64,000 bases of DNA from a virus: IMG/VR virus record IMGVR_UViG_3300038454_000106, positions 37,698 to 101,697 of that record, one strand, 5' to 3'. The notes beneath the pieces were generated by a model. That model searched no databases. It had not been told where the DNA came from and worked only from the letters and a program-made list of their open reading frames with translations. Numbering within the stretch: the first letter of the stretch is position 1; each line of letters opens with the position of its first letter. A program made the position numbers and the translations under genes. Positions 1-64,000 of this stretch are shown here, one piece after another.

Positions 1-37
1 AGCAAGAGCAGGAGCCCGGCCTCGAAACGCGATGATC

Positions 38-448
38 TCACGCTCGGTTCGTCAAACGTGGATGGTCACCGATGACGAGCTTCGGACATCGGAGGCTCGG
101 CTCGTCGATGCGAGCGTCACCCACGAGCGGCTGCTGAACGATCGCGCAGCACCGACCACAGCACGCGCCGATCGTCCACGGTGGCAGCTTGCTCGGCACG
201 TAGCCGGTGAAGCCGAAGCTCTGTGCGAGATCGACGGCGTAGGTCAATAGCGGCGGGCGTGTGAGGCCAACACTGATCGCAAGGAACCGGTGGCTCATCG
301 AGGTCCAGAAGTAGCAGTGGAAGTCATTGAACAACTGGACCGCATACAGCGTGGACAAGTTCTCCGGCAGCATCGCGGAGGTGACGATGGCATCGATCGC
401 CCGTTGCTGTTCGGGCCCCGGCCTAAGGAGGATCTGGTTGTCTGTCAT
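38..448 (-). CDS. hypothetical protein, 136 aa
   Basis: Unrecognised protein of 136 residues with ordinary composition and a Cys cluster (GACCGRCC) near residue 95. The start at 448 has only a weak purine stretch upstream. It lies leftmost in a leftward string of small genes and may continue an operon beyond the window edge. No function is assigned. Confidence 0.45.
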   Translation of the reverse strand: MTDNQILLRPGPEQQRAIDAIVTSAMLPENLSTLYAVQLFNDFHCYFWTSMSHRFLAISVGLTRPPLLTYAVDLAQSFGFTGYVPSKLPPWTIGACCGRCCAIVQQPLVGDARIDEPSLRCPKLVIGDHPRLTNRA

Positions 449-568
449 GGGCTGAGCCTTGCGCAGAGGTTCCCCATGACGTCAAGCGATTCGTTGCAGC
501 ACGTAGCAGGGAAGATCCACGTGGGTCGCGACGTAGCTACAGCCGGGCCCGATCGACGTGGCGAGGTA

Positions 569-667
569 TCAGTCGGGATCGCGTGGGTAGCCGGTACGGA
601 TCCAGCGTGCCAGGGCAAAGCACGCAGAGCGGAGTGCATCCTTCAGGACGATCCAGGTGTATCGCAT
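569..667 (-). CDS. small protein, 32 aa
   Basis: A 32-residue reading frame beginning MRYTWIVLKDALRS, amphipathic and basic. Its start codon sits 3 nt after a GGAGGG ribosome-binding site, much better than chance. Its function is unknown. It is divergent from the gene at 748 and shares that short intergenic region. Confidence 0.45.
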   Translation of the reverse strand: MRYTWIVLKDALRSACFALARWIRTGYPRDPD

Positions 668-735
668 GCTCCCTCCATGGCCGAGGATGCTTCTCCTGAT
701 CTCTCTTTCTCAACGGCTCCGGATCCGGATTCGGA

Positions 736-741
736 TATGCT
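736..741 (+). promoter_or_regulatory. -10 box TATGCT, leaderless-type
   Basis: TATGCT ends 6 nt before the ATG at 748, so transcription should start at or next to the start codon. The same TATGCT-N6-ATG arrangement recurs before the gene at 31727. Confidence 0.5.
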
Positions 742-747
742 AGGGGC

Positions 748-1020
748 ATGCGTACTACCCACCGCAGCGCCACGACGGCCAAGGGCTGGGGCAGTCGGGC
801 CCCCAAGACCGTTGGAGAGCGCCGAGCGCTCCGAGCACGTTGTGGTCCCCGTGCCTTCCTCGATCCCGAGGGGCTGCGCTTCCCCGTGATCGCGAAGCGA
901 GGACGCTGCCTCCTCGACTGCCAGGGCCTCAAGGCTGCCCTTGGACGGGCCAAGGCGAGGCGCTACCGCAGCATCGTGGCGAAGGCCGAGAGCCTGCTGC
1001 GCCGCGGTTGTGGCGTGTGA
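748..1020 (+). CDS. basic protein, 90 aa, unknown
   Basis: Basic 90-residue protein. Its conserved-looking core CGPRAFLDPEGLRFPV and a second Cys (LLDCQG) precede a helical basic C-terminus. There is no Shine-Dalgarno, only a -10-like TATGCT 6 nt upstream. The stop overlaps the ATG of the next gene (TGATG), so the two are probably translated together. No function is assigned. Confidence 0.6.
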   Translation: MRTTHRSATTAKGWGSRAPKTVGERRALRARCGPRAFLDPEGLRFPVIAKRGRCLLDCQGLKAALGRAKARRYRSIVAKAESLLRRGCGV

Positions 1021-1283
1021 TGGCCCGCCGTCGCAAGGGACGGTCGATCGTCTGCCGGAAGCCCTGGCGCGAGCGGCTCCGGGGCGGCAAGGCCCGTGGG
1101 CGCAGGCCAGCCGACTTCGACCCGAGGCAGCTCCAGATCGGGACCCGAGTTGAGATGGAACACACGGACGATCCGTGCCTCGCGCAGGAGATCGCGATGG
1201 ACCACTTGACCGAGAGCCGCAACTACTACGTCCGCTTGCTGCGGCACCACCTCGACGGTGCCAGTCGGCGCCAGAGACGCTAG
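1020..1283 (+). CDS. DUF5661-like protein, 87 aa
   Basis: The C-terminal half has the pattern GTRVEMEHTDDPCLAQEI followed by AMDHLTE and NYY. This matches my memory of the DUF5661 family, small proteins found in phages and bacteria, of unknown role. The N-terminus is Arg-rich. It starts on the stop of the upstream gene (1-nt overlap) and ends tail to tail with the leftward gene at 1280. Confidence 0.65.
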   Translation: MARRRKGRSIVCRKPWRERLRGGKARGRRPADFDPRQLQIGTRVEMEHTDDPCLAQEIAMDHLTESRNYYVRLLRHHLDGASRRQRR

Positions 1284-1873
1284 TTGCCAGCGGCGATGCG
1301 CCAGAACGTGTAGATCGACCGGCCAATGAACGGATCGATGGGATCATCGAGATGTTCAAGACCCTTGAGGATGCGCAGCCGCCGCTCGGTCACGTAGGGG
1401 TAAGTCACTGCATCGAGCGAAGGAACCGCATCACGCAAGGCTCGCTCGATGGCGTCGGCCACGCGCAGCTCAATGTCAGAGCCCCGCAAGCGTTGGATCG
1501 CGTTCCACCGCTGCACTACCCGCTCTCGTTGGCGCGCGACCGTAAGCCCAGTGGTCCCGCTGCCAAGTGGCACGTTCACCTCCCAGGTGTGAGCGGCACG
1601 GCGCGGCAAGCGGGCCATGATGGTCCACTGGATCTCGTCGTTCCAACCCATGAAGCGAGCGGACTCGGCGGCCGATAGCATCGTCACGCAGTCCTGGCAC
1701 TGCACGCCCATGTTCCCAAGTGCAACTTGCTGGATCATTGCCTCACAGGTATCGCTGGAGACGTCGCTGTACCGGAGCCGTCCACAAAGCACACCGGCCG
1801 CGTCCGACCGATGCACCTGCGTGACCAGCGTGCCAGCCTCCTCTCGGTGGACAAAGACATCGAAGGTGATCAT
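1280..1873 (-). CDS. hypothetical protein, 197 aa
   Basis: Soluble protein of 197 residues with a C-x2-C motif (CQDC) near residue 60 and no recognised domain. Its start overlaps the stop of the upstream gene by 4 nt (ATGA), so the two form one translation unit. Confidence 0.6.
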   Translation of the reverse strand: MITFDVFVHREEAGTLVTQVHRSDAAGVLCGRLRYSDVSSDTCEAMIQQVALGNMGVQCQDCVTMLSAAESARFMGWNDEIQWTIMARLPRRAAHTWEVNVPLGSGTTGLTVARQRERVVQRWNAIQRLRGSDIELRVADAIERALRDAVPSLDAVTYPYVTERRLRILKGLEHLDDPIDPFIGRSIYTFWRIAAGN

Positions 1874-2583
1874 GCGATCCTCTCATTGGAGATGGTCTCG
1901 CGCGGGATGATCACACCGGTATCCTCCTCCGAGTAGGCCTGGACGCTCACGTCCGCCAGGATGCGACGGCCCAGGGCCCGTCCGGTATTGAAGCCCGGGA
2001 AGTCCGGATAGTCGCGCTCGTAGATGTCGAGCACCTTGAGGAGAGACTTCACCACCCTCCAGCATCCTGGATCGGGGCGGCCATCGGTTACATCGAGCGG
2101 TAGGCTTTGATGGACGATACGGCCTTGCGCAGGCCCCTCTGAGAGCACCCTCCACGCGAAGGTCACAGTGTGGGAGTACCTCGGCGCCCAGACGTACCAG
2201 CACCCGAGGAGGTAGGTCCCCTCAGGTACTGGCTCGTACAGGCTGGTCTTCCAGAACCTGTAGGTAGCGCCGCCACCGAACGTGGTGACCAGGTCATGCG
2301 AGGCCAACCAAGGCATCATCTTGCGAGCAACGTCTACGACTTCGCCGCTCACGTTGAGATGGTCGTCGAAACGCATGCAGGCAGCGGCCGCGACGTGGCT
2401 GCGCAGGAACCAAGAGGCGCCATGCGGTAGCATGTACGGCTTACGATCGCCACGTCGGTACCGCGTCAGAGCGTTGTTCGCTTCGTGTGCCTCCAGTTGC
2501 CACACGCTGATCGCGCCCGTCGGGAGCATTGCAACGGTTGCGTCAAAGCCTTCTGCGATGGGAATGTCTGCGGTGTCACTCAT
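1870..2583 (-). CDS. hypothetical protein, 237 aa
   Basis: Unrecognised soluble protein rich in aromatic residues. The start at 2583 (MSDTADIP) is chosen because GAGGAGG lies 7 nt before it. It is translationally coupled to the gene at 1280. No catalytic motif is visible. Confidence 0.65.
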   Translation of the reverse strand: MSDTADIPIAEGFDATVAMLPTGAISVWQLEAHEANNALTRYRRGDRKPYMLPHGASWFLRSHVAAAACMRFDDHLNVSGEVVDVARKMMPWLASHDLVTTFGGGATYRFWKTSLYEPVPEGTYLLGCWYVWAPRYSHTVTFAWRVLSEGPAQGRIVHQSLPLDVTDGRPDPGCWRVVKSLLKVLDIYERDYPDFPGFNTGRALGRRILADVSVQAYSEEDTGVIIPRETISNERIA

Positions 2584-2640
2584 GCGCAATCCTCCTCGTC
2601 GTCATCCATCATTGTCGTCCTCCACCGTCACGATCAACAG

Positions 2641-3009
2641 CTAGTCACAGGTGGACTGGCAACTCACGGGGAATTCCTCCTCGTGGTCGTGAAAAATCGC
2701 GTCCACCCGCCAACATTTGAGTGCTTCCAGCGCAATGAGGCAATCGCTCGCGATCTCCTCGTTGAACGTATGCCCCGCCTCGCAGACGTTCGCCTCCGTC
2801 CAACCGGAACAGCCAAGCTCCGCCGCGTACATCGCCGCGCAATCACCGGTCACGGTCTGCCCACACTGGCTAGCGTCCATGCACAACGTCGTGGTCAGTT
2901 CCTTGCAGAACTCTCGTGGCGACAAGGCCGACCCGGAGCCAGCACCGAGGCTCGAGTCCTCCCCGCAAGCGGTGGCGATGAGTAGCAGCACAATGATCGT
3001 GATCCTCAC
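2641..3009 (-). CDS. Cys-rich lipoprotein, 122 aa
   Basis: The GTG start at 3009 follows GGAGGGACA. The N-terminus VRITIIVLLLIATAC is a short lipoprotein signal with a lipobox ending at the Cys. The mature part contains about eight spaced cysteines (CKEL, LCMD, QCGQ, DCAA, GCSG, VCEA, DCLI, KCWR). This is a layout common in small myxobacterial lipoproteins. It is probably exported and disulfide-bonded; the role is unknown. Confidence 0.65.
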   Translation of the reverse strand: MRITIIVLLLIATACGEDSSLGAGSGSALSPREFCKELTTTLCMDASQCGQTVTGDCAAMYAAELGCSGWTEANVCEAGHTFNEEIASDCLIALEALKCWRVDAIFHDHEEEFPVSCQSTCD

Positions 3010-3064
3010 TGTCCCTCCTTCTTTGTCTTCGCGAACACGAAGCACACCGCCAGTTCCGTCCCCA

Positions 3065-3481
3065 TCACGCCTGCCCCTGCGCCTTCAGCTTTATCCACGG
3101 CTTGCCCGCCAGTTTCTCGGCGCACACCAAGTGGTCACCGCCGATCGGGATGTACTCGACTGGAATCATCAAGCGGTGGTCCTTGCCGTGCTCCTCACAG
3201 GCCTCGGCGAACTTCCCGCCGAAGAACGCTACCGCCGCGGCCTCGCTCGGCCCGAGGTACGGCGATACGAGCACGAGCAGCGTGGAGTCCCCCGAAGAAG
3301 TCACGCCCGTGACTCGTAGCTCAAACGTCTCGCCCTTGCGTACCAACTCGGCGTAGATGGCCATCCCAGCAAACCCTGCATACCAGACCCCGACGATGTA
3401 GTCGGTGGGGTCGATGATCGTCACGGCGGGTGTCCACCTTCCCGCCAGCTTGTCGTTGTCGTCGGCCTCGTCTCGTTTCAT
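3065..3481 (-). CDS. hypothetical protein, 138 aa
   Basis: Soluble 138-residue protein with alternating beta-type segments and no recognised domain. The start at 3481 has GAGAAGG 7-8 nt upstream. It stands between the lipoprotein and the serine recombinase. Confidence 0.6.
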   Translation of the reverse strand: MKRDEADDNDKLAGRWTPAVTIIDPTDYIVGVWYAGFAGMAIYAELVRKGETFELRVTGVTSSGDSTLLVLVSPYLGPSEAAAVAFFGGKFAEACEEHGKDHRLMIPVEYIPIGGDHLVCAEKLAGKPWIKLKAQGQA

Positions 3482-3533
3482 CTGGGAACCTTCTCACGCG
3501 GCTTGACGCCGAGCCAAGCGCCGCTTTCGCTCC

Positions 3534-5309
3534 TCACGCGGCCCGGGGCAGCGCCAAGACCACGATCCGATTCGAGTCCTTCCGCGCACTTCCGGTTGTC
3601 AATTCGGAGTGCTTCAAGAACGAGTTCCGCCGCGAATTGACAATCGCCAAGGCCACGTCTGAGTCGCCCTCGATCCGGAAGATCCGCTTGCGCGGCGACT
3701 TCTTTGGCAGCAGCGTCCCCTTCGGGATCGTCACCGGCGCGAAGTAGAGACCCCCGGGGAAGAGGGCCTCGAAGGCCTGCCGCTTGAGCTTCCGGTCCGC
3801 GCTCTGGAGGTTGTCGCGCATCGCGACGAGGTAACTCCGGACGCCATGCTCGGCCTGCTCGATGGACGCCTCGCGCTCCTTGGGGGCCTTCCAGGCATCG
3901 GCCAGCTCGCGCTCAGCTTCCTTGAGCCGGCCACTCGTCTCCTTGTGCTTGGCGTAGAGCCCGCGCCGATCGTCGACCTGCTCCATGTCCTCCTCGATCC
4001 TACGGAGGCGCTTCCGGAGCGTGCCGATCTCCTTCTGGAGGGCGTCGACGCTGAGGTTCGGCGAGCTGAGTCGGCGCTCCATCGCTGCGCGCACCAGCGC
4101 GACGAGCTGCGCGATGCGCGGTTCGTCCAGCTCGGTCGCGATGCGGCTAGCGAGCGCCGCCTCGACCTCCTCCACCGGCTGGCGAAGGCTCATCGTACAG
4201 ACCGCCTTGCCCTTGCTGGTGTGGGCCGCGCAGCCGTACGAGTAGACCTGCACCCGGCGCCCATTCGCCATCGTACGAGGCCAGCCACGCACGTTGATCG
4301 ACCCACCGCACTCCGCGCAGCGCGCGAGAGATGAAAGCGCGTACTTCACAGCGGGCGATCGCTTGCAGTGCTTCGAGGCTAGGCTCCGCTTCGCACGTGC
4401 CTCCTGCACCGCGTGCCACAATTCGTCATCCACGATGCGGAGACTGGGCGCAAACTTCTCGAGCAGTGGCTCGGGACGCTGGAGACGCTGCTTCTTGCCT
4501 GTGCTCCGGTCCGTGTAGGTCACACCCCACACGACGAGGCCGCGATAGCGTGGGTTGGCCAGCATCTCGTCAACCGTCCTGGGCGACCACGTTCGACCCT
4601 TGCGCTCGGCCTTTCGGTCCGCGTACGGGGGCGGAACCTTGTCAGCGTTGAGGCGCGCGCAGATGAGCCGGGCGCCCATGCCGTCGAGGTTCCAGCGATA
4701 GATCTGGCGCACGACCTGGGCCTCAACCTCATGCACGATGGCAATCGGCTCGCCGTCCATCTCGACGTTGCGATAGCCGTAGCAACCGCCATTGATTGGC
4801 CGTTCTACCTTGAGCCTGCCGCTCGCGATGTCCTCGGCGAACGTGTAGAGCTTCTGCCGTGTGTTCTCGATGATCTTCTTGTGCTCTGCCTCTGCGCCGA
4901 ACGCCTCGACGGCGTTGATGACCCAGTCGGTCGGGTTATCCGCGCGAGTCTCCTTGCGCGTCTGGTAGTAGAAGAGACGGGCCTGCTTGCGCTGGCAGAT
5001 CTCACGGATGAACAATAGCGAGTCAACGATCGTGCGCCCGAGACGTGCGGCATCACGCGCGATCACGATGGAGCCTGGACGGAGCCGCTGCATCATCTCG
5101 CCCAGCGCCGTGCGCGCGTCCCAGTCATCACCGGACACGCCGTTGTCGGCGAAGACCTCGATCGCGAGGCCGGGGAACAGCTCAGCCGCGAACCGGCGCC
5201 CATTTCGTTCCTGGATCTCGATGGTGTCGTCGTCGGCTTTGCTGAGACGGAGCAGGAGACAGACCGTCGGCAGTGACGGCACCGGTTGCAATGCATGGGC
5301 TCTCTTCAC
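3534..5309 (-). CDS. large serine recombinase
   Basis: Large serine recombinase of 591 residues. The N-terminal resolvase domain has the probable nucleophile Ser23 in LLLRLSKADDD, then DNGVSG and the ARDAARLGR helix. A recombinase domain follows, then a zinc ribbon (CAECGGS, with later Cys in SYGCAAH and AVCTM), a long coiled coil at about residues 430-520 and a basic tail. The length and order fit phage integrases of the phiC31/Bxb1 class. The GTG start overlaps the stop of the upstream zinc-finger gene (GTGA). Such enzymes catalyse attP x attB integration. No att site could be recognised. Confidence 0.92.
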   Translation of the reverse strand: MKRAHALQPVPSLPTVCLLLRLSKADDDTIEIQERNGRRFAAELFPGLAIEVFADNGVSGDDWDARTALGEMMQRLRPGSIVIARDAARLGRTIVDSLLFIREICQRKQARLFYYQTRKETRADNPTDWVINAVEAFGAEAEHKKIIENTRQKLYTFAEDIASGRLKVERPINGGCYGYRNVEMDGEPIAIVHEVEAQVVRQIYRWNLDGMGARLICARLNADKVPPPYADRKAERKGRTWSPRTVDEMLANPRYRGLVVWGVTYTDRSTGKKQRLQRPEPLLEKFAPSLRIVDDELWHAVQEARAKRSLASKHCKRSPAVKYALSSLARCAECGGSINVRGWPRTMANGRRVQVYSYGCAAHTSKGKAVCTMSLRQPVEEVEAALASRIATELDEPRIAQLVALVRAAMERRLSSPNLSVDALQKEIGTLRKRLRRIEEDMEQVDDRRGLYAKHKETSGRLKEAERELADAWKAPKEREASIEQAEHGVRSYLVAMRDNLQSADRKLKRQAFEALFPGGLYFAPVTIPKGTLLPKKSPRKRIFRIEGDSDVALAIVNSRRNSFLKHSELTTGSARKDSNRIVVLALPRAA

Positions 5310-5545
5310 GACACAGACTCCTCGTCGTAGCAGCCGCAGGAGATGATCTGGCCGCGGCATCGGGGGCAGCGCTCCATGTCACAACCGGGATGATGGAACC
5401 CGCCGGGCGGCGCACTACAGTCATGACAGTGGCCATCACCAGTGTACGGAATCGGCGTGTCACCGCACTTGGCGAGATCCGGTGCGTTGCCCGGACATGA
5501 CACCTTCAGGAGCATCTCTTGGTTGCAGAAAGCGCAGGTGGCCAT
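5306..5545 (-). CDS. Cys-rich zinc-binding protein, 79 aa
   Basis: Small protein with several CxxC pairs (CAFC, CHDC, CPRC, CGC), which predict two zinc knuckles. It could bind nucleic acid or a protein partner. It is directly upstream of, and coupled by GTGA to, the serine recombinase, so it may modulate the recombinase (for example directionality). That role is inference from position only. Confidence 0.65.
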   Translation of the reverse strand: MATCAFCNQEMLLKVSCPGNAPDLAKCGDTPIPYTGDGHCHDCSAPPGGFHHPGCDMERCPRCRGQIISCGCYDEESVS

Positions 5546-5643
5546 CAGGTCACCGGCTCCTTGAGCAGCGCATCCGCGATGATCTCGGCGAGGGCCGCCG
5601 GAACGGGTTGCAGGATGCGGGCGGTAGCGTTGTGAATTCTCAC
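5545..5643 (-). CDS. 32-aa peptide sharing its tail with the upstream protein
   Basis: The GTG start overlaps the stop of the 5640 gene (GTGA), and its own stop overlaps the next ATG by one base. The C-terminal half LAEIIADALLKEP repeats the end of the upstream protein (LAEMIADHLLKEP). It therefore looks like a duplicated tail turned into a separate peptide. Function unknown. Confidence 0.55.
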   Translation of the reverse strand: MRIHNATARILQPVPAALAEIIADALLKEPVT

Positions 5644-6080
5644 GGGGGCTCCTTGAGCAGGTGGTCGGCGATCATCTCGGCGAGCACGACGAGGAACGGT
5701 TGCCAGTCCTCGGCGTAGCGAAGGGTTCCAACCTCGGCGAGTAGTGGTGGGCCATCGTCCGAGGTCGAGGTCTTGGCCTTGGCCGCACGCACCCGCCGTG
5801 TGGACCGAGCGCTGCGAGCCGCACGGAGCTTGCGGCGAGCGCCCTCCATCACGGCGGCCAGGCGCTCGCGCACCAGCATGTTGAGGCGAGCGTTCGCCTC
5901 GTGTGCCGCGCGCCAAAGTCGCCGGATCGTCGTGTCGGCATCGCCACGCACCTCGGCCTCGACGGCCCTGGCTTCCGCGGTGGCGACCTCGTGCCACTCC
6001 GGTGCGTCGATCGCGGCCTGATCTTCTGTGGTCCAATCGTCAAGCGGGATGATGTCGTCGTTCTTAGGGGTCATGATCAT
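5640..6080 (-). CDS. hypothetical helical protein, 146 aa
   Basis: Mostly helical protein with a basic central segment rich in Arg/Ala and the C-terminal motif LAEMIADHLLKEP. Alternative starts are 6080 (MIMTPK) and 6074 (MTPK); the choice is not decided by a clear ribosome-binding site. It is part of the leftward operon that reaches the serine recombinase. Confidence 0.6.
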   Translation of the reverse strand: MIMTPKNDDIIPLDDWTTEDQAAIDAPEWHEVATAEARAVEAEVRGDADTTIRRLWRAAHEANARLNMLVRERLAAVMEGARRKLRAARSARSTRRVRAAKAKTSTSDDGPPLLAEVGTLRYAEDWQPFLVVLAEMIADHLLKEPP

Positions 6081-6116
6081 TCTCGGTCCGCGAGGGAAGC
6101 TTGAGTAGACCGTCCT

Positions 6117-6536
6117 TCATGACGACGGATCTTCGACGGGCGTGCCAAACATTTGCAGAAGACCCAGGAATCTAGCGAGCACGCGCGCCATGCGACGCAG
6201 TTCACCCGCGTCCGCGTGTGCCGTGTACCACTCCACGAGCCACTCGTGTCCACCCCTGGCACTCCGTTCCGTCTTGTACGCCACGATCGGCTCCCAAACA
6301 GTCTGTTCCCAATCGTGCTTGTCCAGGACCTCGATCGCCGTATCGAACAAGATCGGCTCCCGTCGGAAGTTCTCGCCGTACCAGAGCGTGCGGATTCGCA
6401 GGCCATGCACGGTGTCGTCACCGATGGTGCGATACGCCCGGTCATTGCGTAGGCGATCCCACTCAAGGGCGTCGATTGGTTTGCCGTCGCGGTCGAGATA
6501 CCAGGGCAGCTCATCCTTGTTCGTTCGCTCGGTCAT
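6117..6536 (-). CDS. hypothetical protein, 139 aa, paired with an HTH regulator
   Basis: The N-terminus has the pattern DRDGKPIDALEWDRL and later a W-Y-G-E segment. This resembles a phage-associated small-protein family that I know only by appearance. It overlaps the upstream XRE regulator by 4 nt (ATGA). The arrangement resembles a two-gene regulator or toxin-antitoxin pair, but no toxin fold is recognised. Confidence 0.6.
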   Translation of the reverse strand: MTERTNKDELPWYLDRDGKPIDALEWDRLRNDRAYRTIGDDTVHGLRIRTLWYGENFRREPILFDTAIEVLDKHDWEQTVWEPIVAYKTERSARGGHEWLVEWYTAHADAGELRRMARVLARFLGLLQMFGTPVEDPSS

Positions 6537-6808
6537 CGTGGGCTTCCTTTCTTGGGAACCAGCAAGATCGTCAGCTCGCAGTCGAGCGCATCGGCGAGTC
6601 TTGCCAGCGTACTGACCGACAGGTTCGCGTCGGCTCCAAGGATCTGAGACACACGGCCCGCGGTCACCCCGAGTCGCTTGGCCAGCTCGCGTTGCGTGAT
6701 GCCGCGGCTCTCCAACGCGTCGGCCAGCACCAGCGCGACCGCTGCGAGCGCGCGCTCCTTGACGAACGTCCGGTGCTCCTTGGGGCTACGCTTCCGCGTT
6801 GTCGGCAT
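6533..6808 (-). CDS. XRE-family HTH regulator
   Basis: 91-residue DNA-binding protein. A Cro/CI-type helix-turn-helix spans about residues 36-75 (ITQRELAKRLGVTAGRVSQI), preceded by a basic N-terminus and followed by a short tail. It probably represses its own operon. An AT-richer stretch with TTAACACTTGCATAAACC lies just upstream of its start and may hold the promoter and operator. Confidence 0.88.
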   Translation of the reverse strand: MPTTRKRSPKEHRTFVKERALAAVALVLADALESRGITQRELAKRLGVTAGRVSQILGADANLSVSTLARLADALDCELTILLVPKKGSPR

Positions 6809-6835
6809 GGAGCCGAAGTTAACACTTGCATAAAC

Positions 6836-7024
6836 CTAAAGCAAGTGTCGCTCCTCGACGGTGAGGGTGCGGCCCGTGGCCTGAGCTGCGTACACGCGCC
6901 CGGTCTCGGTCCGCTTGATGGTGTCGACGTAGACCTCGACGGCATGCATGCCGCAGCTCTCGTCCCAGCCGTGCTCACCCTTCACGCGGCCACAGGCCAT
7001 GCAGACGACGGCGACGTTCCTCAC
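6836..7024 (-). CDS. small Cys protein, 62 aa
   Basis: Starts at a GTG overlapping the stop of the upstream gene (GTGA). It contains VVCMACGRVKGEHG and a third Cys (ESCGMH), consistent with a small metal-binding knuckle, followed by a beta-rich tail. Function unknown. Confidence 0.55.
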   Translation of the reverse strand: MRNVAVVCMACGRVKGEHGWDESCGMHAVEVYVDTIKRTETGRVYAAQATGRTLTVEERHLL

Positions 7025-7212
7025 TGGAGCACCACCTCGTGCCACTCCAGCTCGAGATGAACGGCCGCCAGGATCGACGCCTCGATCTTGGCGGCGAGCA
7101 GGCACCGGTCGTCGGCCGTCATGCGGACCCGCGTGGCCATGACGTCGGCGATCCGATCACCCTCCTGGGCAGCTAGCTCGCGGACCTGTGTGGATAGCTC
7201 GATGGTGTCCAT
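7021..7212 (-). CDS. hypothetical protein, 63 aa
   Basis: Short helical protein beginning MDTIELSTQVRELAAQ, coupled by GTGA to the downstream Cys protein. It is divergent from the ParB-like operon across a 140-nt region that contains a perfect hairpin at 7290. Confidence 0.5.
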   Translation of the reverse strand: MDTIELSTQVRELAAQEGDRIADVMATRVRMTADDRCLLAAKIEASILAAVHLELEWHEVVLQ

Positions 7213-7289
7213 CGCTATCGACTAGCGGCCCGCGACGTCATGCGGCGCCCCCAACAGGGGAGGCGTGAGATCCGACGACGAGAGGACCA

Positions 7290-7305
7290 CTCCCGCCGTC
7301 GGGAG
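7290..7305. repeat. perfect 16-nt hairpin (6-bp stem, 4-nt loop)
   Basis: CTCCCG CCGT CGGGAG, 48 nt upstream of the ParB-like start. It is a candidate operator or leader structure and has no following T-tract, so it is not a standard terminator. Confidence 0.45.
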
Positions 7306-7311
7306 CCTGTA

Positions 7312-7352
7312 GACGGGACTCCACGACCTGGATTCAGGAGGAGGGACCCGTC
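7312..7352 (+). promoter_or_regulatory. leader stem ending at the ParB-like start codon
   Basis: GACGGG (7312-7317) pairs with CCCGTC (7347-7352), which touches the ATG at 7353. The strong ribosome-binding site GGAGGAGGGA lies inside the loop and stem. Folding could gate translation of the operon. Confidence 0.4.
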
Positions 7353-8261
7353 ATGGCCGGCAACGGCAAGCACAAGCAGCCCGTGGACGCGCCGAGGACC
7401 AACGTCTTTTGGTGCGACCCGCACCAACTCGTGATCGTCGGGCTCGACACCAGCGATACGGAGGAGCATCCACTCTGGGACGCACGTGGGTTCCAGGAGC
7501 TGGAGGAGTCCTTCGTCGTGAACATCCTCCGCAACGGCGTAGTCTCGACGATCACAGCCCGTTCCGTCGACGGGCAGCTCCAGGTCGTCGAGGGCCGTCG
7601 TCGCGTGCTGCATGCCCGCGAGGCACTGCGCCGGCAGATCGCCGATGGCATCCCCGAGGCCGAGCTACTCCGGATCCCAGTACGGACGATCCGGGGAGAC
7701 GATGCTCACCTCCTTGCGATGAGCCGAGTCGCCAACTCGTTTCGGCGCGAGGAGACGATCCTCGAGAAAGGCTTCCATGCTCAGCGGCTCCTCGCCATGG
7801 GCAGGTCAGAGGCCGACGTGGCGATCACCTACGGCGTGGATGAGACGACCGTCAAGGCGTGGCTGTCCCTGTTGGAGTCCGACACGAACCTCCGCAAGGC
7901 GATCATCGAGGGCAAGGTGTCGCCGTCCGCGGCCTACCGGTTGGCCCGCCTTCCGCATCCGGACCAGCGCAAGGCACTCGAGGAGCTACTGGCCAGCGGC
8001 CACGCTTCGATCCGCGAGGCGCGCCGGGTCACCGCCAAGCGCCGTGGTCACGGCGATACCGTGGGCGCACGGCGCCGGACGCTGCGAGACATGCGCGATC
8101 TCCTGCGCACGGACAAGGAGCCAGACGACTTCCAGCGCGGTGTCGTCGCGGCCCTGGATCTTGTCCTCGGCGCAGAGAGCGAGGGTCTCGATACCCGGAT
8201 CCGACGATGGACGATCGAGGCCGCCGCTCACCGCAAGCAACTGAAGGACAAGCCATCGTGA
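7353..8261 (+). CDS. ParB/KorB-like DNA-binding protein
   Basis: 302 residues. The ParB N-terminal domain carries the box-II-like motif VVEGRRRVLHAREAL (about residues 76-90). A central helix-turn-helix region follows (MGRSEADVAITYGVDETTVK) with the long helical linker typical of ParB/KorB. It opens an operon in which each gene overlaps the next by 4 nt. No ParA lies nearby, so plasmid partition is not shown. It could equally be a phage regulator. Confidence 0.8.
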   Translation: MAGNGKHKQPVDAPRTNVFWCDPHQLVIVGLDTSDTEEHPLWDARGFQELEESFVVNILRNGVVSTITARSVDGQLQVVEGRRRVLHAREALRRQIADGIPEAELLRIPVRTIRGDDAHLLAMSRVANSFRREETILEKGFHAQRLLAMGRSEADVAITYGVDETTVKAWLSLLESDTNLRKAIIEGKVSPSAAYRLARLPHPDQRKALEELLASGHASIREARRVTAKRRGHGDTVGARRRTLRDMRDLLRTDKEPDDFQRGVVAALDLVLGAESEGLDTRIRRWTIEAAAHRKQLKDKPS

Positions 8262-9121
8262 AAGTGCCGTTTGACAAGTTTGCGAGCCTCGCCAGCAATG
8301 AACTCCTGGTGCAGCGCTGGTTCTCACTGTTTGGCTCGCCGCAACTCATCGAGCTGAGCGACGCCGTGCTGGACTGCCAAGACCAGCTCAGGATGGCTCA
8401 CGTCGAGTTGACGACCGCGCTCAAGACCTTGCTGGTCGACGTCGTCCAGATCGCGACGAACACCGTCCCTGACTTCATGGACAAGACCTCACTCGACGTG
8501 ATCGTGGAGGTGATGTTTACGATGCTCGTCGCCGAGCGTCGGCACCAGCGCGAGCAGCAGCGCGCGGCGCGCAGCTTCAAGCTGATCGTCGAGCCACTCG
8601 ACGGCGGAGATCTCGATCCGGAGCACCTCCAGGCCGTGGCCGATGCCACTGCCGACGGCAGGCCTACTGGGGATGCTTGGCGGGCGCTCGCGGACAGGCT
8701 TGCCGCCTGCAAGCGCCCTGCGCGAGCCTGGACACCTGAGCACGAGATCCATGTCGATCTCGACGAGGACGAGGACGAGGACGAGAACGAGGACGGAATC
8801 CAGGACAAGACCACGCCTGTGCTCATGCCCGCTCCGGAAGCTCGCATAGCCCATCCACTGGAGATCGTATCGGCCACGTTGGCATGGTCACTGGGCTGCG
8901 ACCAGTGTGTGCGCCTTGGACTCACCCAAGACGAGGAGGGCCATCCGTGCCAGCTCTATTTCTGTGCCTGTGCCAACAACGGGACGATCCTCGTCCAGGG
9001 CGCGATGGGCGTCCGTGCGGTACCCTGCGACGTCGTGCGGCAGGCCCCTGCCACGAGTCTAGCTCCTCAGGTCGAGGGGCTCCGGCGTGCCATCGCGGCA
9101 AGGCTTCTTGAGGAGCCATGA
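8258..9121 (+). CDS. hypothetical protein, 287 aa, acidic linker
   Basis: The GTG start at 8258 overlaps the ParB-like stop (GTGA). The N-terminal half is helical. A low-complexity acidic run of alternating Asp/Glu lies at about residues 165-180, and a C-terminal domain holds Cys residues (GCDQCVRLG, FCACANNG) that could bind zinc. The tail RRAIAARLLEEP is helical. Unrecognised; its position between a ParB-like protein and a recombinase suggests a DNA-associated role. Confidence 0.65.
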   Translation: MKVPFDKFASLASNELLVQRWFSLFGSPQLIELSDAVLDCQDQLRMAHVELTTALKTLLVDVVQIATNTVPDFMDKTSLDVIVEVMFTMLVAERRHQREQQRAARSFKLIVEPLDGGDLDPEHLQAVADATADGRPTGDAWRALADRLAACKRPARAWTPEHEIHVDLDEDEDEDENEDGIQDKTTPVLMPAPEARIAHPLEIVSATLAWSLGCDQCVRLGLTQDEEGHPCQLYFCACANNGTILVQGAMGVRAVPCDVVRQAPATSLAPQVEGLRRAIAARLLEEP

Positions 9122-10062
9122 AGCCACGTATGCCCGTCGAGGAGGTCCGTGCCGAGTTGATGCGCGTCATCGACCTCAACCCCAAGGCTGGCACGAAGAC
9201 ACGGGCCAAGCAGCGGTCCGCCGTCGATCGCTGGCTCGCGTACTCACAGGGCGATTGGTCCCCGATGACCGCGCAGGCCTTCTACAACTCCCTCCTCGCC
9301 GAGGGGAGGCTCAAGCCGCAGTCGGCGAACAACATCGTGATCAACCTGCGCTCGGTCACGAACCAGTGGGCGGCCTACCTGCAGGAGCCCAAGCTCGCCA
9401 TCTTCGAAGCTGTCCAGACCAAGGACAATGAACAGCCGCTGCAGGCGATGGTGCTCGACGAGAAGCAGGCCGAGCACCTGGTGCGCCAGCGTCTTTTTGA
9501 GACACCCCTCGGATTGCGCGACTTCGCGATCATCATCCTGGGGCTGCAGACCGGCATGCGCCGCATGTCGTTTGCGGGGGCCACCCTCGAGAACACGTCG
9601 CTCGCCAACCGAATGATGCGCGTGCCTGTGAAGGGCGGTCGCAAATTTGACGTGCCCTTGTCGAACGCTGCCGCGCAGGCGCTCGAGCCGTGGATGGCGT
9701 GGCTCGCGGGCCATGGCATCAAGCGTGGTCCGCTCCTGTGGTCGTTCCATCCAGCGCGGATCGAGCCCAGAGAGCCTCTACGCGGCCCGCTCACGGAGCG
9801 TGGCTTCGATGAGGTCGTCGGCTACCTGCGACGAGACGCGGGCATTCAGGGGCTCACGCCTCACTCGTTCCGGCATACCTTCGTCACCTGGTGCCGGTTC
9901 AGGGACGTTCCTGCATTCATGATCGCCGCGGTGACCGGCCACGTGCTCGAGAAGTCAGTCGGTGGCGAGGGTGGCATGATCGGCGACGTCTACACCCGGC
10001 GCGAGATCGCTGGTGCGGAAGCCGCGGAGCGCATCGCGCAGCCATGGATGTTCAAGCGCTAG
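9118..10062 (+). CDS. tyrosine recombinase / integrase
   Basis: 314 residues with a complete catalytic set: Arg in LQTGMRRMS, Lys in PVKGGRK, HSFRHTF, GH (VTGHV) and the Tyr nucleophile in GDVYTRRE near residue 300. The N-terminal SAM-like core-binding domain covers about residues 20-95. It ends tail to tail with the leftward gene at 10052 (11-nt overlap). It could integrate the element or resolve multimers. It is the second recombinase family in this window. Confidence 0.92.
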   Translation: MKPRMPVEEVRAELMRVIDLNPKAGTKTRAKQRSAVDRWLAYSQGDWSPMTAQAFYNSLLAEGRLKPQSANNIVINLRSVTNQWAAYLQEPKLAIFEAVQTKDNEQPLQAMVLDEKQAEHLVRQRLFETPLGLRDFAIIILGLQTGMRRMSFAGATLENTSLANRMMRVPVKGGRKFDVPLSNAAAQALEPWMAWLAGHGIKRGPLLWSFHPARIEPREPLRGPLTERGFDEVVGYLRRDAGIQGLTPHSFRHTFVTWCRFRDVPAFMIAAVTGHVLEKSVGGEGGMIGDVYTRREIAGAEAAERIAQPWMFKR

Positions 10063-10702
10063 CCGAGCCCGAGCCCACACCAAGCGCCACTTGGACCATG
10101 GCCACCAGTCGCTGGATCGCGATGCCATCTTCCTTGAGCTGCTTGTTGAGATCCTCCTCCTCCTCGATGTCGCTGTATCCAGTCCCGATCCGCGCTCCGA
10201 GCTTCGCTACCTCTTGGAGGCAGATGTCCGCGACGCTGTGCATCGGGTTCCCACTGGACGTCGGTACCAAGGCCGTGAACGCAGCGGCCTGCTCCGGCGT
10301 GATCATGTTGGCACTCATGGTAGCAACCCTCGAGAGCTTCGCGAGCCCTGGCAGCGCATAGCGCTTCAAGGCTCCATTCTGCGGCTTGCTCTTCGGCTTG
10401 CTCTTCGGCTTGCTCGTCGGCTTGCTCGGCTTGCTCTTCATGTCTGGCGTGCCGTAGTTCTCGAGCCAGGCATGCAAGAGGCTGCCCGTGATGTCGATCT
10501 GCTTCGCCATGGCGTGTTTGCTAAGGCCTGAGATCGCCATGAACTCGATGACGTGACGCTTGAAATCCTCATTCCAGGTACGATAGGAGCCCTCTCCACC
10601 TTTCCGAGGCATGATGGCGGCTTGCTCGCGCAGTACTGCAAGCAAGTGCTTGTGTTCGGAGGACAGCTCCTCCACAGTCTTCGTATTCGTATTCGGCTCC
10701 AT
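10052..10702 (-). CDS. transposase-type HTH protein with Lys-Pro repeat
   Basis: 216 residues. Residues 40-90 (RTWNEDFKRHVIEFM, then GLSKHAMAKQIDI) look like the HTH of IS3/IS66-type OrfA proteins. A low-complexity Lys-Pro-Lys-Ser linker follows, encoded by tandem 12-nt units near 10385-10437, then a helical C-terminus. No catalytic transposase domain is present, so it is more likely a DNA-binding regulator. Confidence 0.6.
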   Translation of the reverse strand: MEPNTNTKTVEELSSEHKHLLAVLREQAAIMPRKGGEGSYRTWNEDFKRHVIEFMAISGLSKHAMAKQIDITGSLLHAWLENYGTPDMKSKPSKPTSKPKSKPKSKPQNGALKRYALPGLAKLSRVATMSANMITPEQAAAFTALVPTSSGNPMHSVADICLQEVAKLGARIGTGYSDIEEEEDLNKQLKEDGIAIQRLVAMVQVALGVGSGSASA

Positions 10703-10733
10703 GATTCTTTCCTTTCCCTCTTTTTTTCAACGT

Positions 10734-11150
10734 TCAATCCAAGTTGGACAAGCGTTCGAACAGCACTCGCGCATCGAGAAACATTTTCAGATGCTCATCG
10801 AGCCACTGATCTGCGTGCTCGTTGAACAAGGGATCAATGGCTCTGACTTTCTGCTTGAGTGCGTCGACGTTGCCATTCACCTGCACGTAGACTAGCTCCT
10901 GCGTGCGTCGACCCTTCTGCCCCTCGAGTCCCACCGTGAGCTGATACATGTAGTTGTCGCAGCGGAAGAAAAACTCGGTCTCGGTCTCGCTGGGAGCTTG
11001 TCGCTTCCGCTTGGGCGACGCACGCTCCTTGAACAGCATGAACTTTGATTGGGCGTCAATGTCCCGCCCGAGGATACCAAGGCACGCCGTCTGATCCGCA
11101 AAGCCAACGAACCAGAAGCCATGTATCACAACAATCGATGGCAGGCGCAC
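10734..11150 (-). CDS. hypothetical protein, 138 aa
   Basis: The GTG start follows AAGGAAC. The N-terminus SIVVIHGFWFVGFADQTA looks like a beta-alpha core, with a helical acidic C-terminus. No domain is recognised. It lies between two regulator-like genes. Confidence 0.55.
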   Translation of the reverse strand: MRLPSIVVIHGFWFVGFADQTACLGILGRDIDAQSKFMLFKERASPKRKRQAPSETETEFFFRCDNYMYQLTVGLEGQKGRRTQELVYVQVNGNVDALKQKVRAIDPLFNEHADQWLDEHLKMFLDARVLFERLSNLD

Positions 11151-11164
11151 GGAAGTTCCTTGTG

Positions 11165-12304
11165 CTAGACCATGAGTCCTGCGATCTGCTCTAGCTCTTC
11201 ATTGAGCCGTTTCCGAGCCTCCCGTGCCTGCTGGACTTCGATCTCGAGCGGCCTGCAGTCCTCTTCGGCCTGCATCACGGCGAGCTGCGCCGTCTCAAGC
11301 GCATCCCTGGCGATCTTGAGCCTGGCCTGTGCCGCGCGCTCACTACGGATCGCCTCGAACAGCTCCCGCATGAGTCGCTCACTCTCACCAGGCCGCGCCG
11401 GTAGAGCTGACGGAGCTGGTGGAGGCGGCACGAAGACGGGCTCCTTGATCACCATCACGGGCGAAGATGGCTCGGGTGGCTCTGGTGGCTCGGGCTTGGA
11501 CGTCGGAACGACGAGCGCCTCGGCCTCGGCCTCGGCCTGCACGGGCATCGGCACCGACTCGGTGCCGTGGATCGGTACGATCGTGGCGGCACGCTTGATC
11601 GGCTTCACCGCCTCGAGCAGGCCGGGGCGCTTCGTCATGTCTATGCCAATCATGACGTCAACACGACCCTCCTCCTGCCAGCGCACGAGATCTTCGAACA
11701 TGTCATGGATCTTGCGCACTGACTCGATGACCGGCGTCGTCCTCCCATTCTGGTAGTTCTCGATCGTCTGCTCCGTACATTCGAGCCGACGTGCGAGTTG
11801 TCCACGGGTGATGCCGTCCCGGACCCGGACGTACCAGAGTGCAGCACCCCATGCCCGCGGCACGTTGTCATCGGACCATCCTGTGATGCGGATGTTCTCG
11901 CGATCACGCTGGAGGGCTTTGACCTCGTGCTCCAGTCGACGCTCCGCTACCGCGCGCTCCTCAGGCGTGATAGGCGCTGGATTCTTCTCCTCTGGCACCC
12001 CGCGAGTCCCACGTAGCTCTGGCGCAAGCGCCTTGAGCATCCTCCACTCATCGCCTGACGGAGAGGCCTTCCCAGCGAGCCACTCGAGCATCCGGGCTTC
12101 GTTGCAGCCCTTCTGGCCGATCATCTTGGCCAGGATTCCAGGCGTCCAATCTCGCTTCTTGAGCGACCAGGCGAGCGCCTCGGGGAATGGCTTCAGCAAG
12201 TCGGCGAGCTGTGTCCGCGCACCAGTGGCAGCAGCAGCGGCGTGGAGTCGGTCAACATGGTTTGAGCGATCCTGGTGATGGTGCGCGATGCGCTGTGCCT
12301 TCAT
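11165..12304 (-). CDS. XRE-HTH protein with Pro-rich linker and coiled coil
   Basis: 379 residues from the ATG at 12304, which follows AAGGAGAC and overlaps the upstream stop (ATGA). A helix-turn-helix lies at about residues 160-195 (ITRGQLARRLECTEQTIENY). A Pro-rich linker (residues 255-300) and a long C-terminal coiled coil follow. It is probably a DNA-binding regulator or scaffold. Its partners are unknown. Confidence 0.7.
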   Translation of the reverse strand: MKAQRIAHHHQDRSNHVDRLHAAAAATGARTQLADLLKPFPEALAWSLKKRDWTPGILAKMIGQKGCNEARMLEWLAGKASPSGDEWRMLKALAPELRGTRGVPEEKNPAPITPEERAVAERRLEHEVKALQRDRENIRITGWSDDNVPRAWGAALWYVRVRDGITRGQLARRLECTEQTIENYQNGRTTPVIESVRKIHDMFEDLVRWQEEGRVDVMIGIDMTKRPGLLEAVKPIKRAATIVPIHGTESVPMPVQAEAEAEALVVPTSKPEPPEPPEPSSPVMVIKEPVFVPPPPAPSALPARPGESERLMRELFEAIRSERAAQARLKIARDALETAQLAVMQAEEDCRPLEIEVQQAREARKRLNEELEQIAGLMV

Positions 12305-12576
12305 GGTGTCTCCTTGTCGCGGTTGATGCCAAGCCGTCGATCCATGTCTTCTGTCAGGAGCCGTCGTACCTGGCGGAGAATGTCCACCGGGTTCTCCCCG
12401 TCGACCTCCTGGGCGATGATCTTCGCACGCAGCGCGACGGCGAGCTGGCGGTACCGATCGATCTCCTCCACCATGCGACGCGCCGTAAAGGCGTCGATGG
12501 GATCGATGCGGTTGCGGATCTTGTCCAGCTCCTTCGAGCTGAGATCTCCTCTGGGCATGGTCCTCGAATTGGCCAT
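12301..12576 (-). CDS. hypothetical helical protein, 91 aa
   Basis: Predicted all-helical, charged (ELDKIRNRIDPIDAF, RQVRRLLTEDMDRR). It is coupled to the downstream HTH gene by ATGA. Unrecognised. Confidence 0.55.
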   Translation of the reverse strand: MANSRTMPRGDLSSKELDKIRNRIDPIDAFTARRMVEEIDRYRQLAVALRAKIIAQEVDGENPVDILRQVRRLLTEDMDRRLGINRDKETP

Positions 12577-12607
12577 CGGCTCCTCCCATTTTTTGTCGAC
12601 GCAATGG

Positions 12608-13099
12608 TCAGAGGTGCCCTACTTGATCAGTGGGCTCGGATGGCGTGACGACCTCAGCCACGACCTTGCCCACGACGTAGTAGCGTGCCCCCCGCTTGTC
12701 ACCAACCTTGGTGATGCACCTCTTGCCAACCAGCTTGCGCAACGGGTAGCCAATGGTCCGGAACGGGACGTTCAAGGCCCGGCGGATCTCCTCGGCGCGC
12801 ATGCCGTCGTGCGTCTGCAGGCACTCAAGGATCCGGACCATCATGTTCTCGAGCGCGCGCGTGCTCCTACGTCCCTTGCGCACGTGACGATGGCGCTTGC
12901 CGTCGTCGGCCACCAGGACAGGCTCATCGTGAGCAGGCTGATTGGTAGCTCGCAGGAAGGCGTCCGTAAGCTGACTGCGAGCTGCTTTCCTCGCGAGCGC
13001 TGTCACGTCGCCAATGAAGGCCTCGACGAGGCGCTGGATCTCCCCCCTGAACGCGATCTCGGTCATCGTTCGCAAGCTGTTTGTAAACGGATCGTACAC
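12608..13099 (-). CDS. winged-helix regulator-like protein
   Basis: A C-terminal winged helix is visible: ILECLQTHDGMRAEEIRRAL, then FRTIGYPLRKLV, then a wing with KVGDKRGARYYV. Possible starts are GTG 13099 or ATG 13066 (MTEIAFRG); neither has a clear ribosome-binding site. It probably binds DNA. Confidence 0.6.
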   Translation of the reverse strand: MYDPFTNSLRTMTEIAFRGEIQRLVEAFIGDVTALARKAARSQLTDAFLRATNQPAHDEPVLVADDGKRHRHVRKGRRSTRALENMMVRILECLQTHDGMRAEEIRRALNVPFRTIGYPLRKLVGKRCITKVGDKRGARYYVVGKVVAEVVTPSEPTDQVGHL

Positions 13100-13168
13100 G
13101 TGGGGCTAGCGCGTTCGCCAGAAAACACGCAGGAAGACTGAGGACACGCCCCCTTCGGGTGATAATGA

Positions 13169-14182
13169 TCAACGGTCAGACACGTGCGTGTGCCCGAGAT
13201 ACTCCTCCTGATAGGAGGATCTCACCGGCAGCCCCTCCACCGTGCGCCAGCCCCGCCAGATATCAGCTAACAGCGTCTTGACCATGTAGCGCACCGCTGC
13301 GCGATGACGATGCGCATCGCTCTTGCCCCAGCCCGCCGACGACTTGCGACCCTTGTACGCGTCGTAGAAGCGCCGGTAGGGCGAGTCCACTTGCAGGAGC
13401 ACGGCACCAAGCACGCCGACCATCTTCGTGCGAAGGAACTTGTTATAGGACAGCTTGACGCCCTTCTGTGGACGCGCCGCGCGCCGCCGGATCACAACGT
13501 CCTCGTCGAAGAGCAGATCGCCCTTGCGCTCGCATGACGTCCGCGCCGTCGGGTGCTCGTAGTGACCGGTGACGTCGGGGATCTTGTCGACCTCCACACC
13601 ACAACGGCAACACGCGTGGAAGGCCACCGGCGCGAGGCCTGCGAACGACCAGATCTGCGACGGGGTTGCCGCGCGGTAGATGTCGATCTCCGAGAGGATG
13701 ACGCCCGCCATCGTCGGGCCGATCCCGCGGAAGCGGACCCGATCCGCCAGCAGCTCGGTGTACGCGTGGATCGTCCTCAGGTGCTGCTCGACGTCACGTA
13801 GCGCCTCGCGCTCCTCACGGTGTAGGCTCTTCGCCCGGCGCTCGAGGATCGCGAGGTCGACCTCATGGAGCTGGATCTCTGCGTCCGGTGCCTTCCGCTG
13901 CGTCCGCGCGGCGCACTGGATCCGCATGCGTTGGAGGTCGTAGAACATGCGCACCTTGCGCCGGAGTGCGAGTCGCGACTGCTCCGGGGTCCGATCGGTG
14001 ACCGCGACCGGATCCGGGTTCCGGCGCCGCCCACGTTTGGGGGCCGGTTCGGCCTCTGTGGTCGGCTCGGCCCCGATCTCGGCCTGAGCGACCTCCAGCT
14101 CGGCCTCTATCTCCTCTGTGCTGGCCTTGTCGTCCTCGTCCGTGCCGGCCTTGTCGTCCTCGTCCTCGTCTGGCTCGTACAT
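13169..14182 (-). CDS. orphan IS110-type C-terminal (Transposase_20-like) protein
   Basis: 337 residues. A highly acidic N-terminus and a basic linker (PKRGRRRNP) precede a helical segment. Then comes the helix-hairpin-helix signature FRGIGPTMAGVILSEID and FAGLAPVAF of the IS110/IS116/IS902 C-terminal domain, ending in a basic region. The N-terminal RuvC-like DEDD catalytic domain of IS110 transposases is absent, and extra cysteines (CCRCG, SCERKG) suggest a zinc site. It looks domesticated rather than an active transposon. The start lies inside a perfect inverted repeat. Confidence 0.75.
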   Translation of the reverse strand: MYEPDEDEDDKAGTDEDDKASTEEIEAELEVAQAEIGAEPTTEAEPAPKRGRRRNPDPVAVTDRTPEQSRLALRRKVRMFYDLQRMRIQCAARTQRKAPDAEIQLHEVDLAILERRAKSLHREEREALRDVEQHLRTIHAYTELLADRVRFRGIGPTMAGVILSEIDIYRAATPSQIWSFAGLAPVAFHACCRCGVEVDKIPDVTGHYEHPTARTSCERKGDLLFDEDVVIRRRAARPQKGVKLSYNKFLRTKMVGVLGAVLLQVDSPYRRFYDAYKGRKSSAGWGKSDAHRHRAAVRYMVKTLLADIWRGWRTVEGLPVRSSYQEEYLGHTHVSDR

Positions 14183-14208
14183 GGGTCCCTCCAGGGACCC
14201 ATGTACGA
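14175..14208. repeat. perfect 16-bp inverted repeat over the start codon
   Basis: Arms 14175-14190 and 14193-14208 are perfect complements separated by CC. The ATG at 14182 and its GGAGGG ribosome-binding site both lie inside. As DNA it could be an operator for autorepression; as RNA it would bury the initiation site. Confidence 0.7.
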
Positions 14209-14249
14209 AAACTCGACGACAAAGGCGGGGAGCCTTACCCTAGGAGCCC

Positions 14250-14660
14250 TCAACCACGTCGAGGGAGCTTCTTTGGCTTGCCGAGCAGGTGCTCGGCCAC
14301 GCGGCTCATCCTGTCCCATGGCCCGACGAGCTGCTCTCCCCCGGGCAGCACGATCACCACCGAGTCCGTGTGGACGTGAGGGACGATCACCTCGAGCGTG
14401 GTGGGGCCCACGGACCTCGCCGATGGGATGGCAGCCCAGATCGGGATCGCGGGCTTGCGCCCGTAGACCTTCAGCCCTCGCCCTATGGCCTTCTGGCGTA
14501 GGTAATGGAACTGTGACCGATCAAGCTCCAAGAGCCGTGCGCACTGCGCCTGCGCAACGCCATGTCGACGGTACGTCTCCGCGAACAAGTAGAGCTTATC
14601 CTGCAGCTCCTCGGGAAACGAGCGCCTCTTCCTCTGCCGCCGGTCGGACCGATGGGCCAT
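14250..14660 (-). CDS. IS66 OrfA-like HTH protein, 136 aa
   Basis: The start MAHRSDRRQRKRR at 14660 follows AGGACAAG. The N-terminal HTH (YRRHGVAQAQCARLLELD) and the C-terminal beta segment VVIVLPGGEQLVGP resemble small IS66-family accessory proteins. No neighbouring OrfB or OrfC is present, so it is probably a retained DNA-binding protein. Confidence 0.6.
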   Translation of the reverse strand: MAHRSDRRQRKRRSFPEELQDKLYLFAETYRRHGVAQAQCARLLELDRSQFHYLRQKAIGRGLKVYGRKPAIPIWAAIPSARSVGPTTLEVIVPHVHTDSVVIVLPGGEQLVGPWDRMSRVAEHLLGKPKKLPRRG

Positions 14661-14838
14661 TGGCTTGTCCTTCTCACGCTCGATCTGGGCGCAGAGAACG
14701 CTCGCATCCGCTTGCGCGCACTGCAGTGCTCGGGGATCCACTGCGCGATCCCGGGTGTCATCCGGAGCCCCCCCACCACTGGCCGTGGCCAGTCGCCTCA
14801 CCGTCGAGGACGTGCGATCGCTAGACCCGCTGCTGAAG

Positions 14839-14878
14839 TTCACGGTGGTGTGAGCTTATTAGCTTACAGCGCCGTGAA
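14839..14878. promoter_or_regulatory. 40-nt imperfect palindrome, candidate operator
   Basis: TTCACGGTGGTGTGAGCT and AGCTTACAGCGCCGTGAA match as an inverted repeat at 15 of 18 positions around TATT. It lies in the 240-nt gap upstream of the HTH gene at 14660, so it is a plausible regulatory site. No gene was seen in the rest of that gap. Confidence 0.45.
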
Positions 14879-14901
14879 CAAGGGGGGATAGTTTACGGTG
14901 T

Positions 14902-15360
14902 CTAACTGAGACGCACAGGATGGAGCGATGAGACCGCACGGGAGCCAGGTTCCCATCGCTCGAGCATCGAGGCGATGGCACTCCGTCGGCGGCCGAGGAG
15001 CTTGGCGATACGGTGGAGTGGCCATCCCATCAGGCGCAGGTCGTGGGCGATCTCCTGGCGCGCTGCCTCGAGTCTCGCGTCCCGTCGATCTCCGGTGATG
15101 TCGTCCTCTGGCACGCCAAACCGAATCGCCGTTGTGGTGATCTTGCTCAGTCCAAACGCGTCATGGACCTGATCATCGTCGATCTCGAACGTGCTCCCGC
15201 AGACGCACTCCCCGAGCCACCCCTTACCAGGCCACACGCGCCGCGTCGTGAGCCAGTGCTGCGCGCGCCATCCTAGGCTCACGAGCTGCCCTCGGAGATG
15301 ACGGCGGATCTGGTGGCGAAGTGATGCGTGCATGCGGGCCGTACAGCCCGCCGTGCTCAC
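14902..15360 (-). CDS. HTH protein, 152 aa
   Basis: The GTG start overlaps the stop of the upstream zinc-ribbon gene (GTGA). The central segment has a CVCGSTF motif after VWPGKGWLGE. The C-terminus (WPLHRIAKLLGRRRSAIASM) is a sigma-region-4/HTH-like helix pair. It is likely DNA-binding. The WPGKGxxG motif recurs in the protein at 16997. Confidence 0.6.
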   Translation of the reverse strand: MSTAGCTARMHASLRHQIRRHLRGQLVSLGWRAQHWLTTRRVWPGKGWLGECVCGSTFEIDDDQVHDAFGLSKITTTAIRFGVPEDDITGDRRDARLEAARQEIAHDLRLMGWPLHRIAKLLGRRRSAIASMLERWEPGSRAVSSLHPVRLS

Positions 15361-15785
15361 GCGGCACCTAGCTCGACGATATCGGTCCGGCGCTCGTCGA
15401 CTTGGATCGTCCACTCCCCGCTGCCGAGCCGTTCCTGCGCGATGATCCGAGCGTACGCCTCTGACTCGGCCAGCACCACGAGGCGCCGCAGGCGTGCCTT
15501 GCGTTCGCGGCCGATCGGAGGCCGCTCTGCCGTCACCACGAACAACGCGAGCGTCGGCTCGGGTTCGACGGCATCGATCTCGCGCTTCAGATCCTTGACG
15601 TCGTGCTCGAGGTCGTCGGCCTGGCGCTCCAGCGTGTGGATCAGAGCCATCGCACACTGCGGGCAGAAGTCGTCGCCCCGGTCGAAGCCACCCACGACGA
15701 TGTCAGCGCCACACGTGATGCAGTAGGTCGTGAGCATGAGCATCGTCGTGCGGTCAAGCTCGGATCGGTAGAGCCCCACGGTCAT
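15357..15785 (-). CDS. zinc-ribbon / coiled-coil protein, 142 aa
   Basis: Starts MTVGLYRSEL at 15785. Two CxxC pairs (CITCGAD and FCPQCAM) form a zinc ribbon at about residues 20-45, followed by a coiled coil (LERQADDLEHDVKDLKREID) and a basic C-terminal domain. Function unknown. Translation may be gated by a hairpin containing its GAGGAGG ribosome-binding site. Confidence 0.6.
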   Translation of the reverse strand: MTVGLYRSELDRTTMLMLTTYCITCGADIVVGGFDRGDDFCPQCAMALIHTLERQADDLEHDVKDLKREIDAVEPEPTLALFVVTAERPPIGRERKARLRRLVVLAESEAYARIIAQERLGSGEWTIQVDERRTDIVELGAA

Positions 15786-15789
15786 CGGA

Positions 15790-15807
15790 TCCTCCTCGGT
15801 TGGAGGA
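15790..15807 (-). promoter_or_regulatory. hairpin embedding a ribosome-binding site
   Basis: In the mRNA of the 15357-15785 gene, UCCUCC pairs with GGAGGA across a 6-nt loop. The second arm is the ribosome-binding site, 5 nt from the ATG. Confidence 0.45.
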
Positions 15808-15877
15808 CCCAAGCCTCGATCACCGCGACGTCAATCGTGGTACGAGACGGCTCACGCAGGGGTGCCTACCTACGTGC

Positions 15878-16216
15878 CTACTGACGCTTGCGCTTGTGCG
15901 TGATCACGCCAGGCCGAGCGTCGTGTACCGTGAGCGTGCGCAGCTCCCAGCTCACACCATCGCCCTTGGCCTCGGCGAGGAACGTGCGGATCGCCCGCTT
16001 GAGCGAGCGCAAGGGGAAGCCAAACTCAAAGCAAACCCCAAGGGTGCGGCCGACCACCACACCGTCCTCTACGTCCACGGTCATCCACGCAGCTTCTTCA
16101 GTCTCCGAGGTCGCGGGCCAGTACGCCGGACGTGTGTCTCCGACAGGCCGCACCAGGAGGAGGGCCATTGCCTTGGGCGCGGCCCTCCGCTTCGTCTTGG
16201 TCTTCCGCTTGGGCAT
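15878..16216 (-). CDS. hypothetical basic protein, 112 aa
   Basis: The start MPKRKTKTKRRAAPK at 16216 gives a strongly basic N-terminus. A beta-rich middle (WMTVDVEDGVVVGRT) and a basic C-terminus (THKRKRQ) follow. Its 5' flank is a perfect 22-nt palindrome, and the kinase-fragment insertion begins 30 nt upstream. Confidence 0.55.
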   Translation of the reverse strand: MPKRKTKTKRRAAPKAMALLLVRPVGDTRPAYWPATSETEEAAWMTVDVEDGVVVGRTLGVCFEFGFPLRSLKRAIRTFLAEAKGDGVSWELRTLTVHDARPGVITHKRKRQ

Positions 16217-16238
16217 GGCGTGGAGCGTGCTCCACGCC
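16217..16238 (-). promoter_or_regulatory. 22-nt palindrome abutting a start codon
   Basis: GGCGTGGAGC and GCTCCACGCC form a 10-bp stem around AC, touching the ATG at 16216. The only ribosome-binding-site-like GGAG is inside the stem. Confidence 0.55.
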
Positions 16239-16245
16239 GACGGCA

Positions 16246-16275
16246 CCGAGGGCTACGGATCCGGTCGCCCGTCGA
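16246..16275. repeat. 30-bp direct repeat, copy 1
   Basis: CCGAGGGCTACGGATCCGGT plus ten further bases, identical to 16636-16665. The pair brackets the kinase gene fragment. Confidence 0.85.
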
Positions 16276-16640
16276 CGGCGGCGGGGGCCGCGCACAGGCG
16301 GGGCTGTCGCTACGGGGCAGTAGCGACTTCCACGCGTGGGGGGACTCCAACCCCTACCTCCGCCGCCACAGGGACGCCCTCGTCCTCACCGTCGAGCATC
16401 GCGCCGCCGCGGCGCCAGACCCGACTCGCCTCCAGCTCGTCGCTCGGGCGCCATGTACGCGATGGTGCCGACGAAGACGTCGGCGGTCTCGCGCACGCCG
16501 GCGAAGGCGTCGGCGGCCACGCCGAAGTCGAGCAGCACGACCTTGCCCTCGTCGGTGACCAGGACGTTGGCGGGCTTGATGTCGCGGTGGACCTTGCCGG
16601 CCTCGTGCAGCGCGGACAGCCCGTTGGCGAGCTGGCCGAG
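16276..16640 (-). pseudogene. fragment of a Ser/Thr protein kinase gene
   Basis: Read leftward from 16640, the frame gives [20 protein letters not shown], then [15 protein letters not shown] and [10 protein letters not shown]. These are the kinase catalytic loop, DFG and activation-segment end. It has neither N-lobe nor C-lobe remainder. The left half (16276-16450) no longer matches a kinase in any frame I could follow. It is flanked by 30-bp direct repeats and is probably a captured piece of a host kinase gene. Confidence 0.75.
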
Positions 16641-16665
16641 GGCTACGGATCCGGTCGCCCGTCGA
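16636..16665. repeat. 30-bp direct repeat, copy 2
   Basis: Identical to 16246-16275. Removing one copy plus the intervening 360 bp would restore a short ordinary gap between the genes at 16216 and 16695. Confidence 0.85.
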
Positions 16666-16694
16666 TCCAGGTCAGTGGTGTTCGGTTGCCTCGT

Positions 16695-16997
16695 TCATCG
16701 TTGGCCCTTCATGGCACGGCGCAGCACGTCGCGGGCACGGTACGGGTCGCCTTTCACACTGTGCTCCTTGAGCACGGTCACGCCGTCGCCGGTGTCGAGG
16801 ATGTTGCCCGCGCACCAGTCGAGCGCGTCGAGGTCAACGTCAGTCACGCTCTCGGCCGCGTCGATCTTCGCGATCGCCCGTCGGGCAGTGGTCCCTTCGG
16901 GCCCGCGCAGCGTGCCGTTTTCGACCTCAATCGCCAGTGCTGATCGGAGCGTGCCGATCTCGGCTCGGGTGAGAGCGAGGATGTACCGCTTCGTCAT
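16695..16997 (-). CDS. hypothetical protein, 100 aa
   Basis: Starts MTKRYILALTRAEIGTL at 16997, where TGATG links it to the upstream gene's stop. Helical and charged. Unrecognised. An ATG overlapping its stop opens only an eight-codon frame (MNEATEHH) before the repeat. Confidence 0.55.
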   Translation of the reverse strand: MTKRYILALTRAEIGTLRSALAIEVENGTLRGPEGTTARRAIAKIDAAESVTDVDLDALDWCAGNILDTGDGVTVLKEHSVKGDPYRARDVLRRAMKGQR

Positions 16998-17206
16998 CAC
17001 TTCCTCTCGGCGAGGTACTTCGCGAGCCGCGCTTCGACCTCGTCATTGCATCGGTAGGTCTCGGCGCCGTTGTGATCGAGCAGCACAGCGCCACCTCGCT
17101 TGCGCTTGACGACGAGCCGGTTGCCCCACCGGCCCTTGCCAGGCCAGCGCAGCCGGCCGATCTTGCTAGCACGCCAACGTGGTGGTTCATCGTGAGCGAA
17201 GCGCAC
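16997..17206 (-). CDS. small basic protein, 69 aa
   Basis: GTG start at 17206. It contains RLRWPGKGRWGNRLVVKRKR, and the WPGKG motif is shared with the 14902 protein. The C-terminus is helical. No clear ribosome-binding site, so the start is uncertain. Role unknown. Confidence 0.45.
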   Translation of the reverse strand: MRFAHDEPPRWRASKIGRLRWPGKGRWGNRLVVKRKRGGAVLLDHNGAETYRCNDEVEARLAKYLAERK

Positions 17207-17835
17207 GCGAGTGGGGCACGATCGAGCATCTACACCACCGGCGTGCGTGGTGAGAGAGCACGAGCTGGCGCAGCAGACAGCTCCAACGGTGTGTGAGTGC
17301 ACTGTGGAGGACGTTGCAGATGCGTCTACGCAGCGTGAGGCGTGGGAGCAACGCCAGGTCCACGCAGTCATCGGCCGGTCCGGTGCCCCGTGGCGTACGC
17401 ATGCGGTGTGTGAGTGCTCTGTGAGTGCATCGTGGAGGACGTTCCCTGAGCCGGAACGCGTACAGAAGTGACGTGTGGAGCGCTCTGTAGGTGATGCGTG
17501 ATGTACGTGGATGATCGTGGAGAGTAAACGCCAGCCGTGTGGGAACGCATGCTTGCATGGCGCACTGCTCGCCTGTAGCGTCGGGTACTTGCACTGCGTG
17601 CTCTCCTGGGATGCCTGCATGTGCGTCTGCGCACGCAAGACAGGTGCACGGCATGGAGCGCTCCTCGCTCATGGCTCCTCCTGCGCCGGGATGGTTTGCT
17701 CCGTGCTCGCGTAGCCACCATCGCAGGTCTTTCGCACGGTTACGCAGCAGCCCGCACGCGTGACGTGCTCCGTGCTGCCGCGGAGAGCCTCTCGTACTCG
17801 TCGACGATGTAGAAGAGCTAGCTCGTAGTCAGCGC
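17207..17835. other. 629-nt region without a convincing gene
   Basis: Frames here have unnatural composition and no ribosome-binding sites. The left half contains two related blocks, GGTGTGTGAGTGC at 17288 and 17405. Each is followed within 30 nt by GTGGAGGACGTT (17304 and 17432), with an extra GTGAGTGC at 17421. It could be a regulatory or replication region, a non-coding RNA, or decayed coding sequence. Confidence 0.5.
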
Positions 17836-18252
17836 TCATCGCCCTCTCTTCGCCCGGGCCACCTTCCGGGCCTTGGGCTCGGCGACGGGCTCGGCGACGG
17901 GCTCGGCGAGGGTGGGCGTCGAGAGCGCCTTGCGCTGCTGGGCCGCCTTCGAGAGCGCCTTGCGCTGCTGGGCCGCCTTCCTCGGCGTGGCCGACTTCGC
18001 GTGGAGCTTCTCGCGGACCGCGGCAATGCGCTGCTCGAGGCGATCGTACTCGTCGTGCCTGTCGCCGATTCGCTCGAACTCCTTGAGCAGGTCATCCCAG
18101 GCGCCGGAGAAGTACACCGGCTCGCCGTTCGGTCCTGGTACGATGTAGTGGCTTCTCGCGGTGCTGAGCAGGCGCTGTTGCGCGTCGTAGAGCAACGCGT
18201 CGAGCCCCTCCTCGAGAGTCACGAGGTCGTCCTTCGTGAGCTTCGTCGTCAT
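17836..18252 (-). CDS. helical protein with Lys/Gln and Ala-Glu-Pro repeats, 138 aa
   Basis: The N-terminal helical domain (LVTLEEGLDALLYDAQQRL) is followed by two copies of KAAQQRKALS from a perfect 30-bp tandem repeat, then AEPVAEPVAEP and a basic tail. The start overlaps the stop of an 11-codon leader frame (ATGA) that follows hairpin 1. Unrecognised; it may bind DNA. Confidence 0.6.
   Translation of the reverse strand: MTTKLTKDDLVTLEEGLDALLYDAQQRLLSTARSHYIVPGPNGEPVYFSGAWDDLLKEFERIGDRHDEYDRLEQRIAAVREKLHAKSATPRKAAQQRKALSKAAQQRKALSTPTLAEPVAEPVAEPKARKVARAKRGR
17921..17980. repeat. perfect 30-bp tandem duplication (2 copies)
   Basis: Units 17921-17950 and 17951-17980 are identical and encode KAAQQRKALS twice in the protein above. 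A 12-bp unit repeated next to it encodes the Ala-Glu-Pro-Val run. Confidence 0.9.
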
Positions 18253-18284
18253 TGCTCGGCTCTCCAGAGCTTGTCATCGCTCAT
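18249..18284 (-). CDS. 11-codon leader frame MSDDKLWRAEQ
   Basis: Begins 10 nt after the AAGAAAGG site of hairpin 1 and ends with a TGA that overlaps the ATG of the 17836-18252 gene. It may act as a translational-coupling leader. Its first five codons repeat those after hairpin 2. Confidence 0.4.
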   Translation of the reverse strand: MSDDKLWRAEQ

Positions 18285-18320
18285 TTGTTCGATTCCCTTT
18301 CTTGCTCCCAGAATAGGAGC
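18270..18320. repeat. 51-nt direct repeat, copy 1 (leader plus first codons)
   Basis: Same as 18450-18499 except for one extra C. It includes the hairpin, the AAGAAAGG site and the codons for Met-Ser-Asp-Asp-Lys. A whole leader cassette has been duplicated 180 bp apart. Confidence 0.9.
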
Positions 18321-18464
18321 TGTTGCGCTCGACCAGATACTCGCGCGCCTCTCGCCGGGTCACGAAGCGAGGACACAGCGCCTCGTCGTACGGGATGCCA
18401 CTCGGATAGTCATGCGACCCTCCTCCTCGCCCTCGACGGGACACACCGACTTGTCATCGCTCAT
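18274..18464 (-). pseudogene. short gene split over two frames (about 63 aa if joined)
   Basis: After hairpin 2 the frame opens MSDDKSVCPVEGEEEGR (ATG 18464), then continues unnaturally to a stop at 18360. The protein-like sequence SHDYPSGIPYDEALCPRF, then VTRREAREYLVERN, lies in the -1 frame and ends at 18274. A -1 slip at the GAGGAGGAGGG run would join them. The alternative is an independent GTG start at 18444. The 3' end of this coding sequence contains hairpin 1. Confidence 0.45.
18304..18320 (-). promoter_or_regulatory. leader hairpin 1
   Basis: GCTCC TATTCTG GGAGC followed by AAGAAAGG. Precedes the 11-codon leader frame and the 17836-18252 gene. Stem pairs 2 and 3 are C-G and U-A, compared with U-A and C-G in the commonest version. 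Confidence 0.8.
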
Positions 18465-18499
18465 TTGTTCGATTCCTTTCTTGCTCCCAGAATAGGAGC
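18450..18499. repeat. 50-nt direct repeat, copy 2
   Basis: Duplicate of 18270-18320 lacking one C in the ribosome-binding-site region. Confidence 0.9.
18483..18499 (-). promoter_or_regulatory. leader hairpin 2
   Basis: GCTCC TATTCTG GGAGC then AAGAAAGG. It lies 21 nt after the stop of the 18521-19282 gene, so it is inter-cistronic unless a promoter lies in the short gap. Confidence 0.8.
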
Positions 18500-18520
18500 C
18501 GAGCCGTTGCAGTCTCACGC

Positions 18521-19282
18521 TCACTCGCGGGGTTCGTCTCGCGGGAGCAGCTCATGCACACGTGCGGCAAACGCCCGCTGCTCCTGCGTGATCTCGCCAA
18601 GGTACTCGAGTTGCTCCCAGAGGTAGTCGAGCGCGCGCACGTAGCCGAGGAGATCTTCGATCAGGAGCCGGTCATCGGTCGCCGGCTCGACGTGGATATC
18701 GTACTCGCGCACCGACCTCACGTAGGACGCGCGGACCTGCGCCCAACTCACGGTCCCTCTGGGCCCGACGATCGGGCCCGACCACGTCTCACTCAGCTCG
18801 CTCTCGAGCCGATCGACAGCCAAGGCGGAGATCCGCCCTAGCGGACGAGGTGCGATCACGCCCTCCCTGTTCTTTTCGCGGACGTAGAGCACGAGGCTCC
18901 TGTCCTGCTCGCGCACCTCGTGGAAGTCCGGGATCAGGCGGCACCTGACTGCGTGCCAATAGTCGGGAGACGCCAGAGGTCCACGTCCATCGTACAGCAA
19001 CTCGCGCGGATCCTCGAGCACCGTCGGAAAACATGGCACCTTGGCGAAAGGCCGGCCCCGCATCCGGGCACCGCGCAACTCGGTCTTGCCCCCACTGCTG
19101 AGCAGCGGGAGAGCCCGCTTACGGAGGAGCTTGCCACGCAGAAGCGTGGCGATCTTGTCCTCGAGCCAGCGGATCCCCTCGACGGCTTCTCGTTGCGCGG
19201 CTACGCGGTCGGGGAAATTGCCCCGTCGGATGTCCAGCTCGTGGGCAATCCCCGCGAGTAACTCAGTGATACAGGGGTTCAT
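18521..19282 (-). CDS. hypothetical protein, 253 aa
   Basis: Mixed alpha/beta protein. The segment at about residues 148-205 (ISALAVDRLESELSETWSGP and after) is clearly related to the broken reading frame at 22302-22479. This shows a duplicated domain in this gene block. No family is recognised. Confidence 0.6.
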   Translation of the reverse strand: MNPCITELLAGIAHELDIRRGNFPDRVAAQREAVEGIRWLEDKIATLLRGKLLRKRALPLLSSGGKTELRGARMRGRPFAKVPCFPTVLEDPRELLYDGRGPLASPDYWHAVRCRLIPDFHEVREQDRSLVLYVREKNREGVIAPRPLGRISALAVDRLESELSETWSGPIVGPRGTVSWAQVRASYVRSVREYDIHVEPATDDRLLIEDLLGYVRALDYLWEQLEYLGEITQEQRAFAARVHELLPRDEPRE

Positions 19283-19290
19283 GGGTCGGG

Positions 19291-19473
19291 TCAGTCCAAT
19301 ATGTGACGGAGCGCGGCGCAGACGTCATGAAGCGCCACGGTCGGCCGTCCAATCTCCGCCAGCGCATCCTTGACCGGACCCTCGAAGGAGACGAGCGCAC
19401 AGAGAGCCCGCTCTAGCGCTTCCCGGTCGTCATCCTCTAGCGCTTCCACGATGCGTTGCTTGCCCTTGGGCAT
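19291..19473 (-). CDS. hypothetical protein, 60 aa
   Basis: Helical, starts MPKGKQRIVEALEDDDREAL after GGAGGTCAAG. Directly upstream of the 253-aa gene. Unrecognised. Confidence 0.6.
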   Translation of the reverse strand: MPKGKQRIVEALEDDDREALERALCALVSFEGPVKDALAEIGRPTVALHDVCAALRHILD

Positions 19474-19499
19474 CTTGACCTCCTACGCTCGACGCGGAT

Positions 19500-19922
19500 T
19501 CAAAAGTACGACAGGATTGTGAAGGCGTGCGTGCAGGACGCCGTGGCTGAGCTGGCGCTGAACGTGCCCGAGCCCTTCGCCCCATCGACGTCGGGGTTGA
19601 CGCGGAAGGTCCAGATCGCGTGCGTGCCACCGGTCCCTGTACCGGTGAGGGTCACGGAGAGCGTGCAATCACGGCCCACGTACGAGGGCGAGAGCACACC
19701 GGTCCCGACCGAGGACGCCACCGTGTAGCCGGTGCCGCTCTTGACGATCTGGAGATCGATCGTCTGCTGAGGCACCGAGAGTGAGCAGGTGCCCTGGCCC
19801 CACGCGATCGTGGCATGCCAGGGGCCCTCTGGATGCTCGCAGAGGTACGACGTCGGAGGCTCGGAGGAAGAATCCGAGCAAGCGACAAGCGCGAGCGCGA
19901 TGGCGAGAGTGCGTGTCCTCAT
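19500..19922 (-). CDS. secreted lipoprotein, 140 aa
   Basis: MRTRTLAIALALVACSDSSS is a lipoprotein signal with cleavage before Cys15. The mature domain is Thr/Ser/Gly-rich and beta-type with four Cys (LCEHP, TCSLS, DCTLS, SCTHA). It is probably an outer-membrane or surface lipoprotein of host type. Confidence 0.65.
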   Translation of the reverse strand: MRTRTLAIALALVACSDSSSEPPTSYLCEHPEGPWHATIAWGQGTCSLSVPQQTIDLQIVKSGTGYTVASSVGTGVLSPSYVGRDCTLSVTLTGTGTGGTHAIWTFRVNPDVDGAKGSGTFSASSATASCTHAFTILSYF

Positions 19923-19999
19923 GACAGTGTCTCGTAGGAGAGAGCATCCCACGCCTCGCAGGTGTTCGATCTGGAGTGCGAGACCTGGCTCAAGCGCGG

Positions 20000-20923
20000 T
20001 CACGGGACCTTCCCGACGGTGACACGTTCGCTACCATCGAGCGCCTCGATCCATCCCCAGGCGCCATCGGCCACCTGGTCCGCGTCTGGCCACTCACGCT
20101 TCTCGACGAGCTGCTCGATGGCTCGCTCAATGTCCGCGGCGACGATCCGACCAGACGCTGCGTCCGTGCGCCATGCGTACGCCGTATTCTCTGCGATGAT
20201 CTCCGCCCAACATGGTCTGGGCCTCGACCCTCCGAGCGCCTCCTGCTCGTCATCTGTAAGCCACTGGGACCAGTCGATCACCTCGACCCGCATGCCGGCC
20301 ATGTAGGCCTGCGTTCCAATTCTGACCGCTTCGCCGTCGATCTCCTCCCCGTCGACGACAGACCGGATTTCCCGGTACGGCCTGAAGGTGATTTCAAGAT
20401 CTGACTCGGTACCGGCGCCATCTCCGGTCCATCCGACCGCCCATTCCGGGCCGATCGCCGCCTTGACCGACCGCACGACGGCGGCACAGGCCTCGTCGTC
20501 GTTCGCGTCGACGGTGACTCCGACGATGTATCGGCCAGGCGCGCGGCGGTGACCATCCCCGATCGAGTACGGACACTTCTCGATCATCGCCTCGTCCTGG
20601 CTCTGATTCTCCGCCTCGTCCGAGGGCCAGGTTTCCTCATCCTGCGAGGGCCACCCGAGCCCCGCAGACCCATCCGTGCACGGGGTCAACGGGCGCTCGA
20701 GCGCTCGTTGCCACGCGTAGGTGGCAGCGCCGCCTGCGCCGCGCGCGACGTCGCGCGCCGGGAGATGATCACGGCTCTCGCGATAGGCGATAGCTGCGGC
20801 CTCGGCGGCCTCGGCGGCGATGGAGGCATGCCAGGGACAGGGGACCGGGCCATGGGGGCCCCTGTAGCAGTAGTCTCTAGTCACAGAATCAGAATCAGCG
20901 TTATCAGCGTTATCGATGATCAC
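20000..20923 (-). CDS. hypothetical protein, 307 aa
   Basis: The GTG start at 20923 lies 8 nt after the GAGAAAGG of hairpin 3. The N-terminus has DNADNADSDS and a Cys-rich segment (YCYRGPHGPVPCPWHA). The middle has beta segments (GRYIVGVTVDANDDEACAA) and the C-terminus is helical and acidic. Unrecognised. Confidence 0.6.
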   Translation of the reverse strand: MIIDNADNADSDSVTRDYCYRGPHGPVPCPWHASIAAEAAEAAAIAYRESRDHLPARDVARGAGGAATYAWQRALERPLTPCTDGSAGLGWPSQDEETWPSDEAENQSQDEAMIEKCPYSIGDGHRRAPGRYIVGVTVDANDDEACAAVVRSVKAAIGPEWAVGWTGDGAGTESDLEITFRPYREIRSVVDGEEIDGEAVRIGTQAYMAGMRVEVIDWSQWLTDDEQEALGGSRPRPCWAEIIAENTAYAWRTDAASGRIVAADIERAIEQLVEKREWPDADQVADGAWGWIEALDGSERVTVGKVP

Positions 20924-20939
20924 GGGAATTTCCTTTCTC

Positions 20940-20958
20940 GCCCCCCCAGGTAGGGAGC
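20940..20958 (-). promoter_or_regulatory. leader hairpin 3
   Basis: GCTCCC TACCTG GGGGGGC then GAGAAAGG, 18 nt before the GTG at 20923. The stem includes a U-G wobble. Confidence 0.7.
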
Positions 20959-21012
20959 AGCCTCGTCTATCAGACTCGTGCAATGGCCATCAGAGTCCCG
21001 TCACGGGACCCG

Positions 21013-21270
21013 TCAGCGAGCGGCGATGACGTCGTCAACCGTTTCGCCAACTCGCGCGCCGCGAGCGTCGAACCAAGTCGTGACGCCAGACGGACCGCGC
21101 ACTCCGCCGGACCACGACAGGGCGCCTCCGGTGGATGGTCTGCATGCCTTGGCGTATCGCGCCGCCGCTTTCCTCGCGGCGGCGGGCGTACGGTGTCGAG
21201 ACCACTCGACAAATCCCCTATTCTGTTCCCAGACTCCAGCAGAATAGTAACTCGCGATCACGCTGGCCAT
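21013..21270 (-). CDS. hypothetical protein, 85 aa
   Basis: Begins MASVIASYYSAGVWEQNRGF at 21270. Beta-type N-terminus and a helix rich in Ala/Arg. Its leader carries hairpin 4 and AAGGAGAAC. Unrecognised. Confidence 0.6.
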   Translation of the reverse strand: MASVIASYYSAGVWEQNRGFVEWSRHRTPAAARKAAARYAKACRPSTGGALSWSGGVRGPSGVTTWFDARGARVGETVDDVIAAR

Positions 21271-21289
21271 ACTTGTTCTCCTTTTTCTC

Positions 21290-21305
21290 GCCCCCAAGTA
21301 GAGGC
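21290..21305 (-). promoter_or_regulatory. leader hairpin 4
   Basis: GCCTC TACTTG GGGGC then GAGAAAAAGGAG. One U-G pair in the stem. An alternative stem GAGGC/GCCTC just upstream shares its 5' arm. Confidence 0.65.
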
Positions 21306-21344
21306 TCGCCTCGTTCTAGCAGACGGCTGACGGGGTCGTCATCC

Positions 21345-21512
21345 TCAGTGATGAACCGTCGGTGGGTCACTGGCCTTCCGCGTCCCCTTGATAGCTGTGA
21401 TCTGGCCGCGTCGGCGCGCGCGATCCATAGCCGCAAATGCAGCTTTGCGCCTCGAGTATGTGCGCTCGCGCATGATGACCGTGCCGTCAGAATTGTAAAA
21501 GAGGACCACCAT
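21345..21512 (-). CDS. small basic protein, 55 aa
   Basis: Starts MVVLFYNSDGTVIMRERTYS after AGGAGATATCG. It contains many Arg/Lys and a helix KAAFAAMDRARRRGQI, and looks like a small phage-type accessory protein. Unrecognised, but the ribosome-binding site and composition support a real gene. Confidence 0.6.
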   Translation of the reverse strand: MVVLFYNSDGTVIMRERTYSRRKAAFAAMDRARRRGQITAIKGTRKASDPPTVHH

Positions 21513-21523
21513 ATCGATATCTC

Positions 21524-22216
21524 CTAGAAGACGTCGTAGTCAGCGCGGGCGACGGACGCTGCGTGCGCGTCCGCATACCCACGACGGAACGCAGCGCACC
21601 ACTCGGATTCGATCTCGTCCCAGGCGGTCTCGTCGAGGTCGAGGTCCTCGCAGATCGATCCAATTCCGACGGTGGAAATGTACGCAGCGTCGGCGCCACT
21701 GAAGGGCCATGCCCAAGTGGTCGGCTCGCCTTGGGCGACGTCCTCCGCTCGTCCAGAGTAGTCCTCCCAACCCGCCTTCTTTCCGTGGACTCGCACAGCA
21801 GCATACGAGATCTCGTCCGTCTCGTCCGTGCCGCCCCCCTCGCCCTGGTCGCCTGCGGGGAAGAGCACGTGCTCCGGCACCGGACCGAGCCACAGCTTGA
21901 ATCGCCAGACCGCGATGTCCTCGTCGGTAAGCGAGGTGGCTTCGCCCTCGTCATCGTGCCGAGTCAGGAAGAACGGGCCGTGGAGGTGGTGATAGCCACG
22001 AGCCGAGCTGGGCGCGACGTCCCGGCTGAACGGCAGATTCTTGCAGAGGGGGCCGCCCTCCTCGTCGCACCAGAGATCGACGCCATCCTCGAGCGGCACG
22101 CACTGGAGGTAGCCGTCGACGATGCTTCGCATCCCTCTCAGGGTCGGCTCGATCTCCTCGACCCTCGGCTGCTCTCCGACCCGGCACACCAGCACTCGAA
22201 TCTTCCTGTCACTCAT
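21524..22216 (-). CDS. DUF3846-domain protein, 230 aa
   Basis: Residues 5-85 (IRVLVCRVGEQPRVEEIEPT, then VDGYLQCVPLEDGVDLWCDEEG) match the DUF3846 pattern known from plasmid and phage accessory proteins of unknown function. The acidic C-terminal extension is unrecognised. The start is ATG 22216 or the adjacent ATG 22219. It is expressed behind hairpin 5. Confidence 0.75.
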   Translation of the reverse strand: MSDRKIRVLVCRVGEQPRVEEIEPTLRGMRSIVDGYLQCVPLEDGVDLWCDEEGGPLCKNLPFSRDVAPSSARGYHHLHGPFFLTRHDDEGEATSLTDEDIAVWRFKLWLGPVPEHVLFPAGDQGEGGGTDETDEISYAAVRVHGKKAGWEDYSGRAEDVAQGEPTTWAWPFSGADAAYISTVGIGSICEDLDLDETAWDEIESEWCAAFRRGYADAHAASVARADYDVF

Positions 22217-22235
22217 CATCGCCTTGGCCTTTCTC

Positions 22236-22250
22236 GTCCCCAAAAGGGAC
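22236..22250 (-). promoter_or_regulatory. leader hairpin 5
   Basis: GTCCC TTTTG GGGAC then GAGAAAGG. A -10-like TATGCT lies about 22 nt upstream of the stem in the mRNA sense (plus-strand AGCATA), so the hairpin should be close to the 5' end of its transcript. Confidence 0.75.
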
Positions 22251-22301
22251 GCATTGACTTACTGTAAGCATACACGATCGGCGCTTCGCGCGCCACCCTT
22301 C

Positions 22302-22479
22302 TCACGCATGCGGGTTGCGGTCGACCTCATAGCGCCGATCGCTGCCGAGCCCTTCGGCCGTGACGTGAAGCCAGTTGATCTCGCCTTGCCCGTTGACGAC
22401 CGGCCCCGACCACTCGTCGGGCAGCGACTCGTCCAGCTCGTCGATCGCGTCGGCAGAGATCGTTCCATCAGGTCCCGCT
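22302..22479 (-). pseudogene. domain fragment without start codon
   Basis: The frame reads PDGTISADAIDELDESLPDE and continues with WSGPVVNGQGEINWLHVTAE to a stop at 22302. It matches the 253-aa protein (18521) over about 50 residues. No ATG, GTG or TTG precedes it in frame. It lies in the +1 frame just after the stop of the 22468 gene, so it is either a frameshift-dependent extension or a broken copy. Confidence 0.55.
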
Positions 22480-22689
22480 CTCCTTCAACACGACGTTGCG
22501 CATCTTGTGGGCTTCCGCGATGAGCATGCGAGCGCATGCGATCGCGTTGTCGATGTTGGCATCGAAGTCCTCAGCGCTCTCGCACGAGCCAGCGTTCTCG
22601 AGATGCTCGTTGAGGTCGTCGGCCAGTTTCTCCAAGTCACCGACGAGCGCCTGTCGCTCTTCGAGGTTCTTGCCTGTCGTCTTGCTCAC
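22468..22689 (-). CDS. helical protein, 73 aa
   Basis: GTG start overlaps the stop of the 31-aa gene (GTGA). MSKTTGKNLEERQALVGDLE and after is a predicted helical hairpin with a single Cys in each half (SCES, ACAR). Its final codons ACC TGA lie at the possible +1 frameshift junction. Unrecognised. Confidence 0.6.
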   Translation of the reverse strand: MSKTTGKNLEERQALVGDLEKLADDLNEHLENAGSCESAEDFDANIDNAIACARMLIAEAHKMRNVVLKESGT

Positions 22690-22781
22690 GGCTTGTCTCC
22701 GAGCTTGCCAACGTCCTTGACGCAGCCCTTGTCGAGGATCTTGAACTTCCGACCGGAGTAGGTACGAACGCGCGTTGCCAT
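22686..22781 (-). CDS. small basic protein, 31 aa
   Basis: MATRVRTYSGRKFKILDKGC is the first two thirds; the rest is Lys-rich. Coupled by GTGA to the next gene. Unknown. Confidence 0.5.
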   Translation of the reverse strand: MATRVRTYSGRKFKILDKGCVKDVGKLGDKP

Positions 22782-22783
22782 GG

Positions 22784-23179
22784 CTACATGTCCTCGTCGC
22801 GCTCGCTCTGCGCGGTGAAGAGGGCGCGTTGTGCCTCGACGTCCAGCGCGCGCACAAAGCCGGCGTTGACGCCACCGAGCTTGGCGACGATCTCGCCGCC
22901 GTTCTGTCGCCAGAGGTCACAGAGGAACACAGCCGCGTGCGACGGCTCGCTCGTCATCGCCGGCTCCTCGGTGACCGCCATACGGACAGGGACATGCAGC
23001 CTGTGAGTGGCCACGTCGAGCACCAGCGGCCGCCGGTAGTCGAGCCAGAGTGCCTCCGTGTAGTGGTCCGGTGCACCGCCGGTGTTGTTGGCGATCACGA
23101 TGCGGCTGTTGTCGCTGGCGTTGGTGTGGCGGTAGTACCGGAAACCGCGACGCGTCTGACGGATCAGGTTCCAGGTCAT
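22784..23179 (-). CDS. hypothetical protein, 131 aa
   Basis: Beta-rich N-terminus (LIRQTRRGFRYYRHTNASD), helical C-terminus, acidic end (SERDEDM). ATGA overlap with the gene upstream. Unrecognised. Confidence 0.6.
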   Translation of the reverse strand: MTWNLIRQTRRGFRYYRHTNASDNSRIVIANNTGGAPDHYTEALWLDYRRPLVLDVATHRLHVPVRMAVTEEPAMTSEPSHAAVFLCDLWRQNGGEIVAKLGGVNAGFVRALDVEAQRALFTAQSERDEDM

Positions 23180-23463
23180 AGCAGCTCTCCTTGCATCGCC
23201 TCGGTGCCGGCGTCCGTGAGGAAGGCGATCGGCCTTCCGTGTTTGCGCTCGAGAACCACGAGACCGCGGTGCACGAGATCATCCGCGGTGCGCCGCCACT
23301 CGACGGCCGCCGTGGCGTCCGCGTGCGTGCCGCCGCGTGGCGACGCGTGACCACCGGTGCGGCGCACACACCACTTGAGGAACAGCCGCAGCACGAGATC
23401 CTCGTGCCTCGTGAGCACGGTGTAGGGTCGCAGCTTGCGCGCGGCCTTCTGGCGCTTCGTCAC
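23176..23463 (-). CDS. winged-helix-like protein, 95 aa
   Basis: The GTG start overlaps the upstream stop (GTGA). The C-terminal part ATAAVEWRRTADDLVHRGLV, then LERKHGRPIAFLTDAG, has the helix-turn-helix-wing spacing of a MarR-type domain. The basic N-terminus suits nucleic-acid binding. It may be a small regulator. Confidence 0.5.
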   Translation of the reverse strand: MTKRQKAARKLRPYTVLTRHEDLVLRLFLKWCVRRTGGHASPRGGTHADATAAVEWRRTADDLVHRGLVVLERKHGRPIAFLTDAGTEAMQGELL

Positions 23464-23714
23464 GACACCATCTCCACGAAGTTGCGCCAGCAGCCATCGG
23501 GCGCGAACCCGCTCGCTCCGTTCGTGACGTCGTAGAACAAGCCCCCGCTGCGGCCGCTGTGCGTCGCGGAGAACACCGGCGTACGGACCCACACGAGCCC
23601 GTGCGTGTCGGGATGCTGCTCCAGCTCGATGCATCCGGGGGCGCGTGCCACGCCAGCGTGCTCCAGCAACTCGACCGTAGCGTGGCCGTAGATCATGCGA
23701 GGACGAGCCGTCAC
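23460..23714 (-). CDS. hypothetical protein, 84 aa
   Basis: The GTG start at 23714 overlaps the stop of the gene encoding the RWSP motif. Beta-type sequence with ATHSGRSGGLFYDVTNG near the end. It shares a frame with the 5' part of the upstream gene, so an uninterrupted read-through product is also possible. Confidence 0.55.
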   Translation of the reverse strand: MTARPRMIYGHATVELLEHAGVARAPGCIELEQHPDTHGLVWVRTPVFSATHSGRSGGLFYDVTNGASGFAPDGCWRNFVEMVS

Positions 23715-23978
23715 GACGACACCCCCATCACGTACTGAGCCGCGCGCCATGCAGCGTGGTTGAGCTGCCGCTGCCAGGCACCCGCGGTCGGCGACCAGCG
23801 AAAGCCGTAGCTCTTGAGCTTCGTGCGCATCGCGCGTCGCGGTGCGCTCGGCCGCTTGCGCGCGGGCCTCGGCGCGGTCGGCGGCGCGCAGCTTGCGCTC
23901 ACGCTTGCGCTCTTGCTTGGCCTCGTACGCGTCGATCCGCGCGGCGAGGGGTTTCTCTTCGGACTCGGACTCGGACAT
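23711..23978 (-). pseudogene. DUF3560-like gene split over two frames
   Basis: The hairpin-6 start at 23978 opens a coiled-coil frame (MSESESEEKPLAARIDAYEA). The motif LKSYGFRWSPTAGAWQRQLN, known to me from the end of DUF3560-type plasmid/phage proteins, lies in the +1 frame (ATG 23830, stop 23711). Either the frames are joined by frameshifting, or an internal start makes a 39-aa protein, or an indel broke the gene. Confidence 0.55.
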
Positions 23979-23993
23979 CGGCAAGCCTTTCTC

Positions 23994-24010
23994 GTCCCCA
24001 ACGCAGGGAC
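23994..24010 (-). promoter_or_regulatory. leader hairpin 6
   Basis: GTCCC TGCGTTG GGGAC then GAGAAAGG, 7 nt before the ATG at 23978. Confidence 0.8.
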
Positions 24011-24053
24011 GTCTGTGGAACGACCGGAACCTAGCTCTAGTCGTCCCTGGCGG

Positions 24054-25064
24054 TCAATCCTCGTAGCGGTATCGGGCGAGGATGCCACCGTAGATCGCGT
24101 AGATCGCGAACCCGTCGGGCTCGACGCGGATCTGTGATGCCTCCGGAAAGTCGAGGTAGGACAGCGCACCCTTGCCGCCCTTCTCCTCGAGGTCGGGGCC
24201 CGAGAACGCCACGTGCACGGAGGTCACGCTCGCCACCACGCGCACGAGGTCGCACGGGCCGCGGCCGTTCTGAACGAGCCGGAGCTTGGTGCCGACCGGG
24301 ATCCGCTTGAGGCTCGCCAGCGACGTGACGAGGTACGCGGGCGCGCGATCGTCGCTGGCTTTCTTCGTGGCGCCGCACGACGCGCCGTTGCCGTCCCGAT
24401 GGTTGTAGCTCACGACCTCGACGTGGACGTGGCACTGCTCGTTTACCGGAGGGCGTTTGTCGGTGAGCAGGCATAGCACACGCTCGATCAGCGCGGCCGG
24501 TGCGCCAAGCTTGAGCATGGCCTGGTCTTCCGTCACGGCCAACTTGGCCGTCCACGCGTGGTCGCCCGTCGAGCCCTCGCCGTCGATCTGGAGATAGCTC
24601 GGATCTTTGCCATGGTGCGCGGTGCCAAGAAGCGTCGCGAGGCGCTTGGCGGTCACTAGCGTATTGGCGCGCAACGTCTCACGCTCGGACAGCGCGGAGA
24701 CGCACGCCTCGTACACGCGGAGATAGTCGGGAAGGAATCGAGCCTTGATGTCGGCCGCGATACGGCGACCGCCCTTATCGACCGAGGCATTGATGGCAGG
24801 CGGAGTCTCGTCGACGCCGTAGTCACGCGGCAGAGTGACGCCACGCGCCGAACGCGCCGGATCCTGCGGGTACGTGCCGCGCACGGCAACACGACGCTCG
24901 CGCACGAGGATCTCGAACCAAAGCGCCGCTCCGTCGCCACGCTTGATGTCGAAGGTGAACGGGTAATCGCTGGTCTCGAGTCGCCAGCCGAGCGCAGTGG
25001 CGATCTCCTGTGCGAGTTCCATCGCGAACGTGGACGTGATCTCGGGCTTGTCAGAATCAGACAT
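24054..25064 (-). CDS. hypothetical protein, 336 aa
   Basis: Starts MSDSDKPEITSTFAMELAQE behind hairpin 7. Mixed alpha/beta with a middle segment similar in style to sliding-clamp-like or replication accessory proteins (LAVTEDQAMLKLGAPAALIE), but I cannot place it in a family. The C-terminal half is beta-rich. Largest gene of this block apart from that at 26258. Confidence 0.6.
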   Translation of the reverse strand: MSDSDKPEITSTFAMELAQEIATALGWRLETSDYPFTFDIKRGDGAALWFEILVRERRVAVRGTYPQDPARSARGVTLPRDYGVDETPPAINASVDKGGRRIAADIKARFLPDYLRVYEACVSALSERETLRANTLVTAKRLATLLGTAHHGKDPSYLQIDGEGSTGDHAWTAKLAVTEDQAMLKLGAPAALIERVLCLLTDKRPPVNEQCHVHVEVVSYNHRDGNGASCGATKKASDDRAPAYLVTSLASLKRIPVGTKLRLVQNGRGPCDLVRVVASVTSVHVAFSGPDLEEKGGKGALSYLDFPEASQIRVEPDGFAIYAIYGGILARYRYED

Positions 25065-25080
25065 CGGACGTTTCTTTCTC

Positions 25081-25097
25081 GTCCCCAAGACAGGGAC
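25081..25097 (-). promoter_or_regulatory. leader hairpin 7
   Basis: GTCCC TGTCTTG GGGAC then GAGAAAGAAA. The 5' flank CCAACACACACCGC nearly matches that of hairpin 8. Confidence 0.75.
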
Positions 25098-25133
25098 GCG
25101 GTGTGTGTTGGTTGAGACGACTATCGAACGCTG

Positions 25134-25310
25134 CTATTCATTGGGCATCAACGCGAGCGCGGCACGCTTGGCGTCGAGAGCTTGCTTCACCTCCTTGGCG
25201 TAGTCGCCGAGCCCGTCGCGCTCGGCACAGCGGAGGTCCGTCTCATGGTCGGCGATCTCCGCTTCGAGCAGGGCGCGAGCCGTATAGCGCATGCGAGGCG
25301 TGTAGGCCAT
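25134..25310 (-). CDS. helical protein, 58 aa
   Basis: MAYTPRMRYTARALLEAEIA and the rest predict one long charged helix. Lies downstream of the 25313 gene with a 2-nt gap. Unknown. Confidence 0.55.
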   Translation of the reverse strand: MAYTPRMRYTARALLEAEIADHETDLRCAERDGLGDYAKEVKQALDAKRAALALMPNE

Positions 25311-25312
25311 GA

Positions 25313-25573
25313 CTAGGACTCCGGGGCGCCCTTGATCACAGCGCCCTTGCCGAAGTGGTCGACGAGCGCAAAGCCGGCCCAGATCTTCGCGTCGTCGTTC
25401 CACACGGCGACGACGGCGGCGAAGCCACGCATGGCATAGGCCCGATGGTGCGAGTAGATCTCGGTGAGCATCACGTCGGGAACGTAGACGGTGACGGGCG
25501 CCGCTGGCGGGTCGGCGTCGCCGATGTACGCGGCCACGAGCGGAACGTGGACGCGAGCCTTGGGCCTCCGCAT
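25313..25573 (-). CDS. hypothetical protein, 86 aa
   Basis: Beta-rich (VHVPLVAAYIGDADPPAAPV, then AVVAVWNDDAKIWAGFALVD). Third gene of the hairpin-8 operon with the genes at 25575 and 25134. Unrecognised. Confidence 0.6.
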   Translation of the reverse strand: MRRPKARVHVPLVAAYIGDADPPAAPVTVYVPDVMLTEIYSHHRAYAMRGFAAVVAVWNDDAKIWAGFALVDHFGKGAVIKGAPES

Positions 25574-25574
25574 G

Positions 25575-26165
25575 TCAGCCCTCCTCCGTCGACGAGCGCC
25601 ACGGCTCCCACGTGTGGATCGCCGGCCCGGGAACGTGCTCCGACACCATGCGCATCACAGCGACCTCACCGTGACCAGCGAGGCACCCGGTGCACGTCCG
25701 CACCGCGCCCGCGTTCGTGGTCCACTCCCTGATCTCGTCGTGCTTGCGCTCGGTGCGGCACGCGTCGCAGCGGAGCCAGTACAAGCGATGCGCATGCTCA
25801 ATCGCAGCGGCCTCGGCCTCTGCCGAGGTGTCGTAGCCCATCGCAGTGCAGCTGAGGCTGAGTCGGATCCGTTCTTCGGGATCGCCGTCGCCGTCGCCGG
25901 GACCGATACGGAGCATCGCGTACTCCCACCCGCTCGCGTGCGGCAGGATGATCGCCGTGCCGAATGCCTCGCCACGCACAAGGCGGGTGCGATCGAGCCC
26001 CGCCGCGAGATTGACCAGGATGCGAGCCACGCTGGCGACGGCCTCGGCCTCGGTCGCGCCGGTGCCCTCGACGGCTCCCACAACGGCGCACCAGTGGAGG
26101 ATGCGACCACGAGGATCCTTGACGTTGAACGTGCGGACGGGAACGCGAGCATTCTTGTCAGCCAT
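25575..26165 (-). CDS. hypothetical protein with C-terminal zinc motif, 196 aa
   Basis: Starts MADKNARVPVRTFNVKD behind hairpin 8. The N-terminal alpha/beta part contains GATEAEAVASVARIL. The C-terminal CDACRTERKHDE and CTGCLAGHG form a four-Cys zinc site. Role unknown. Confidence 0.6.
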   Translation of the reverse strand: MADKNARVPVRTFNVKDPRGRILHWCAVVGAVEGTGATEAEAVASVARILVNLAAGLDRTRLVRGEAFGTAIILPHASGWEYAMLRIGPGDGDGDPEERIRLSLSCTAMGYDTSAEAEAAAIEHAHRLYWLRCDACRTERKHDEIREWTTNAGAVRTCTGCLAGHGEVAVMRMVSEHVPGPAIHTWEPWRSSTEEG

Positions 26166-26182
26166 GGGAGCGAGCCTTTCTA

Positions 26183-26199
26183 GTCCCCAAGATAGGGAC
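26183..26199 (-). promoter_or_regulatory. leader hairpin 8
   Basis: GTCCC TATCTTG GGGAC then TAGAAAGG, 9 nt before the ATG at 26165. Confidence 0.8.
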
Positions 26200-26221
26200 G
26201 CGGTGTGTTGGTGGAAGGAAG

Positions 26222-26247
26222 GGGGCCCGCCACCGTGGGCGGGCCCC
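26222..26247 (-). terminator. 10-bp GC hairpin after the 26258 gene
   Basis: GGGGCCCGCC and GGCGGGCCCC pair around a 6-nt loop, 11 nt past the stop of the 660-aa gene. No T-tract follows, only CCTTCCTTCC. It would end or slow transcription ahead of hairpin 8, or stabilise the 3' end. Confidence 0.55.
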
Positions 26248-26257
26248 GGAGGGCGAG

Positions 26258-28240
26258 CTAGGCGGACTGAGCCGCGCTGGTGCCGGGATAGGCGGGGTAG
26301 AGCGCGCGGCCGTTGTCGTCGACGACGCACTCCACGTTGTTCGGAGATGACCAGTGGATCTCACCGGTCGCGGTCTTGATGCACACACGGGGGCCCCACT
26401 GGCCGACATCGGCGCGCAGCACGACACCCTCGGTCCCGAGCGGCACCTTGCGGCCGCGAACGACGCGCACGAGCCGACCCTTACGGATGTCGAGGCTTGC
26501 ATCCGTGCGGCGCTCGGTCGCGATGGCCAGGGGGACACCGTCAACCATCGTCGCGGGAACCGACGACACAACCGGAGCGGAGGCAATGGTGCTCGTCACG
26601 GAGCGCGCCGGACGACGAGGACCGCGCTCGGTCGGGTTGATGACGACGCGCTCCACGGGAACGGCGACCGGAACGGGGCTCGGAGCCGGCGCCTCGACGG
26701 CGACCGTCGCCGCCGAGACGTCGCTGATCGCCTCCGGGATCGCGTCGGACGTCGCGACGGGCATCGCGTCGGACACCGCACCCTCGGCGCGCAGATCATC
26801 CCAGATACCGGCGAAGCGGATCGCCTCGGGTGACAGGGTGGGCGCGATCTCCTCGATGGCGGCCCGGACCGTGGACCGAAGGAGCGCCACGTGCGCATCG
26901 CCGAGCAACGCGGCGAAGCCCTGCGCGCGCTCGAGTACGACCTTCATGCGCTCATCGAGGCCGAGCGCGATCTTGTCACTGATCGGCTTGCCCGACGTCG
27001 CGGCCGCGTCGCGTGCCTCGCCATAGGCGACGAGGACATCGCGCGCCTCGTCGACGAGCGAAGCGACGAGTCCCTCGCGGAGTTGCTGACTCGTCGCGAT
27101 AGGGAGCGCGGGGAGGATCCACGAACCACCCCACCCCTGGCCCTTGAGAGCGGTGCAGAGCCGCTCGGCTTGTATCGCACGCTCGTGGCGCACGTAGTAG
27201 CTACCGGGCCCATAGCCGATGCCGGCCATGCGCTCGCGCATGATCTGGCCAAGCCACGCGGTGACATCCCCCGCGGCGAATTCCTCCGCCTCGCGGCGCG
27301 CCTCGTAGCGCGCGCGGAGTTGCGCGGCAAGCGAGGCGAGGTGCGCATTCAGCCCGACGTCCACGGTCAATCGCTCGTCGCGATCCAGCGTGGCCACCAT
27401 GGCGACGGAGCCGAACGAGTCGCCGACACCCTTGCCCGTCTGGAGATCGTCCACGCCGCCGATATTCCACTTGGCGATCCAGCCACGCTGCTCGCGAGTC
27501 TGGCCATCGGCCTCGACGGCGCGTGCCACGAAACCATCGTGATTGATGGCCGCCATGATGGCTCCCGCTTGCGCGCGAGCAGTCTTGGCCTCCGGGGCCC
27601 ATGCTGCGGGGAGTCCCGCAGACACGAGCGCGGCCTGGATCTGGCCCCGCGTGCGCTTACCGCGGCCGGACCACCCGACGAGCGCGCCATCGCGCACCTT
27701 GCTGGCGCCCGCGACGATGTCACCGTTGGTGAGCGTCGGAGCACGCGTACCCTGCGCCGGCGCGGTCAGTTGCGCGTTGCGCGCGGCATCCGCGTAGCGC
27801 GTCGCCTCGCCACGCTGGGCCACAACCGCGGTGTTGTAGCCAGCCACGGGGTTGACGTCGGCGCGCGCCACGCCACCGCGCACGAGATCACGCTGTGCGT
27901 GAAGCCGCTGGCCTTCCGCCGTGGCGGTACCGAGCGCGTCGCCGATGCTCGCCGTCGAGGAACCCGGGATCGGGGCCGGGGCCACCGACTCCTGCGCCGC
28001 GCGCTGCACGTTGCGTGCGGCGATCGCCGCGTTGCTGGCGAGCCGCGTTTGCGCATGCGCCGGGAGCGCGACCGGAGAGGGCGGCACCGGGGCCGGGGTC
28101 GGCGCCGGGGCCGGCGCGACGGGGGCCAGAGCCGGAGCCGGGCGCCCCAGCGCAGGGGCGCGAGTCACCGCGGTGCGCGCAGGGAGAGGATCCAGCTCGA
28201 GGGCGGCGAAGCGAGCGGCAGTGTCGTCGGTGGCGGACAT
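26258..28240 (-). CDS. large phage-type protein, 660 aa, C-terminal SH3/KOW-like domain
   Basis: Starts MSATDDTAARFAALELD behind hairpin 9. A Pro/Ala-rich N-terminal 140 residues leads to a helical middle (about 180-470) with GWSGRGKRTRGQIQAAL. This has the look of DUF6744-like phage proteins, a comparison made from memory. A second low-complexity linker precedes a C-terminal beta domain (RKGRLVRVVRGRKVPLGTEG, then WGPRVCIKTATGEIHW) of the SH3/KOW type often appended to phage DNA-handling proteins. Largest gene of the left arm. Exact role unknown. Confidence 0.65.
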   Translation of the reverse strand: MSATDDTAARFAALELDPLPARTAVTRAPALGRPAPALAPVAPAPAPTPAPVPPSPVALPAHAQTRLASNAAIAARNVQRAAQESVAPAPIPGSSTASIGDALGTATAEGQRLHAQRDLVRGGVARADVNPVAGYNTAVVAQRGEATRYADAARNAQLTAPAQGTRAPTLTNGDIVAGASKVRDGALVGWSGRGKRTRGQIQAALVSAGLPAAWAPEAKTARAQAGAIMAAINHDGFVARAVEADGQTREQRGWIAKWNIGGVDDLQTGKGVGDSFGSVAMVATLDRDERLTVDVGLNAHLASLAAQLRARYEARREAEEFAAGDVTAWLGQIMRERMAGIGYGPGSYYVRHERAIQAERLCTALKGQGWGGSWILPALPIATSQQLREGLVASLVDEARDVLVAYGEARDAAATSGKPISDKIALGLDERMKVVLERAQGFAALLGDAHVALLRSTVRAAIEEIAPTLSPEAIRFAGIWDDLRAEGAVSDAMPVATSDAIPEAISDVSAATVAVEAPAPSPVPVAVPVERVVINPTERGPRRPARSVTSTIASAPVVSSVPATMVDGVPLAIATERRTDASLDIRKGRLVRVVRGRKVPLGTEGVVLRADVGQWGPRVCIKTATGEIHWSSPNNVECVVDDNGRALYPAYPGTSAAQSA

Positions 28241-28256
28241 GGGACGGACCTTTCTT

Positions 28257-28272
28257 GTCCCCAGATAGGGAC
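28257..28272 (-). promoter_or_regulatory. leader hairpin 9
   Basis: GTCCC TATCTG GGGAC then AAGAAAGG, 8 nt before the ATG at 28240. Confidence 0.8.
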
Positions 28273-28313
28273 AGAGACTTACGGTGTCGGGATGGCGGGC
28301 ACAGTGCAGAGCC

Positions 28314-28337
28314 CGGCTAGGGTTACGGCTAGGGTTA
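28314..28337. repeat. 12-bp tandem repeat (2 copies)
   Basis: CGGCTAGGGTTA twice, followed by a partial GAGTTACGG, just past the stop of the 28342 gene. It resembles a telomere repeat only by chance length. Confidence 0.6.
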
Positions 28338-28341
28338 CGAG

Positions 28342-28647
28342 TTACGGTTCACCATCGGGATCACCGTACGACGACTCGATCTCCGCGTCGCACTCCTCGA
28401 CGAGCGCGACCGTCTCTCCGTCGCGCTCGACGGTGAGAGACTCGCCCTCACACTCGAGGGCTGGACCTTCGTCGTACGTGGCGCACTCGAGCGCCATGCC
28501 TGCATGGTAGGCGGCCGTCGCGCACCACGCACAAAGGCACGTATCGGTGCCCTTGACGACATAGAGAATCGTGTCGCCTCCCGCGCTCGTGTACTGCGGG
28601 AGCGAGCCATCGGCGCGGAGTAACTGGCGAGTGACAGGGAAGGTCAC
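28342..28647 (-). CDS. hypothetical Cys protein, 101 aa
   Basis: The GTG start overlaps the upstream stop (GTGA). Contains CLCAWCATAAYHAG and further Cys, then a very acidic C-terminus. Probably metal-binding. Unknown. Confidence 0.6.
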   Translation of the reverse strand: MTFPVTRQLLRADGSLPQYTSAGGDTILYVVKGTDTCLCAWCATAAYHAGMALECATYDEGPALECEGESLTVERDGETVALVEECDAEIESSYGDPDGEP

Positions 28648-29075
28648 GACGCACCCCCAGTCGCGCGGTCGACGGTGCCAGGGACGATCCGGTACCCGTT
28701 CGCGGCGGCCCAGTCGTACGCGTCCGGCGCGGCGACGTGGTACGAGACGGCCTGCTCCGACTCGGTGTCGACGAGGACGATCTGGCCCTCCACGACGTTC
28801 GCAGAGCACGTGCGGGGCTGGCGGACCACGTGCGCGTAGTGGGCACGCACGACGTCGCGGATATGCACGTCGGCGCGCACCGCGGGCGCCTTGTCGTCGA
28901 GGCGGAAGTACGTCGGCCTGTGGCACGCGACGCACTGACCGACCACCACGGCAACGTCGTCGTCGGAGCGGTAGCGCTCCTCGACGTGATAGAGCCAGAT
29001 CGTCCCCCCGCACTCACAACAGGGGCCGCAGTCGGTCACGTAACGACCGTCGTGGAGAAAATGGCAGCGCGTCAC
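28644..29075 (-). CDS. zinc-knuckle protein, 143 aa
   Basis: The GTG start overlaps the upstream stop (GTGA). The N-terminal DCGPCCECGG and CVACHRP make a four-Cys zinc site. The rest is beta-rich. Middle gene of the three-gene hairpin-10 operon. Confidence 0.65.
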   Translation of the reverse strand: MTRCHFLHDGRYVTDCGPCCECGGTIWLYHVEERYRSDDDVAVVVGQCVACHRPTYFRLDDKAPAVRADVHIRDVVRAHYAHVVRQPRTCSANVVEGQIVLVDTESEQAVSYHVAAPDAYDWAAANGYRIVPGTVDRATGGAS

Positions 29076-29296
29076 GACGCCGTCTCCCGGACCGGGAAGA
29101 GCCGGTATCTGCCCGCACCCTCGATCGCCCACACCAGGCCAGCGGTGATCGCGCGGTGTACCGACTGGTACCCGTACATCAAGCTGCCGTGCGGTCCTAC
29201 GACGGATGCCGCAGCCTTCGCCGTGCAGCCCGGGTGGGCTGCGACGTACTGCGCAATCGCGGCCATACGTGGCCCAACGCGTCTCTTGGCGGACAT
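29072..29296 (-). CDS. winged-helix DNA-binding protein, 74 aa
   Basis: MSAKRRVGPRMAAIAQYVAA, then GCTAKAAASVVGPHGSLMYG and VHRAITAGLVWAIEG form a compact winged helix. First gene after the control region at 29.3-29.6 kb and behind hairpin 10, so it is a good candidate for the regulator of the left arm. Confidence 0.65.
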   Translation of the reverse strand: MSAKRRVGPRMAAIAQYVAAHPGCTAKAAASVVGPHGSLMYGYQSVHRAITAGLVWAIEGAGRYRLFPVRETAS

Positions 29297-29312
29297 GGAA
29301 TCAGCCTTTCTT

Positions 29313-29328
29313 GCCCCCAGATAGGGGC
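29313..29328 (-). promoter_or_regulatory. leader hairpin 10
   Basis: GCCCC TATCTG GGGGC then AAGAAAGG, 8 nt before the ATG at 29296. Pair 2 is C-G where hairpins 5-9 have U-A. Confidence 0.8.
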
Positions 29329-29641
29329 CTGGTGTGTAGGGACCGGGGTACCGCCGGTCGTGAATCACTCGCAAAGGTAAGACGACCGGAGTTCCGAAGT
29401 TATTTAGCCAACCGTAAACTTTCTTCTAAGTTGTTGAAATCATTGACGTATTCCCATCCGAAGGGGATCGTAAGTATGCGAAATCATTAAGTCATTGGAA
29501 TTCACGTACTTAGGGGATCGGAGTCCCATCCGACTCCCTTCGGATGGGAGTCTAGGGAATCTCCTGATCGGGAGTGCGCCCAATCCAAGGAACTCCCGAT
29601 CGGGAGTGCGTCCGATTTGCGTTGACAAACGGAGCGAGCTG
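29329..29641. promoter_or_regulatory. control region with palindromes, AT-richer
   Basis: No gene in 313 nt. It contains a 10-bp inverted repeat (29524-29533 with 29540-29549) and a perfect 16-bp palindrome ACTCCCGATCGGGAGT (29592-29607). A near-copy of the palindrome lies at 29561-29574, with centres 32 bp apart, and GATCGGGAGTGCG is repeated at 29566 and 29598. Further copies of CCCATCCGA and a GTTGACAAACGG element at 29621 are present. The base composition is visibly lower in GC than the flanks. It probably holds the promoter and operators of the left arm. An origin of replication is possible. Confidence 0.65.
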
Positions 29642-30319
29642 TTAGCTCACAACGAATCGCCTGTAACGCATGAAGATCGATGCCCATCGCGGATCACGGT
29701 GACCGCGGAAGTAGTCCCGTCCGGCCCACGGTGCACCATCCGTCTCGACGATGGCGCGGCCAAGCTGGCGATCATTGCTCGCCGAGCAATGGGCCACGCG
29801 GAGTCGATGGTACGGTGGAGCCTTCGTGTTCCATTCGAATTCGGAGAGCAACTTGCCGTGGCCGTCGACCATGCCAGTGACCATGCCAACGTGGCCGATA
29901 CGATCTCGACTGCCATCGCGATCGTAGTCAATCGAGGGGTACACGATCAGGCACGCGGACTCGGGCCACGAGATGATCTCGAACCACCGCATACGCGTGT
30001 GAGCTTCGAGAATCATGGAGTCAGTGTTGGCCCAGTCCCAGAGCGGTGCAAAATCGGGCTGCATGCGGTCGAAACCAAGACTCCAGGTCTGGTATCCAAC
30101 GCAGTCGCACGTTGCGCGACGGAGCTTGAGCACTGGAGAGCGCCAGTGCGTCGCCGGATCGAAGGCATCCGGATCCGCGCCCCCGTTGTGCCCTGGCTCC
30201 ATGCTGTAGCGGATCGCCCTGCCGCCCTCACCGAGCATGCGCCGGGCTCGTTGGAGCGCCTGCTCACGCGTCATGGAACGGACGCGCCCGCGCTTCGCGA
30301 GTGTTGCCGCGTCCGCCAT
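29642..30319 (-). CDS. NlpC/P60- or CHAP-like cysteine peptidase, 225 aa
   Basis: A catalytic pattern is visible: Cys in ATCDCVGYQTWSLG (about residue 73) and His in RIGHVGMVTGM (about residue 142), as in wall peptidases. There is no signal peptide. Arg-rich N-terminus. It lies at the start of the virion/lysis-type genes and probably cuts peptidoglycan cross-links during entry or lysis. Confidence 0.65.
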   Translation of the reverse strand: MADAATLAKRGRVRSMTREQALQRARRMLGEGGRAIRYSMEPGHNGGADPDAFDPATHWRSPVLKLRRATCDCVGYQTWSLGFDRMQPDFAPLWDWANTDSMILEAHTRMRWFEIISWPESACLIVYPSIDYDRDGSRDRIGHVGMVTGMVDGHGKLLSEFEWNTKAPPYHRLRVAHCSASNDRQLGRAIVETDGAPWAGRDYFRGHRDPRWASIFMRYRRFVVS

Positions 30320-30322
30320 GCG

Positions 30323-30565
30323 CTACCGACGGTATCGGCGCCTGCGTCGAGCCATCATCCGAGGCCCATACAGGCCCCGGAGTGTCTTGCGACCACTCTT
30401 GAACTTCTGCAGGCCCCAGACGACGGGATACGACACGATGAACCCGGCGATGCCAGCCGAGGCCAGCGTCAACGCGGCCATCACGGGCAACGGTTGCCGC
30501 AGAATGAAGTCACCGACGGGGTTGCCGAGGCTACGCGGTCCATCGAGAGTCATCACGCTTGGCAT
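30323..30565 (-). CDS. small membrane protein with Arg-rich tail, 80 aa
   Basis: GGAGGG is 7 nt before the start MPSVMTLDGP. One or two membrane segments (LPVMAALTLASAGIAGFIVS) precede a strongly basic end (MMARRRRRYRR). Typical of membrane virion components. Confidence 0.6.
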   Translation of the reverse strand: MPSVMTLDGPRSLGNPVGDFILRQPLPVMAALTLASAGIAGFIVSYPVVWGLQKFKSGRKTLRGLYGPRMMARRRRRYRR

Positions 30566-30567
30566 GG

Positions 30568-30816
30568 TCAATCCCTCCATCCCGGGCGATCACTCTGCAC
30601 ACGTTCACAGATTCGATCGACCTCGACGGTGGCAGCGTGCCACGGTGCCTTCTCTCGAAGCGAGGCTCCCCGGGGTGGACGTGCCACGTCGAGATGATTC
30701 CGGGCTACGTGACAATCACGTCTCTTGGCGGCTGCCACGGCGAGCCTGAGATGATCTGCCCCCGAACCGAGATCCCGACGGCGCCGCCTGCGCTTCTTGC
30801 GACTCCTGCCGCTCAC
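30568..30816 (-). CDS. Arg-rich protein, 82 aa, paralogue of 31208
   Basis: The GTG start overlaps the upstream stop (GTGA). MSGRSRKKRRRRRRDLGSG, then AAAKRRDCHVARNHLDVAR. The Cys-x2-Ala-Arg-x-His-Leu block recurs in the 31208 protein. Probably binds nucleic acid or phosphate-rich surfaces. Confidence 0.6.
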   Translation of the reverse strand: MSGRSRKKRRRRRRDLGSGADHLRLAVAAAKRRDCHVARNHLDVARPPRGASLREKAPWHAATVEVDRICERVQSDRPGWRD

Positions 30817-31208
30817 GCGTTTCTCCAGCCGTGCCACGAGGCGCCGATCATCGTCACGCCGGCGCCAACATCGATCGCGCCAGCCGTGAGGTGCGGTACC
30901 TTGTCGTAGCCCCTCGAGTTGTAGAAGTACAAGCCACCGAGCACCGTACTCCCAAGGCCCGTGAGCCCACCGAGTCCAGCGGTGACCTTGGCGAGAGTGG
31001 TGTGCCCCTTGCGGCCCAGAGCGATCGAGCCGAACGACGCGGCGAGCCCAGCAGCAAGCCCAGCCCACTCGAGCCAGGTCAAGTCGACGTAAGGAATCGG
31101 GCCACTGAGGAACGTGGGCAGCGGTGCGCCGAGCATCTGGGGCAGGTTGCCCAGCATCTGCGGCATGGAGTTACCGAGGACGGCGGGCAGATGAGTCGAC
31201 GTGAGCAT
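30813..31208 (-). CDS. membrane protein, 131 aa
   Basis: Two to three hydrophobic segments (WAGLAAGLAASFGSIALG, TAGLGGLTGLGSTVLGGLYF and VGAGVTMIGAS). The start is ATG 31208, or GTG 31211 overlapping the previous stop. Probably part of a virion or host membrane complex. Confidence 0.6.
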   Translation of the reverse strand: MLTSTHLPAVLGNSMPQMLGNLPQMLGAPLPTFLSGPIPYVDLTWLEWAGLAAGLAASFGSIALGRKGHTTLAKVTAGLGGLTGLGSTVLGGLYFYNSRGYDKVPHLTAGAIDVGAGVTMIGASWHGWRNA

Positions 31209-31468
31209 CACTTCCTCCGACGACGGGGACCCTGGAGGCCACCGCAGCGATCGGCCACCGCGTCGGCGGCCTGGTAGTAGAGGCGCCGGTCAGTCGGCGA
31301 GCCACCTCGGGCACTCTCGAGATGCATGCGCGCGATGCCACACTGGCCCTTGGTGGCCGCGCGGTACGCCATGAGCCGGTGCTGACTCCGGCCCGAGGAT
31401 GTCGCCACCGAGCCGAGCCCTTTGCGCTGGTAGCGGCGACCATGCTTGCGCTTGCGGCTGCGCGACAT
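31208..31468 (-). CDS. basic protein, 86 aa, paralogue of 30568
   Basis: MSRSRKRKHGRRYQRKGLGS, then AATKGQCGIARMHLESAR and a basic end (GPRRRRK). Same architecture as the 30568 protein. Probably DNA-binding. Confidence 0.6.
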   Translation of the reverse strand: MSRSRKRKHGRRYQRKGLGSVATSSGRSQHRLMAYRAATKGQCGIARMHLESARGGSPTDRRLYYQAADAVADRCGGLQGPRRRRK

Positions 31469-31469
31469 G

Positions 31470-31727
31470 CTAGCGCCTTCGCTTCCAGAAGTACCGTCCG
31501 CCAAGGAGCGCACCTGCCGCGCCACCGACGGCGGCCCAGAGCTTCCAGTTGCCGAGCACGTCAGTCACGCCCGCGAGCTGATCGATGCCTTCCATGCTGG
31601 CTGGATTCCAGAAGAACGCGCCATGTGCACCCTCACTGGTGCCATAGGCGGGCACGATCCGGATCCGCTGGTACGGATTCAGCGGCTCGAGGCCAGCGAC
31701 CTGCTGCCAACGGCGGGCGGCGATCAT
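31470..31727 (-). CDS. tail-anchored membrane protein, 85 aa
   Basis: The start MIAARRWQQVAGLEP at 31727 is set by the TATGCT box 6 nt upstream. The C-terminal segment LWAAVGGAAGALLGGRYF is followed by WKRRR, a tail anchor with a basic end. Confidence 0.6.
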   Translation of the reverse strand: MIAARRWQQVAGLEPLNPYQRIRIVPAYGTSEGAHGAFFWNPASMEGIDQLAGVTDVLGNWKLWAAVGGAAGALLGGRYFWKRRR

Positions 31728-31733
31728 GCCAGT

Positions 31734-31739
31734 AGCATA
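31734..31739 (-). promoter_or_regulatory. -10 box TATGCT, leaderless-type
   Basis: TATGCT-N6-ATG before the 31470-31727 gene. Confidence 0.5.
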
Positions 31740-31760
31740 CACGGTGACTTACGGAGCGTG

Positions 31761-32387
31761 CTAGTGAATCGGGACGCTACCCCGGAGGACCGCCAGATTG
31801 AAGGCTCGCCGCACCGGGGGATAGAGACTACACAGCCGGCCCATCTCCCGCGGAATCTGGTCCCGGAGCGGGTCTCGGTCACTCCAACGGATCCAGCCGT
31901 CGACATCGGCCATGGACACGTCAGTCTCCGTCTCGCTGGCGTGCTGATCGGTCGATGGCGCTGCGTCGGTGCGCTCCAAGTGGACCACGTAGCCGGCCAG
32001 CGCCAGGGGGTGCCGATCCTCGAGCTGGCGCAGGGTGGCCAACTCATACTGGTACCGACAGTCATCCACCACGTACAGCGGGCCGTCCTCGGCGACAACT
32101 CGGTCGATCAGGGCCTTGACGAGCACACCCTGTCCCAGGCCAGACCGGAGTCCATCGCCGATGCGCTGCAAGAGCCAGCGCGGAGTGACTCCATAGCGAG
32201 AATCGATGGCTTCCTTGCGCGCCGGATCGCGCAACATCTCATTCGTGAAACCGAAGGCATGAGACACGATCGAACGCAGCGGCTCAGCAAACGAGAGCAG
32301 TCTCGCACCATAGGTCGCGACGAGAATCTCGGCCGCCGTCGACTTGCCGGTCTGCTTCCGCCCGTGAAACGCGATGATCGTTTTCAT
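31761..32387 (-). CDS. deoxynucleoside monophosphate kinase
   Basis: 208 residues with the Walker A motif HGRKQTGKST at residues 8-17, then TPRWLLQRIG and the YVVDDCRYQYEL block seen in T4 gp1-like dNMP kinases. It phosphorylates dNMPs for virus DNA synthesis. ATGA overlap with the 32384 gene; clusters with the methylase and polymerase. Confidence 0.85.
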   Translation of the reverse strand: MKTIIAFHGRKQTGKSTAAEILVATYGARLLSFAEPLRSIVSHAFGFTNEMLRDPARKEAIDSRYGVTPRWLLQRIGDGLRSGLGQGVLVKALIDRVVAEDGPLYVVDDCRYQYELATLRQLEDRHPLALAGYVVHLERTDAAPSTDQHASETETDVSMADVDGWIRWSDRDPLRDQIPREMGRLCSLYPPVRRAFNLAVLRGSVPIH

Positions 32388-33250
32388 TCAGCGACGCTAG
32401 ATGGCCTAGACGACACCGGGCCATTGCTGCCGTCGTCGGCGATCTGGACCGGCACCTCACCGTAGAGCACGTCATCGTCGCGATCGGACCTGTGTGCCAT
32501 GGTGCGATTCCGCACGTCGGGCCGCAACGCGTCAAACGCCTTGCGCAGGGCGACCTCTGCGAGAATCACAGCCCGCAGCTCGCCCTCGACGGGGAGCCAG
32601 CTCTCGTGCCCGACGCCATCGAAGCCCGCACAGTACTCCACCACGACGTCACGATTGTTGATCACCACGCGATAGGAACCAGCGACCTTACCACCCTCGT
32701 AGGTGAACCGGATCACGCGACGCTTGTTATCGGCGCGACGCTTGACCTCGGCGTTGATGACGTTGAATCGAGCCTCGGCCTCCCGCTGGCGTTCGGCCTC
32801 CCGCCGGCGTTTCTCGAGCTGCCAGCTCGTGGCGAACTCACGCAGGTTGCGCTCGATAGTCTCGAGATACGCGCTGAGCCGGTGGCCTGAGTCCATGACA
32901 GCGTCGATCGCCTGCATGAGCACCGTCATGCGCTGGAGCGCCTGCTCGGTCTGGGCCTCGACCTGTGCGTCGTGGAGCGCCTGGTAGACGGTGTGGTGGG
33001 ATTGCACGACGCGCGCGCTGAGCCCAGCGGCCGTACACGCCATCTCGGCGGCCTCGGTGAGCAGCCGGCTCGATGAGCGAACCGTGTCTCCACGGCCCGT
33101 CGAGTATCTCCAGCCCTCGTGTGCGATCGCGCCGATCAGGTCATGGAGAACCTCTGGATCGAGGCCTGGCACGTAGTCTCTGAATCGCTCGAAGAGCGTT
33201 TGCTCGAACGGATCGCTCGTTGGCTTGATTTCCACGTCGGACTCGCTCAT
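32384..33250 (-). CDS. helical protein, 288 aa
   Basis: Starts MSESDVEIKPTSDPFEQT at 33250, coupled by ATGA to the methylase upstream. A long coiled coil (LEKRRREAERQREAEARFNV) lies in the middle, then a beta segment and an acidic tail. It may be a replication accessory protein; it is not recognised. Confidence 0.6.
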   Translation of the reverse strand: MSESDVEIKPTSDPFEQTLFERFRDYVPGLDPEVLHDLIGAIAHEGWRYSTGRGDTVRSSSRLLTEAAEMACTAAGLSARVVQSHHTVYQALHDAQVEAQTEQALQRMTVLMQAIDAVMDSGHRLSAYLETIERNLREFATSWQLEKRRREAERQREAEARFNVINAEVKRRADNKRRVIRFTYEGGKVAGSYRVVINNRDVVVEYCAGFDGVGHESWLPVEGELRAVILAEVALRKAFDALRPDVRNRTMAHRSDRDDDVLYGEVPVQIADDGSNGPVSSRPSSVAE

Positions 33251-34074
33251 GGCTCCCTCCCGATGTTGCTGGTGATGAGTAGGCACTCAGCCGCCTGCCG
33301 GCGCGTGCTATCTGCCGCGATGGTGCGAGACTCGAAGATGGGCTCGACGGTGGCCCACCGGTAGAGCCCCCGGATGCGAGGCGTGTCCGCGTTGCTCGTG
33401 ACGACGGCAGCGCCGCGACGTGCGGCGCTCCACAAGACCCGCGCGAGCTGCTCCTGATCGTCGGGACCGAACCCCTCCGCCGTGTAGCCATCGAAGCCCT
33501 CGTCATAGGGTGGATCGGCGTAGATGACCGGGGGAGCGACGCGAGTGATCTCCCGAGCGATGACATCGTTGGCGAGCGCGTGGCCGATGGCAGCGTTCTG
33601 CAGCGCGCTCGCCGCGGCCTGGAACGCGTCGAGGCTAGCGAGATACTGGCGACCGTCGCCATAGGGCACGTTGAACTCGCCGGCCTGGTTGACCCGCCAG
33701 AGGCCGTTGAAGGCAAACGCGTTGAGGTAGAAGAACCGAGCCGCATCGTCGAGCGTCCGTGCGCCATACTTGACCAGACTGCGCTCCTTCTCGTACTGGT
33801 CACGTGCGCTGCGCGTCCAGATCCGCTCGGAGGCGAGCGTGTGGAGAGCCAGTGGCGAGCGACAGACCCATCGCCAGGCATTGACGACGTCGGAGCAGGC
33901 ATCGGCGAGCAGCATCCGGCGCTCCGGCATCGCCAAGGCAACGGCGCCGGCCCCGAGAAATGGCTCGACATAGAGGGCGCCTGGGCGGGCCTCGAGCGCC
34001 CGCTCGAGGAGCGGGACGATCGTCGAGACCAGACGACGTTTGCCGCCCGGCCATCGGAAGATGGGCTCGGCCAT
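33247..34074 (-). CDS. Dam-type adenine-N6 DNA methyltransferase (D12 class)
   Basis: 275 residues with FRWPGGKRRL (S-adenosylmethionine site), YVEPFLGAGAVAL and the catalytic VIYADPPYDEGF. It probably methylates adenine in a short palindromic site, which would protect or mark element DNA. In one operon with the dNMP kinase. Confidence 0.9.
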   Translation of the reverse strand: MAEPIFRWPGGKRRLVSTIVPLLERALEARPGALYVEPFLGAGAVALAMPERRMLLADACSDVVNAWRWVCRSPLALHTLASERIWTRSARDQYEKERSLVKYGARTLDDAARFFYLNAFAFNGLWRVNQAGEFNVPYGDGRQYLASLDAFQAAASALQNAAIGHALANDVIAREITRVAPPVIYADPPYDEGFDGYTAEGFGPDDQEQLARVLWSAARRGAAVVTSNADTPRIRGLYRWATVEPIFESRTIAADSTRRQAAECLLITSNIGREP

Positions 34075-34080
34075 AGGGCC

Positions 34081-34344
34081 TCAACGTGCGTGCTGCGTCA
34101 GCGCCAACTCGCGCATCGCCGGATAGACCTGCTCGCACGAGGCCAGGAGGTGATGCTCCATCGCGTCGAGGTGTGCGATGCACTTTCTCACGATGGCCTC
34201 CATGGCTGCGCGCGGATCCGCATCGAACGCGTGCTCGAACGTCGGCATCGGCGCTGCGTGCACACGAAGTCTCAGGCCGCCCTGGGTGAGGGTCCAGCAG
34301 AACTCGAGATCTCCATCGGTCGCGACACTGGTGATATTCAGCAT
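34081..34344 (-). CDS. hypothetical protein, 87 aa
   Basis: MLNITSVATDGDLEFCWTLT, beta N-terminus then helices. Its start is 7 nt after a TAGCGT box, with no Shine-Dalgarno. First gene of the methylase-kinase operon. Confidence 0.6.
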   Translation of the reverse strand: MLNITSVATDGDLEFCWTLTQGGLRLRVHAAPMPTFEHAFDADPRAAMEAIVRKCIAHLDAMEHHLLASCEQVYPAMRELALTQHAR

Positions 34345-34351
34345 GGCTCAC

Positions 34352-34357
34352 ACGCTA
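34352..34357 (-). promoter_or_regulatory. -10 box TAGCGT, leaderless-type
   Basis: TAGCGT-GTGAGCC-ATG before the gene ending at 34081, heading the methylase / dNMP kinase operon. Confidence 0.55.
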
Positions 34358-34370
34358 GCGGACGCAGACG

Positions 34371-37124
34371 TCAGACCTCTGCCCACGACTTTCCTTTCTT
34401 GGTCTCGATCGGGAACGGGATCGTCATGCCGTTGACGGCCGTGTGACTCTGCTCGAAGCAGTCTTTGACATCGACCATGAGCCGGTCGGCGTCGTCCTCG
34501 TCGCACTCGAAGATCACCGCATCGTGCACGTCGATGATCGGAAACGCACGGCGACGAAACCTGCGCAGACGCGGCATGATCCGAACAAGCCCGCTCTTGA
34601 TCATGTAGGCGCTGAACGACTGGATGCCCCAATTCACCACGTCGGCCGGCGAGAACATGCCGAGCGGGAACGCACGGAGCCGGTTCAGGAGGAGGCATCG
34701 CATCTCGTGCGGTGGCTTCGCAACTGCAGTCAAGATGCGCTGCTTCCAGGCAATGAGCTGGTGCATCTTCGAGCGCATGAGCGCGATCATCTCGCGTGTC
34801 TTGGCGAGTGAGATCGTCGGGTCACCGAGCTTGACGATGAGCGTCTTGTGGACCGTCTCCTCGGAGCCCTCGTAGAACGAGGCATATTCGGCGTTCTTGA
34901 CGCCCTCACGCAGGATCGAGCGCGATACATCATCCAGCTCCCAGAACTGGGGCCACACCACGGCTGCAAACTCGGCGTGAATGTCCTTACCCCTGGCGAA
35001 GACATCGCAGAGCCAGTCATCGCCTGAGACGAGTGCGATGGCACGGGCCTCCTGCTGCCTGACATCGAACCCGACGAAGATCCGGCCCAGCGGCGCCACG
35101 ACCTGCGCGCGGAGATTCGGGAGCCCAGCGAAGCACACACCACGGCGCGGGATGATCGTGTCGGTGTGCGGACACTCGCCCTTCTTGGGCTTGCTGTGCC
35201 AATAGGCATCAACGCCGACGAGAAGCACCTTGCTCTTGCAGGCGAGGCACTGCATCGGATCGCCCTTGGAGTAGTTTTGGACAACTGGCGCTGAGGCGCC
35301 CCATCGGCCGGTAATCTTGTGTACCGCCCACGTGGGATGGATGCGACCATCATCCTGGACGTGACCGAAGATCGTCTGTCCCTTCTCGTCGACGTGATCG
35401 TACATCGGCAAGACGAAGGTCCCGTAGATCTTCTCACGCTCGCGGAACTCGATGAGCTTCTGCACCATCTGGACGTGCCGGAACTGCTCGAGCACCTCGG
35501 CATCCGTCGCGGGCTGCTTACCGCTCTTCGATCGCTTCTTGAGGAACAGGCCAAGCGACTGGAGCAGTGCCACGACCTGGAGCTGTGCATTCGGATTGAA
35601 CTGCCAGCCCTTCTTTGTAGCTCGCTTTTCGATCTCGGCTCGCCGGAGGTGATAGCGCTCGATCGCCTTGTCGGGATCGGTCTTGCGCTTGACGTTGGCT
35701 TGCTGCGCGGCGAGCCGATCCCAGACCTCGCTACGCTTGCTATCGACGGCCTCGCGCAGCTCGAGGAGCGAGCGGTCGATGACGTCCTTGAGGACGATGG
35801 CCAGCTCGAGATTCACCTCGCGGCTCATCGGGATGCCGTCGAGATGCATCTGGCCTGCGATGAGCGCACACTGGCGATCCAACTCGTAGACCTGCTCGAC
35901 CTCTCGGCGCTTGATCCAGAGCGTGAGCGGCGCCGTCAACGCATGCGTGCTGAGAACATCCTTGGCACAGTACGTGACCGTGTCTTGGTCCGAGTCACCG
36001 CTCGCCCTATACTCGGACTTCCACGGCTCGACGGCCCAGAACTGCGACACGATGGTCTGCAGCTTGTGGCTCATGCCAGGGAACGTGACGTGATGCATGA
36101 GCATCGTGTCGTCCCACGCGTCATCCACCTCGAAGCCGAGCGCCTTGAAGACCGTACGGTCATAACCGATGCCATTCTGGCCAATCTTGCGGATGGCTGG
36201 ATTCTTGAGCAGCAGGCGCAAGAGACGGACTGCATTTGAGCTCAAGAGGCTCCATAGCACCGAGCAAGCCCAGCTTTCGGTGGCGAGCCCGAGCACGCGG
36301 ATCTTCGCTGCGAAGGGCTGGCGCGCATCATGACGCTTGGGGTTGTCGACGTAGGTCTCGAGGTCGATCGTGATCGCGCGTTCCTGCAGGGCTCGTCGGT
36401 ACGCATCGGCCACGAGCTTGTTGGCACGAGTGACGTCGGCGATCTCGGTCTCGATGCCCGAGAAGTCGAGGCGGATGTCACGACCCCGCGCGAGCGACTC
36501 GATCTTGCCCGCTGAGTAGACCAGGTTCCAGAAGCCGATCTCGGCCGCATGCGCGCCCTTCACCTCGCCACCACCGCGCAGGATCGCAGCCGGGTGGATC
36601 GTCGGGATCACGTCGCGCACACGGCCCGTGCCGTCGACATCGACGGCGTGCCACGTGTCCGCCAGCTCGGTGATGCCCTCGAGCCGCGTGGGCAATAGCG
36701 TGCGCGCTGCGATGGCACCCAGTGCGAGGATCGGCACTGGAGGAAGCGAGGCCAGCTCGCGCTGAAGTCGTGGCAAGCAGGCCTTGGCGGCGAGAAGTTT
36801 CTCCTTGATGTCAGCGTTCGGCGGCGGACGGCAAAGCGTCGAGTTCGTGATCCACACCGTCGAGCGATCACGATGAACTTGACTCAGCATCTTGGTGACT
36901 AGCGCGCCCGACGGGCCGATGAAGGGACGAGCCATCTGACACTCTTGTGCGCCAGGGCTTTCTCCGACGATGATCCAGGCCGGATCCTCGGCTGGCCCCT
37001 CGGCGGTAACTGGAGTCGCGGGCATGCCATTACGGGAGAACGGGCACGAAGCACAGTCCGCGCCGGCGACCGATCCTCGACGGTAGGTCCGGATTACCCC
37101 GTCGAATGGGAGATCGTCATCCAC
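34371..37124 (-). CDS. uracil-DNA glycosylase / 3'-5' exonuclease / family A DNA polymerase fusion
   Basis: 917 residues. Residues 20-200 are a family 4/5 uracil-DNA glycosylase: GESPGAQE at 54-61, HPA at 177-179 and Cys24, Cys27, Cys98, Cys116 placed as the iron-sulfur ligands. Residues about 245-400 are a DnaQ-like exonuclease (TIDLETY, then GQNGIGYDRTVF and YCAKDVLSTHALT). The C-terminal 350 residues are polymerase I-type, with motif A FDVRQQEARA, motif B REGVKNAEYASFYEG and motif C VHDAVIFE. There is no 5' nuclease domain. It is probably the replicative polymerase of the element, able to excise uracil. GTG start with a -10 box 8 nt upstream. Confidence 0.93.
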   Translation of the reverse strand: MDDDLPFDGVIRTYRRGSVAGADCASCPFSRNGMPATPVTAEGPAEDPAWIIVGESPGAQECQMARPFIGPSGALVTKMLSQVHRDRSTVWITNSTLCRPPPNADIKEKLLAAKACLPRLQRELASLPPVPILALGAIAARTLLPTRLEGITELADTWHAVDVDGTGRVRDVIPTIHPAAILRGGGEVKGAHAAEIGFWNLVYSAGKIESLARGRDIRLDFSGIETEIADVTRANKLVADAYRRALQERAITIDLETYVDNPKRHDARQPFAAKIRVLGLATESWACSVLWSLLSSNAVRLLRLLLKNPAIRKIGQNGIGYDRTVFKALGFEVDDAWDDTMLMHHVTFPGMSHKLQTIVSQFWAVEPWKSEYRASGDSDQDTVTYCAKDVLSTHALTAPLTLWIKRREVEQVYELDRQCALIAGQMHLDGIPMSREVNLELAIVLKDVIDRSLLELREAVDSKRSEVWDRLAAQQANVKRKTDPDKAIERYHLRRAEIEKRATKKGWQFNPNAQLQVVALLQSLGLFLKKRSKSGKQPATDAEVLEQFRHVQMVQKLIEFREREKIYGTFVLPMYDHVDEKGQTIFGHVQDDGRIHPTWAVHKITGRWGASAPVVQNYSKGDPMQCLACKSKVLLVGVDAYWHSKPKKGECPHTDTIIPRRGVCFAGLPNLRAQVVAPLGRIFVGFDVRQQEARAIALVSGDDWLCDVFARGKDIHAEFAAVVWPQFWELDDVSRSILREGVKNAEYASFYEGSEETVHKTLIVKLGDPTISLAKTREMIALMRSKMHQLIAWKQRILTAVAKPPHEMRCLLLNRLRAFPLGMFSPADVVNWGIQSFSAYMIKSGLVRIMPRLRRFRRRAFPIIDVHDAVIFECDEDDADRLMVDVKDCFEQSHTAVNGMTIPFPIETKKGKSWAEV

Positions 37125-37132
37125 GAGGTGGG

Positions 37133-37138
37133 AGGCTA
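37133..37138 (-). promoter_or_regulatory. -10 box TAGCCT for the polymerase gene
   Basis: TAGCCT lies 8 nt before the GTG at 37124. A TTGACG element is 11 nt further upstream, as mirrored in the rightward promoter. Confidence 0.5.
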
Positions 37139-37150
37139 CGGGCCTGCGAC

Positions 37151-37173
37151 GTCAACACGTGCCGCGTGTTGAC
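37151..37173. promoter_or_regulatory. perfect 9-bp inverted repeat between divergent promoters
   Basis: GTCAACACG and CGTGTTGAC separated by 5 nt, exactly between the polymerase promoter and the 37198 promoter. TTGAC is 11 nt from the -10 box on each side, so one bound protein or paired -35-like elements could serve both directions. Confidence 0.65.
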
Positions 37174-37185
37174 ATCTCTTGTCGC

Positions 37186-37191
37186 TATGAT
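37186..37191 (+). promoter_or_regulatory. -10 box TATGAT, leaderless-type
   Basis: TATGAT-CGTGTC-ATG before the gene at 37198. Confidence 0.5.
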
Positions 37192-37197
37192 CGTGTC

Positions 37198-37365
37198 ATG
37201 ATGGTCCGGCGATGGACATCCCGCTGGTGCCTCGTAGGCCTCACGTTCGCGGCGATGCCGCCCGTGGGAAATGGAGACGGTCTGGAGGGAGCCGGAATGC
37301 GTACCCTCGAGCGGAACGTGAGGGGGTCGTTCCTCCCGAGGACGCGGTCCCGGAGCCATCGGTGA
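37198..37365 (+). CDS. small protein, 55 aa
   Basis: MMVRRWTSRWCLVGLTFAAM begins it. One weak hydrophobic segment, then a basic Arg/Ser-rich end. The stop overlaps the next GTG (GTGA). Divergent from the polymerase. Unknown. Confidence 0.5.
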   Translation: MMVRRWTSRWCLVGLTFAAMPPVGNGDGLEGAGMRTLERNVRGSFLPRTRSRSHR

Positions 37366-37685
37366 CGACCTACTGGATCTGTCTCCGATGGAACCACGCC
37401 ACCATCGGGCCGCCGGAGTGCCCTTGCTGCCAGGATCACGTCCGCATCGATCTCAACGATCCGGATCACGACGTTGACGCCGAGCTACGCGTCTGGTGGC
37501 GACTGCGCATGGCGCAGAAGCCACCAGCGCTACAAGCGGACATCGCCTCTGCCGGGTGGGGTCTGTATGGTCCGGGCTGGGATCGGACCGTGGCAGCGCT
37601 CGTGGAGGGCGCTCGTCGACGGTCGACGGGCTTTTACGTCCTCAGCCGTGAGTATGAGGATGTCTACTATGGCTTCGTGAGGTAA
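37362..37685 (+). CDS. hypothetical protein, 107 aa
   Basis: The GTG start is at 37362 inside the previous stop. N-terminal WICLRWNHATIGPPECPCCQ with CPCC may bind metal. The C-terminus is aromatic-rich (FYVLSREYEDVYYGFV). Overlaps the leftward gene at 37667 tail to tail. Unknown. Confidence 0.6.
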   Translation: MTTYWICLRWNHATIGPPECPCCQDHVRIDLNDPDHDVDAELRVWWRLRMAQKPPALQADIASAGWGLYGPGWDRTVAALVEGARRRSTGFYVLSREYEDVYYGFVR

Positions 37686-38158
37686 CTCGGCCAGACCAGT
37701 GCCTTGGGCACGAGCAGGACGCGATCCGGAGTTCCACCCATCTCGATCGCGATCTGCGCGGCCTCGACCATGTCAGCGGCGAGGACGAAGCTCGTCTCGC
37801 GTCCCTCGGAGACGGTCCAGCAGCGCAGCTCGGCCAGGCGGCCGAACAGGGCGCCGAGCGCCTGCTCCTTGGCCGTCATGGCAGCCAACTCGTCTCGGAG
37901 GGACTCGATGGTCTTCTCGCGATCGATGGCGCACCCACCTGCCCACTCGAGCTGACTACGGAGCGCCTCGATCTCCTCCTGCGCCTGCTCGAGGAGGCTC
38001 GCAACGGAGCCCTCGATCGGAGCGTGCGCTTCCGCATCATCGTCGTCATCGTCGTCGATGTACTCGCCAGCCGAGAGATCGATGTCCTCCACGGGGGGGA
38101 CCTCCTTGACCTTGGCCAGAGTCGGTCGGGAGGCGTTCTGTCGAGACGTAACCGCCAT
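37667..38158 (-). CDS. coiled-coil protein with acidic run, 163 aa
   Basis: The start MAVTSRQNASRPTLAK at 38158 is chosen because GAGGAGG lies 6 nt upstream. A run of seven Asp (YIDDDDDDDAE) precedes a coiled coil (LLEQAQEEIEALRSQLEW). The C-terminal part is alpha/beta. Could be scaffold-like. Unknown. Confidence 0.6.
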   Translation of the reverse strand: MAVTSRQNASRPTLAKVKEVPPVEDIDLSAGEYIDDDDDDDAEAHAPIEGSVASLLEQAQEEIEALRSQLEWAGGCAIDREKTIESLRDELAAMTAKEQALGALFGRLAELRCWTVSEGRETSFVLAADMVEAAQIAIEMGGTPDRVLLVPKALVWPSYLTKP

Positions 38159-38173
38159 GGACATCCTCCTCGC

Positions 38174-38293
38174 TCAGCGACGCCGGCGCTTCCGGGACTT
38201 CTTGCGAGCCTTGCAGCGACGCGGACAGCAACTCGACAGCTTCAGGCGCTTGCCGCCCTTGCCGACACACCGACGGGTGGTTCGCTTGGCCAT
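38174..38293 (-). CDS. very basic Cys peptide, 39 aa
   Basis: MAKRTTRRCVGKGGKRLKLS then CCPRRCKARKK and an Arg tail; half of the residues are Lys/Arg and there are four Cys. AAGGAG lies 10 nt upstream. Probably a virion DNA-condensing or core peptide, like those of several membrane-containing viruses. That role is inference. Confidence 0.65.
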   Translation of the reverse strand: MAKRTTRRCVGKGGKRLKLSSCCPRRCKARKKSRKRRRR

Positions 38294-38388
38294 GATGCAT
38301 TGACTCCTTGCGGCCAAGGATAGTCACGCAAATTGACCGGTTGCAACCCCGTTTTGTCACTCGTGCTCGGGATGTCAACGCGAGTCGC

Positions 38389-38394
38389 TAGACT
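38389..38394 (+). promoter_or_regulatory. -10 box TAGACT, leaderless-type
   Basis: TAGACT-GCCATCC-ATG before the gene at 38402. A GTCAACGC element lies 9 nt upstream of the box. Confidence 0.6.
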
Positions 38395-38401
38395 GCCATC
38401 C

Positions 38402-38683
38402 ATGCGCTACCCTGACCAGCTCCGGCAGCTCTCCAGGGGAATCGAGGCCGTCATGGACGTCCTCGAGTTCCTGGCTCGACTCACGCAGAACACAGCAGAT
38501 GACCAGGCCGTGGCCATCGTGCGGACCGTCCATGCGGCAGTGATCAGCGCGCTGAATGGTCTTGTCGGTCACCTGTCCCCCGAGGACGTACTCGACCAGC
38601 TCACCCGGCTCACGGAGGATCTGAAGCACAATGATCTCGCAACGGATACCGAGCTGGATCGGAAGTTCCGCGATCCGGGCTAG
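38402..38683 (+). CDS. helical protein, 93 aa
   Basis: MRYPDQLRQLSRGIEAVMDV and the rest predict an alpha-helical bundle, acidic toward the end. The start is set by the -10 box 7 nt upstream. Overlaps the lipoprotein gene tail to tail by 4 nt. Unknown. Confidence 0.65.
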   Translation: MRYPDQLRQLSRGIEAVMDVLEFLARLTQNTADDQAVAIVRTVHAAVISALNGLVGHLSPEDVLDQLTRLTEDLKHNDLATDTELDRKFRDPG

Positions 38684-39048
38684 TGCGCTGGTGGAGCCGG
38701 CATTCCGATCGTGGCGGTCGCCTGCAGGACCGAGCGGGCGGCCTCGGAGGCCTTGACGACGGCGGCATCGCTCGGGTCCAGCGCCGCCACGGCGATCGCC
38801 TTGTAGACGGTCTCGAACAGGAGCACGATGGTCTCTCGAGCCGACCGGTACGAGGCGAGTTCCCGCTTGGCTTGCTGCAGCTCGAGGGCCGCGTGGACGA
38901 TCAACGATTGGTGCGTGCGGTCCCAGACGAGGAACGCGTCGCGCGCCGCGTTGACGGTGACCAGGGTCGCCCGGAGCGTGCGCTGCTGCGCCGAGGGACC
39001 ACAGGCAACGGCAAGCAGGACGACCAGGCCGAGCCACGAGCGCCTCAT
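38680..39048 (-). CDS. small lipoprotein, 122 aa, possible spanin-like lysis factor
   Basis: MRRSWLGLVVLLAVACGPSA has a lipobox with Cys16; the mature part is a helical coiled coil (LELQQAKRELASYRSARETI). It overlaps the holin-like gene by 4 nt. A helical lipoprotein next to a holin suits an outer-membrane spanin, but no sequence family is recognised. Confidence 0.55.
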   Translation of the reverse strand: MRRSWLGLVVLLAVACGPSAQQRTLRATLVTVNAARDAFLVWDRTHQSLIVHAALELQQAKRELASYRSARETIVLLFETVYKAIAVAALDPSDAAVVKASEAARSVLQATATIGMPAPPAH

Positions 39049-39257
39049 GGCTCGACGGACTCTCGCCGCTTGGCCACGGCCAGGCCGACCGAGGTGAGCG
39101 TCTTGGTACTGGCATAGACGCCAAAGATCCAGGTCGTGTAGTCACGCCAGGCTTGGGCGTCGATGCGTCCTAGGGCAGTCAGCACCGTGGCGCCGACCAG
39201 AAGGAGAATGGCGATCACGCCCTTCTCACTGCTCCACAGGTCTGCGATGGCTCCCAT
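39045..39257 (-). CDS. holin-like membrane protein, 70 aa
   Basis: Two membrane segments (GVIAILLLVGATVLTALG and YTTWIFGVYASTKTLTSVGL), a short charged N-terminus and a basic end (AKRRESVEP). This is the size and topology of class II holins. It is followed by a small lipoprotein. It probably forms the lysis pore. Confidence 0.65.
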   Translation of the reverse strand: MGAIADLWSSEKGVIAILLLVGATVLTALGRIDAQAWRDYTTWIFGVYASTKTLTSVGLAVAKRRESVEP

Positions 39258-39355
39258 GGAGTCAGGATGTCATGAGTCCTTTCACTGGACGCAAACATTC
39301 GATAGGCTCGCCCCATACGCCGGACGTCAACGCAGCCGGTCAAGGAGCAAGTGAT

Positions 39356-39676
39356 ATGGCCAAGCGCGCTTTCAACCTTCTCCACTGCGCGGGCATCTAC
39401 AAGCGCGGTCCCAAGAAGGGCCGTGTGAAGGCGACCGATGGCTATGCCAGCCGAGGTCCAAACCGTTGCCCGGCAAAGATGCGTGTGACCAGCCAGAGGC
39501 GGGTGAAGCGCACTGCTGGCTGCCGAACACTGATCGAGAAGGCGTACAAGAGCGGTATCCTCAAGGGCCGCAAGCTCCAGGCCGAGCACAAGCCCACACC
39601 CCCGAGCGTTCCTGCGACGCAGGCCATGCTCAGGGGCGCCGGGCTCGGTCGCGCTGGACGCCGGCGCCGACGCTAG
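39356..39676 (+). CDS. basic protein, 106 aa
   Basis: Starts MAKRAFNLLHCAGIYKRGPK after AAGGAGCAAG. Lys/Arg-rich throughout, three Cys, ending GRAGRRRRR. Probably binds the packaged genome. A TAGGCT box at 39303 with TTTCAC 17 nt further upstream may be its promoter. Confidence 0.65.
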   Translation: MAKRAFNLLHCAGIYKRGPKKGRVKATDGYASRGPNRCPAKMRVTSQRRVKRTAGCRTLIEKAYKSGILKGRKLQAEHKPTPPSVPATQAMLRGAGLGRAGRRRRR

Positions 39677-39718
39677 CAAGCACAGACGTGGATTCGGTGC
39701 TGCCGGGGCTGGTCCACG

Positions 39719-40282
39719 TCACTCAGTGAGCACGGAGACGTCCCCACCTCCCTTGGCCAGATAGATCGCCGTCGCGACGAGACCCATGATCGAGACAAGG
39801 CTGAAGCCCAGCACCGGGATCGCCACTGGGTGCAGCGTCCTCTTTGGGGGCTCCTTCACGATCACGATCGGATCGTTGCGGAGGATCTCTGGATGGTCGC
39901 GGTAGGTGTCACCGATGTACTTGCCGATGGCGTCCGAGTTGGCCGCCAGGAGCCGAATCCCATCCTCGGCGCTGAGCTTCGGGTCCAGGAGCGCGGCGAC
40001 CTCGGGTGGAGGCGGGACCGAGCCCGCGAAGACCGCAACGATGAACTTGGCCGCGGTCGTCGACGTCGGACCTGGACGTCCGTCGACCGTGACCTCGGCC
40101 AGGTTGATGGGGAGCTGCTTACCCGACTTCGCCATGGCCTTCGAGACCTGCTGGATGACGTTCTGCAGGAGCAGGAAGGAGTTGAGGCGGTCCTCCGTAC
40201 TGGGGACGCAGACAAAGACGTTGTTGCGAGTGCTACAGGTGTAGCCGGCCGTGGCCGCGCCGAGGATATGGATTCCGAGCAT
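39719..40282 (-). CDS. tail-anchored protein, 187 aa
   Basis: N-terminal soluble domain with three Cys, a helical middle, and the C-terminal anchor VAIPVLGFSLVSIMGLVATA then IYLAKGGGDV. Could be a virion membrane or vertex component. Confidence 0.6.
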   Translation of the reverse strand: MLGIHILGAATAGYTCSTRNNVFVCVPSTEDRLNSFLLLQNVIQQVSKAMAKSGKQLPINLAEVTVDGRPGPTSTTAAKFIVAVFAGSVPPPPEVAALLDPKLSAEDGIRLLAANSDAIGKYIGDTYRDHPEILRNDPIVIVKEPPKRTLHPVAIPVLGFSLVSIMGLVATAIYLAKGGGDVSVLTE

Positions 40283-40285
40283 GGG

Positions 40286-40930
40286 CTACACCGGGGGTGG
40301 AAGGTAGCGAGACGAGCTGCGACGATGGCGAATCGCCCACGCCGCGCCGAGTCCCAGGAGCAGGATGGCACCACTCGCACCGAGCGTGATCTTGATCCCA
40401 AACGGGAGCTTGAAGTGCATCGGTGGTGGCGGCGAGGGTACGTCGAGATCGTCGGGCAAGTTCTGCGGCAGGATGCGCGCATCGGGAGGCTCGAGGCCCG
40501 GGAAGGTGAGACGCAGACCGCATTGTCCTGGAACACTTCGGCGGGTTGCTGCTGCCGAGAAGAGCGCCGTGAAGGTGACGACGTTGGGCTCGAGGCTCCT
40601 CGCGCTGGGCGCATCGACGAACCGCTGGAGGTTGTCGAAGACCGCGTTGAAGCCAGAGTAGCTCGGAGCCTTGAGGCTCCGTAGCAGTTCCAGCTCCCAC
40701 AGCGTGATGGCATAGCCACCGACGTCGGCGATCCAGGCGACGAAGGCCGGATCGAGAGCCGGGGCTACCTGACTCGGCGGCGAGAGAGTGACGCCATCCT
40801 TGACCGCGAGGGACGCGAGACGATCCGCCTCGCAGCGGAGGAGCGCGATATCAGGAGCCGTCGCCAACCCGTCCTCAGCGAGCAGCCACCATGGCGCGGC
40901 GACCTCGAGCAGGCTTGCGCAGGAAGGCAA
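40286..40930 (-). CDS. tail-anchored protein, 214 aa
   Basis: Helical/beta soluble part of about 170 residues, Pro-rich linker (DVPSPPPPMHF), then anchor ITLGASGAILLLGLGAAWAI and a basic end (RHRRSSSRY). The start is either TTG 40930, inside the upstream gene, or TTG 40867 after GAGG. Confidence 0.6.
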   Translation of the reverse strand: MPSCASLLEVAAPWWLLAEDGLATAPDIALLRCEADRLASLAVKDGVTLSPPSQVAPALDPAFVAWIADVGGYAITLWELELLRSLKAPSYSGFNAVFDNLQRFVDAPSARSLEPNVVTFTALFSAAATRRSVPGQCGLRLTFPGLEPPDARILPQNLPDDLDVPSPPPPMHFKLPFGIKITLGASGAILLLGLGAAWAIRHRRSSSRYLPPPV

Positions 40931-41435
40931 AGTAGCCGATGCCCAGCACAGCGATGCCGCCGAGGATCCACTTCCACGGGATCTGCCGCCCCATCCCTGG
41001 CGAGGGTGGCAGGCCCGGAGGTGGCTCCGCGGGCGTGACGGGCGTGCCTGGCTTGGGCGCTGGCACGGGCTTGAGCTGGAGGTAGGTCGCGCCGATCTCC
41101 AGTTGCTTGGCGACCAGCACCGCCGATGCAGCGAGGGTCGTATAGCTGCGCGACGGCGCCACGAGTGTGGATCCGATGGCAGCCGTCGCCGGATTCATGA
41201 GCAGCCACTGGACGACCTTCTGCAGCGCTACAGCGGTCTTGGAGCCGATCTTGCCGTCGACACCAATCGGTGAGAACCCAACCGAGCCTGTGTACTTGTT
41301 GATCGAGGCCTGAATGCTCTTGAAGAGCTGGTCAGTCTTCGGGTCTGTGGCGTAGCAGATGTCCGGCGCCGCGGGATTGGCACACTTGTACGTAGGCGTG
41401 ACGTTCGTGAGATCGGGCGGAGCCGCAAACAGCAT
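40875..41435 (-). CDS. peptidoglycan-binding-like tail-anchored protein, 186 aa
   Basis: The start MLFAAPPDLTNVTPTY at 41435 follows GGGGAGATGACC. The segment GVDGKIGSKTAVALQKVVQW matches the PG_binding_1 pattern. A Pro-rich linker follows, then anchor WILGGIAVLGIGYFAFL and a basic end. It probably links a membrane to the cell wall. The same design occurs at 61256. Confidence 0.65.
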   Translation of the reverse strand: MLFAAPPDLTNVTPTYKCANPAAPDICYATDPKTDQLFKSIQASINKYTGSVGFSPIGVDGKIGSKTAVALQKVVQWLLMNPATAAIGSTLVAPSRSYTTLAASAVLVAKQLEIGATYLQLKPVPAPKPGTPVTPAEPPPGLPPSPGMGRQIPWKWILGGIAVLGIGYFAFLRKPARGRRAMVAAR

Positions 41436-41600
41436 GGTCATCTCCCCTGGTGGCCAGTCCTCGTTCCGGTGCGATCACCCTAACACAACGTTGACAAACG
41501 GAACCATGCTGCGTGCTAGTGTCAGGTTGAGCTGGCGTGATGCCGCCTGGGCTGGCGGGACATGCCGATTGTAACCACCCCAGGGAGGAGTCTTCCGGTC

Positions 41601-42041
41601 ATGACCGTCACCGCTGCTCGGCAGTTCAACACCAAGAATACGATCGTCTACCTGTTCACCCACGATGGTGGCGCCGGCGATGCCGCCACAATCCCGAACG
41701 ATGCGGGCGCTTCACCGGATCTCACCACGGATGCCGAGGGTGGCCTGCTCAAGGCGATCATGACGGCGCGCACCAACGGCTACGGCGCGTTCGCTGCCGG
41801 CGCGCTCAACCAGGCACAGGCTCGGGCCCTTCTGTTCTCGATGGACCCCAGCAATGTCTTCGGCACGGACAACATCGCGCGCGCACGGTGCGCGACGCTC
41901 ACCATGACGGGCGTTGACGACTGGGTTCTCGACGCCAACGTGGATGGCCAGGGAGATCCCGTGCTCACGGCCACCAAGACGACCACGGCGGCAGGGACGT
42001 TTCTGGTCACGATCCAGGCGCTGCCATCGCCTGACTACTGA
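41601..42041 (+). CDS. beta-rich protein, 146 aa, structural candidate
   Basis: The start MTVTAARQFNTKNTIVYLFT follows GGGAGGAG. The last 50 residues alternate beta strands (TLTMTGVDDWVLDANV, then GTFLVTIQALPSPDY). A TTGACA at 41491 followed by GCTAGT suggests a promoter about 70 nt upstream. Could be a minor capsid or spike protein. Confidence 0.6.
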   Translation: MTVTAARQFNTKNTIVYLFTHDGGAGDAATIPNDAGASPDLTTDAEGGLLKAIMTARTNGYGAFAAGALNQAQARALLFSMDPSNVFGTDNIARARCATLTMTGVDDWVLDANVDGQGDPVLTATKTTTAAGTFLVTIQALPSPDY

Positions 42042-42078
42042 GCCTCTCGCCTAGGGCGACAGGCGTCGCCCCGGTGCG

Positions 42079-42084
42079 TAGACT
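42079..42084 (+). promoter_or_regulatory. -10 box TAGACT, leaderless-type
   Basis: TAGACT-GGTGCGGC-GTG before the hydrolase gene at 42093. Confidence 0.5.
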
Positions 42085-42092
42085 GGTGCGGC

Positions 42093-42983
42093 GTGGATTC
42101 GATCCTCCATCCGAACACCGACTGCCTCCCTTGGTGGCATGGCCGGTATGCACTCCTTGCAGAAGGCCGGCAGTACGTCGTCCGGTCGGGCTGTGCCATC
42201 AACGCCGAGGGCAACGTGGGCTGCTCTCCGGAGTCGATGCGAGCCCAAGCGCAGGGCGTGCTCCGCGCTTGGGGCTACTGGTCGATCCTCCGCAGCCTGC
42301 CACTGACCGTGTACACGCTGGCCCGGTACATGGCCTCCGAGGTCGGATCGCACTCGATCGAGACCCGAGCCGCGGTCGGGATGGCGGCGATCAACCGAGC
42401 CAAGCTCGAGGGCCTGGCCGACGTCAACGCCCTCCTCCTGTACCGGCAAGGGACCGGGAGCCCAAACCGCGGCTACTACGGACCGATCCATGGCTCGGGT
42501 GGCACCGGACACCCCTATGGCCGCTGGGCTGCGACCTCACAGGACCCGTCGCTGGCGGACATCCTGCTGGCGGACTTCCTCCTCGGCGGGGGAGATACGG
42601 GCTGGGCTCGAGGTGCCGATGACCAGGCCGATCTCACCAGCACGGCCAACTTCCCGAACCCGGTCGCCACTGTGCGCGGGTTCGGCTCCCAGCGGAGCTA
42701 CTGGATCGGGCCACTCCCTGGTGTCGACCACCGAGTCACCTACCTGATCGCCCGCCGGAACGACATCGAGCCCGACTCGGACGCAGGCCAGTACCTCATT
42801 GAGCGAGGCATCGCGATCTTGTCCGCGCCGTCGCCGAGCTGGTCCGGCCTAGGTGTCTGCGCGCGTACCGGCTGGATCTGGGCCAGTGCGGCCGGCGTAG
42901 CCTCGATCGGGCTCTCGTATCTCCTCAGCGGAACTTGGCCAAGGCGGCGAAGCTTGCTCGGAGGGCCTCCGTCCGACCCGTAG
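42093..42983 (+). CDS. SleB-like cell-wall hydrolase with C-terminal anchor, 296 aa
   Basis: The core VYTLARYMASEVGSHSIETR, then AVGMAAINRAKLEG follows the SleB/CwlJ (Hydrolase_2) pattern with Glu as likely acid. The remaining catalytic domain runs to about residue 230. The C-terminus has a membrane anchor (WASAAGVASIGLSYLLS). It probably opens peptidoglycan during entry while held in a membrane. Paralogue of the 43457 protein. Confidence 0.7.
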   Translation: MDSILHPNTDCLPWWHGRYALLAEGRQYVVRSGCAINAEGNVGCSPESMRAQAQGVLRAWGYWSILRSLPLTVYTLARYMASEVGSHSIETRAAVGMAAINRAKLEGLADVNALLLYRQGTGSPNRGYYGPIHGSGGTGHPYGRWAATSQDPSLADILLADFLLGGGDTGWARGADDQADLTSTANFPNPVATVRGFGSQRSYWIGPLPGVDHRVTYLIARRNDIEPDSDAGQYLIERGIAILSAPSPSWSGLGVCARTGWIWASAAGVASIGLSYLLSGTWPRRRSLLGGPPSDP

Positions 42984-43335
42984 ACGTCTCGTGCAGCTTC
43001 TCGCCCGCCTGGCTGATCCAGCGCTGGCGCCGGTTCTGATCGCGCATCCACGCCGAGAGCAAAGTCACGATGGTGGCACTCGCGGTGCCGTACTCGCGCA
43101 CGACGGCGTAGATTGGCTGGGAGCCCTGGCGACGACCTGCGATCTCGACGATGCGAGCGGGGCGGTCCTCGTCGATGATGTCCTCGAAGAGTCGAGCCGC
43201 AACGCCGTTGCGCAAGAGTGCATTGAGCCAGTGCGCAACAACCTCATCGTCGAGATCATCGCGCTCGACCCGTGTGAGATATCGCTGGCGAAAGCGCAAC
43301 AGTGCGTGATTCGACACGTTGATGTCTGCAGTCAC
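42925..43335 (-). CDS. hypothetical protein, 136 aa
   Basis: The GTG start at 43335 is placed by a TATCGT box 6 nt upstream. Begins MTADINVSNHALLRFRQRYL; helical and basic. Overlaps the end of the 42093 gene by 59 nt. Unrecognised. Confidence 0.6.
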   Translation of the reverse strand: MTADINVSNHALLRFRQRYLTRVERDDLDDEVVAHWLNALLRNGVAARLFEDIIDEDRPARIVEIAGRRQGSQPIYAVVREYGTASATIVTLLSAWMRDQNRRQRWISQAGEKLHETSTGRTEALRASFAALAKFR

Positions 43336-43341
43336 GCGAAC

Positions 43342-43347
43342 ACGATA
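43342..43347 (-). promoter_or_regulatory. -10 box TATCGT, leaderless-type
   Basis: TATCGT-GTTCGC-GTG before the leftward gene starting at 43335. Confidence 0.45.
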
Positions 43348-43443
43348 CGAGGTCTGGACGACAACGACTCCCGCCATCACTGGCCAGCACGCTGGCCAGC
43401 CCATGCTACTCTTCCTCGTCACGTCTCTGCAGCTCGCCCGTGA

Positions 43444-43449
43444 TAGCCT
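43444..43449 (+). promoter_or_regulatory. -10 box TAGCCT, leaderless-type
   Basis: TAGCCT-GTGGATG-ATG before the hydrolase at 43457. A second ATG directly precedes it at 43454. Confidence 0.55.
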
Positions 43450-43456
43450 GTGGATG

Positions 43457-44284
43457 ATGCCACCCCACTACTCATTCACGGTGGAAGAGAAGGTGAGCCC
43501 TCCGCTCGATTGGTGCCTGCCGGGCACCGTGGCACTCGTCGACGCATGGGAAGCACAATATGGCCGGACGCGTGACGGAGGCCCGGTACTGATCCCCTCG
43601 GATGGATGCCAGCAGTCCCCAAACTGCCCCATCAAGCCCGAGACGCTCGCGGCCAAGGCCGATGCTTGGCTCCGGCAGCGTGGGATCCGCCCGGTCGACG
43701 CGCCCCCGTTGCCCCTCGACGTGTACACGCTGGCGCGCAACGTGCGCTCGGAATTCGGATCGGGCACAGCGATGGAGAAGCTGGCGATCGCCTGGGTCGC
43801 TGTCAACCGGACCCTCATGGACAATGCCGCGTCGATCACCGAGCACTTGCTGGGCACGTTCGGGACCTTCGGCCGCCAGGTCGGCTCGAGACGCCCAGCC
43901 TCGACGCAGCAGGATCCCTCGGTGGCCGATCTCCTGATCGCGAACCACGTCTACACGTCATGGAAGACCCGTGGCACCGAGGAGGATCCGACCTTCGGAG
44001 CCGTGTCCTACTTCGACAAGGTCTCACAAGATGCCATGCACGCCAAGGCGCCCGACTCGAACCCGGCGCCGCTGGACGTCTATGACACCTGGACGGGTGG
44101 CGGAAACTGGCTCACCTGGATCGGCCACGTGCCCGACATCCGGCCCTATCGCCTGCTCCTGTTTTCGATCCGCAAGGATCTCCGAGCGGCCAACAACAAC
44201 ACCGAGCGGGCCCGGATCCGCAATCTTGGGCGCCTGGCCCTGCTCGGCCAGAACCGGGCACCCCGAGCCGACTGGTGCCAATAG
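43457..44284 (+). CDS. SleB-like cell-wall hydrolase, 275 aa
   Basis: MPPHYSFTVEEKVSPPLDWC at the start; the core VYTLARNVRSEFGSGTAMEK, then AIAWVAVNRTL is the same motif as in the 42093 protein, again with the Glu. No membrane anchor and no signal peptide. It may be a released or virion-borne muralytic enzyme. Confidence 0.7.
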   Translation: MPPHYSFTVEEKVSPPLDWCLPGTVALVDAWEAQYGRTRDGGPVLIPSDGCQQSPNCPIKPETLAAKADAWLRQRGIRPVDAPPLPLDVYTLARNVRSEFGSGTAMEKLAIAWVAVNRTLMDNAASITEHLLGTFGTFGRQVGSRRPASTQQDPSVADLLIANHVYTSWKTRGTEEDPTFGAVSYFDKVSQDAMHAKAPDSNPAPLDVYDTWTGGGNWLTWIGHVPDIRPYRLLLFSIRKDLRAANNNTERARIRNLGRLALLGQNRAPRADWCQ

Positions 44285-44316
44285 CGCGCACGCTTCCAGA
44301 AGCAAGTGCCATCTGA

Positions 44317-44322
44317 TAGGGT
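44317..44322 (+). promoter_or_regulatory. -10 box TAGGGT, leaderless-type
   Basis: TAGGGT-ATCTGCC-ATG before the peptide gene at 44330. Confidence 0.6.
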
Positions 44323-44329
44323 ATCTGCC

Positions 44330-44464
44330 ATGCGTGTACAGGTGACTCGTCCAACGCCTATCCGGCAGCCGGTTCGGCAGCCGGTCAAGGCACCTGCACC
44401 GCGGCCGGGATGCTGCCTGCGTCCGGTGCTCCCACCCCGTCGTCCGCCCACGCGCCCGCGCTGA
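44330..44464 (+). CDS. Pro/Arg-rich peptide, 44 aa
   Basis: MRVQVTRPTPIRQPVRQPVK then APAPRPGCC and a Pro-Arg tail. No acidic residues. Opens a short rightward operon of basic proteins. Probably a virion-internal or DNA-binding peptide. Confidence 0.6.
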   Translation: MRVQVTRPTPIRQPVRQPVKAPAPRPGCCLRPVLPPRRPPTRPR

Positions 44465-44488
44465 GGCCGCTTACCAGGAGAGAGATCC

Positions 44489-44752
44489 ATGGCTCGCAAG
44501 TTGACTCTTCAGCAAGAAGCCTTTGGCGTGGCCACGCAGCAGTGTCATGCCGAGACGACGACCGCCAAGGAGTACGGTCGTTGCGTCTCCGACAGGATTG
44601 GAAGCATCCTCGCGTCTGGATCGGTCGCCACGTTCAAGGCAAAGGCAAAGGCAAGGGGTAGGACGGCGGCAACGGGCAAGGGCAGAGGCAGGGGTGGAGG
44701 CAGGGGCGGAGGTAGGGGCAAGAGCAAGAGCTACGCGTGGCCAGGTCGGTAG
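44489..44752 (+). CDS. Gly/Arg-rich DNA-binding-like protein, 87 aa
   Basis: Starts MARKLTLQQEAFGVATQQCH after CCAGGAGAGAG. The helical N-terminal half has two Cys. The C-terminal half is Lys/Arg/Gly-rich (GKGRGRGGGRGGGRGKSKS). Typical of a nucleic-acid-binding virion core protein. Confidence 0.65.
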   Translation: MARKLTLQQEAFGVATQQCHAETTTAKEYGRCVSDRIGSILASGSVATFKAKAKARGRTAATGKGRGRGGGRGGGRGKSKSYAWPGR

Positions 44753-44776
44753 GCTAGGCTTCGACGGTAGAAGGTT

Positions 44777-45001
44777 GTGGCCAAGGATCTCGAGGCCGCG
44801 GTCAAGGCTGCCCAGCTCTATGCCGGCTGCGGCGCCACGATGCGCATCACCGATGCGCAGAAGCTCTACCGTCGACTGCACAAGGCGGTCGAGCGAGTTG
44901 CCACGCGTCGCGGGATGAGCTTCAGCGACGCCCATGACCAGATCACGCGAGAAGCGAGCCGCCGCGGGCCGATCTGTCCGACGCCGGGGAAGGACATCTG
45001 A
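44777..45001 (+). CDS. helical basic protein, 74 aa
   Basis: GTG start after AGAAGG. MAKDLEAAVKAAQLYAGCGA, then basic helices. Third gene of the basic-protein cluster. Unknown. Confidence 0.6.
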   Translation: MAKDLEAAVKAAQLYAGCGATMRITDAQKLYRRLHKAVERVATRRGMSFSDAHDQITREASRRGPICPTPGKDI

Positions 45002-45035
45002 GTCTCTGGTCGGCAGTCAAAATGACCTAGCAGCT

Positions 45036-45338
45036 ATGACGAAGCGGAAGCGACGACGGTTCCTCTGGAGCGCTGCTGCGCTCGGTGCCGTCGGGTTTGT
45101 CTGGTGGTTACTGCACGGCTCGGCTGGAGGTGCGAGACTCGCGATGCGTCTCGACGCGACGGGCCTGCACGCTGGCGGTAAGGTCATCACGGCGGAGGAA
45201 GCCGTGAGCTTGGCCCGAGTGGCTGGCGCTGGCGTTGACCTGGTCGTGACCGGGGACGCACGGCAGGGCGACCTCGATGCCGTGCGGACCCTCTTCGCGC
45301 AGGCGCGCATCCTGCTCGCCGTCAAAGTGGCCGCGTGA
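45036..45338 (+). CDS. TolR/ExbD-like membrane protein, 100 aa
   Basis: A single N-terminal anchor (FLWSAAALGAVGFVWWLL) after a Lys/Arg-rich start. The rest (LHAGGKVITAEEAVSLARVA, then GVDLVVTGDARQGDLDAV) follows the beta-alpha pattern of TolR/ExbD periplasmic domains. No TolQ-like partner is seen. Moderate certainty. Confidence 0.5.
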   Translation: MTKRKRRRFLWSAAALGAVGFVWWLLHGSAGGARLAMRLDATGLHAGGKVITAEEAVSLARVAGAGVDLVVTGDARQGDLDAVRTLFAQARILLAVKVAA

Positions 45339-45817
45339 GTCTCTGGTCAACAGTCGGGGCCCTCGCCGGTGGCGTGGTCCTTGGCGTGCTCGGTGCCGCG
45401 GCATGGGAGCGCCGAGGCCAGCTCGCCGGACTCCCCGAGGACTGGTGGCGCAAGCGACGCGAGCCCAAGGAGCGGCTCTGCTACCGCACGAAGTCGGAAG
45501 CGCTCCAAGCCTTCCGAGATGCGAACCGGCACCAGATCGAGGATTGGGGCGGGCTCGACACGATAGCGAGCCCAGCCGAGTTTGATGCCATCAACGCTCG
45601 ATACGGGCTCAAGGGCTCACGTGCGGTGCGCACGCTGGCACAGGCGCTCTGGGCCGTGATGCCGGCACACGCACCGTTCTGCCTCGACGAGATCGACGTC
45701 GAGACGCTGAACGAGACGAGCCCGGGCCAGCATGGGACGGGCTTCGTGCTGCCGAGCTGGGCCTACGACCTCATCGCCGCGCGCGACGAGGCCGAGCACT
45801 ATGCGACCGCAGGCTAG
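45335..45817 (+). CDS. membrane-anchored protein, 160 aa
   Basis: The GTG start overlaps the upstream stop (GTGA). N-terminal anchor VGALAGGVVLGVLGAAAWER, then a soluble charged domain. Unrecognised. Ends tail to tail with the TolB-like gene by 4 nt. Confidence 0.6.
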   Translation: MSLWSTVGALAGGVVLGVLGAAAWERRGQLAGLPEDWWRKRREPKERLCYRTKSEALQAFRDANRHQIEDWGGLDTIASPAEFDAINARYGLKGSRAVRTLAQALWAVMPAHAPFCLDEIDVETLNETSPGQHGTGFVLPSWAYDLIAARDEAEHYATAG

Positions 45818-47124
45818 TCAGCACAGGGCCCGAAGGAGCCCCCAAAGGCATCCGTGGCCGATGGCACGAGCAGTCGCTCGCCGTCACCTGCGACGTTGAC
45901 AACCCCGGCGGAACTCTGGAACGTGTGGCCACTTGGCGGCAGGTAGCGACTGAAGATGACCCGCTCGCCAGAGATGTCAGTGCTGAAGTCACCCACCACA
46001 GGGCCCGAGAGACTGTGATTGGTCAGCTTGACAGCGACGCCACCGGTAGATGCAACGCGGAACAGCTTGTATGCGCCCTCTCGGTCGCTCGAGAAGACAA
46101 TGCCCGAGTCGTCATTGAGCCATCTCGGGGCGTCCTCGAAGGAGTCGGCACCCAGGGTCAGATCAAGGGTATTCAGGCCGTTGATGTCCGTGGTCCAGAT
46201 GTCATTTTCACGGACGTAGGCAACACGGTAGATCCCGTGTGCGAAAGCTGGCGTACGTTCGGCAACCTCCTCCGTCCTCGTGATGTTCTGCGCAGGTCCA
46301 CCAAGGATGGAGATCCAGTACAGATCCGACGGCAACGAGATGGTGCCATCCTTGATGTTGCGGTGAACGAAGATGATGCCCCTGGAGTCCGGGGCCCACA
46401 CGTAGCCGGCATCATCGATCTCCAGCGCGGTGACGGCCCTTGCCACGGTACCGTCGGTGGTGCCGAACCAGAGTTCCTTGCCACGACGCCACAGGAGCTT
46501 GGTGCCGTCAGGCGACCAGCGCGGCCACGTATCCGCCAGCACGGGTCCGAGGACGTCCAGGGCATGGGTGAGGTTCTGGACCATCGACCCATCGGGGGTC
46601 ACCACGTAGATGTCCGAGGTGGTATTCGATAGCTCGCGGCTAGAGCCAAAGGCGATGAGATCGCCCTTGGGCGACCACGTTGCACTATCGATCGGATTGC
46701 CAGCGGCGATGCTGTACGCGTTGGAGCCGTCAACGTCGGAGATCCAGAGCGCACCGCCGAGCATGTACGCCATGCGGCAGGCCACTGCGGGAGGAGCGTC
46801 CGGCGTTCCGGGAGGTGCATCTGGGATATCGGCATCCGGCGTCGCTGGCGTGGCATCTGGAGGGAGCGCGGCATCGAGGTCCGCTGCGCTCGAGACGCAG
46901 ACGCCCGTGAGTGCTCCACCACTGTCATCGTAGACATAGCCCGAGTCGCACATGCTCTCGGGATAGGCGCAAGAATCCCCTCCGCTGGGAGCCGCCAGGC
47001 AAAGCCCGCTCGGGCGCAAGTTGCACTCGATGTCGGAGCTGCACGAGAACTGCCGGGCGCTCTGACTACAGCCACTGCAGCCGGCCATTACAACGAAGCA
47101 TCCAATCAAGATCAAGGCACGCAT
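45814..47124 (-). CDS. TolB-like beta-propeller lipoprotein, 436 aa
   Basis: MRALILIGCFVVMAGCSGCS is a lipoprotein signal. Residues 25-80 form a Cys-rich domain (CSSDIECNLR, then DSCAYPESMC). An Asp/Ala/Pro-rich linker follows. Then WD40/TolB-type repeats appear (WSPKGDLIAFGSSRE, WSPDGTKLLWRRG, WAPDSRGIIFVHR and FSSDREGAYKLFR). Probably outer-membrane or surface exposed. Host-style myxobacterial protein. Confidence 0.75.
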   Translation of the reverse strand: MRALILIGCFVVMAGCSGCSQSARQFSCSSDIECNLRPSGLCLAAPSGGDSCAYPESMCDSGYVYDDSGGALTGVCVSSAADLDAALPPDATPATPDADIPDAPPGTPDAPPAVACRMAYMLGGALWISDVDGSNAYSIAAGNPIDSATWSPKGDLIAFGSSRELSNTTSDIYVVTPDGSMVQNLTHALDVLGPVLADTWPRWSPDGTKLLWRRGKELWFGTTDGTVARAVTALEIDDAGYVWAPDSRGIIFVHRNIKDGTISLPSDLYWISILGGPAQNITRTEEVAERTPAFAHGIYRVAYVRENDIWTTDINGLNTLDLTLGADSFEDAPRWLNDDSGIVFSSDREGAYKLFRVASTGGVAVKLTNHSLSGPVVGDFSTDISGERVIFSRYLPPSGHTFQSSAGVVNVAGDGERLLVPSATDAFGGSFGPCAD

Positions 47125-47150
47125 GAGATCCTCCTGCTGAGAAACACCGC

Positions 47151-47444
47151 TTATCGACGCAACTTCATGCCAGAGACAGAGACCTTCCAGCGGTCCGGCA
47201 CCGGGGAGAACCGGAAGATCACGTAGAGGTAGTCATCGGGATCGTCGGCGTCGCTCACGTAGCTCGGATGTTCGCGGAGCCGAGCAAACGCCCATGCGTA
47301 GTGGGCACGGCTGCTCTCGCTACCAAGGCGCGCGCGAACGTGTAGCTCGTCACCTTCGATCCAAGCTTCGCGAAAGCGCACAAACAGGATGCGTTCGAGA
47401 TCAAAATCTCGCAGCATGACATCTACGGTCTCGTCGTCGATCAT
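47151..47444 (-). CDS. hypothetical protein, 97 aa
   Basis: MIDDETVDVMLRDFDLERIL, beta-type and acidic, with a basic end (KVSVSGMKLRR). Downstream of the DUF4215-like lipoprotein. Unknown. Confidence 0.55.
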   Translation of the reverse strand: MIDDETVDVMLRDFDLERILFVRFREAWIEGDELHVRARLGSESSRAHYAWAFARLREHPSYVSDADDPDDYLYVIFRFSPVPDRWKVSVSGMKLRR

Positions 47445-47451
47445 GGACATC

Positions 47452-48144
47452 TCACTCGACGTGGCAATCGTGCGAGCAGCCATCGCCGTCGCGGTTATTG
47501 CCATCATCGCATTGCTCGAACAGGCCCTCAGGGTGACCGTTGCCACAGACGTTGTTCTGTTGACAGAGAGCCGAGCAGCCGTTGCGGGTGTCGACGGCAT
47601 CACCATCGTCGCACTGCTCGGCGAGCTGCTCGACGTGGTTGTTGCCGCACACGTTGTTGAACTTGCAGGCGGTGCCGCAGCCGTTGCGGTCGTCATCACG
47701 GTTGCCGTCGTCGCAGTCCTCGATATCGGGACCTTGCTTGTCGACCATGCCATCGCCGCAGACGTTACGCTGGCAGTTCGGCGTGCAGTCCTTGTCGATG
47801 CCATTGCTGGCTCCGTCGTCGCAGGTCTCACCGGCGGCAACGTTGGTGATGCCGTCGCCGCATCGGACGAAGGTACAGTCAGCCATGAGTGCATCGGTCA
47901 CCGCCGCGTCAGGGAGCGCGTTGGATTCGACGCACACGTTGTCGAGTGGACCATCAATCGTCCAATGAAAGCCCGTGCTGCACGCGGTGTCGGGATAAGC
48001 GCACGTCCGACTCTCGTCCGGTGACGACCAGCAGTGGCCGTCGCCGGCCAGGTTGCACTCTCCGTCGGAGCTACAGTGGTACTCGGCCGACGAGGAACAA
48101 GCGGCCAGCAAGCTGGCAGCGATGGTGAGAGAGATATTCCTCAT
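47452..48144 (-). CDS. Cys-rich lipoprotein with DUF4215-like repeats, 230 aa
   Basis: The start MRNISLTIAASLLAACSSS at 48144 gives a lipobox with Cys16. An N-terminal domain (CSSDGECNLAGDG, then CAYPDTAC) is shared with the 45814 lipoprotein. Four repeats follow of the form CGDG/CGN...E.CDDG..N..D.C...C, typical of myxobacterial surface proteins. Longer upstream frames overlap the kinase gene and are rejected. Confidence 0.8.
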   Translation of the reverse strand: MRNISLTIAASLLAACSSSAEYHCSSDGECNLAGDGHCWSSPDESRTCAYPDTACSTGFHWTIDGPLDNVCVESNALPDAAVTDALMADCTFVRCGDGITNVAAGETCDDGASNGIDKDCTPNCQRNVCGDGMVDKQGPDIEDCDDGNRDDDRNGCGTACKFNNVCGNNHVEQLAEQCDDGDAVDTRNGCSALCQQNNVCGNGHPEGLFEQCDDGNNRDGDGCSHDCHVE

Positions 48145-48145
48145 G

Positions 48146-49807
48146 CTACATGACTCCATTGGGATCGATCTTCTCGGACTTGCGAGGCCGGCTTGACCTG
48201 CGCTTGGGCTTGGGCTTGTGCTCATCGTTCGCCGACGGAGCCGTGATGGCAGCCGCTGGAACGGGCTGGACCGTGAGCACAGGAATCGGAGGAGCTGGCG
48301 GAGGAGCTGGTGGGGGCGCTGGCGGAGGAGCTGGCGGGGGAGCCACCATGAGCGTGGGGACTGGAAGCATGAGAGGACGCTGCACCGCAACGCCCCCGAC
48401 GCCATAGTGGGTCACCGCAGCGATGGCCACGGCGCTGCTGCTCGCAGCGATAAGCCCCATGCCGACAAGACGGCCCCAATGGCGCTGTGCCCTGGATGTC
48501 GGCGCGATGACACCAGCAAAGCCGCCCATCGACGTGGAACCGGAGACGCCGCTCATCGACGAGGGACTCGTCGGTCCCGTGACGGCGCTGGCCATCACCG
48601 TACCGCCGTTCATCATCGTCGGCGTCTGGACCGGCGCAGGAGCCACCACCGGTGAGACGCCACCAGTCGGCATGGTCGCGTGAACGATGTCGCCTTCGTT
48701 CAGCTCGATCACCTTGCTCTCGCTCGGATCGGCGCCCCGAATGGCATCCAGTGGAGCAGACACGTCATGGATCGAGATCGGCACGCCTCCCGGTGGAAAG
48801 AAGGGTCGCACCAAAGCGGGCTTGAGCGTGGGCTCTAGGCCCAACTCGCGCCAGTGATGCATGAGGAGTGCAGGGCCATTCGGCGACGTGTGCGACAACG
48901 CGATCGCCACCTCGCGCATGTCCCTCATGCGATCGCCGGGCTCCCACGCCATCGCGTGGGCAAAGAGCGCATCCCAGTACAAGCTGACATCGGGCCGAAA
49001 CCTGGTCGCCGGCACGAACGGCCTACGTTTGGCCTCGTAGATCTGCATCTCGTTGCTCCCCTCGAAGGGGTATCGCCCGGTCAGCATGAGATAGAGCACA
49101 ACGCCAAGGCTGTACACATCTGTCCTGGCATCGACGTCACGGGAGTCCTGCACCTGCTCGGGCGACATGTAGTGTGGCGTGCCCATACACAGGCGCTGCA
49201 TCGTCTCGATGGCCGTCGGGAGCACGCATGGTGCAAGCGGCGACGTGCTCCCAGGTGCAGGCACCTTGGCAATGCCATAATCGAGTAGCTTCGCCACTTG
49301 CACACCATCGATATCGCAGATAAAGATATTGGAGGGCTTGACGTCGCGATGATAGATATTCTCCTTGTGGCCCTTGTAGAGCCCGCGGGCCACCTGGGTC
49401 CCGATCGCAATCACCTCCTCGACGGTAAATCGCAGCTTGATCTCTTGGAGCTTCTTGAGATCGTGGCCCGTCAAATACTCCATCACGATGAAGTGGCGGC
49501 CATCGGGGAGCTGTCCGATCTCGTAGATCGTCGTCGTGTGCCTGCCACCGACGCGTGATGCGGCGCGTGCCTCCGCGTAGAAGCGATTGACTTGCGCCTT
49601 CGCATCATCGCTCTTGCTCGGCGGCTGCGTGAGCACCTTCATGGCACGGCGCTCGTCGAGGTCAATATGGTGGACCTGATAGACCGTGCCCATGCCGCCA
49701 GCACCAATCATCTCTTTGACGACGTATCGGCCGACCTGCTGTCCTACTAGCAAATCGATCCTCCTGGTGTCGCCCTGCCTGCTGTCAATCGTGCCTGCGG
49801 TCGTCAT
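48146..49807 (-). CDS. Hanks-type Ser/Thr protein kinase, membrane-anchored, 553 aa
   Basis: Kinase domain at about residues 25-310: GAGGMGTVY (P-loop), AMKVL (Lys), HRDVKPSN (catalytic loop), LLDYGIAK (DYG in place of DFG), GTPHYMSPEQ and the conserved Arg region. A transmembrane segment (GRLVGMGLIAASSSAVAIAA) is followed by a Pro-rich tail of PPAPPPAP repeats and a basic end. All catalytic residues are present. Such kinases are abundant in myxobacteria. Here it sits inside a virion-like gene array. Confidence 0.9.
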   Translation of the reverse strand: MTTAGTIDSRQGDTRRIDLLVGQQVGRYVVKEMIGAGGMGTVYQVHHIDLDERRAMKVLTQPPSKSDDAKAQVNRFYAEARAASRVGGRHTTTIYEIGQLPDGRHFIVMEYLTGHDLKKLQEIKLRFTVEEVIAIGTQVARGLYKGHKENIYHRDVKPSNIFICDIDGVQVAKLLDYGIAKVPAPGSTSPLAPCVLPTAIETMQRLCMGTPHYMSPEQVQDSRDVDARTDVYSLGVVLYLMLTGRYPFEGSNEMQIYEAKRRPFVPATRFRPDVSLYWDALFAHAMAWEPGDRMRDMREVAIALSHTSPNGPALLMHHWRELGLEPTLKPALVRPFFPPGGVPISIHDVSAPLDAIRGADPSESKVIELNEGDIVHATMPTGGVSPVVAPAPVQTPTMMNGGTVMASAVTGPTSPSSMSGVSGSTSMGGFAGVIAPTSRAQRHWGRLVGMGLIAASSSAVAIAAVTHYGVGGVAVQRPLMLPVPTLMVAPPPAPPPAPPPAPPPAPPIPVLTVQPVPAAAITAPSANDEHKPKPKRRSSRPRKSEKIDPNGVM

Positions 49808-50171
49808 CGATTGCCCCCTTTCCTTCCTTCGCGACGACGGCCATGGCCCTGCGGAGGACCATGATCAGATCGGGTCTCTCAGCCGTGCCCTGCCACACGG
49901 CATCCACGTCGGCCGGATCATGCACGCAGCCTCGTAGGCTCAGGAGCAACGATTGGACGGTCGCCTCACGCTCGGCCGTCCAGAGCGGTGGCGGCACCCC
50001 CGCAAGGAGTTCCGCCTGCAACCTCACCGAAGAGGTGATCGAGGCGCAGAGCAACTCTTGCTGCAACTCTGGCTGACACACTGGGTCACGCTGGCGGAAA
50101 TTGGCCCAGAGAAGCGCGATCATCAGCAGGGTCAACGCAAGCGCAACTTGTTTCATGGCGACTTGTTTCAC
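49785..50171 (-). CDS. membrane-anchored protein, 128 aa
   Basis: The GTG start overlaps the upstream stop (GTGA), MKQVAMKQVALALTLLMIAL. A 10-nt duplication at the 5' end repeats MKQVA. N-terminal anchor then a helical domain with three Cys. Overlaps the kinase start by 23 nt, so the two are co-expressed. Confidence 0.6.
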   Translation of the reverse strand: MKQVAMKQVALALTLLMIALLWANFRQRDPVCQPELQQELLCASITSSVRLQAELLAGVPPPLWTAEREATVQSLLLSLRGCVHDPADVDAVWQGTAERPDLIMVLRRAMAVVAKEGKGAIDDDRRHD

Positions 50172-51559
50172 GGCGACATCCCCTGTCGAGCTTGCCGAGT
50201 TTGCGCAGCCCACATGAGTACCGGCATGAAGGAACTCCGGCCGTCGCTTACGTCGACGGTGACGATGGGCGAATCGATCGCCTCATGATGCGTGGCCACA
50301 GCAAGATCGGTGAAGTCCTCATCGATCCACCGCACGAAGGTTGCACCCTCGAGCTGCGTCTCAGCTTTGCGCAGGATCTCGCGATCGAGTTCCCCGTTCA
50401 TTGTCTTCCAGATCCCCGCCGGGCTCCCCACCACGCCCGCGTCTGGATCTCTTGCGGGGTACTCACCCGATAGCATCTCGGCATAGCGCTCGACGCCGTG
50501 GCACGTGAAGCGCACAACCTCGAGCCGGCCAGTGTCCGCTCCTTTCGTGCGATACGAGCCGATACCCTCGACGTCATGCTCCTCGAAGCGCGCGAGCAGC
50601 GTCGCCACCTGCTGCTCGTAGATGACCGGCTGCGTATGCACAGGGTGATAGGCCTCGAGCATGAGGAGCAGCTCGTCATCGGACATTGTCGACGCGAGGG
50701 ACTCGCGCAGGATCTGGCCAGACAGCAAGACTTGAAACTCGATCGCACGAAGAAACTCGATGCGATCGGTCGTGTCCTTGGGTTGATAATGCGCGCCGTC
50801 CTTGAGGCTGCTGCGAGCTGAACGGGCGAGCATGGACCAGGACTTTTTCAACGCGTCGACAGGCACGGCGATCATCGCCTGCTCGAGGGCAGAGACTGGC
50901 GCGGCCTCGACGCCGGCGCTCATGAGGACAAGGATATCGTTCTCGGCGATCCTATGAAGCGCGCTCTTCTGCGCCTGCACGTAGATGCCGACGATGGCGC
51001 CAAGGACGACAAAGCTCACGGCTTCAAAGAGCAGGTCAATCAGGAAGTTCCAATGCGTGTGGCGCGTGAGCATCGCTGCCAACTTCGCCTCACGCAACGC
51101 ATGCACGAAGCTCTGATCGGCGACCATCATGCGGAGCTGCAGGGTCCGTATCAGCGTCGCCCGGTCGGGTTGTCCGAGAGAGCAGCCCGGGGCGACCGGC
51201 ATATCACAACGGCCTGGGTGGTCGATGTCGGGGACGCCCGTCTTGCGGGCGCTACGATGCGGAGGTGTGTACCCGATGCGATCGTACTCGGCCTGTGCGA
51301 TGCGCTTGAGGATCACGTAGCGATCCTCGAGATCGGAGATGTCTCCCGTGGTGACAGCGTTGAGATGCTCCCTGGCAATGAGGAGCTGAGACTGCACGAC
51401 GAGCGCGATGGGCATGGCCTTGGCGATCTCGGTCCCCTGCAAGCGCGTGAGGACGTCCGCAGCGGCCTCGAGCGCCAAGATGGCCAGGTGCTCCGGTGGC
51501 GGCGCTGGCATGTCCTGCGTGAGTGTCTTCTTGCCTGGCGTCGGACCCGCCTTGCCCAT
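50168..51559 (-). CDS. large membrane protein, 463 aa
   Basis: Starts MGKAGPTPGKKTLTQDM at 51559 after GGGGGGTACAGG. Helical N-terminal half, one strong membrane segment (FEAVSFVVLGAIVGIYVQAQ) near residue 190, and a long soluble C-terminal half. No family recognised. Upstream member of the kinase operon and a possible partner of the kinase. Confidence 0.6.
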   Translation of the reverse strand: MGKAGPTPGKKTLTQDMPAPPPEHLAILALEAAADVLTRLQGTEIAKAMPIALVVQSQLLIAREHLNAVTTGDISDLEDRYVILKRIAQAEYDRIGYTPPHRSARKTGVPDIDHPGRCDMPVAPGCSLGQPDRATLIRTLQLRMMVADQSFVHALREAKLAAMLTRHTHWNFLIDLLFEAVSFVVLGAIVGIYVQAQKSALHRIAENDILVLMSAGVEAAPVSALEQAMIAVPVDALKKSWSMLARSARSSLKDGAHYQPKDTTDRIEFLRAIEFQVLLSGQILRESLASTMSDDELLLMLEAYHPVHTQPVIYEQQVATLLARFEEHDVEGIGSYRTKGADTGRLEVVRFTCHGVERYAEMLSGEYPARDPDAGVVGSPAGIWKTMNGELDREILRKAETQLEGATFVRWIDEDFTDLAVATHHEAIDSPIVTVDVSDGRSSFMPVLMWAAQTRQARQGMSP

Positions 51560-51639
51560 CCCTGTACCCCCCTTTGAGTTGTGCGTGCGTGCGTGCGTCT
51601 TCATCGGTACTCCTTAGGTTCCGTTCCACGTCGGGACCC

Positions 51640-51894
51640 TCATGTGGCCGCTAGCCTACGACGGCGAGCATTGCGCTCGTCGCTACAGCTCACGCAGAGA
51701 AACCCCTCTTTGCTGGACTCTCTACAGCGGGTGCAGAGCCCGGCAGCGCGGCGAGCCCAGTAGCGATTCTGGTCGCACTTGTTCATGCGACGTCGGCAAC
51801 GGCGACACGTCGGCACGCCCCTCCGCTTCAAGCAGACGGAGCAGAGCCCCCTCGCGACTCGCTTCGCACGGAGTACGGTGATCGACCCACCCAC
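51640..51894 (-). CDS. zinc-finger-like Cys/Arg protein, 84 aa
   Basis: Repeated Cys pairs (LCSVCLKRR, PTCRRCRRRMNKC, LCTRCRES, LCVSCSDERN) in a very basic chain, ending ARRRRLAAT. Probably two to three zinc knuckles binding nucleic acid. Confidence 0.65.
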   Translation of the reverse strand: MGGSITVLRAKRVARGLCSVCLKRRGVPTCRRCRRRMNKCDQNRYWARRAAGLCTRCRESSKEGFLCVSCSDERNARRRRLAAT

Positions 51895-51902
51895 GGCTCG
51901 AC

Positions 51903-52712
51903 CTAGAACCTGCCACGGACGGCGACGTGCGTCGGTCCGGCTTCGAGTTGCAGATCGGGTACGAGCACGAGCCGCACGGTCGCCGCGACGGCCACAGCGC
52001 CGGCACCGACCAGTGCAAGGGTGCCCATGACCGAGCGCGTGTCCGCTCGATCGAGGAGCTGGGCCTGCTCACGCTGTGAGCCCGCATCCGTGTCACGCAG
52101 ACTGCTAGCGCTCAGCTCGAGGCCAAGGCCAACGCCACCGAGCACGACGGCGCCCCCAGCGAGGGACCATCCAAGCGTGTCCTCGTACCAGCGTGGGCGC
52201 GTGGGCTCTCGCCGTCGTGCGCTCGTGAGCGTGGCATCGATGGTGGGATCGACAGGCTCCTGATCGGTCACGGGCGACACGACCGGTTTCTCCTCGGCGG
52301 GGGCGAGTGACGTCGGCGGGCGCGTAGCTGCCACGGTGGCCTTGTCGATCGAGGTCTGGCACGCAGCCACGAAGCCCTTGGCGAGGCCAACACGCTCGGC
52401 TGCCTTCGGGCGATCTTCGACGGCGGCGATGAACCGCCCATAGAGCCAGATCGCCTTGGGACAGTCCCCGGCCATGCGGTAGGCCTGCCCGAGGTTGTAG
52501 AGCCAGACCGCGAGGTCTGGTGCGGCCTGAAGCCCTGCCTCGAATTCGGCAATCGCCTCGTCCCACTTCTGGACGGCGTAGGCCGCACGCCCAGCGCGGA
52601 GATGCCGGATGCTCTCGGCATCCGTCGGCTCAGCGAGCGGGTCAACAGGTTCTGCAACAGCAACAGCAACGCCGCTCGTCAACACGAGCGACACGATGAC
52701 AACGCGCAACAT
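51903..52712 (-). CDS. TPR periplasmic/membrane protein, 269 aa
   Basis: Signal peptide (MLRVVIVSLVLTSGVAVAVA). TPR-like repeats at about residues 35-110 (AAYAVQKWDEAIAEFEAGLQ, then LAVWLYNLGQAYRMAGDCPK). Low-complexity linker, then two membrane segments near residues 185 and 235. A common architecture in myxobacterial genomes. Host-type. Confidence 0.7.
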   Translation of the reverse strand: MLRVVIVSLVLTSGVAVAVAEPVDPLAEPTDAESIRHLRAGRAAYAVQKWDEAIAEFEAGLQAAPDLAVWLYNLGQAYRMAGDCPKAIWLYGRFIAAVEDRPKAAERVGLAKGFVAACQTSIDKATVAATRPPTSLAPAEEKPVVSPVTDQEPVDPTIDATLTSARRREPTRPRWYEDTLGWSLAGGAVVLGGVGLGLELSASSLRDTDAGSQREQAQLLDRADTRSVMGTLALVGAGAVAVAATVRLVLVPDLQLEAGPTHVAVRGRF

Positions 52713-52820
52713 CTAGCCCTCCTCTGGCACCGGTAGCTTCTTCGACGTGTTACGGGCGAGCGGCGAGGCCGTGTAGAGACGGCGATCGGACTTGCTCGGC
52801 TCCTTCGGTTTCTTCGACAA
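52713..52820 (-). CDS. small basic protein, 35 aa
   Basis: TTG start after GGGGGGCAC. Reads MSKKPKEPSKSDRRLYTASP, then basic residues, with a TAG directly before the ATG of the TPR gene. Probably real, as the frame and ribosome-binding site fit. Confidence 0.45.
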   Translation of the reverse strand: MSKKPKEPSKSDRRLYTASPLARNTSKKLPVPEEG

Positions 52821-52899
52821 GTGCCCCCCATGGCAATGAGCGGCGCATCACCGTAAACTTCGCCGCCAGACCATCATGCGATCGACGATCCGGGTCCCG

Positions 52900-53037
52900 T
52901 CAAGGCCTAACTAGCTGTCCCGACGGAGATACGATCCAGCGCTCCGGACCGGTAATCACGTTGGGTCCAACCAGTCGTTTGGTAGCGGCCGGCACGTGCT
53001 CCGCGCCAAGAGATCGCCACCACGGACGGGTGATCAG
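52900..53037 (-). CDS. possible 45-aa protein with CTG start
   Basis: The frame LITRPWWRSLGAEHVPAATK to IVSPSGQLVRP has protein-like composition. The only start at its 5' end is a CTG overlapping the TGA of the thioredoxin-like gene (CTGA). Tentative. Confidence 0.3.
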   Translation of the reverse strand: MITRPWWRSLGAEHVPAATKRLVGPNVITGPERWIVSPSGQLVRP

Positions 53038-53396
53038 CCGTAACGCTGCACGTGCTCGGCCATCGCGAGGTACCCGTCGAGCGTGGTCGAGTCCACGCTC
53101 CCGATCACCGAGATCGAACCGGGCCCCCTGCACAGGATCAGGAGCGTCGGCGTCGACGTGACGCCGAATCGATCGAGGAAGGCCTGGACGTCTGCGCGCT
53201 CGTCGTCGGCCTTGTAGATGCCAACGGGGATCTCCGGGTTCCGTCGCTGCAGTTTCTCAACGGCCCGACGGAAGCGTGGCTCAAACTCCTCGCACGCGCC
53301 GCACCCGTCAAGTACGACGAGCGCAACGAACACCTTGGCGTTGCTGAGATCCAGAGCCATGCAAGGGGGCGTCGGCCCCGATGGAGCGAGGAGCAT
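53034..53396 (-). CDS. thioredoxin-like protein, 120 aa
   Basis: Starts MLLAPSGPTPPCMALD. The beta-strand VFVALVVLDGCGACEEF carries the CGAC active site. The cis-Pro region is GVTSTPTLLIL. No signal peptide. Could form or isomerise disulfides in the many Cys-rich small proteins encoded nearby. Confidence 0.75.
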   Translation of the reverse strand: MLLAPSGPTPPCMALDLSNAKVFVALVVLDGCGACEEFEPRFRRAVEKLQRRNPEIPVGIYKADDERADVQAFLDRFGVTSTPTLLILCRGPGSISVIGSVDSTTLDGYLAMAEHVQRYG

Positions 53397-53397
53397 G

Positions 53398-54309
53398 CTA
53401 TGCGGCCTTCGCCCTCCACGTCGCCGTCGTCGGAGCTGGAAGCACGTCGACGTCGATCCTGGACGTGTCCTCGTCCTCGTCCTCGTCCTCCTCCTCCTCC
53501 TCGGCACCTGTGATCGCGTTGTAGCGAGGGCCGCGCTTGAGATGCAGGTACAGCGCGACGCCAGCGATGGCACCGAGCACACCGAGCCCGAGCAAGCTCC
53601 AGAAGTCCCACTTGCCAGCCATCGCCGTCGGACTGACGTCAACCTGGGGGATCAACTGCAGGCACTTGTCGAAGCACACCTCGTTGGTGTCCTTCACCGT
53701 GCACGAGGCCATGCACTTGTTGCGGGCCTCGTACATCCCGAGCGCAACTTGGGCCTTCTTGTCGATCTCGAGCATCATCCGCTTCTGCTCGCTCTTGGCC
53801 TCGATCGCGTTCGCGAACGCGACCACCGCCGTGAACCCAGCGGCGAAGCCAACACCAGCGACGACGAGGTAGATGATCAGCGGTGCGAGACCGAGCCCGC
53901 TCTTCTGAAAGTCGAAGGTGACGATCTGCGGGTCCATGTAGTTGGGCTCGCTCGTCGATACCGTGAGACTACCTGACGGCAACGGCTGCACCGCAAGGGA
54001 GCCCGCGAGCGGCATGGAGCAGTCGAGGAGTGCGGAGTCCTTGCCGAGCGTTGTCTTCCAGTTGAATAGCGTCGGGCTTGGCGGCAGTGCGGGCAGGCCT
54101 GTGACGCCTTGGGCTCGGAAGAACTCGAGCATCGCCTTCTGGCTCTCGTACACGGCGAGCGCGAGCAGGTTGTAGGTCTTGACGTCCTGGCACGTCGCGG
54201 CGCCTTGGGCGTAGAGGAGCGAGACACTGCGGGCCGCGCGGCGGACCGTGTTCCACGCGTTCTCAACGGCCGTGGTGACCTCCTCGGCGGTCTTCTGGGC
54301 GTCGATCAC
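53398..54309 (-). CDS. membrane protein with acidic cytoplasmic-type tail, 303 aa
   Basis: GTG start after AGGGAGC. Helical N-terminal half; two membrane segments (LIIYLVVAGVGFAAGFTAVV and LGLGVLGAIAGVALYLHL) flanking a Cys motif CMASCTVKDTNEVCFDKC; then a Glu/Asp run and a C-terminal tail. Could be a virion membrane protein. Divergent from the capsid-candidate gene at 54391. Confidence 0.6.
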   Translation of the reverse strand: MIDAQKTAEEVTTAVENAWNTVRRAARSVSLLYAQGAATCQDVKTYNLLALAVYESQKAMLEFFRAQGVTGLPALPPSPTLFNWKTTLGKDSALLDCSMPLAGSLAVQPLPSGSLTVSTSEPNYMDPQIVTFDFQKSGLGLAPLIIYLVVAGVGFAAGFTAVVAFANAIEAKSEQKRMMLEIDKKAQVALGMYEARNKCMASCTVKDTNEVCFDKCLQLIPQVDVSPTAMAGKWDFWSLLGLGVLGAIAGVALYLHLKRGPRYNAITGAEEEEEDEDEDEDTSRIDVDVLPAPTTATWRAKAA

Positions 54310-54377
54310 GTCTAGCTCCCTGTGCCCGTTTACGTACCGAGCGGCCCTATGATGCCACAACGGCGCTTGACTTGCGG

Positions 54378-54383
54378 TACCTT
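54378..54383 (+). promoter_or_regulatory. -10 box TACCTT, leaderless-type
   Basis: TACCTT-GGAACCC-ATG before the gene at 54391. Confidence 0.55.
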
Positions 54384-54390
54384 GGAACCC

Positions 54391-55311
54391 ATGGCCAACA
54401 CAGTTATTTACAACGTCGTTCCCTCGATCGAAGAGGCGCGCCAGCGTGGGCAATCGGTCTGGGATCTCTACCTAGAAGGCTTCTCGTCGGGCGCCAGCGG
54501 GAACGTCTCGATCTACCCAGAAGATGGCCGCCAGGCACTGACGTCGGTCTATGCCATCACGATCGGGAACCGCTCGCATCTCGACCGGTGCTTCGTGCTC
54601 TGGGATCCGCAGGCCACGCTCGCGCCCATCGACTCCGACGATGGCGTGCCGGACTTCATGCGACGTGTGACGACGACCGCCCCATTGATCTTCCCGCAGA
54701 CCGGCAATGTGGGCCCGACGTCGATCGTCGTCGCAACGCCACCTAGGCTGGGCGCCATTCGTGTCGCGGGCGATCCCGCAGACTTCATCCGCAACTTTGC
54801 GACGCAGTTGAACCGGATCGACAAGGACGTCGTCTTTCGGCCAGTCAGCTACATCCCTGTTGGCGGCGCAGAGGTTGTGATCGACTGGGACGTTGCGCCG
54901 AATATTACAATCGCCCCAGTCCTGCATCTTCAGTTCTATCTGCAGCCACCGAACCAGGTGCCCTATGGGCGTGCGCCCTATCGGCAGTGGAATGGGCGCG
55001 AGATCAATCTCGCTGCCGAGACCTTGATCCTCATGTGCGCGATCCACGGACGGCGTCTGGTTCGCGTGGAGGTGACGACGGACGATGCCCTAGTGACTGA
55101 CGCGACCGTGCGAGTTGGCGCGTTCAGCCCGATCGCGGAGGACCCGGTGGCCTTCATCCCGCGAGAATTCACCATTGCCACCGGCGCCATCGTCTCGAGT
55201 GCGCCCGCGAGTATCCTCATCACGAATCCGGTGGCAGACTGGCTTACCGTCTATGCGACGTCGACCAGCGGTGTCGGCAACGTGAACGTGAAGGTTTACG
55301 CCATCGACTAG
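54391..55311 (+). CDS. beta-rich structural candidate, 306 aa
   Basis: Starts MANTVIYNVVPSIEEARQRG. Almost entirely predicted beta strands (SVYAITIGNRSHLDRCFVLW, then VIDWDVAPNITIAPVLHLQF and a final Val/Asn-rich strand). No signal peptide or anchor. Strong single promoter. It sits directly beside the capsid-candidate pair. Could be a capsid, penton or spike protein. Confidence 0.6.
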   Translation: MANTVIYNVVPSIEEARQRGQSVWDLYLEGFSSGASGNVSIYPEDGRQALTSVYAITIGNRSHLDRCFVLWDPQATLAPIDSDDGVPDFMRRVTTTAPLIFPQTGNVGPTSIVVATPPRLGAIRVAGDPADFIRNFATQLNRIDKDVVFRPVSYIPVGGAEVVIDWDVAPNITIAPVLHLQFYLQPPNQVPYGRAPYRQWNGREINLAAETLILMCAIHGRRLVRVEVTTDDALVTDATVRVGAFSPIAEDPVAFIPREFTIATGAIVSSAPASILITNPVADWLTVYATSTSGVGNVNVKVYAID

Positions 55312-56066
55312 CTCCGGGCCCAACGATGGTGAGCTGCGATGCCCGTGGCGAGTAGTGCGATGGCACCAAGGACCGCCAGCCCGGTCCGTGGCCAGTCAAT
55401 GGGCACCGTCGGTAGCGGGGCTGGCTTGGGCTCGCCAGGCGTGGTCGATGGCTGGCCGCTGGCAACTGCATCGGCGCGCGACAGGAGCCATTGGCCCTGC
55501 TCGCGCACGATCGCATCATCGGCGAGGATCGCGGCCTGGGCGAGCGCGCGGACTCGTGGGTCATAGGCGTGGAGGATGCGATCGGGCAGCCCCAACAGCA
55601 GCGCGATCATGGCGCCAGCTTGGATCTGCGGCGTGGCACCCGCCTCGGCGAGATCCATGACGGCCTCCTCGATCCCAGTGAGGTCCGAGAAGGTCGCGGC
55701 GTAGAGCCAGCCAACGAGCAGGTTGGGGTCCTTCTCGACGCGCAGGGCCCAGCGGAGGACGTGCAAGTCCTCACCGAACAGGTGCCGAGCTGTGCCGGGC
55801 CGCTCGCTGGTCTCGAGGAGCGCGGTGAGTCCCTTGAGGCCTACGGTCCGCTCATGGGTCGACTCGAGGAGGTACGGTACCGTCACCAGCGGCACGCCAG
55901 GGAGGTGGACGAGGCAGCCGGTCGGCTCGTCCTGGTAGTAGGCCAGGAACGCATGGGCGACGATCGTGGCTTGCGCGAGCGTGTAGGGGGGCTCGCGCAA
56001 GCTGCCCGACATGCCGAGAGGAAGCTGGTCCATCCACGCCTGAGTGCGTGTGCAGGCGTCGCCCAT
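55308..56066 (-). CDS. tail-anchored protein, 252 aa
   Basis: Helical soluble domain, Pro-rich linker (PSTTPGEPKPAPLPTVP) and C-terminal anchor TGLAVLGAIALLATGIAAHH, then RWARS. Last gene of the leftward capsid operon. Possible vertex or membrane protein. Confidence 0.6.
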   Translation of the reverse strand: MGDACTRTQAWMDQLPLGMSGSLREPPYTLAQATIVAHAFLAYYQDEPTGCLVHLPGVPLVTVPYLLESTHERTVGLKGLTALLETSERPGTARHLFGEDLHVLRWALRVEKDPNLLVGWLYAATFSDLTGIEEAVMDLAEAGATPQIQAGAMIALLLGLPDRILHAYDPRVRALAQAAILADDAIVREQGQWLLSRADAVASGQPSTTPGEPKPAPLPTVPIDWPRTGLAVLGAIALLATGIAAHHRWARS

Positions 56067-56069
56067 GAC

Positions 56070-56387
56070 TCATGACTCCGCGAATTGCAGCGGAAAGGCC
56101 TTGCTCGCGGCGACGGAGACTGAGCCACCCGCACCCACGCCAGCGCAGTACAGGACGTCATTCGGCTCGAGGACGAAGACATCCGATCGGTCCGCCGGCA
56201 GGAAGTAGGAGTCAAGCACTGACTGCGACGAGATCAGTGCGTTGGCCGAGTACGAGATGAACACGCCACCAGGTCCATTGTTGCGGACCATGGCGCGCAC
56301 AGGTCCGCGGACCGTGGCACTGGCGAGCCGCGAAGGGCTCGCCGTGCCGACGGCATTGACGGTGACCGTCTTGGTGTTGGCCGCCAT
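56070..56387 (-). CDS. beta-rich protein, 105 aa, structural candidate
   Basis: MAANTKTVTVNAVGTASPSR; Ser/Val-rich strands throughout (AMVRNNGPGGVFISYSANAL, FVLEPNDVLYCAGVGAGG). Resembles small beta-sandwich decoration or capsid proteins. Downstream of the two capsid candidates. Confidence 0.6.
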   Translation of the reverse strand: MAANTKTVTVNAVGTASPSRLASATVRGPVRAMVRNNGPGGVFISYSANALISSQSVLDSYFLPADRSDVFVLEPNDVLYCAGVGAGGSVSVAASKAFPLQFAES

Positions 56388-56396
56388 GGCGTCACC

Positions 56397-56900
56397 TCAC
56401 CGTGAGTCGCTGGGCGCCGCGATCTGGATCAGGAAGCCCTGCCAGTTCAGCTCGATCTTGAGACTCGTCACCGTGGCCACGAGGCTTGCGGGCTCGGCCA
56501 GGGTGGTGACTGCGATCTGGAAGCCACCCGAGTTGGGCAGCGTGTAGGGCTCAGCCAGCTCCCACGTGCGCTCCGACGTACCCTTGACCATGTCACGGAT
56601 CAACGTCGGCGCCTTCGTGAACTTCTGGTCCGTGCGGAAGTCGAGGATGTCGAGCCGCACGAGCGCCTGCAGCGTGTCCTGATCGGGCTGCGTGCCGAGC
56701 AGGAGCTGGTTGTTGTCCAGGGCAGCCACGCGGGGCAGCAGCCGATGGATCTCGAACGGCTTGTCTACCTGGTTGGTAAACACGACATCCGGGAACGTGA
56801 CGCCATTCTGGGAGAAGCCAATCACCAGCTCGGCCGGCATGTTGTACGGAAACCGAGCCGTGATCTTCTGCCCCGCGAAGGTGTCGGGCAATCTCCCCAT
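56397..56900 (-). CDS. small jelly-roll capsid protein candidate, 167 aa
   Basis: MGRLPDTFAGQKITARFPYN; predicted strands run through the chain (AELVIGFSQNGVTFPDVVF, QALVRLDILDFRTDQ, RTWELAEPYTLPNSGGFQIA, SLKIELNWQGFLIQI). Size and fold type suit a single jelly-roll capsid subunit (compare 173-residue VP16 of Thermus phage P23-77, from memory). No sequence match was run. Confidence 0.55.
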   Translation of the reverse strand: MGRLPDTFAGQKITARFPYNMPAELVIGFSQNGVTFPDVVFTNQVDKPFEIHRLLPRVAALDNNQLLLGTQPDQDTLQALVRLDILDFRTDQKFTKAPTLIRDMVKGTSERTWELAEPYTLPNSGGFQIAVTTLAEPASLVATVTSLKIELNWQGFLIQIAAPSDSR

Positions 56901-57061
56901 AAATTACACCGCCTCGACCCCCCGTGATCATTCTTGAGGGCCGCGAAGGGTTGTTGTGGTGGTCTCTCTCGAGACCGATATCAAGGGGAGGCCGAACCCT
57001 CCCAATGGGACGTCCGATCGCATTGTCCGCTGTGCGGGCGACGCGTCCGGGATCTGGATCC
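56901..57061. other. 161-nt gap with a perfect hairpin
   Basis: GGTCTC TCTC GAGACC at 56961-56976 between the two capsid-candidate genes. It may adjust relative expression of the two. A 30-codon frame (MRSDVPLGGFGLPLIS) is present but lacks a ribosome-binding site. Confidence 0.4.
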
Positions 57062-57769
57062 TCAGACCACGGGTCGCTTGATCAACCCTACCTTCTCGAC
57101 CTTGAAGTCCATGAACGTCAGGGCGACGCCGCCATCCGAGGCGGCCTGGCTGATCACCAGCGCTGCCTCTGGGAACATCGCCATCTTGTAGCCCAGGTTC
57201 TCTTGCTCGAGGATCGGCAGCACCATCGACCAGCGGTCACGCGGGCTCGGCACACCGTTCTGCGCCAGCTCGAAGTCGCCAGTGGTGGCGAACACGTTCC
57301 AGCCGTGGCCCTGGGGGTAGTTCTGCATGACCCCCTGCGAGTAGATCTTCTCGCGGTACTCGTACTGCAGGAAGGTCACGCGATCGACGCTGAACAGCGT
57401 CTGCAGACGCACCGGGTTCGACAGCGCGCCTGCACCGTCGGCGAGCACCGGCTGGGTCTGTCCGGTCGGCGGACGCGTGACGCGGACCGCCTTGCACGCG
57501 ATCGTGTAGACCAGCATCGAGAACGCCTGCGGCAGTCCGTTCGGACCCGGGCGTGGGATGTTGGTATCGACACGCGTCATGGTGCGCGTGCCACCGGGGA
57601 TCTGCTGCGAGCGGCCGGCGGAGAACGCCTCGACGGGGGTTCCCTGACCGTTGGAGAGCTGGACCGTGCCGTAGTAGCGGTCATCGATCCAGTCCGCCAG
57701 CTCGATGACGGTTCCGTCCGCGAGGGCGAGAGTTGAGGTTCCTGGGGCTACACCGACAGTTCCAACCAC
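57062..57769 (-). CDS. major capsid protein candidate, 235 aa
   Basis: GTG start after GGAG. Predicted beta sandwich: DDRYYGTVQLSNGQGTPVEA, then GLPQAFSMLVYTIACKAVRV, TLFSVDRVTFLQYEYREKIY and ALTFMDFKVEKVGLI. No signal or anchor. Adjacent to the 167-aa beta protein in one leftward operon, as small and large capsid genes are in sphaerolipovirus-like phages. Confidence 0.55.
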   Translation of the reverse strand: MVGTVGVAPGTSTLALADGTVIELADWIDDRYYGTVQLSNGQGTPVEAFSAGRSQQIPGGTRTMTRVDTNIPRPGPNGLPQAFSMLVYTIACKAVRVTRPPTGQTQPVLADGAGALSNPVRLQTLFSVDRVTFLQYEYREKIYSQGVMQNYPQGHGWNVFATTGDFELAQNGVPSPRDRWSMVLPILEQENLGYKMAMFPEAALVISQAASDGGVALTFMDFKVEKVGLIKRPVV

Positions 57770-57836
57770 GGGTCACTCCTGAAGGAGGTTGCAAGGAGGG
57801 CTCGTGAAACCCTCGGATGGCGCCGTCGGCAGTGGC

Positions 57837-58418
57837 TCAGTGCGCGCTGAAGAGGTTGGCACCGTAGGCGGAAGCGAGACCATGAGGAGCCTGCAGCGTC
57901 GGGCCGGCGAGCATCTGGGCCTGCATGCCCAGCGCGCTGCCACCCCCGAGCAGGTTGATCGGCGGACCGAGCGCAGCCGACTGCGCGACGCCAGCGACAC
58001 CGGGCACCGTGCCGTAGGAGGATGGTGTCGGGATCACGGTCGCGACGCCGAGCCCGCCGTTGAGATAGTTGACCTGCGGAAGGCCAAGCTGATTCACGAC
58101 GGGCACGCCGAACGCGCCCATGAACGAGCCCTTGGTGAGCTTGTTCTCGATGGCACCGACGCCAACGGCGAGAAGTCCACCGAGCACAGCGCCCGCGCCC
58201 GCACCATGCGTGTCCGGTCCCATCGCGTAGAGCACGCCTCCCGAAAGCGCCGCCAGACCAAGTCCGATGTAGAGCGCTTTGTCCGCCACAGAGGGGATGA
58301 ACTTGGATCCGATGTAGCCGGCTGCTGAGGCACCACCACCGATGGCCAGACCCCACAGGGGATTCAGACCGACCGTGCGGCCGAAGTCATCGATACCGAG
58401 CAGGTTGACGTGCGCCAT
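57837..58418 (-). CDS. Gly/Ala-rich multi-pass membrane protein, 193 aa
   Basis: MAHVNLLGIDDFGRTVGLNP, then three to four hydrophobic Gly-rich segments (WGLAIGGGASAAGYIG, YIGLGLAALSGGVLYAMG, GAVLGGLLAVGVGAIE) and a Gly/Ala-rich tail. GAGGAG upstream. Probably the main protein of a virion internal membrane; inference from position. Confidence 0.6.
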   Translation of the reverse strand: MAHVNLLGIDDFGRTVGLNPLWGLAIGGGASAAGYIGSKFIPSVADKALYIGLGLAALSGGVLYAMGPDTHGAGAGAVLGGLLAVGVGAIENKLTKGSFMGAFGVPVVNQLGLPQVNYLNGGLGVATVIPTPSSYGTVPGVAGVAQSAALGPPINLLGGGSALGMQAQMLAGPTLQAPHGLASAYGANLFSAH

Positions 58419-58447
58419 GACTTTGAATTGCTCCTCTGGTGGGCGGC

Positions 58448-58618
58448 CTAGCAGCGACCCTCGAACTTGCGACCGTTCCTGTGATCAGGAGACTTTGGCA
58501 CCACACACACCTTCACGCGTTGACGAGTACGGGGATTGAAGGTGCACCAGCACGTGCCGATCGGTTTCTCATCTGGTTGATAGGCGGAGAGCGACTTGTC
58601 GCGTCGCCGACGCGGCAT
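58448..58618 (-). CDS. basic Cys protein, 56 aa
   Basis: MPRRRRDKSLSAYQPDEKPI, then CWCTF and a basic end. Starts on the upstream stop (TGATG). Unknown; similar in style to the other Cys/Arg peptides. Confidence 0.6.
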   Translation of the reverse strand: MPRRRRDKSLSAYQPDEKPIGTCWCTFNPRTRQRVKVCVVPKSPDHRNGRKFEGRC

Positions 58619-59193
58619 CAAGAACCTCGAGACCACGTCCAGCCCGGGGACTGCACGGAGGTGAACGGGTACATATCGGCGGCTTGTGCGCGAGCACCGA
58701 CCATGCCTCCGATGCGATCGTCGATGAGGTGACGGGAAAGCGCCACCGGAGCATAGGCGATCGGAGTCATGGCCGCCGCTGCCGACGCTGCTGGATTGAG
58801 CACCGGCGGGAACACCTTGGCACCTTGGGTGACCGCCCGCATCGAGATCGCGAGGGCGGCTTGCTCTTGGCGATTGAACTGCGGTGCATTGGCCGTCGGG
58901 ATCGCCATCGAGGTCTGGTCACCATAGAGACCCGACATTCCGCTCCGGCGCAGGGCGGCCTTCATGCGCTGCTTGGCGGCCCAGAGCTTGATGCGCTCGA
59001 TGACGCCGACAGGGCGATCGCCAAACCCGCCACTCTGCAGCGCGTCCTGAACCCGAGGTTGCCAGATCGCCGTGAATCGCGCAGCGACCTCCTGCGCATT
59101 CATCACGGGCTGGTATCCCGGAATGGCCGTGAGGACACCCGTATACATGACCGCGTCGGGTCGAATCAGGTGCAGCTCCTCACCATGGCGCAT
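58618..59193 (-). CDS. helical protein, 191 aa
   Basis: The start MRHGEELHLIRPDAV at 59193 is fixed by the promoter 7 nt upstream. Mostly helical with an Ala-rich segment (LNPAASAAAAMTPIAY). First gene of the leftward capsid operon (59193 to 55308). Could be a scaffold or assembly protein. Unknown. Confidence 0.6.
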   Translation of the reverse strand: MRHGEELHLIRPDAVMYTGVLTAIPGYQPVMNAQEVAARFTAIWQPRVQDALQSGGFGDRPVGVIERIKLWAAKQRMKAALRRSGMSGLYGDQTSMAIPTANAPQFNRQEQAALAISMRAVTQGAKVFPPVLNPAASAAAAMTPIAYAPVALSRHLIDDRIGGMVGARAQAADMYPFTSVQSPGWTWSRGS

Positions 59194-59200
59194 GGCGATC

Positions 59201-59229
59201 ACTCTAGGAGTGTCTGCTCAGTAGTTCAA
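59201..59229 (-). promoter_or_regulatory. promoter of the capsid operon (TTGAAC-17-TAGAGT)
   Basis: -35 TTGAAC (59224-59229), 17-nt spacer, -10 TAGAGT (59201-59206), then 7 nt to the ATG at 59193. The clearest complete promoter of the leaderless class. Confidence 0.7.
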
Positions 59230-59257
59230 CACTCGTCGTGAGTACCGTTGCCGTCCC

Positions 59258-59304
59258 GAGCAAGCTAGTGATGCAACGGCTGTCAAAGCATGCCAAGCTT
59301 GCTC
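59258..59304. promoter_or_regulatory. inverted repeat upstream of the excisionase-like gene
   Basis: GAGCAAGCT (59258-59266) and AGCTTGCTC (59296-59304) are perfect complements; the second ends 1 nt before the GTG at 59306. Candidate operator between the capsid operon and the regulator. Confidence 0.55.
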
Positions 59305-59305
59305 A

Positions 59306-59491
59306 GTGAAGCTCTACCGACTCGATGAAGTCGCCGCCCAGCTCGGTGTCTCGGTAACTACGATCCGCCGATTGCTCGCGTGCGGGAAGCTCGCGCACGT
59401 GCGAGTTGGCGGTCAGAACCGGATCCGCGATGTCGACGTGGCCGCCTTCATCACAACCAACACTTCGAGTGCGCCACGAGTCCGGCGCTAG
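59306..59491 (+). CDS. excisionase/MerR-type HTH protein, 61 aa
   Basis: MKLYRLDEVAAQLGVSVTTI, then RRLLACGKLAHVRVGGQNRI is the standard helix-turn-helix-wing of the excisionase family. Probably a regulator of the divergent capsid operon. An Xis role for one of the recombinases is also possible. Confidence 0.85.
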   Translation: MKLYRLDEVAAQLGVSVTTIRRLLACGKLAHVRVGGQNRIRDVDVAAFITTNTSSAPRVRR

Positions 59492-59796
59492 AGCTTGCGC
59501 CAGACGCTGAAGGCGAGGAGGGCTGCACCCGCGAGGCCGAGATACCATCGGTTCTCGTAGAGCCAGCCTCCGGCGCGAAACCAGTCGGTGACGCCGTCGA
59601 TCTGTCCACTGGTACGGAGCTGCTCGACCTGCTGCGGTCCCAGCGTGCTGCGAGCGGAGTTGACCATGACGTACCCGAGTCCGTTCATGGCCTGCTGCCA
59701 GGCGGCCGACGACGGCACGAACCGGTTGAGCCTCGGGTTGAGATTCGGATCCGACGAGAACTGCCAGGTTGGGATGATGCCGAACGGCCCGTTCAT
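59488..59796 (-). CDS. tail-anchored protein, 102 aa
   Basis: The start MNGPFGIIPTWQFSSDPNLN at 59796 follows GAAAGG. C-terminal anchor WYLGLAGAALLAFSVW, then RKL. Overlaps the HTH gene tail to tail by 4 nt. Possible virion membrane protein. Confidence 0.6.
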   Translation of the reverse strand: MNGPFGIIPTWQFSSDPNLNPRLNRFVPSSAAWQQAMNGLGYVMVNSARSTLGPQQVEQLRTSGQIDGVTDWFRAGGWLYENRWYLGLAGAALLAFSVWRKL

Positions 59797-59797
59797 A

Positions 59798-60031
59798 CTA
59801 GGGAGCCTTTCGGACGTGGTGTGGCAACGTTGCATAGTACTTGCCACCGACCGTGACGACGACGACCTGGCTGCCGTCGATGCTGCGCGTCCCGACGCGA
59901 CGCCCACACAGCCTCTTGGACGACATGATCAACTCCCAGCGCTCCGACGAGCTGCCACGCCAGTTGCGCTTTCCCTCATACTCGTAGATGTAGCCATCGC
60001 CGAGACACACGCGACCGCTTCGCTTCACCAT
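59798..60031 (-). CDS. hypothetical beta protein, 77 aa
   Basis: MVKRSGRVCLGDGYIYEYEG, then strands ending TVGGKYYATLPHHVRKAP. GGGAGCAGGAG upstream. Unknown. Confidence 0.55.
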   Translation of the reverse strand: MVKRSGRVCLGDGYIYEYEGKRNWRGSSSERWELIMSSKRLCGRRVGTRSIDGSQVVVVTVGGKYYATLPHHVRKAP

Positions 60032-60216
60032 GGACTCCTGCTCCCTGTGAGTTGCTTCTGAGACCGCAGGGTCATCCACAACGAGATGCCCGCGCCCAGC
60101 AAGGCAACGATGGAGATGCCGAATGAAAAGCCCGCTAGGTTCCACTTCGCGACCGGCCTGACCGACTTGGGTCGCCGCTTGAGGTTGACGGTCTCGCGTT
60201 CAGAGGTCTCGGCCAT
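60025..60216 (-). CDS. membrane protein, 63 aa
   Basis: MAETSERETVNLKRRPKSVR, then one membrane segment (AGFSFGISIVALLGAGISLW) and a short tail. Overlaps the next gene's start by 7 nt. Unknown virion-type component. Confidence 0.55.
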   Translation of the reverse strand: MAETSERETVNLKRRPKSVRPVAKWNLAGFSFGISIVALLGAGISLWMTLRSQKQLTGSRSPW

Positions 60217-60223
60217 GGTCGCC

Positions 60224-60478
60224 TCACTTCTTTGGCTTGCCGTAGCCTTCCCAGAACGCGACGGCGGGCGTGATGATCGGAAATACGTAGCCGAGCACAA
60301 ACCATCCGACGCCCCACCCGACGGACCCGTTGTTGCGATGGTAACCGTGGTAGCCGGACACGAGCCCGGAGACGGTACCGACGACACCCCAGAAGCTCAG
60401 GCCAGGGATCGTCAAGCCGAGCTGGGAGTCGCCGACCATTCGGGAACTAGGACGTGGATAAGGCATCATGTGCGGCAT
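60224..60478 (-). CDS. membrane protein, 84 aa
   Basis: Two hydrophobic segments (FWGVVGTVSGLVSGYHGYH and VGWFVLGYVFPIITPAVAFW), His/Gly/Tyr-rich loop, basic end. Unknown. Confidence 0.55.
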   Translation of the reverse strand: MPHMMPYPRPSSRMVGDSQLGLTIPGLSFWGVVGTVSGLVSGYHGYHRNNGSVGWGVGWFVLGYVFPIITPAVAFWEGYGKPKK

Positions 60479-60487
60479 GCTTGCCCC

Positions 60488-61168
60488 TCAGGCATCGAAG
60501 TCAGCGTGCTTGGCGTAGGGGGCCTCGAGCCCGAACCGTCGGCCCGGGAGAGTCGAGTCGAGGGCGACCCACTTTGTCGGTGCGTACTTCGGCAAACCCG
60601 CCATCACGTAGATATGGGACCAGTCCCCTCGCTTTGAGGTCGCCGTGACTCGAAGCCGGGGCTCGATGCCGTTCAAGGAGAGTAGCGTGGCCAGCAGAAT
60701 CGACTGATCATCGCAGTCCCCTGCGCCCATGGACCACGTGTTCCAGCCCGTCTGATAGTAGTCGATGGAATCCTTGGGCCCGTTGCGGCCATGCTTGATC
60801 GGCGCGACGTCGCCGGAGTAGCGGACCCGAGCCTTGACCGCGTTGTAGATGGCTTTCGCCTCGCACAGCCCGTCTCGCTCGGGACACGCCCGAACAGCAT
60901 CGGCGGCGATCGACTTCATCCTCGGATCTGATACTGACTTGAAGACCTGATCTTGGATGATCCCGATCCGCTCCTGGATCGACATTCGGTGAGTGCGGAA
61001 GAGTTGAGTCATGCCGTTGCCAGCATGCGTCACCTGCACCGGATTCGGACGCGGCATTGGACCAGGCGCGTAGTAGCCGAGTGGGGATCGTCCCTTCCAT
61101 GCCCACGCCAACGCCCCTAGCGCGGCAATACCGCCCACGCCAAGGAGCACCTTGGTCGAGGTCTTCAC
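60488..61168 (-). CDS. transglutaminase-fold cysteine protease-like protein, 226 aa
   Basis: N-terminal anchor (TKVLLGVGGIAALGALAWAW). Transglutaminase-like core with the Cys-His-Asp triad: GAGDCDDQSILLATLLSLNG, WSHIYVM and WVALDST. It probably cleaves or cross-links a protein, perhaps in capsid maturation or entry. The GTG start is 6 nt after a TAGCGT box. Confidence 0.75.
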   Translation of the reverse strand: MKTSTKVLLGVGGIAALGALAWAWKGRSPLGYYAPGPMPRPNPVQVTHAGNGMTQLFRTHRMSIQERIGIIQDQVFKSVSDPRMKSIAADAVRACPERDGLCEAKAIYNAVKARVRYSGDVAPIKHGRNGPKDSIDYYQTGWNTWSMGAGDCDDQSILLATLLSLNGIEPRLRVTATSKRGDWSHIYVMAGLPKYAPTKWVALDSTLPGRRFGLEAPYAKHADFDA

Positions 61169-61174
61169 GAGTCC

Positions 61175-61180
61175 ACGCTA
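61175..61180 (-). promoter_or_regulatory. -10 box TAGCGT, leaderless-type
   Basis: TAGCGT-GGACTC-GTG before the transglutaminase-fold gene. GCGTTGACG lies 8 nt upstream, and a second GTTGAC at 61213 points the other way. Confidence 0.5.
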
Positions 61181-61255
61181 GCACGAGACGTCAACGCAAC
61201 TCGAGCAAACGTGTTGACTAGCGGAGCGCTGGTGTTCTATGCGACCCTCTCCGGC

Positions 61256-61846
61256 ATGCTCCAGGCATTCATGATCCCGTCCCCGCGCATGCTTGGATGG
61301 CATGGTGCTGGGCTTGGCGCCGCCAATGCCAACGTCAAGGCGATGCAGCAGGCGCTCGCGGCCTATGCAACGGCCACCAACTACCCGCTCGCGAACCCGG
61401 GCGCGATTGACGGCTTCATCGGCCCACGGACTCGTGATGCCGTCCTCGCGGTCTTGCCTCGTCTGCCCAAGCTGCCAAGTGCGGTCAAGTCACTCCTGCA
61501 GTATGGAGCCATGGTTGCGGTGATCCCCGAGGTGGCGAAGCATCTCGACGACCTGATCGTGTCCTACGCCTCCGAGATCACCACAGCGCTCAAGCTGCTC
61601 CAGGTAGTGCAGACGCCAGCGACGCCAGGGACACCCACGGGTGCAGGCACGACGGCGACGCCTGTCGTCCCTGCTACTCCGGCCCCTGGGGCAAGCTTGC
61701 CGGCCGTCCCGACGCCAGCCGCAGGCCTACCAGCGACCGGCGCTCTGCCGGCCCCGGCCTGGTACAAGACAGGTCCTGGGATGGCCGCGCTCGGCGTCGG
61801 AGCCACTGCCGTCATGGCAAGCGCGATCCTCCTGGCGACGAGGTGA
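61256..61846 (+). CDS. peptidoglycan-binding-like tail-anchored protein, 196 aa
   Basis: Starts MLQAFMIPSPRMLGWHGAGL at 61256 (start uncertain; ATG 61271 and GTG 61211 also fit). PG_binding_1-like AIDGFIGPRTRDAVLAVLPR, Pro/Thr/Ala-rich linker, anchor GMAALGVGATAVMASAILLA. Same plan as the 40875 protein. Confidence 0.65.
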   Translation: MLQAFMIPSPRMLGWHGAGLGAANANVKAMQQALAAYATATNYPLANPGAIDGFIGPRTRDAVLAVLPRLPKLPSAVKSLLQYGAMVAVIPEVAKHLDDLIVSYASEITTALKLLQVVQTPATPGTPTGAGTTATPVVPATPAPGASLPAVPTPAAGLPATGALPAPAWYKTGPGMAALGVGATAVMASAILLATR

Positions 61847-61849
61847 TCC

Positions 61850-62155
61850 GTGCTGGGCTATGACTGCTTTCCGGGCGTCGCGGGTGGCTGTTCCCAACGA
61901 GGGCTCGGCGACACCAAGGACGAGATCAACAATTGGCTCAAGACCGTCCCTGTGGTTGGCTCGGCGCTGCAGTCCGGGCTCGACAAGCTCGTCACCTACA
62001 TCAAGTCGGAAGCCGAGACCGGCGCCAAGCAAGCCATCCCCCAGATCCGGAGTGAGGTCCGCGACGAGGTGAAGCCCTATATCATCGCAGCGGTGGGGCT
62101 GTCCGCCGTTGCAGCCGCCATCGGGATCACTGCCCTGGTGCGAAGGAAGGGCTGA
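61850..62155 (+). CDS. amphipathic tail-anchored protein, 101 aa
   Basis: GTG start, MLGYDCFPGVAGGCSQRGLG. Long amphipathic helix then anchor AAVGLSAVAAAIGITALVRR. Resembles virion membrane or vertex-base proteins. Co-transcribed with 61256. Confidence 0.6.
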   Translation: MLGYDCFPGVAGGCSQRGLGDTKDEINNWLKTVPVVGSALQSGLDKLVTYIKSEAETGAKQAIPQIRSEVRDEVKPYIIAAVGLSAVAAAIGITALVRRKG

Positions 62156-62159
62156 GGCC

Positions 62160-62417
62160 ATGCCACGGATCTGGTGCGAGGAGCAACTCGCTTCCAAGAA
62201 AGCCATCGATCCTGGCTCGTATCGCTGGATCCGGAGGGGACGAGCCCGGCTGCTGGTCATCTGCCCCAGGGGTCATTGGCATCCGAGGCGAAAGCCTGGC
62301 AAGCAGTGCGACGTCAGGCTCCGTGCATACAAGAAATATGTGGACCGTGGCGGGCGATGTCGCGTCTACGAGCGCCGAGTGAGCAAGGACTCGCCTTTCT
62401 TCTCGCGCCATCGCTGA
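62160..62417 (+). CDS. basic Cys protein, 85 aa
   Basis: MPRIWCEEQLASKKAIDPGS, strongly basic, four Cys (ICPRG, QCDVR, RCRVY). Likely nucleic-acid binding. Third gene after 61256. Confidence 0.6.
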   Translation: MPRIWCEEQLASKKAIDPGSYRWIRRGRARLLVICPRGHWHPRRKPGKQCDVRLRAYKKYVDRGGRCRVYERRVSKDSPFFSRHR

Positions 62418-62430
62418 CATCGCTGACTCG

Positions 62431-62436
62431 TAGGGT
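62431..62436 (+). promoter_or_regulatory. -10 box TAGGGT, leaderless-type
   Basis: TAGGGT-GGCTCGC-ATG before the gene at 62444. Confidence 0.6.
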
Positions 62437-62443
62437 GGCTCGC

Positions 62444-62704
62444 ATGACGCGAGAGACGTCGAGGACCGCCGCTGACTCGATTCAGCCTGACACGCAGCGC
62501 CTCCGTCGGCTCGTCTTTACCGCACTCAGGGCAAAGGGGAGCCATGGGATGACCTGCGACGAGGTGGAGGTGATCTGCAAGCTGCGCCACCAGACGGCGA
62601 GCGCGCGGATCCGCGAGTTGTTCGTCCAGTCGCGCATCAAGGACTCTGGCCAGAGACGGCTCACGCGCAGCAACCGGACCGCGATCGTATGGGTAGTGCG
62701 ATGA
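62444..62704 (+). CDS. winged-helix-like protein, 86 aa
   Basis: RLVFTALRAKGSHGMTCDEV, then ICKLRHQTASARIRELFVQS has the spacing of a winged HTH with a recognition helix. Probably DNA-binding, possibly a late regulator. Stop overlaps the next ATG (ATGA). Confidence 0.65.
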   Translation: MTRETSRTAADSIQPDTQRLRRLVFTALRAKGSHGMTCDEVEVICKLRHQTASARIRELFVQSRIKDSGQRRLTRSNRTAIVWVVR

Positions 62705-62811
62705 GACTCCTTGGCTACGTAGTGGCGGCGCTCGCCGTCACCGTTGCCGTGGTCGGCTGTGCGGTGTCATATCAGGCACTGCGCAGGAAGGACGATCGAG
62801 ACGTCAACTGA
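62701..62811 (+). CDS. small lipoprotein/membrane peptide, 36 aa
   Basis: MRLLGYVVAALAVTVAVVGC is a signal with lipobox VVGC, or a single membrane helix, followed by a charged tail (LRRKDDRDVN). Coupled to the upstream gene by ATGA. Unknown. Confidence 0.6.
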   Translation: MRLLGYVVAALAVTVAVVGCAVSYQALRRKDDRDVN

Positions 62812-62816
62812 CGTGA

Positions 62817-62822
62817 TACCGT
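62817..62822 (+). promoter_or_regulatory. -10 box TACCGT, leaderless-type
   Basis: TACCGT-TGCTGCC-ATG before the gene at 62830. GACGTCAACTGACG lies immediately upstream. Confidence 0.6.
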
Positions 62823-62829
62823 TGCTGCC

Positions 62830-63567
62830 ATGGTCATCCCCAAGCGAGTAGGGGTCGCGCCAGGCACGACGACTCTGCATCTGGGCGCCCCACCGAGCAA
62901 AGGGGAGAGCTGCATCTACTACGGTCCCGTGAACACGATGGGCTCCTTCGGGCCTCTCACCTCGTATTCGAGGAACGTGTCTCCGGCCATGCCATCGGCG
63001 GCCAGTGCACCCCTGGGACCCGGCAATCCATACGGCTCGGAAGCGGAATTCAAGGGTGGACTCGGCTACATCATCACGCCGACGGGCTACACGCCAGGCC
63101 GGGTGCCCTGGGAGGTCGTAGGGCTCTACACCGACTCGAAGGGCCGCCGCGGCTGCGATCCGCAACACAACGAGCGTGGTGAAGCTGGCTTCTACTACGA
63201 TACCCAGCTCGGTGGGCTCGGTCGGGGCATGCCCACGGATGCACAGATGTCGGTCCAGCATGGCTGGACGCCGACGTTTGGGCCCGGGTACATGCCCGTC
63301 GTCGACCAGATGGTACCGACGGCCGATGGGAGGCTTCTGCCGTTGCCATGGGTCCCACCGGACGGATGGAATCCGGCTGGCCGATCGGGGCCCGCCTCGG
63401 CTTGGGGCCGCAAGCCATCGGGTCTTGGCGAGTTGACCGAGGAGGAGATCCGGGCCAACGCCGACCGCATGTACAAGCTCGCGCTGTACGGTACCGTGGG
63501 CGGGCTTGCGCTCGGGGCCATCACCCTGATCGTGACGCTCGCCCGAAAGTCGTCGTCGTCGTCTTGA
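62830..63567 (+). CDS. tail-anchored protein, 245 aa
   Basis: MVIPKRVGVAPGTTTLHLGA; Gly/Pro/Tyr-rich soluble domain of about 200 residues and C-terminal anchor LALYGTVGGLALGAITLIVT, then LARK and a Ser run. Probable virion membrane-associated protein. Unknown family. Confidence 0.6.
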   Translation: MVIPKRVGVAPGTTTLHLGAPPSKGESCIYYGPVNTMGSFGPLTSYSRNVSPAMPSAASAPLGPGNPYGSEAEFKGGLGYIITPTGYTPGRVPWEVVGLYTDSKGRRGCDPQHNERGEAGFYYDTQLGGLGRGMPTDAQMSVQHGWTPTFGPGYMPVVDQMVPTADGRLLPLPWVPPDGWNPAGRSGPASAWGRKPSGLGELTEEEIRANADRMYKLALYGTVGGLALGAITLIVTLARKSSSSS

Positions 63568-63579
63568 GACGAGGCCGCT

Positions 63580-64000
63580 ATGAGCATGTCCGCCAACGTC
63601 GCAGAGGCGATCAAGATCCTTCGCACCGCCGAGACCGAGCTGACGAGCGCGGTAAACCTCGGCTACACGACCGCAGTCGTGATCCCGGGTCCCGTCCCTG
63701 CGCCCGAGGAGACGACCATCATCGCGCTACGGGCGACAGGGATCCCGGGTCCGATCGCGATCAAGGCCGTCCTCATGAACGGCGACAAGTACATGGCTTG
63801 GCGGGCAGCATGGGAGGTGCTCATGGCCTTTGCCGGCTGGTGGGGCCGGCAGGCGCGTTGGCCGCTTGGCGACGGTGAGCGTGCCAAGAAAGATCCGACG
63901 ACGGCGGCAGGTATGCCACCGCTGGGCGCTGGGCTCGCGGCGCTGTCCGCGACCCTGACAGCGATCACAGCACCGACCTGGAAGCCGTCCGTACGGCTCG
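63580..64000 (+). CDS. hypothetical protein, partial at the right edge
   Basis: ATG 63580 after GAGACGAGG. MSMSANVAEAIKILRTAETE, then a hydrophobic/Pro segment and an open frame of 140 codons to the end of the window. No stop reached. Helical then Ala-rich. Unknown; continues the rightward late operon. Confidence 0.6.
   Translation, partial: MSMSANVAEAIKILRTAETELTSAVNLGYTTAVVIPGPVPAPEETTIIALRATGIPGPIAIKAVLMNGDKYMAWRAAWEVLMAFAGWWGRQARWPLGDGERAKKDPTTAAGMPPLGAGLAALSATLTAITAPTWKPSVRL

Follow-up and report, generated by a model that had tools for sequence, protein, structure and literature searches.

Genes for a putative non-tailed virion in a conserved lineage of large circular phage genomes

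The window analysed here, a stretch of 64,000 nucleotides (64 kb) that forms part of the 101.7 kb virus record IMGVR_UViG_3300038454_000106, raises the question of whether a phage genome of this size might encode a tailless particle with an internal membrane, as an earlier note had proposed for positions 29642-64000. The same lineage includes 22 more IMG/VR records (17-221 kb) as well as two contigs co-binned in a Gemmatimonadota MAG, and nine relatives are closed circles of 77.5-195.8 kb whose ends share direct repeats of 90-127 bp. Core genes follow one circular order among these closed relatives, to which the window contig conforms, and a sister clade exists, to whose members g137 is 34-36% identical. 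It is likely that the window covers most of a circular dsDNA phage genome of about 102 kb, one of a conserved lineage whose members are large and tailless. The lineage, known here from its genes alone, is best read as one of large, tailless, membrane-containing phages; a literature search found no description of it in the open-access literature. With members of about 77-221 kb, it does far exceed typical tailless genome sizes, as the earlier note had stated.

For the 53 proteins called at positions 29642-63999, matches to PHROGs (16 families) include no family with a head, tail or packaging function, and no such family occurs in the complete listing of 20 Pfam families matched in this interval or among the matches listed for it from NCBIfam (25 of 36 families). 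The Caudoviricetes hallmarks large terminase, portal and HK97-fold capsid (PF03237, PF04860, PF05065) give no match above cut-off in any of 17 records, comprising the window record and 16 relatives, and the Pfam control searches matched in other genomes. The reported absence of terminase and portal genes extends to the adjoining sequence, where a terminase/portal set was to speak against the tailless reading. The packaging ATPase of FtsK/A32 type that was expected in the flanks did not appear there: FtsK-type ATPase (PF01580) stays without a match above cut-off in all 17 records, as it does in Salisaeta icosahedral phage 1 (SSIP-1); an FtsK/HerA (A32-like) packaging ATPase, as in the Varidnaviria (PRD1-adenovirus lineage), was thus not recognised in these records. 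In the nine circular genomes, the core proteins longer than 300 aa are g2 (coiled-coil, no Walker A motif), replication enzymes, the integrase and g133. The best candidate for a packaging motor is the RecA-fold ATPase g20, which shares its fold family with gp40 of SSIP-1, a protein of the virion with a predicted role in DNA packaging; this match is at superfamily level (hhalign E 7e-6, probability 84%), and g20 matches Sak4 better (8e-19). A particle of such size without any recognised packaging ATPase counts against the tailless reading.

A compact group of β-rich proteins, as the earlier note had recognised, is present at positions 54391-57769, and one of its members is a confident jelly-roll.

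g133, 54391..55311 (+): 306 aa, divergent β-rich virion-module protein, inverted in the window genome
g135, 56070..56387 (-): 105 aa, small and β-rich, conserved in 16 virus records with unchanged position
g136, 56397..56900 (-): 167 aa, single jelly-roll, candidate second capsid protein
g137, 57062..57769 (-): 235 aa, β-rich, candidate major capsid protein and the lineage's most conserved protein

The jelly-roll fold sought for the 56397 product (g136) was found with high confidence, its AF2 model (pLDDT 91.3, pTM 0.84) being a single jelly-roll of viral type. Foldseek matches of this model are mostly viral jelly-rolls, including HHIV-2, HCIV-1 and SH1, and nine BFVD matches reach E<=0.001; the top PDB structure match is the KHP40 cement protein, and tail proteins are found among the BFVD matches. 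Tailed phages, too, have jelly-rolls, both in their fibres and in cement proteins. A vertical jelly-roll capsid protein, as in the Varidnaviria, may be represented by g136, its role and orientation in a capsid being putative. The 57062 product (g137), likewise named for folding, yields a low-confidence β-rich model (pLDDT 56, pTM 0.56) whose nearest folds are mostly viral jelly-rolls, none of them significant. Such a poor model counts against a capsid reading of g137. Across 17 relatives g137 is 57-69% identical, and it has no match among INPHARED phages. The gene for g136 lies near that for g137 in all relatives checked, and their adjacency is kept in the sister clade; the g133 cluster comprises 12 records at about 25% identity. 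Profiles of g136, g137 and g133 do not match one another, and those of g137, g136 and g144 retrieved nothing useful from PDB sequences. Since no terminase or portal match was obtained and the 56397 product is a viral-type jelly-roll, there is good support for a virion module of non-tailed type.

The conserved block at positions 53034-63567 includes g136, g137, a transglutaminase-like protein and many C-terminally anchored proteins with basic tails, and the virion module does not stop where the window ends but goes on in contig positions 66-4262.

g131, 53034..53396 (-): thioredoxin-like, Pfam Thioredoxin_2 at 2e-5, slightly below cut-off; 15 records
g132, 53398..54309 (-): 303 aa, two TM segments; cluster in 6 records
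g134, 55308..56066 (-): 252 aa, C-terminal TM segment predicted from sequence
g138, 57837..58418 (-): 193 aa, Gly-rich hydrophobic (membrane) protein adjoining g137; 16 records and the sister clade
g139, 58618..59202 (-): virion-module protein; 12 records
g140-g143, 59488..60439 (-): small proteins, of which g140, g142 and g143 are membrane-anchored, with TM segment and basic tail
g144, 60488..61168 (-): transglutaminase-like with N-terminal TM segment; Pfam PF01841 at 6.4e-8
g145, 61232..61846 (+): PG-binding-like domain, Pro/Ala linker and C-terminal TM segment; PF01471 at 9.7e-4, below cut-off
g146, 61850..62155 (+): C-terminal TM segment and basic tail
g149, 62830..63567 (+): C-terminal TM segment; 11 records
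g150, 63580..64000 (+): truncated by the contig end, resembling g1 at the contig start (weak paralogy)

Orthologues of g143 occur in 15 records, and alignment of g144 reveals conserved residues Cys152, His185 and Asp204. A motif scan finds the N-terminal motif GVAPGTTT common to g149 and g137, and g149 and g2 are kept near each other in the closed relatives. Four wall-active or protease-fold enzymes had been listed in the earlier note; Transglut_core in g144 is firm, but PG_binding_1 is weak and the others are without Pfam confirmation.

Small membrane proteins are indeed frequent, but they number 18 in the interval rather than more than 20: TM segments are predicted in 18 of the 47 proteins of <=300 aa, versus 3 of 44 in the remaining window. 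Summed over the nine closed relatives, TM proteins make up 40% near g137 and 18% elsewhere. A control with shuffled residues gives a mean of 14, and the TM signal therefore reflects hydrophobic composition. The share of tail-anchored proteins is 9.8% for the window contig and 9.4% for SSIP-1, compared with 0.9% for host contigs. No enrichment of small Arg/Lys-rich proteins is seen (6/47 in the interval versus 10/44 in the remaining window). The anchored proteins, together with the match to SSIP-1, point indirectly to a lipid membrane within the particle.

SSIP-1 is a tailless phage with a 100 nm T=49 capsid, an internal membrane and two types of major capsid protein that have been proposed to be single jelly-rolls (PMC6260650, PMC6356626, PMC5332951). 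Among 50,697 records it provides the sole phage match to g144, through its structural protein gp34 (5.4e-18 by HMM, 98% by hhalign); both carry PF01841, and this superfamily-level match could reflect a shared widespread domain. A large circular dsDNA genome with an integrase gene, as in SSIP-1-like phages, is found in the lineage as well (nine closed relatives; integrase in 15 records). Further likenesses consist in similarly frequent small membrane-anchored proteins, a RecA-fold ATPase and a hydrophobic protein followed by β-rich structural genes (gp44-gp48 in SSIP-1). In contrast, the SSIP-1 genome has 44 kb versus 77-221 kb in the lineage, and its annotated genes include no PolA, SNF2 or UDG. 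Profile comparison, also with deeper alignments, detects no sequence similarity between the capsid candidates of the lineage and gp44-gp48; gp48 weakly matches another family cluster of the lineage and gp44-gp47 match none. Scans of IMG/VR with gp46 and gp47 return SSIP-1 itself only. One BFVD match, I1ZBI0 (best TM 0.54), has 256 aa, the length of SSIP-1 gp47, and might be that protein.

Like Sphaerolipoviridae, Simuloviridae and Thermus phage P23-77 (Helvetiavirae), which employ two single jelly-roll capsid proteins, the lineage encodes a pair of capsid candidates, of 167 and 235 aa, side by side, and the jelly-roll chains of SH1, HHIV-2 and HCIV-1 are among those resembling the g136 model. 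However, genomes of these groups comprise 16-30 kb (PMC12642351, PMC6260650) and are far exceeded by those of the lineage, which has no FtsK/HerA-type ATPase above cut-off and for which PDB searches give no sequence similarity. With PRD1, PM2 and FLiP the lineage shares the concept of a tailless, membrane-containing phage, whereas g136, with its 167 aa, forms only one jelly-roll and no tested protein is a double one. The suggested likeness to PRD1, PM2 or P23-77 is thus upheld for a non-tailed module, but not as a strict type, because no FtsK/A32 ATPase was found. PolA, SNF2 helicase, Sak4-like ATPase, Dam methylase, integrase and β-helix spikes are reminiscent of Caudoviricetes, although terminase, portal and HK97-fold capsid matches are lacking.

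In the proposed particle, a lipid vesicle would be enclosed by an icosahedral shell whose capsomers, single jelly-rolls, would be built from g137 and g136 as capsid proteins. At equal DNA density, such particles would have an estimated 1.3-1.7 times the 100 nm size of SSIP-1. Those proteins that combine a single C-terminal membrane helix with a basic tail would reside in the vesicle, facing the DNA or the shell, and the membrane-anchored peptidoglycan-binding and transglutaminase-like proteins might breach or restructure the wall during entry, or function in particle maturation. The β-helix proteins g27 and g28, encoded outside the window and matching tail-spike PHROGs, may be receptor-binding spikes. 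For replication the phage carries genes of its own (UDG-PolA, AAA helicase, SNF2 helicase, RecB-type nuclease and Sak4-like ATPase). A tentative proposal, given somewhat less than an even chance, is that these genomes form a lineage of family or order rank, made up of icosahedral jelly-roll phages that have an internal membrane, circles of 77-221 kb and neither terminase nor FtsK/HerA motor. Tailed phages with head, tail and packaging genes too diverged for profiles, and with jelly-rolls serving as decoration, cement or fibre proteins, would agree with the KHP40 cement protein topping the PDB matches of g136, the tail proteins in BFVD and the spike matches of g27 and g28; they seem unlikely, as the core of the nine circles leaves no unexplained terminase-, portal- or tape-measure-type protein and the Pfam controls do match elsewhere. 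It is very unlikely that a plasmid-like or satellite element without its own particle is at hand, its membrane and wall proteins forming a cell-surface or transfer system. Although ParB and an integrase are encoded and membrane- or wall-related proteins are many, a conserved viral-type jelly-roll stands beside a highly conserved partner, and spike-like β-helix proteins, many small, phage-typical genes and the match to a real phage's virion protein are found as well. A non-icosahedral or enveloped (pleomorphic) virus, dominated by membrane proteins and in no need of a packaging motor, would accommodate the numerous anchored proteins and the missing packaging ATPase, but is highly improbable, since a highly conserved jelly-roll, together with a partner under strong conservation, points to an ordered shell.

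If the proposal of icosahedral internal-membrane phages is true, the lineage exceeds every known tailless phage in size by a factor of several. Genomes of known tailless membrane phages are small; in the open-access literature, SSIP-1 with 44 kb was the largest found. Bacterial jelly-roll phages would turn out to be as large as many tailed ones (circles to 196 kb, one record 221 kb), and SSIP-1 would gain a possible broader group. The packaging of so much DNA with no recognised motor would call for an explanation, with a new packaging solution as one answer, and viral surveys based on terminase or HK97 capsid would miss the entire group.

As a single virion module, the interval 29642-64000 was drawn too wide: it also holds replication genes and host-like cargo, and the dNMP kinase, Dam methylase and UDG-PolA at positions 31761-37025 belong to nucleotide and DNA metabolism.

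g64, 9118..10062 (+): tyrosine integrase conserved in the lineage; PF00589 at 4e-16
g103-g105, 31761..34074 (-): dNMP kinase, unknown protein and Dam methylase; not virion
g107, 34371..37025 (-): family-4 uracil-DNA glycosylase fused to family A DNA polymerase (PF03167, PF00476); replication, not virion
g111-g117, 38680..42041 (.): lipoprotein-like, small membrane, basic, PG-binding/TM and β-rich proteins
g118 and g120, 42093..44284 (+): paralogous, predicted wall-hydrolase-like; 10 records
g124-g130, 45814..52712 (-): cargo block with TolB-like propeller, myxo-type Cys-rich repeat, Ser/Thr kinase and TPR protein

The cargo block at positions 45814-52712 is lineage-specific, with hardly any orthologues in relatives. 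A myxobacterial host, as put forward in the earlier note, is conjectural: its one basis is such myxobacterial-style cargo genes, and another member is co-binned with Gemmatimonadota. An apparent provirus in the Gemmatimonadota chromosome CP070815.1 was rejected as proof of integration, both viral pieces being whole contigs flanked by 100-N gaps. A search of Pfam with g118 gave no match. Orthologues of g111, g112, g116 and g117 occur in 6-11 records and those of g107 in 14 relatives; ParB and integrase are both encoded, g64 being found in 15 lineage records. Since a replication set and a tyrosine integrase are carried, the lifestyle of the lineage is probably temperate.

Gene calling on the full 101,697 bp record with a simple codon-usage model made for this analysis yielded 150 genes (g1-g150); window coordinates (w) are contig coordinates minus 37,697. 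The features that matter here are:

w31761-37025, nucleotide and DNA metabolism genes
w45814-52712, cargo block missing from nearly all relatives
w56397-56900, g136, candidate capsid protein of 167 aa
w57062-57769, g137, candidate capsid protein of 235 aa
w60488-61168, g144, transglutaminase-like

The first three relatives were found with g137 and g144 and further ones with profiles, which brought the total to 22 IMG/VR records besides this one, 17-221 kb long. The most conserved protein is g137 (57-69% identity across relatives), and a sister clade of three of these records (96, 89, and 88 kb; g137 identity 34-36%) keeps the 138-137-136 block together with the transglutaminase-like gene. Nine records (77.5, 80.4, 81.5, 85.2, 85.3, 85.7, 89.2, 137.9, and 195.8 kb) have a 90-127 bp direct repeat shared by their two ends, as is usual when a circular genome has been assembled to closure; in G7, G8, and G13 the direct repeat lies slightly inside the extreme end. 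With minor departures, the core order read from g137 is 137-136-135-133-(132)-131-(118)-24-(112/111/117)-64-105-107-21-20-18-17-16-7-4-3-2-149-144-143-139-138. G14 diverges most, and replication orthologues could not be recognised in it. The window contig keeps this order except that g133 and stretches of the middle are inverted; as its two ends also match the junction between g149 and g2 in the closed relatives, it probably represents an almost complete circle. In G006, a second, very divergent g137-like protein is encoded at L111:18776-19285 (HMM E 1.5e-7).

An earlier note regarded w29642-64000 as a candidate virion module in which no tailed-phage genes were recognised. A virion module is well supported, but the interval also holds the metabolism genes and the cargo block, and the module runs past the window end into the contig start. 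Among the 53 called proteins of the interval, 16 PHROGs families were matched, all polymerase, methylase, kinase, dNMP kinase, or of undefined function; Pfam gave the same kinds and also Transglut_core, thioredoxin, TPR, and beta-propeller. Head, tail, and packaging families were absent from these matches and from the 25 NCBIfam families listed out of 36, in agreement with the note. Terminase_6N, Phage_portal, and Phage_capsid had no match in 17 records, and FtsK_SpoIIIE, which bears on the FtsK/A32-like packaging ATPase that the note suggested looking for beyond the window, exceeded its cut-off in none of them, while controls matched; very divergent forms could escape this hallmark search, which used the Pfam models just named together with a single PHROGs and NCBIfam pass. 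The shared core contains no large protein without explanation, those above 300 aa being g2 (coiled-coil, without Walker A), g16 (AAA helicase type), g17 (SNF2), g18 (PDDEXK), g20 (Sak4-like), g64 (integrase), g107 (UDG-PolA), and g133. Classical Walker A motifs occur on the window contig in g16, g20, and g103, and by chance in g14. The fusion of UDG with a family A DNA polymerase (w34371-37025) is also found in G007, G012, G013, and contig piece L055; in relatives, intein-splicing, LAGLIDADG, and HNH domains are inserted in frame, and the protein reaches 1989 aa in G013.

Small membrane proteins, put at more than 20 in the note, number 18 of 47 small proteins in the interval versus 3 of the 44 found elsewhere in the window, an enrichment that reflects hydrophobic composition, since residue shuffling retains a mean of 14. 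Arg/Lys-rich peptides, of which the note counted 7-8, show no enrichment (6/47 small basic proteins versus 10/44 elsewhere). More distinctive is the combination of one C-terminal TM segment with a basic tail after it, seen in 13 of 133 window-contig proteins, 3-15% of proteins in relatives, 5 of 53 SSIP-1 (Salisaeta icosahedral phage 1) proteins, and 1 of 114 in bacterial contigs.

Of the proteins named earlier as possible jelly-rolls, g136, which lies close to g137 in every record checked, gave a confident beta-sandwich model (pLDDT 91.3, pTM 0.84). In the PDB it resembles viral jelly-rolls for the most part, among them the KHP40 cement protein and chains of HHIV-2, HCIV-1, and SH1 (TM no higher than about 0.45; lowest E 0.0025), and nine BFVD matches reach E 0.001; these results settle the class of fold but do not single out one particular relative. 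For g137, AlphaFold2 with 18 sequences reached only pLDDT 56 and pTM 0.56; Foldseek ranks mostly viral jelly-roll capsid proteins at the top, though all with E above 0.001. An N-terminal GVAPGTTT motif is common to g137 and small membrane proteins of the module including w62830-63567, occurs also in G5, G6, G7, G10, G11, and G14, and is perhaps an assembly or processing signal.

Among 50,697 phage records, g144 matches solely SSIP-1, where the protein hit, gp34, carries a structural-protein annotation (HMM 5.4e-18; hhalign 98%). As both are Transglut_core proteins, the relationship is suggestive only. SSIP-1 has a tailless T=49 particle of 100 nm with an internal membrane, a circular 44 kb genome, and two capsid proteins for which single jelly-rolls have been proposed (PMC6260650, PMC5332951, PMC6356626). 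Genomes of the present lineage are larger, at 77-221 kb. Its gp44-gp48 block resembles g133-g138 in layout, but not in sequence. Its predicted packaging ATPase, gp40 (PMC4124505), is related to g20 at RecA-superfamily level (hhalign 7e-6); the best match of g20 is Sak4. With SSIP-1, a tailless membrane phage of more than 40 kb is already known. No prior description of such a lineage was found in the open-access literature, preprints and subscription papers lying largely outside the search, and the stronger reading, that these large tailless phages form a class of their own without recognised packaging motor, seems to us to have slightly under an even chance.

What the computation shows is gene content and gene order, closed circles among the relatives, a jelly-roll fold in one protein, and membrane-anchored proteins. 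Building on these, a jelly-roll shell would cover a lipid vesicle, anchored wall-active proteins would serve entry, beta-helix proteins would act as spikes, the integrase would give a lysogenic option, and the phage's own polymerase and helicases would replicate the genome. Scaled by volume alone, and assuming the DNA density of SSIP-1, particles holding 100-221 kb would have an estimated diameter of about 130-170 nm.

The myxobacterial host proposed earlier is hinted at by cargo genes, a myxobacterial-type Cys-rich repeat and a Ser/Thr kinase, but another lineage member is co-binned with Gemmatimonadota; neither proves the host, the co-binned sequences being separate contigs joined by N gaps. 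CP070815.1, published as a 'Gemmatimonadota chromosome', consists of contigs scaffolded across 100-N gaps; its segments at 2.228-2.275 and 3.658-3.720 Mb are two whole contigs of a virus of the g137 lineage. The cargo block also encodes a TolB-like propeller and a TPR protein, and its kinase matches defence-associated kinases too. A complete acyl-CoA dehydrogenase-like gene without orthologues in relatives lies at L003:6892-8040 (contig 26892-28043), and L003:11302-15111 (contig 31299-35111, minus strand) codes for a protein of 1270 aa that contains an eCIS core domain (E 9.8e-11), an unusual feature in a phage.

Follow-up and report, generated by a model that had tools for sequence, protein, structure and literature searches.

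Do two adjacent leftward genes of a large phage genome encode its shell, and if so, to what kind of virus does that shell belong? The genes lie within a stretch of 64,000 nucleotides (the window) that comprises bases 37698-101697 of a 101,697-bp IMG/VR record, here called G000. Large genomes of bacterial viruses are tied to tailed phages and to packaging by terminase. The original prediction was that the two genes encode soluble, almost all-beta proteins of 167 and 235 residues, and that these are a pair of single jelly-roll capsid proteins of the kind found in P23-77-like phages. We followed up this prediction with searches for related records, structure modeling, and profile searches for head and packaging genes.

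The gene pair and its neighbours

Both genes proved to be real and are located on the minus strand of the window (Table 1). Their codon-position GC contents (0.61/0.42/0.88 for the 167-aa gene and 0.64/0.47/0.85 for the 235-aa gene) are typical coding values. Iterated searches identified 17 further records, comprising nine and then six virus records plus two bacterial genome loci, and the pair was found in 18/18 related records when the window's own record is included. The 235-aa protein (hereafter the large protein) was 57-67% identical to the first 11 relatives found, and for the 167-aa protein (the small protein) identity to the first six was 33-54%. Over all sequences compared, large proteins were 44-93% identical to one another and small proteins 16-85%. 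Because both are conserved, chance open reading frames are excluded, and among the virion-type proteins of the group the large one is conserved most strongly. As predicted, neither protein carries a membrane anchor, with zero transmembrane segments predicted in either. The large protein had also been expected to open with DDRYYGTVQLSNGQ. This was incorrect; its actual N-terminus is MVGTVGVAPGTSTLALADG, and DDRYYGTVQLSNGQ begins at residue 29.

Pfam and PHROG searches with the two proteins returned nothing beyond chance, and a search of the PDB by sequence gave chance matches only. Neither protein had a match in a plasmid collection, nor did the large protein have one among annotated phages. 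Profile comparison of the large protein with the small one revealed no homology between them.

The usual gene order in the group is large, small, 105-aa and 306-aa, with the transglutaminase-like gene upstream, and the 105-aa and 306-aa genes lie beside the pair in most of the 18 records. Both had been named as neighbours of the pair. In the window this held for the 105-aa gene, which adjoins the 167-aa gene, but not for the 306-aa gene, which is on the opposite strand behind the 252-aa gene. No relatives of the 252-aa protein were found. A few records have the small gene several kilobases away, and in record G003 it is split across two reading frames. Also in G003, a longer open frame that includes a diverged small-protein homologue adjoins a HerA-type ATPase (L028:2-1354 and 1420-2484). 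C152, H185 and D204 of the transglutaminase-like protein are invariant between the window and its counterpart in L002. Many proteins of the cluster have a single membrane segment each; around the pair, membrane proteins were not significantly enriched (Fisher P 0.07-0.21).

Table 1. Features of the window discussed in the text. Positions are those of the window.
Feature	Position	Strand	Remarks
DNA polymerase A, 917 aa	34371..37124	-	Conserved in complete relatives
Conserved 306-aa protein	54391..55311	+	In many relatives located behind the 105-aa gene and co-oriented with it; inverted in the window
252-aa protein, one C-terminal membrane segment	55308..56066	-	Between the 105-aa and 306-aa genes
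Conserved 105-aa neighbour	56070..56387	-	Usually immediately 3' of the small protein gene
Small capsid candidate, 167 aa	56397..56900	-	ATG start; confident all-beta model; found in all records searched
Large capsid candidate, 235 aa	57062..57769	-	GTG start; N-terminal motif VGVAPGTST; C-terminus GLIKRPVV
Conserved 193-aa membrane protein	57837..58418	-	Immediately precedes the large protein gene
Conserved 84-aa cluster membrane protein	60224..60478	-	
Transglutaminase-like protein (PF01841, E 6.4e-08), N-terminal hydrophobic segment	60488..61168	-	In nearly all records
Weak peptidoglycan-binding match, C-terminal membrane segment	61211..61846	+	
Conserved 101-aa protein, C-terminal membrane segment	61850..62155	+	
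245-aa protein, C-terminal membrane segment	62830..63567	+	N-terminal VGVAPGTTT
First part of an open reading frame continuing in frame into the record's first bases	63580..64000	+	Closes the circle

Chromosomal relatives were found in one Gemmatimonadota genome and one Actinomycetes bin. Searches of the Gemmatimonadota by phylum and by order detected the family in two genomes only, and a short Gemmatimonadota contig (L052), additional to the 18 records, carries diverged versions of both proteins. In the chromosome G011, a locus of ~32 kb at 3.688-3.720 Mb (L034, L015) holds the group's virion-type genes beside host metabolic genes, with no match to a DNA polymerase or helicase, and is possibly a partial provirus. 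In a second, roughly 13-kb locus near 1.19 Mb of this Gemmatimonadota chromosome, the large protein is represented by three paralogues in tandem (L051:2197-2880, 2896-3585 and 3597-4346), and no small protein was recognised there. A terminase near this second locus was judged to belong to a separate prophage, as about 13 kb of host-like genes lie between.

Predicted folds of the two proteins

The AlphaFold2 model of the small protein, built from 19 sequences, was of high confidence (pLDDT 90.3, pTM 0.82) and all beta. When it was compared with the PDB by Foldseek, the best matches were chain H of the Pam1 capsid asymmetric unit (probability 1.00), which we take to be the Pam1 cement protein, the KHP40 cement protein (probability 1.00) and HHIV-2 (probability 0.98). 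The two cement proteins ranked first and third, and many single-jelly-roll capsid proteins, including those of SH1 and HCIV-1, followed below the top matches. The best E-value was 0.0035, with nothing under 0.003, and TM scores reached 0.55 (about 0.36-0.55 for the Pam1 and KHP40/KHP30 cement proteins). From this model, the fold is most likely a viral jelly-roll-type beta sandwich, and as modeled it fits a capsid or a cement role alike. Pam1 and KHP40/KHP30 are tailed phages with HK97-type heads. The cement proteins of Pam1 and KHP30 have been described as immunoglobulin-like (PMC9698820).

The model of the large protein (10 sequences) was also all beta, with long strands, at low confidence (pLDDT 42.9, pTM 0.43). 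Every Foldseek E-value was 0.049 or worse, and all were insignificant. By our own reading of the list, the top 50 PDB entries were mostly jelly-roll capsid proteins, picornavirus entries being over-represented in the PDB. Capsid proteins of circoviruses, iridoviruses and tectiviruses were among the insignificant matches in a viral structure library. A jelly-roll fold for the large protein is a lead from a model, not a result. The all-beta content foreseen for both proteins was thus borne out for the small protein by a confident model, and is weakly indicated for the large one.

Apparently complete genomes and the search for tailed-phage genes

Eight records carry end repeats of 90-177 bp that are exact or 98-99% identical: G004 (77.5 kb), G006 (80.4 kb), G473 (85.2 kb), G475 (85.7 kb), G005 (126.5 kb), G472 (129.4 kb), G474 (137.9 kb) and G002 (195.8 kb). 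Because of these repeats, the eight are apparently complete circles of 77-196 kb. No end repeat was found in G000. When its ends were joined (window 63580-64000 to L003:1-512), an uninterrupted reading frame of 315 codons resulted, whose two halves flank the junction and resemble each other, and the gene order across the junction agrees with that of G004. The window's record is therefore probably circular and complete, at about 101.7 kb.

A common core in four full records consists of DNA polymerase A, an SNF2-type helicase, a PD-(D/E)XK nuclease, a Sak4-like ATPase, an AAA+ protein, a coiled protein of ~700 aa and the virion-type genes. In addition, G004 encodes rIIA, rIIB, ThyX, a dCMP deaminase, an RNA ligase and lysis-type or peptidoglycan-hydrolase domains. 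The records carry genes that are usual in large phages, and the members of the group are phages, not plasmids carrying stray genes. A record-wide scan of G000 gave one uracil-DNA glycosylase match, probably to the DNA polymerase A protein. The coiled protein (700-790 aa, with acidic ends; L003:1103-3271 and L040:2615-4714) adjoins the virion-type genes in all four full records and had no family match. It was rejected as an ATPase, since it has neither a Walker motif nor a family match.

Could these be tailed phages in which head proteins and terminase have diverged beyond recognition, so that the small protein is a cement protein and the large one another decoration or minor head protein? Matches to tailed-phage decoration proteins had been named beforehand as evidence against a jelly-roll capsid pair, and the Pam1 and KHP40 cement proteins were indeed two of the three best matches of the small protein; no other parts of a tailed head accompanied them. 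The terminase models PF03237 and PF17289, at E 1, matched 0/15 records, including the eight apparently complete circles, and the portal (PF04860) and HK97 capsid (PF05065) models, also at E 1, matched 0/14 records. The control genomes matched in each case, and divergent portal and capsid forms fall partly outside these models. A further terminase test with phrog_2 found none in the records; as this family matched 13/14 control genomes, what it stands for is doubtful, and no weight was placed on the result.

Family by family, the outcome was similar. The complete G004 genome yielded neither a portal nor an HK97 capsid, a tape measure or a tail tube. Its unassigned proteins matched 14 PHROG families (the complete list), among which the only head or tail matches were weak ones to a terminase small subunit (E 0.0012) and a lytic tail protein (E 0.0016). 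One G004 protein had a PHROG match labelled as portal; Nudix matches of this protein coincide with it, and it was not counted. For the unassigned proteins of G000 there were matches to 22 PHROG families, with spike families and one 'tail protein' family among them, as the tailed-phage reading would have it; none of the 22 was a family of head or packaging proteins. The longest unassigned core proteins have no canonical Walker A motif. Moreover, for a decoration protein it would be unusual to be the most conserved of the virion-type proteins, as the large protein is. Taken as sequence comparisons, these negatives are strong evidence against ordinary tailed phages, though not proof against extreme divergence, and we regard a diverged tailed phage as unlikely.

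Packaging ATPases of the FtsK/HerA type were also sought. PF01580 gave no match above the cut-off in 14 records. A HerA-type ATPase (PF01935) was present in 4/15 records (G002, G003, G006 and G009) and missing from the other 11, among them complete genomes and the window's own record. As it is limited to four records, it was not accepted as the packaging motor of the group. An AAA+ protein of 534-608 aa was likewise set aside, in view of its weak primase matches and its position in the replication module. No packaging ATPase conserved across the group was recognised.

A proposed tailless shell and its relation to known viruses

These findings also bear on the proposed kinship with P23-77, for which the group would consist of P23-77-like viruses, with two single-jelly-roll proteins and an FtsK/HerA ATPase, that have grown to large genomes. 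The known viruses of this kind (Helvetiavirae/Singelaviria, with Matshushitaviridae, Simuloviridae and Sphaerolipoviridae) have genomes of 16-19 kb (PMC12642351) or about 30 kb (PMC12643093); Simuloviridae genomes are circular and their capsids use two single-jelly-roll proteins (PMC12642351), and Helvetiavirae combine two single-jelly-roll proteins with an FtsK/HerA ATPase (PMC8328091). The likeness lies in the adjacent genes for a small and a larger protein, of sizes similar to VP16 and VP17, in the HHIV-2, HCIV-1 and SH1 capsid proteins among the structural neighbours of the small protein, and in the HerA-type ATPase of four records, which bears a weak resemblance to those of P23-77 and IN93 (E 0.004-0.008). 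However, neither phmmer nor hhalign, with two P23-77-type sequences per profile, found any similarity between the pair and VP16, VP17 or other P23-77/IN93 structural proteins. The gene order is large-small, the reverse of the small-large order in P23-77, and circles of 77-196 kb compare with 17 kb for P23-77. The packaging ATPase carried by P23-77-like viruses is not conserved here, and in G009 the HerA-type gene adjoins the DNA polymerase gene.

On the features tested, the group is outside the P23-77 family, though it may work like P23-77, and we consider an enlarged P23-77-like virus improbable. What stood of the predicted P23-77-like pair is a conserved, adjacent pair of phage genes with a small beta-sandwich protein whose structural neighbours are mostly viral jelly rolls, in a group whose complete members have no match to terminase, portal or HK97 capsid; the direct kinship did not. 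It is more improbable still that the pair are spike or matrix proteins of a membrane-vesicle or otherwise non-icosahedral particle and not a capsid lattice, as the many cluster proteins with one membrane segment and the missing conserved packaging ATPase might suggest, since two adjacent soluble beta-rich proteins, one of them the most conserved, suit a shell better and most structural neighbours of the small protein come from icosahedral capsids.

We conclude, with a probability of about 65%, that the pair are the shell proteins of a new lineage of tailless, probably membrane-containing phages with circular double-stranded DNA. The phage, of ~102 kb, would have these two as its main shell proteins, the small protein being a single jelly-roll-type beta sandwich, a fold modeled with confidence, and the large one most likely a second beta barrel with a flexible N-terminal arm starting VGVAPGTST. 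The capsid role of both proteins and the internal membrane are inferred, and membrane proteins, as given above, are not significantly enriched around the pair.

A peptide shared by two proteins suggests how such a shell might be held. The motif VGV[AS]Px[TS]xT opens both the large protein and a second protein, usually with a C-terminal membrane segment, in 13/13 records where both are visible. In the window, the VGVAPxTTT-type peptide occurs in the large protein and in the 245-aa protein (Table 1), and the candidate docking peptide has the sequence VGVAPGTTTLTL. Variants of the motif tend to match within a record: L059 has GSYT, L061 has GTYT and L058 has VGVSPGTTT, each in both proteins, the second protein being encoded at L059:1194-1526, L061:692-997 and L058:3497-3859. 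Since related records are not independent, this agreement counts as two or three events. Because the same N-terminal motif is present on both, the large protein and the membrane-anchored protein may have a common docking partner, and the peptide is perhaps a shell-to-membrane tether. In the proposed particle, the arm and the membrane-anchored protein would probably dock on this one shared partner and so tie the shell to an internal membrane, and the transglutaminase-like and peptidoglycan-binding proteins could serve in cross-linking or entry.

Among known jelly-roll viruses, FLiP and SPV1 have no packaging ATPase (PMC8812541), as no conserved one was recognised in the present group. The host of SPV1 is archaeal. 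FLiP differs in that its genome is single-stranded DNA and its capsid protein a double jelly roll (PMC7654751, PMC8328091), and the genomes of prokaryotic double-jelly-roll viruses are below 20 kb (PMC8812541). The HK97 head machinery of Pam1 and KHP40 was not found here with the profile models tested. More tentatively, and with some doubt, we suggest that the lineage lies outside the diagnostic gene sets of the known realms, combining a tailless jelly-roll shell, double-stranded DNA of up to ~196 kb and a shared docking peptide with neither a terminase nor a universal FtsK/HerA ATPase.

The viral group is apparently undescribed so far. No tailless bacterial virus of this size is described in the literature searched, preprints and most subscription papers aside, and an earlier description is possible. 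Known tailless jelly-roll phages have genomes of roughly 15-30 kb, a size that these circles exceed several times over. If the main reading is true, a large bacterial virus genome, up to 196 kb, can travel in a shell other than that of tailed phages, which directly raises the question of how such DNA is packaged without terminase. Next to the tailed phages, viruses of bacteria would then have a second way of reaching large genomes, comparable to what is seen in the large jelly-roll viruses that infect eukaryotes, and the eight apparently complete genomes make the lineage testable.

In the window, a eukaryote-type serine/threonine kinase (48146-49807) and a PD40-repeat lipoprotein-like protein (45814-47124) are cargo unusual for a phage, possibly acquired from the host. 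Elsewhere in G000, a protein of 1270 aa (L004:11299-15111) matches the eCIS_core domain (E 9.8e-11).
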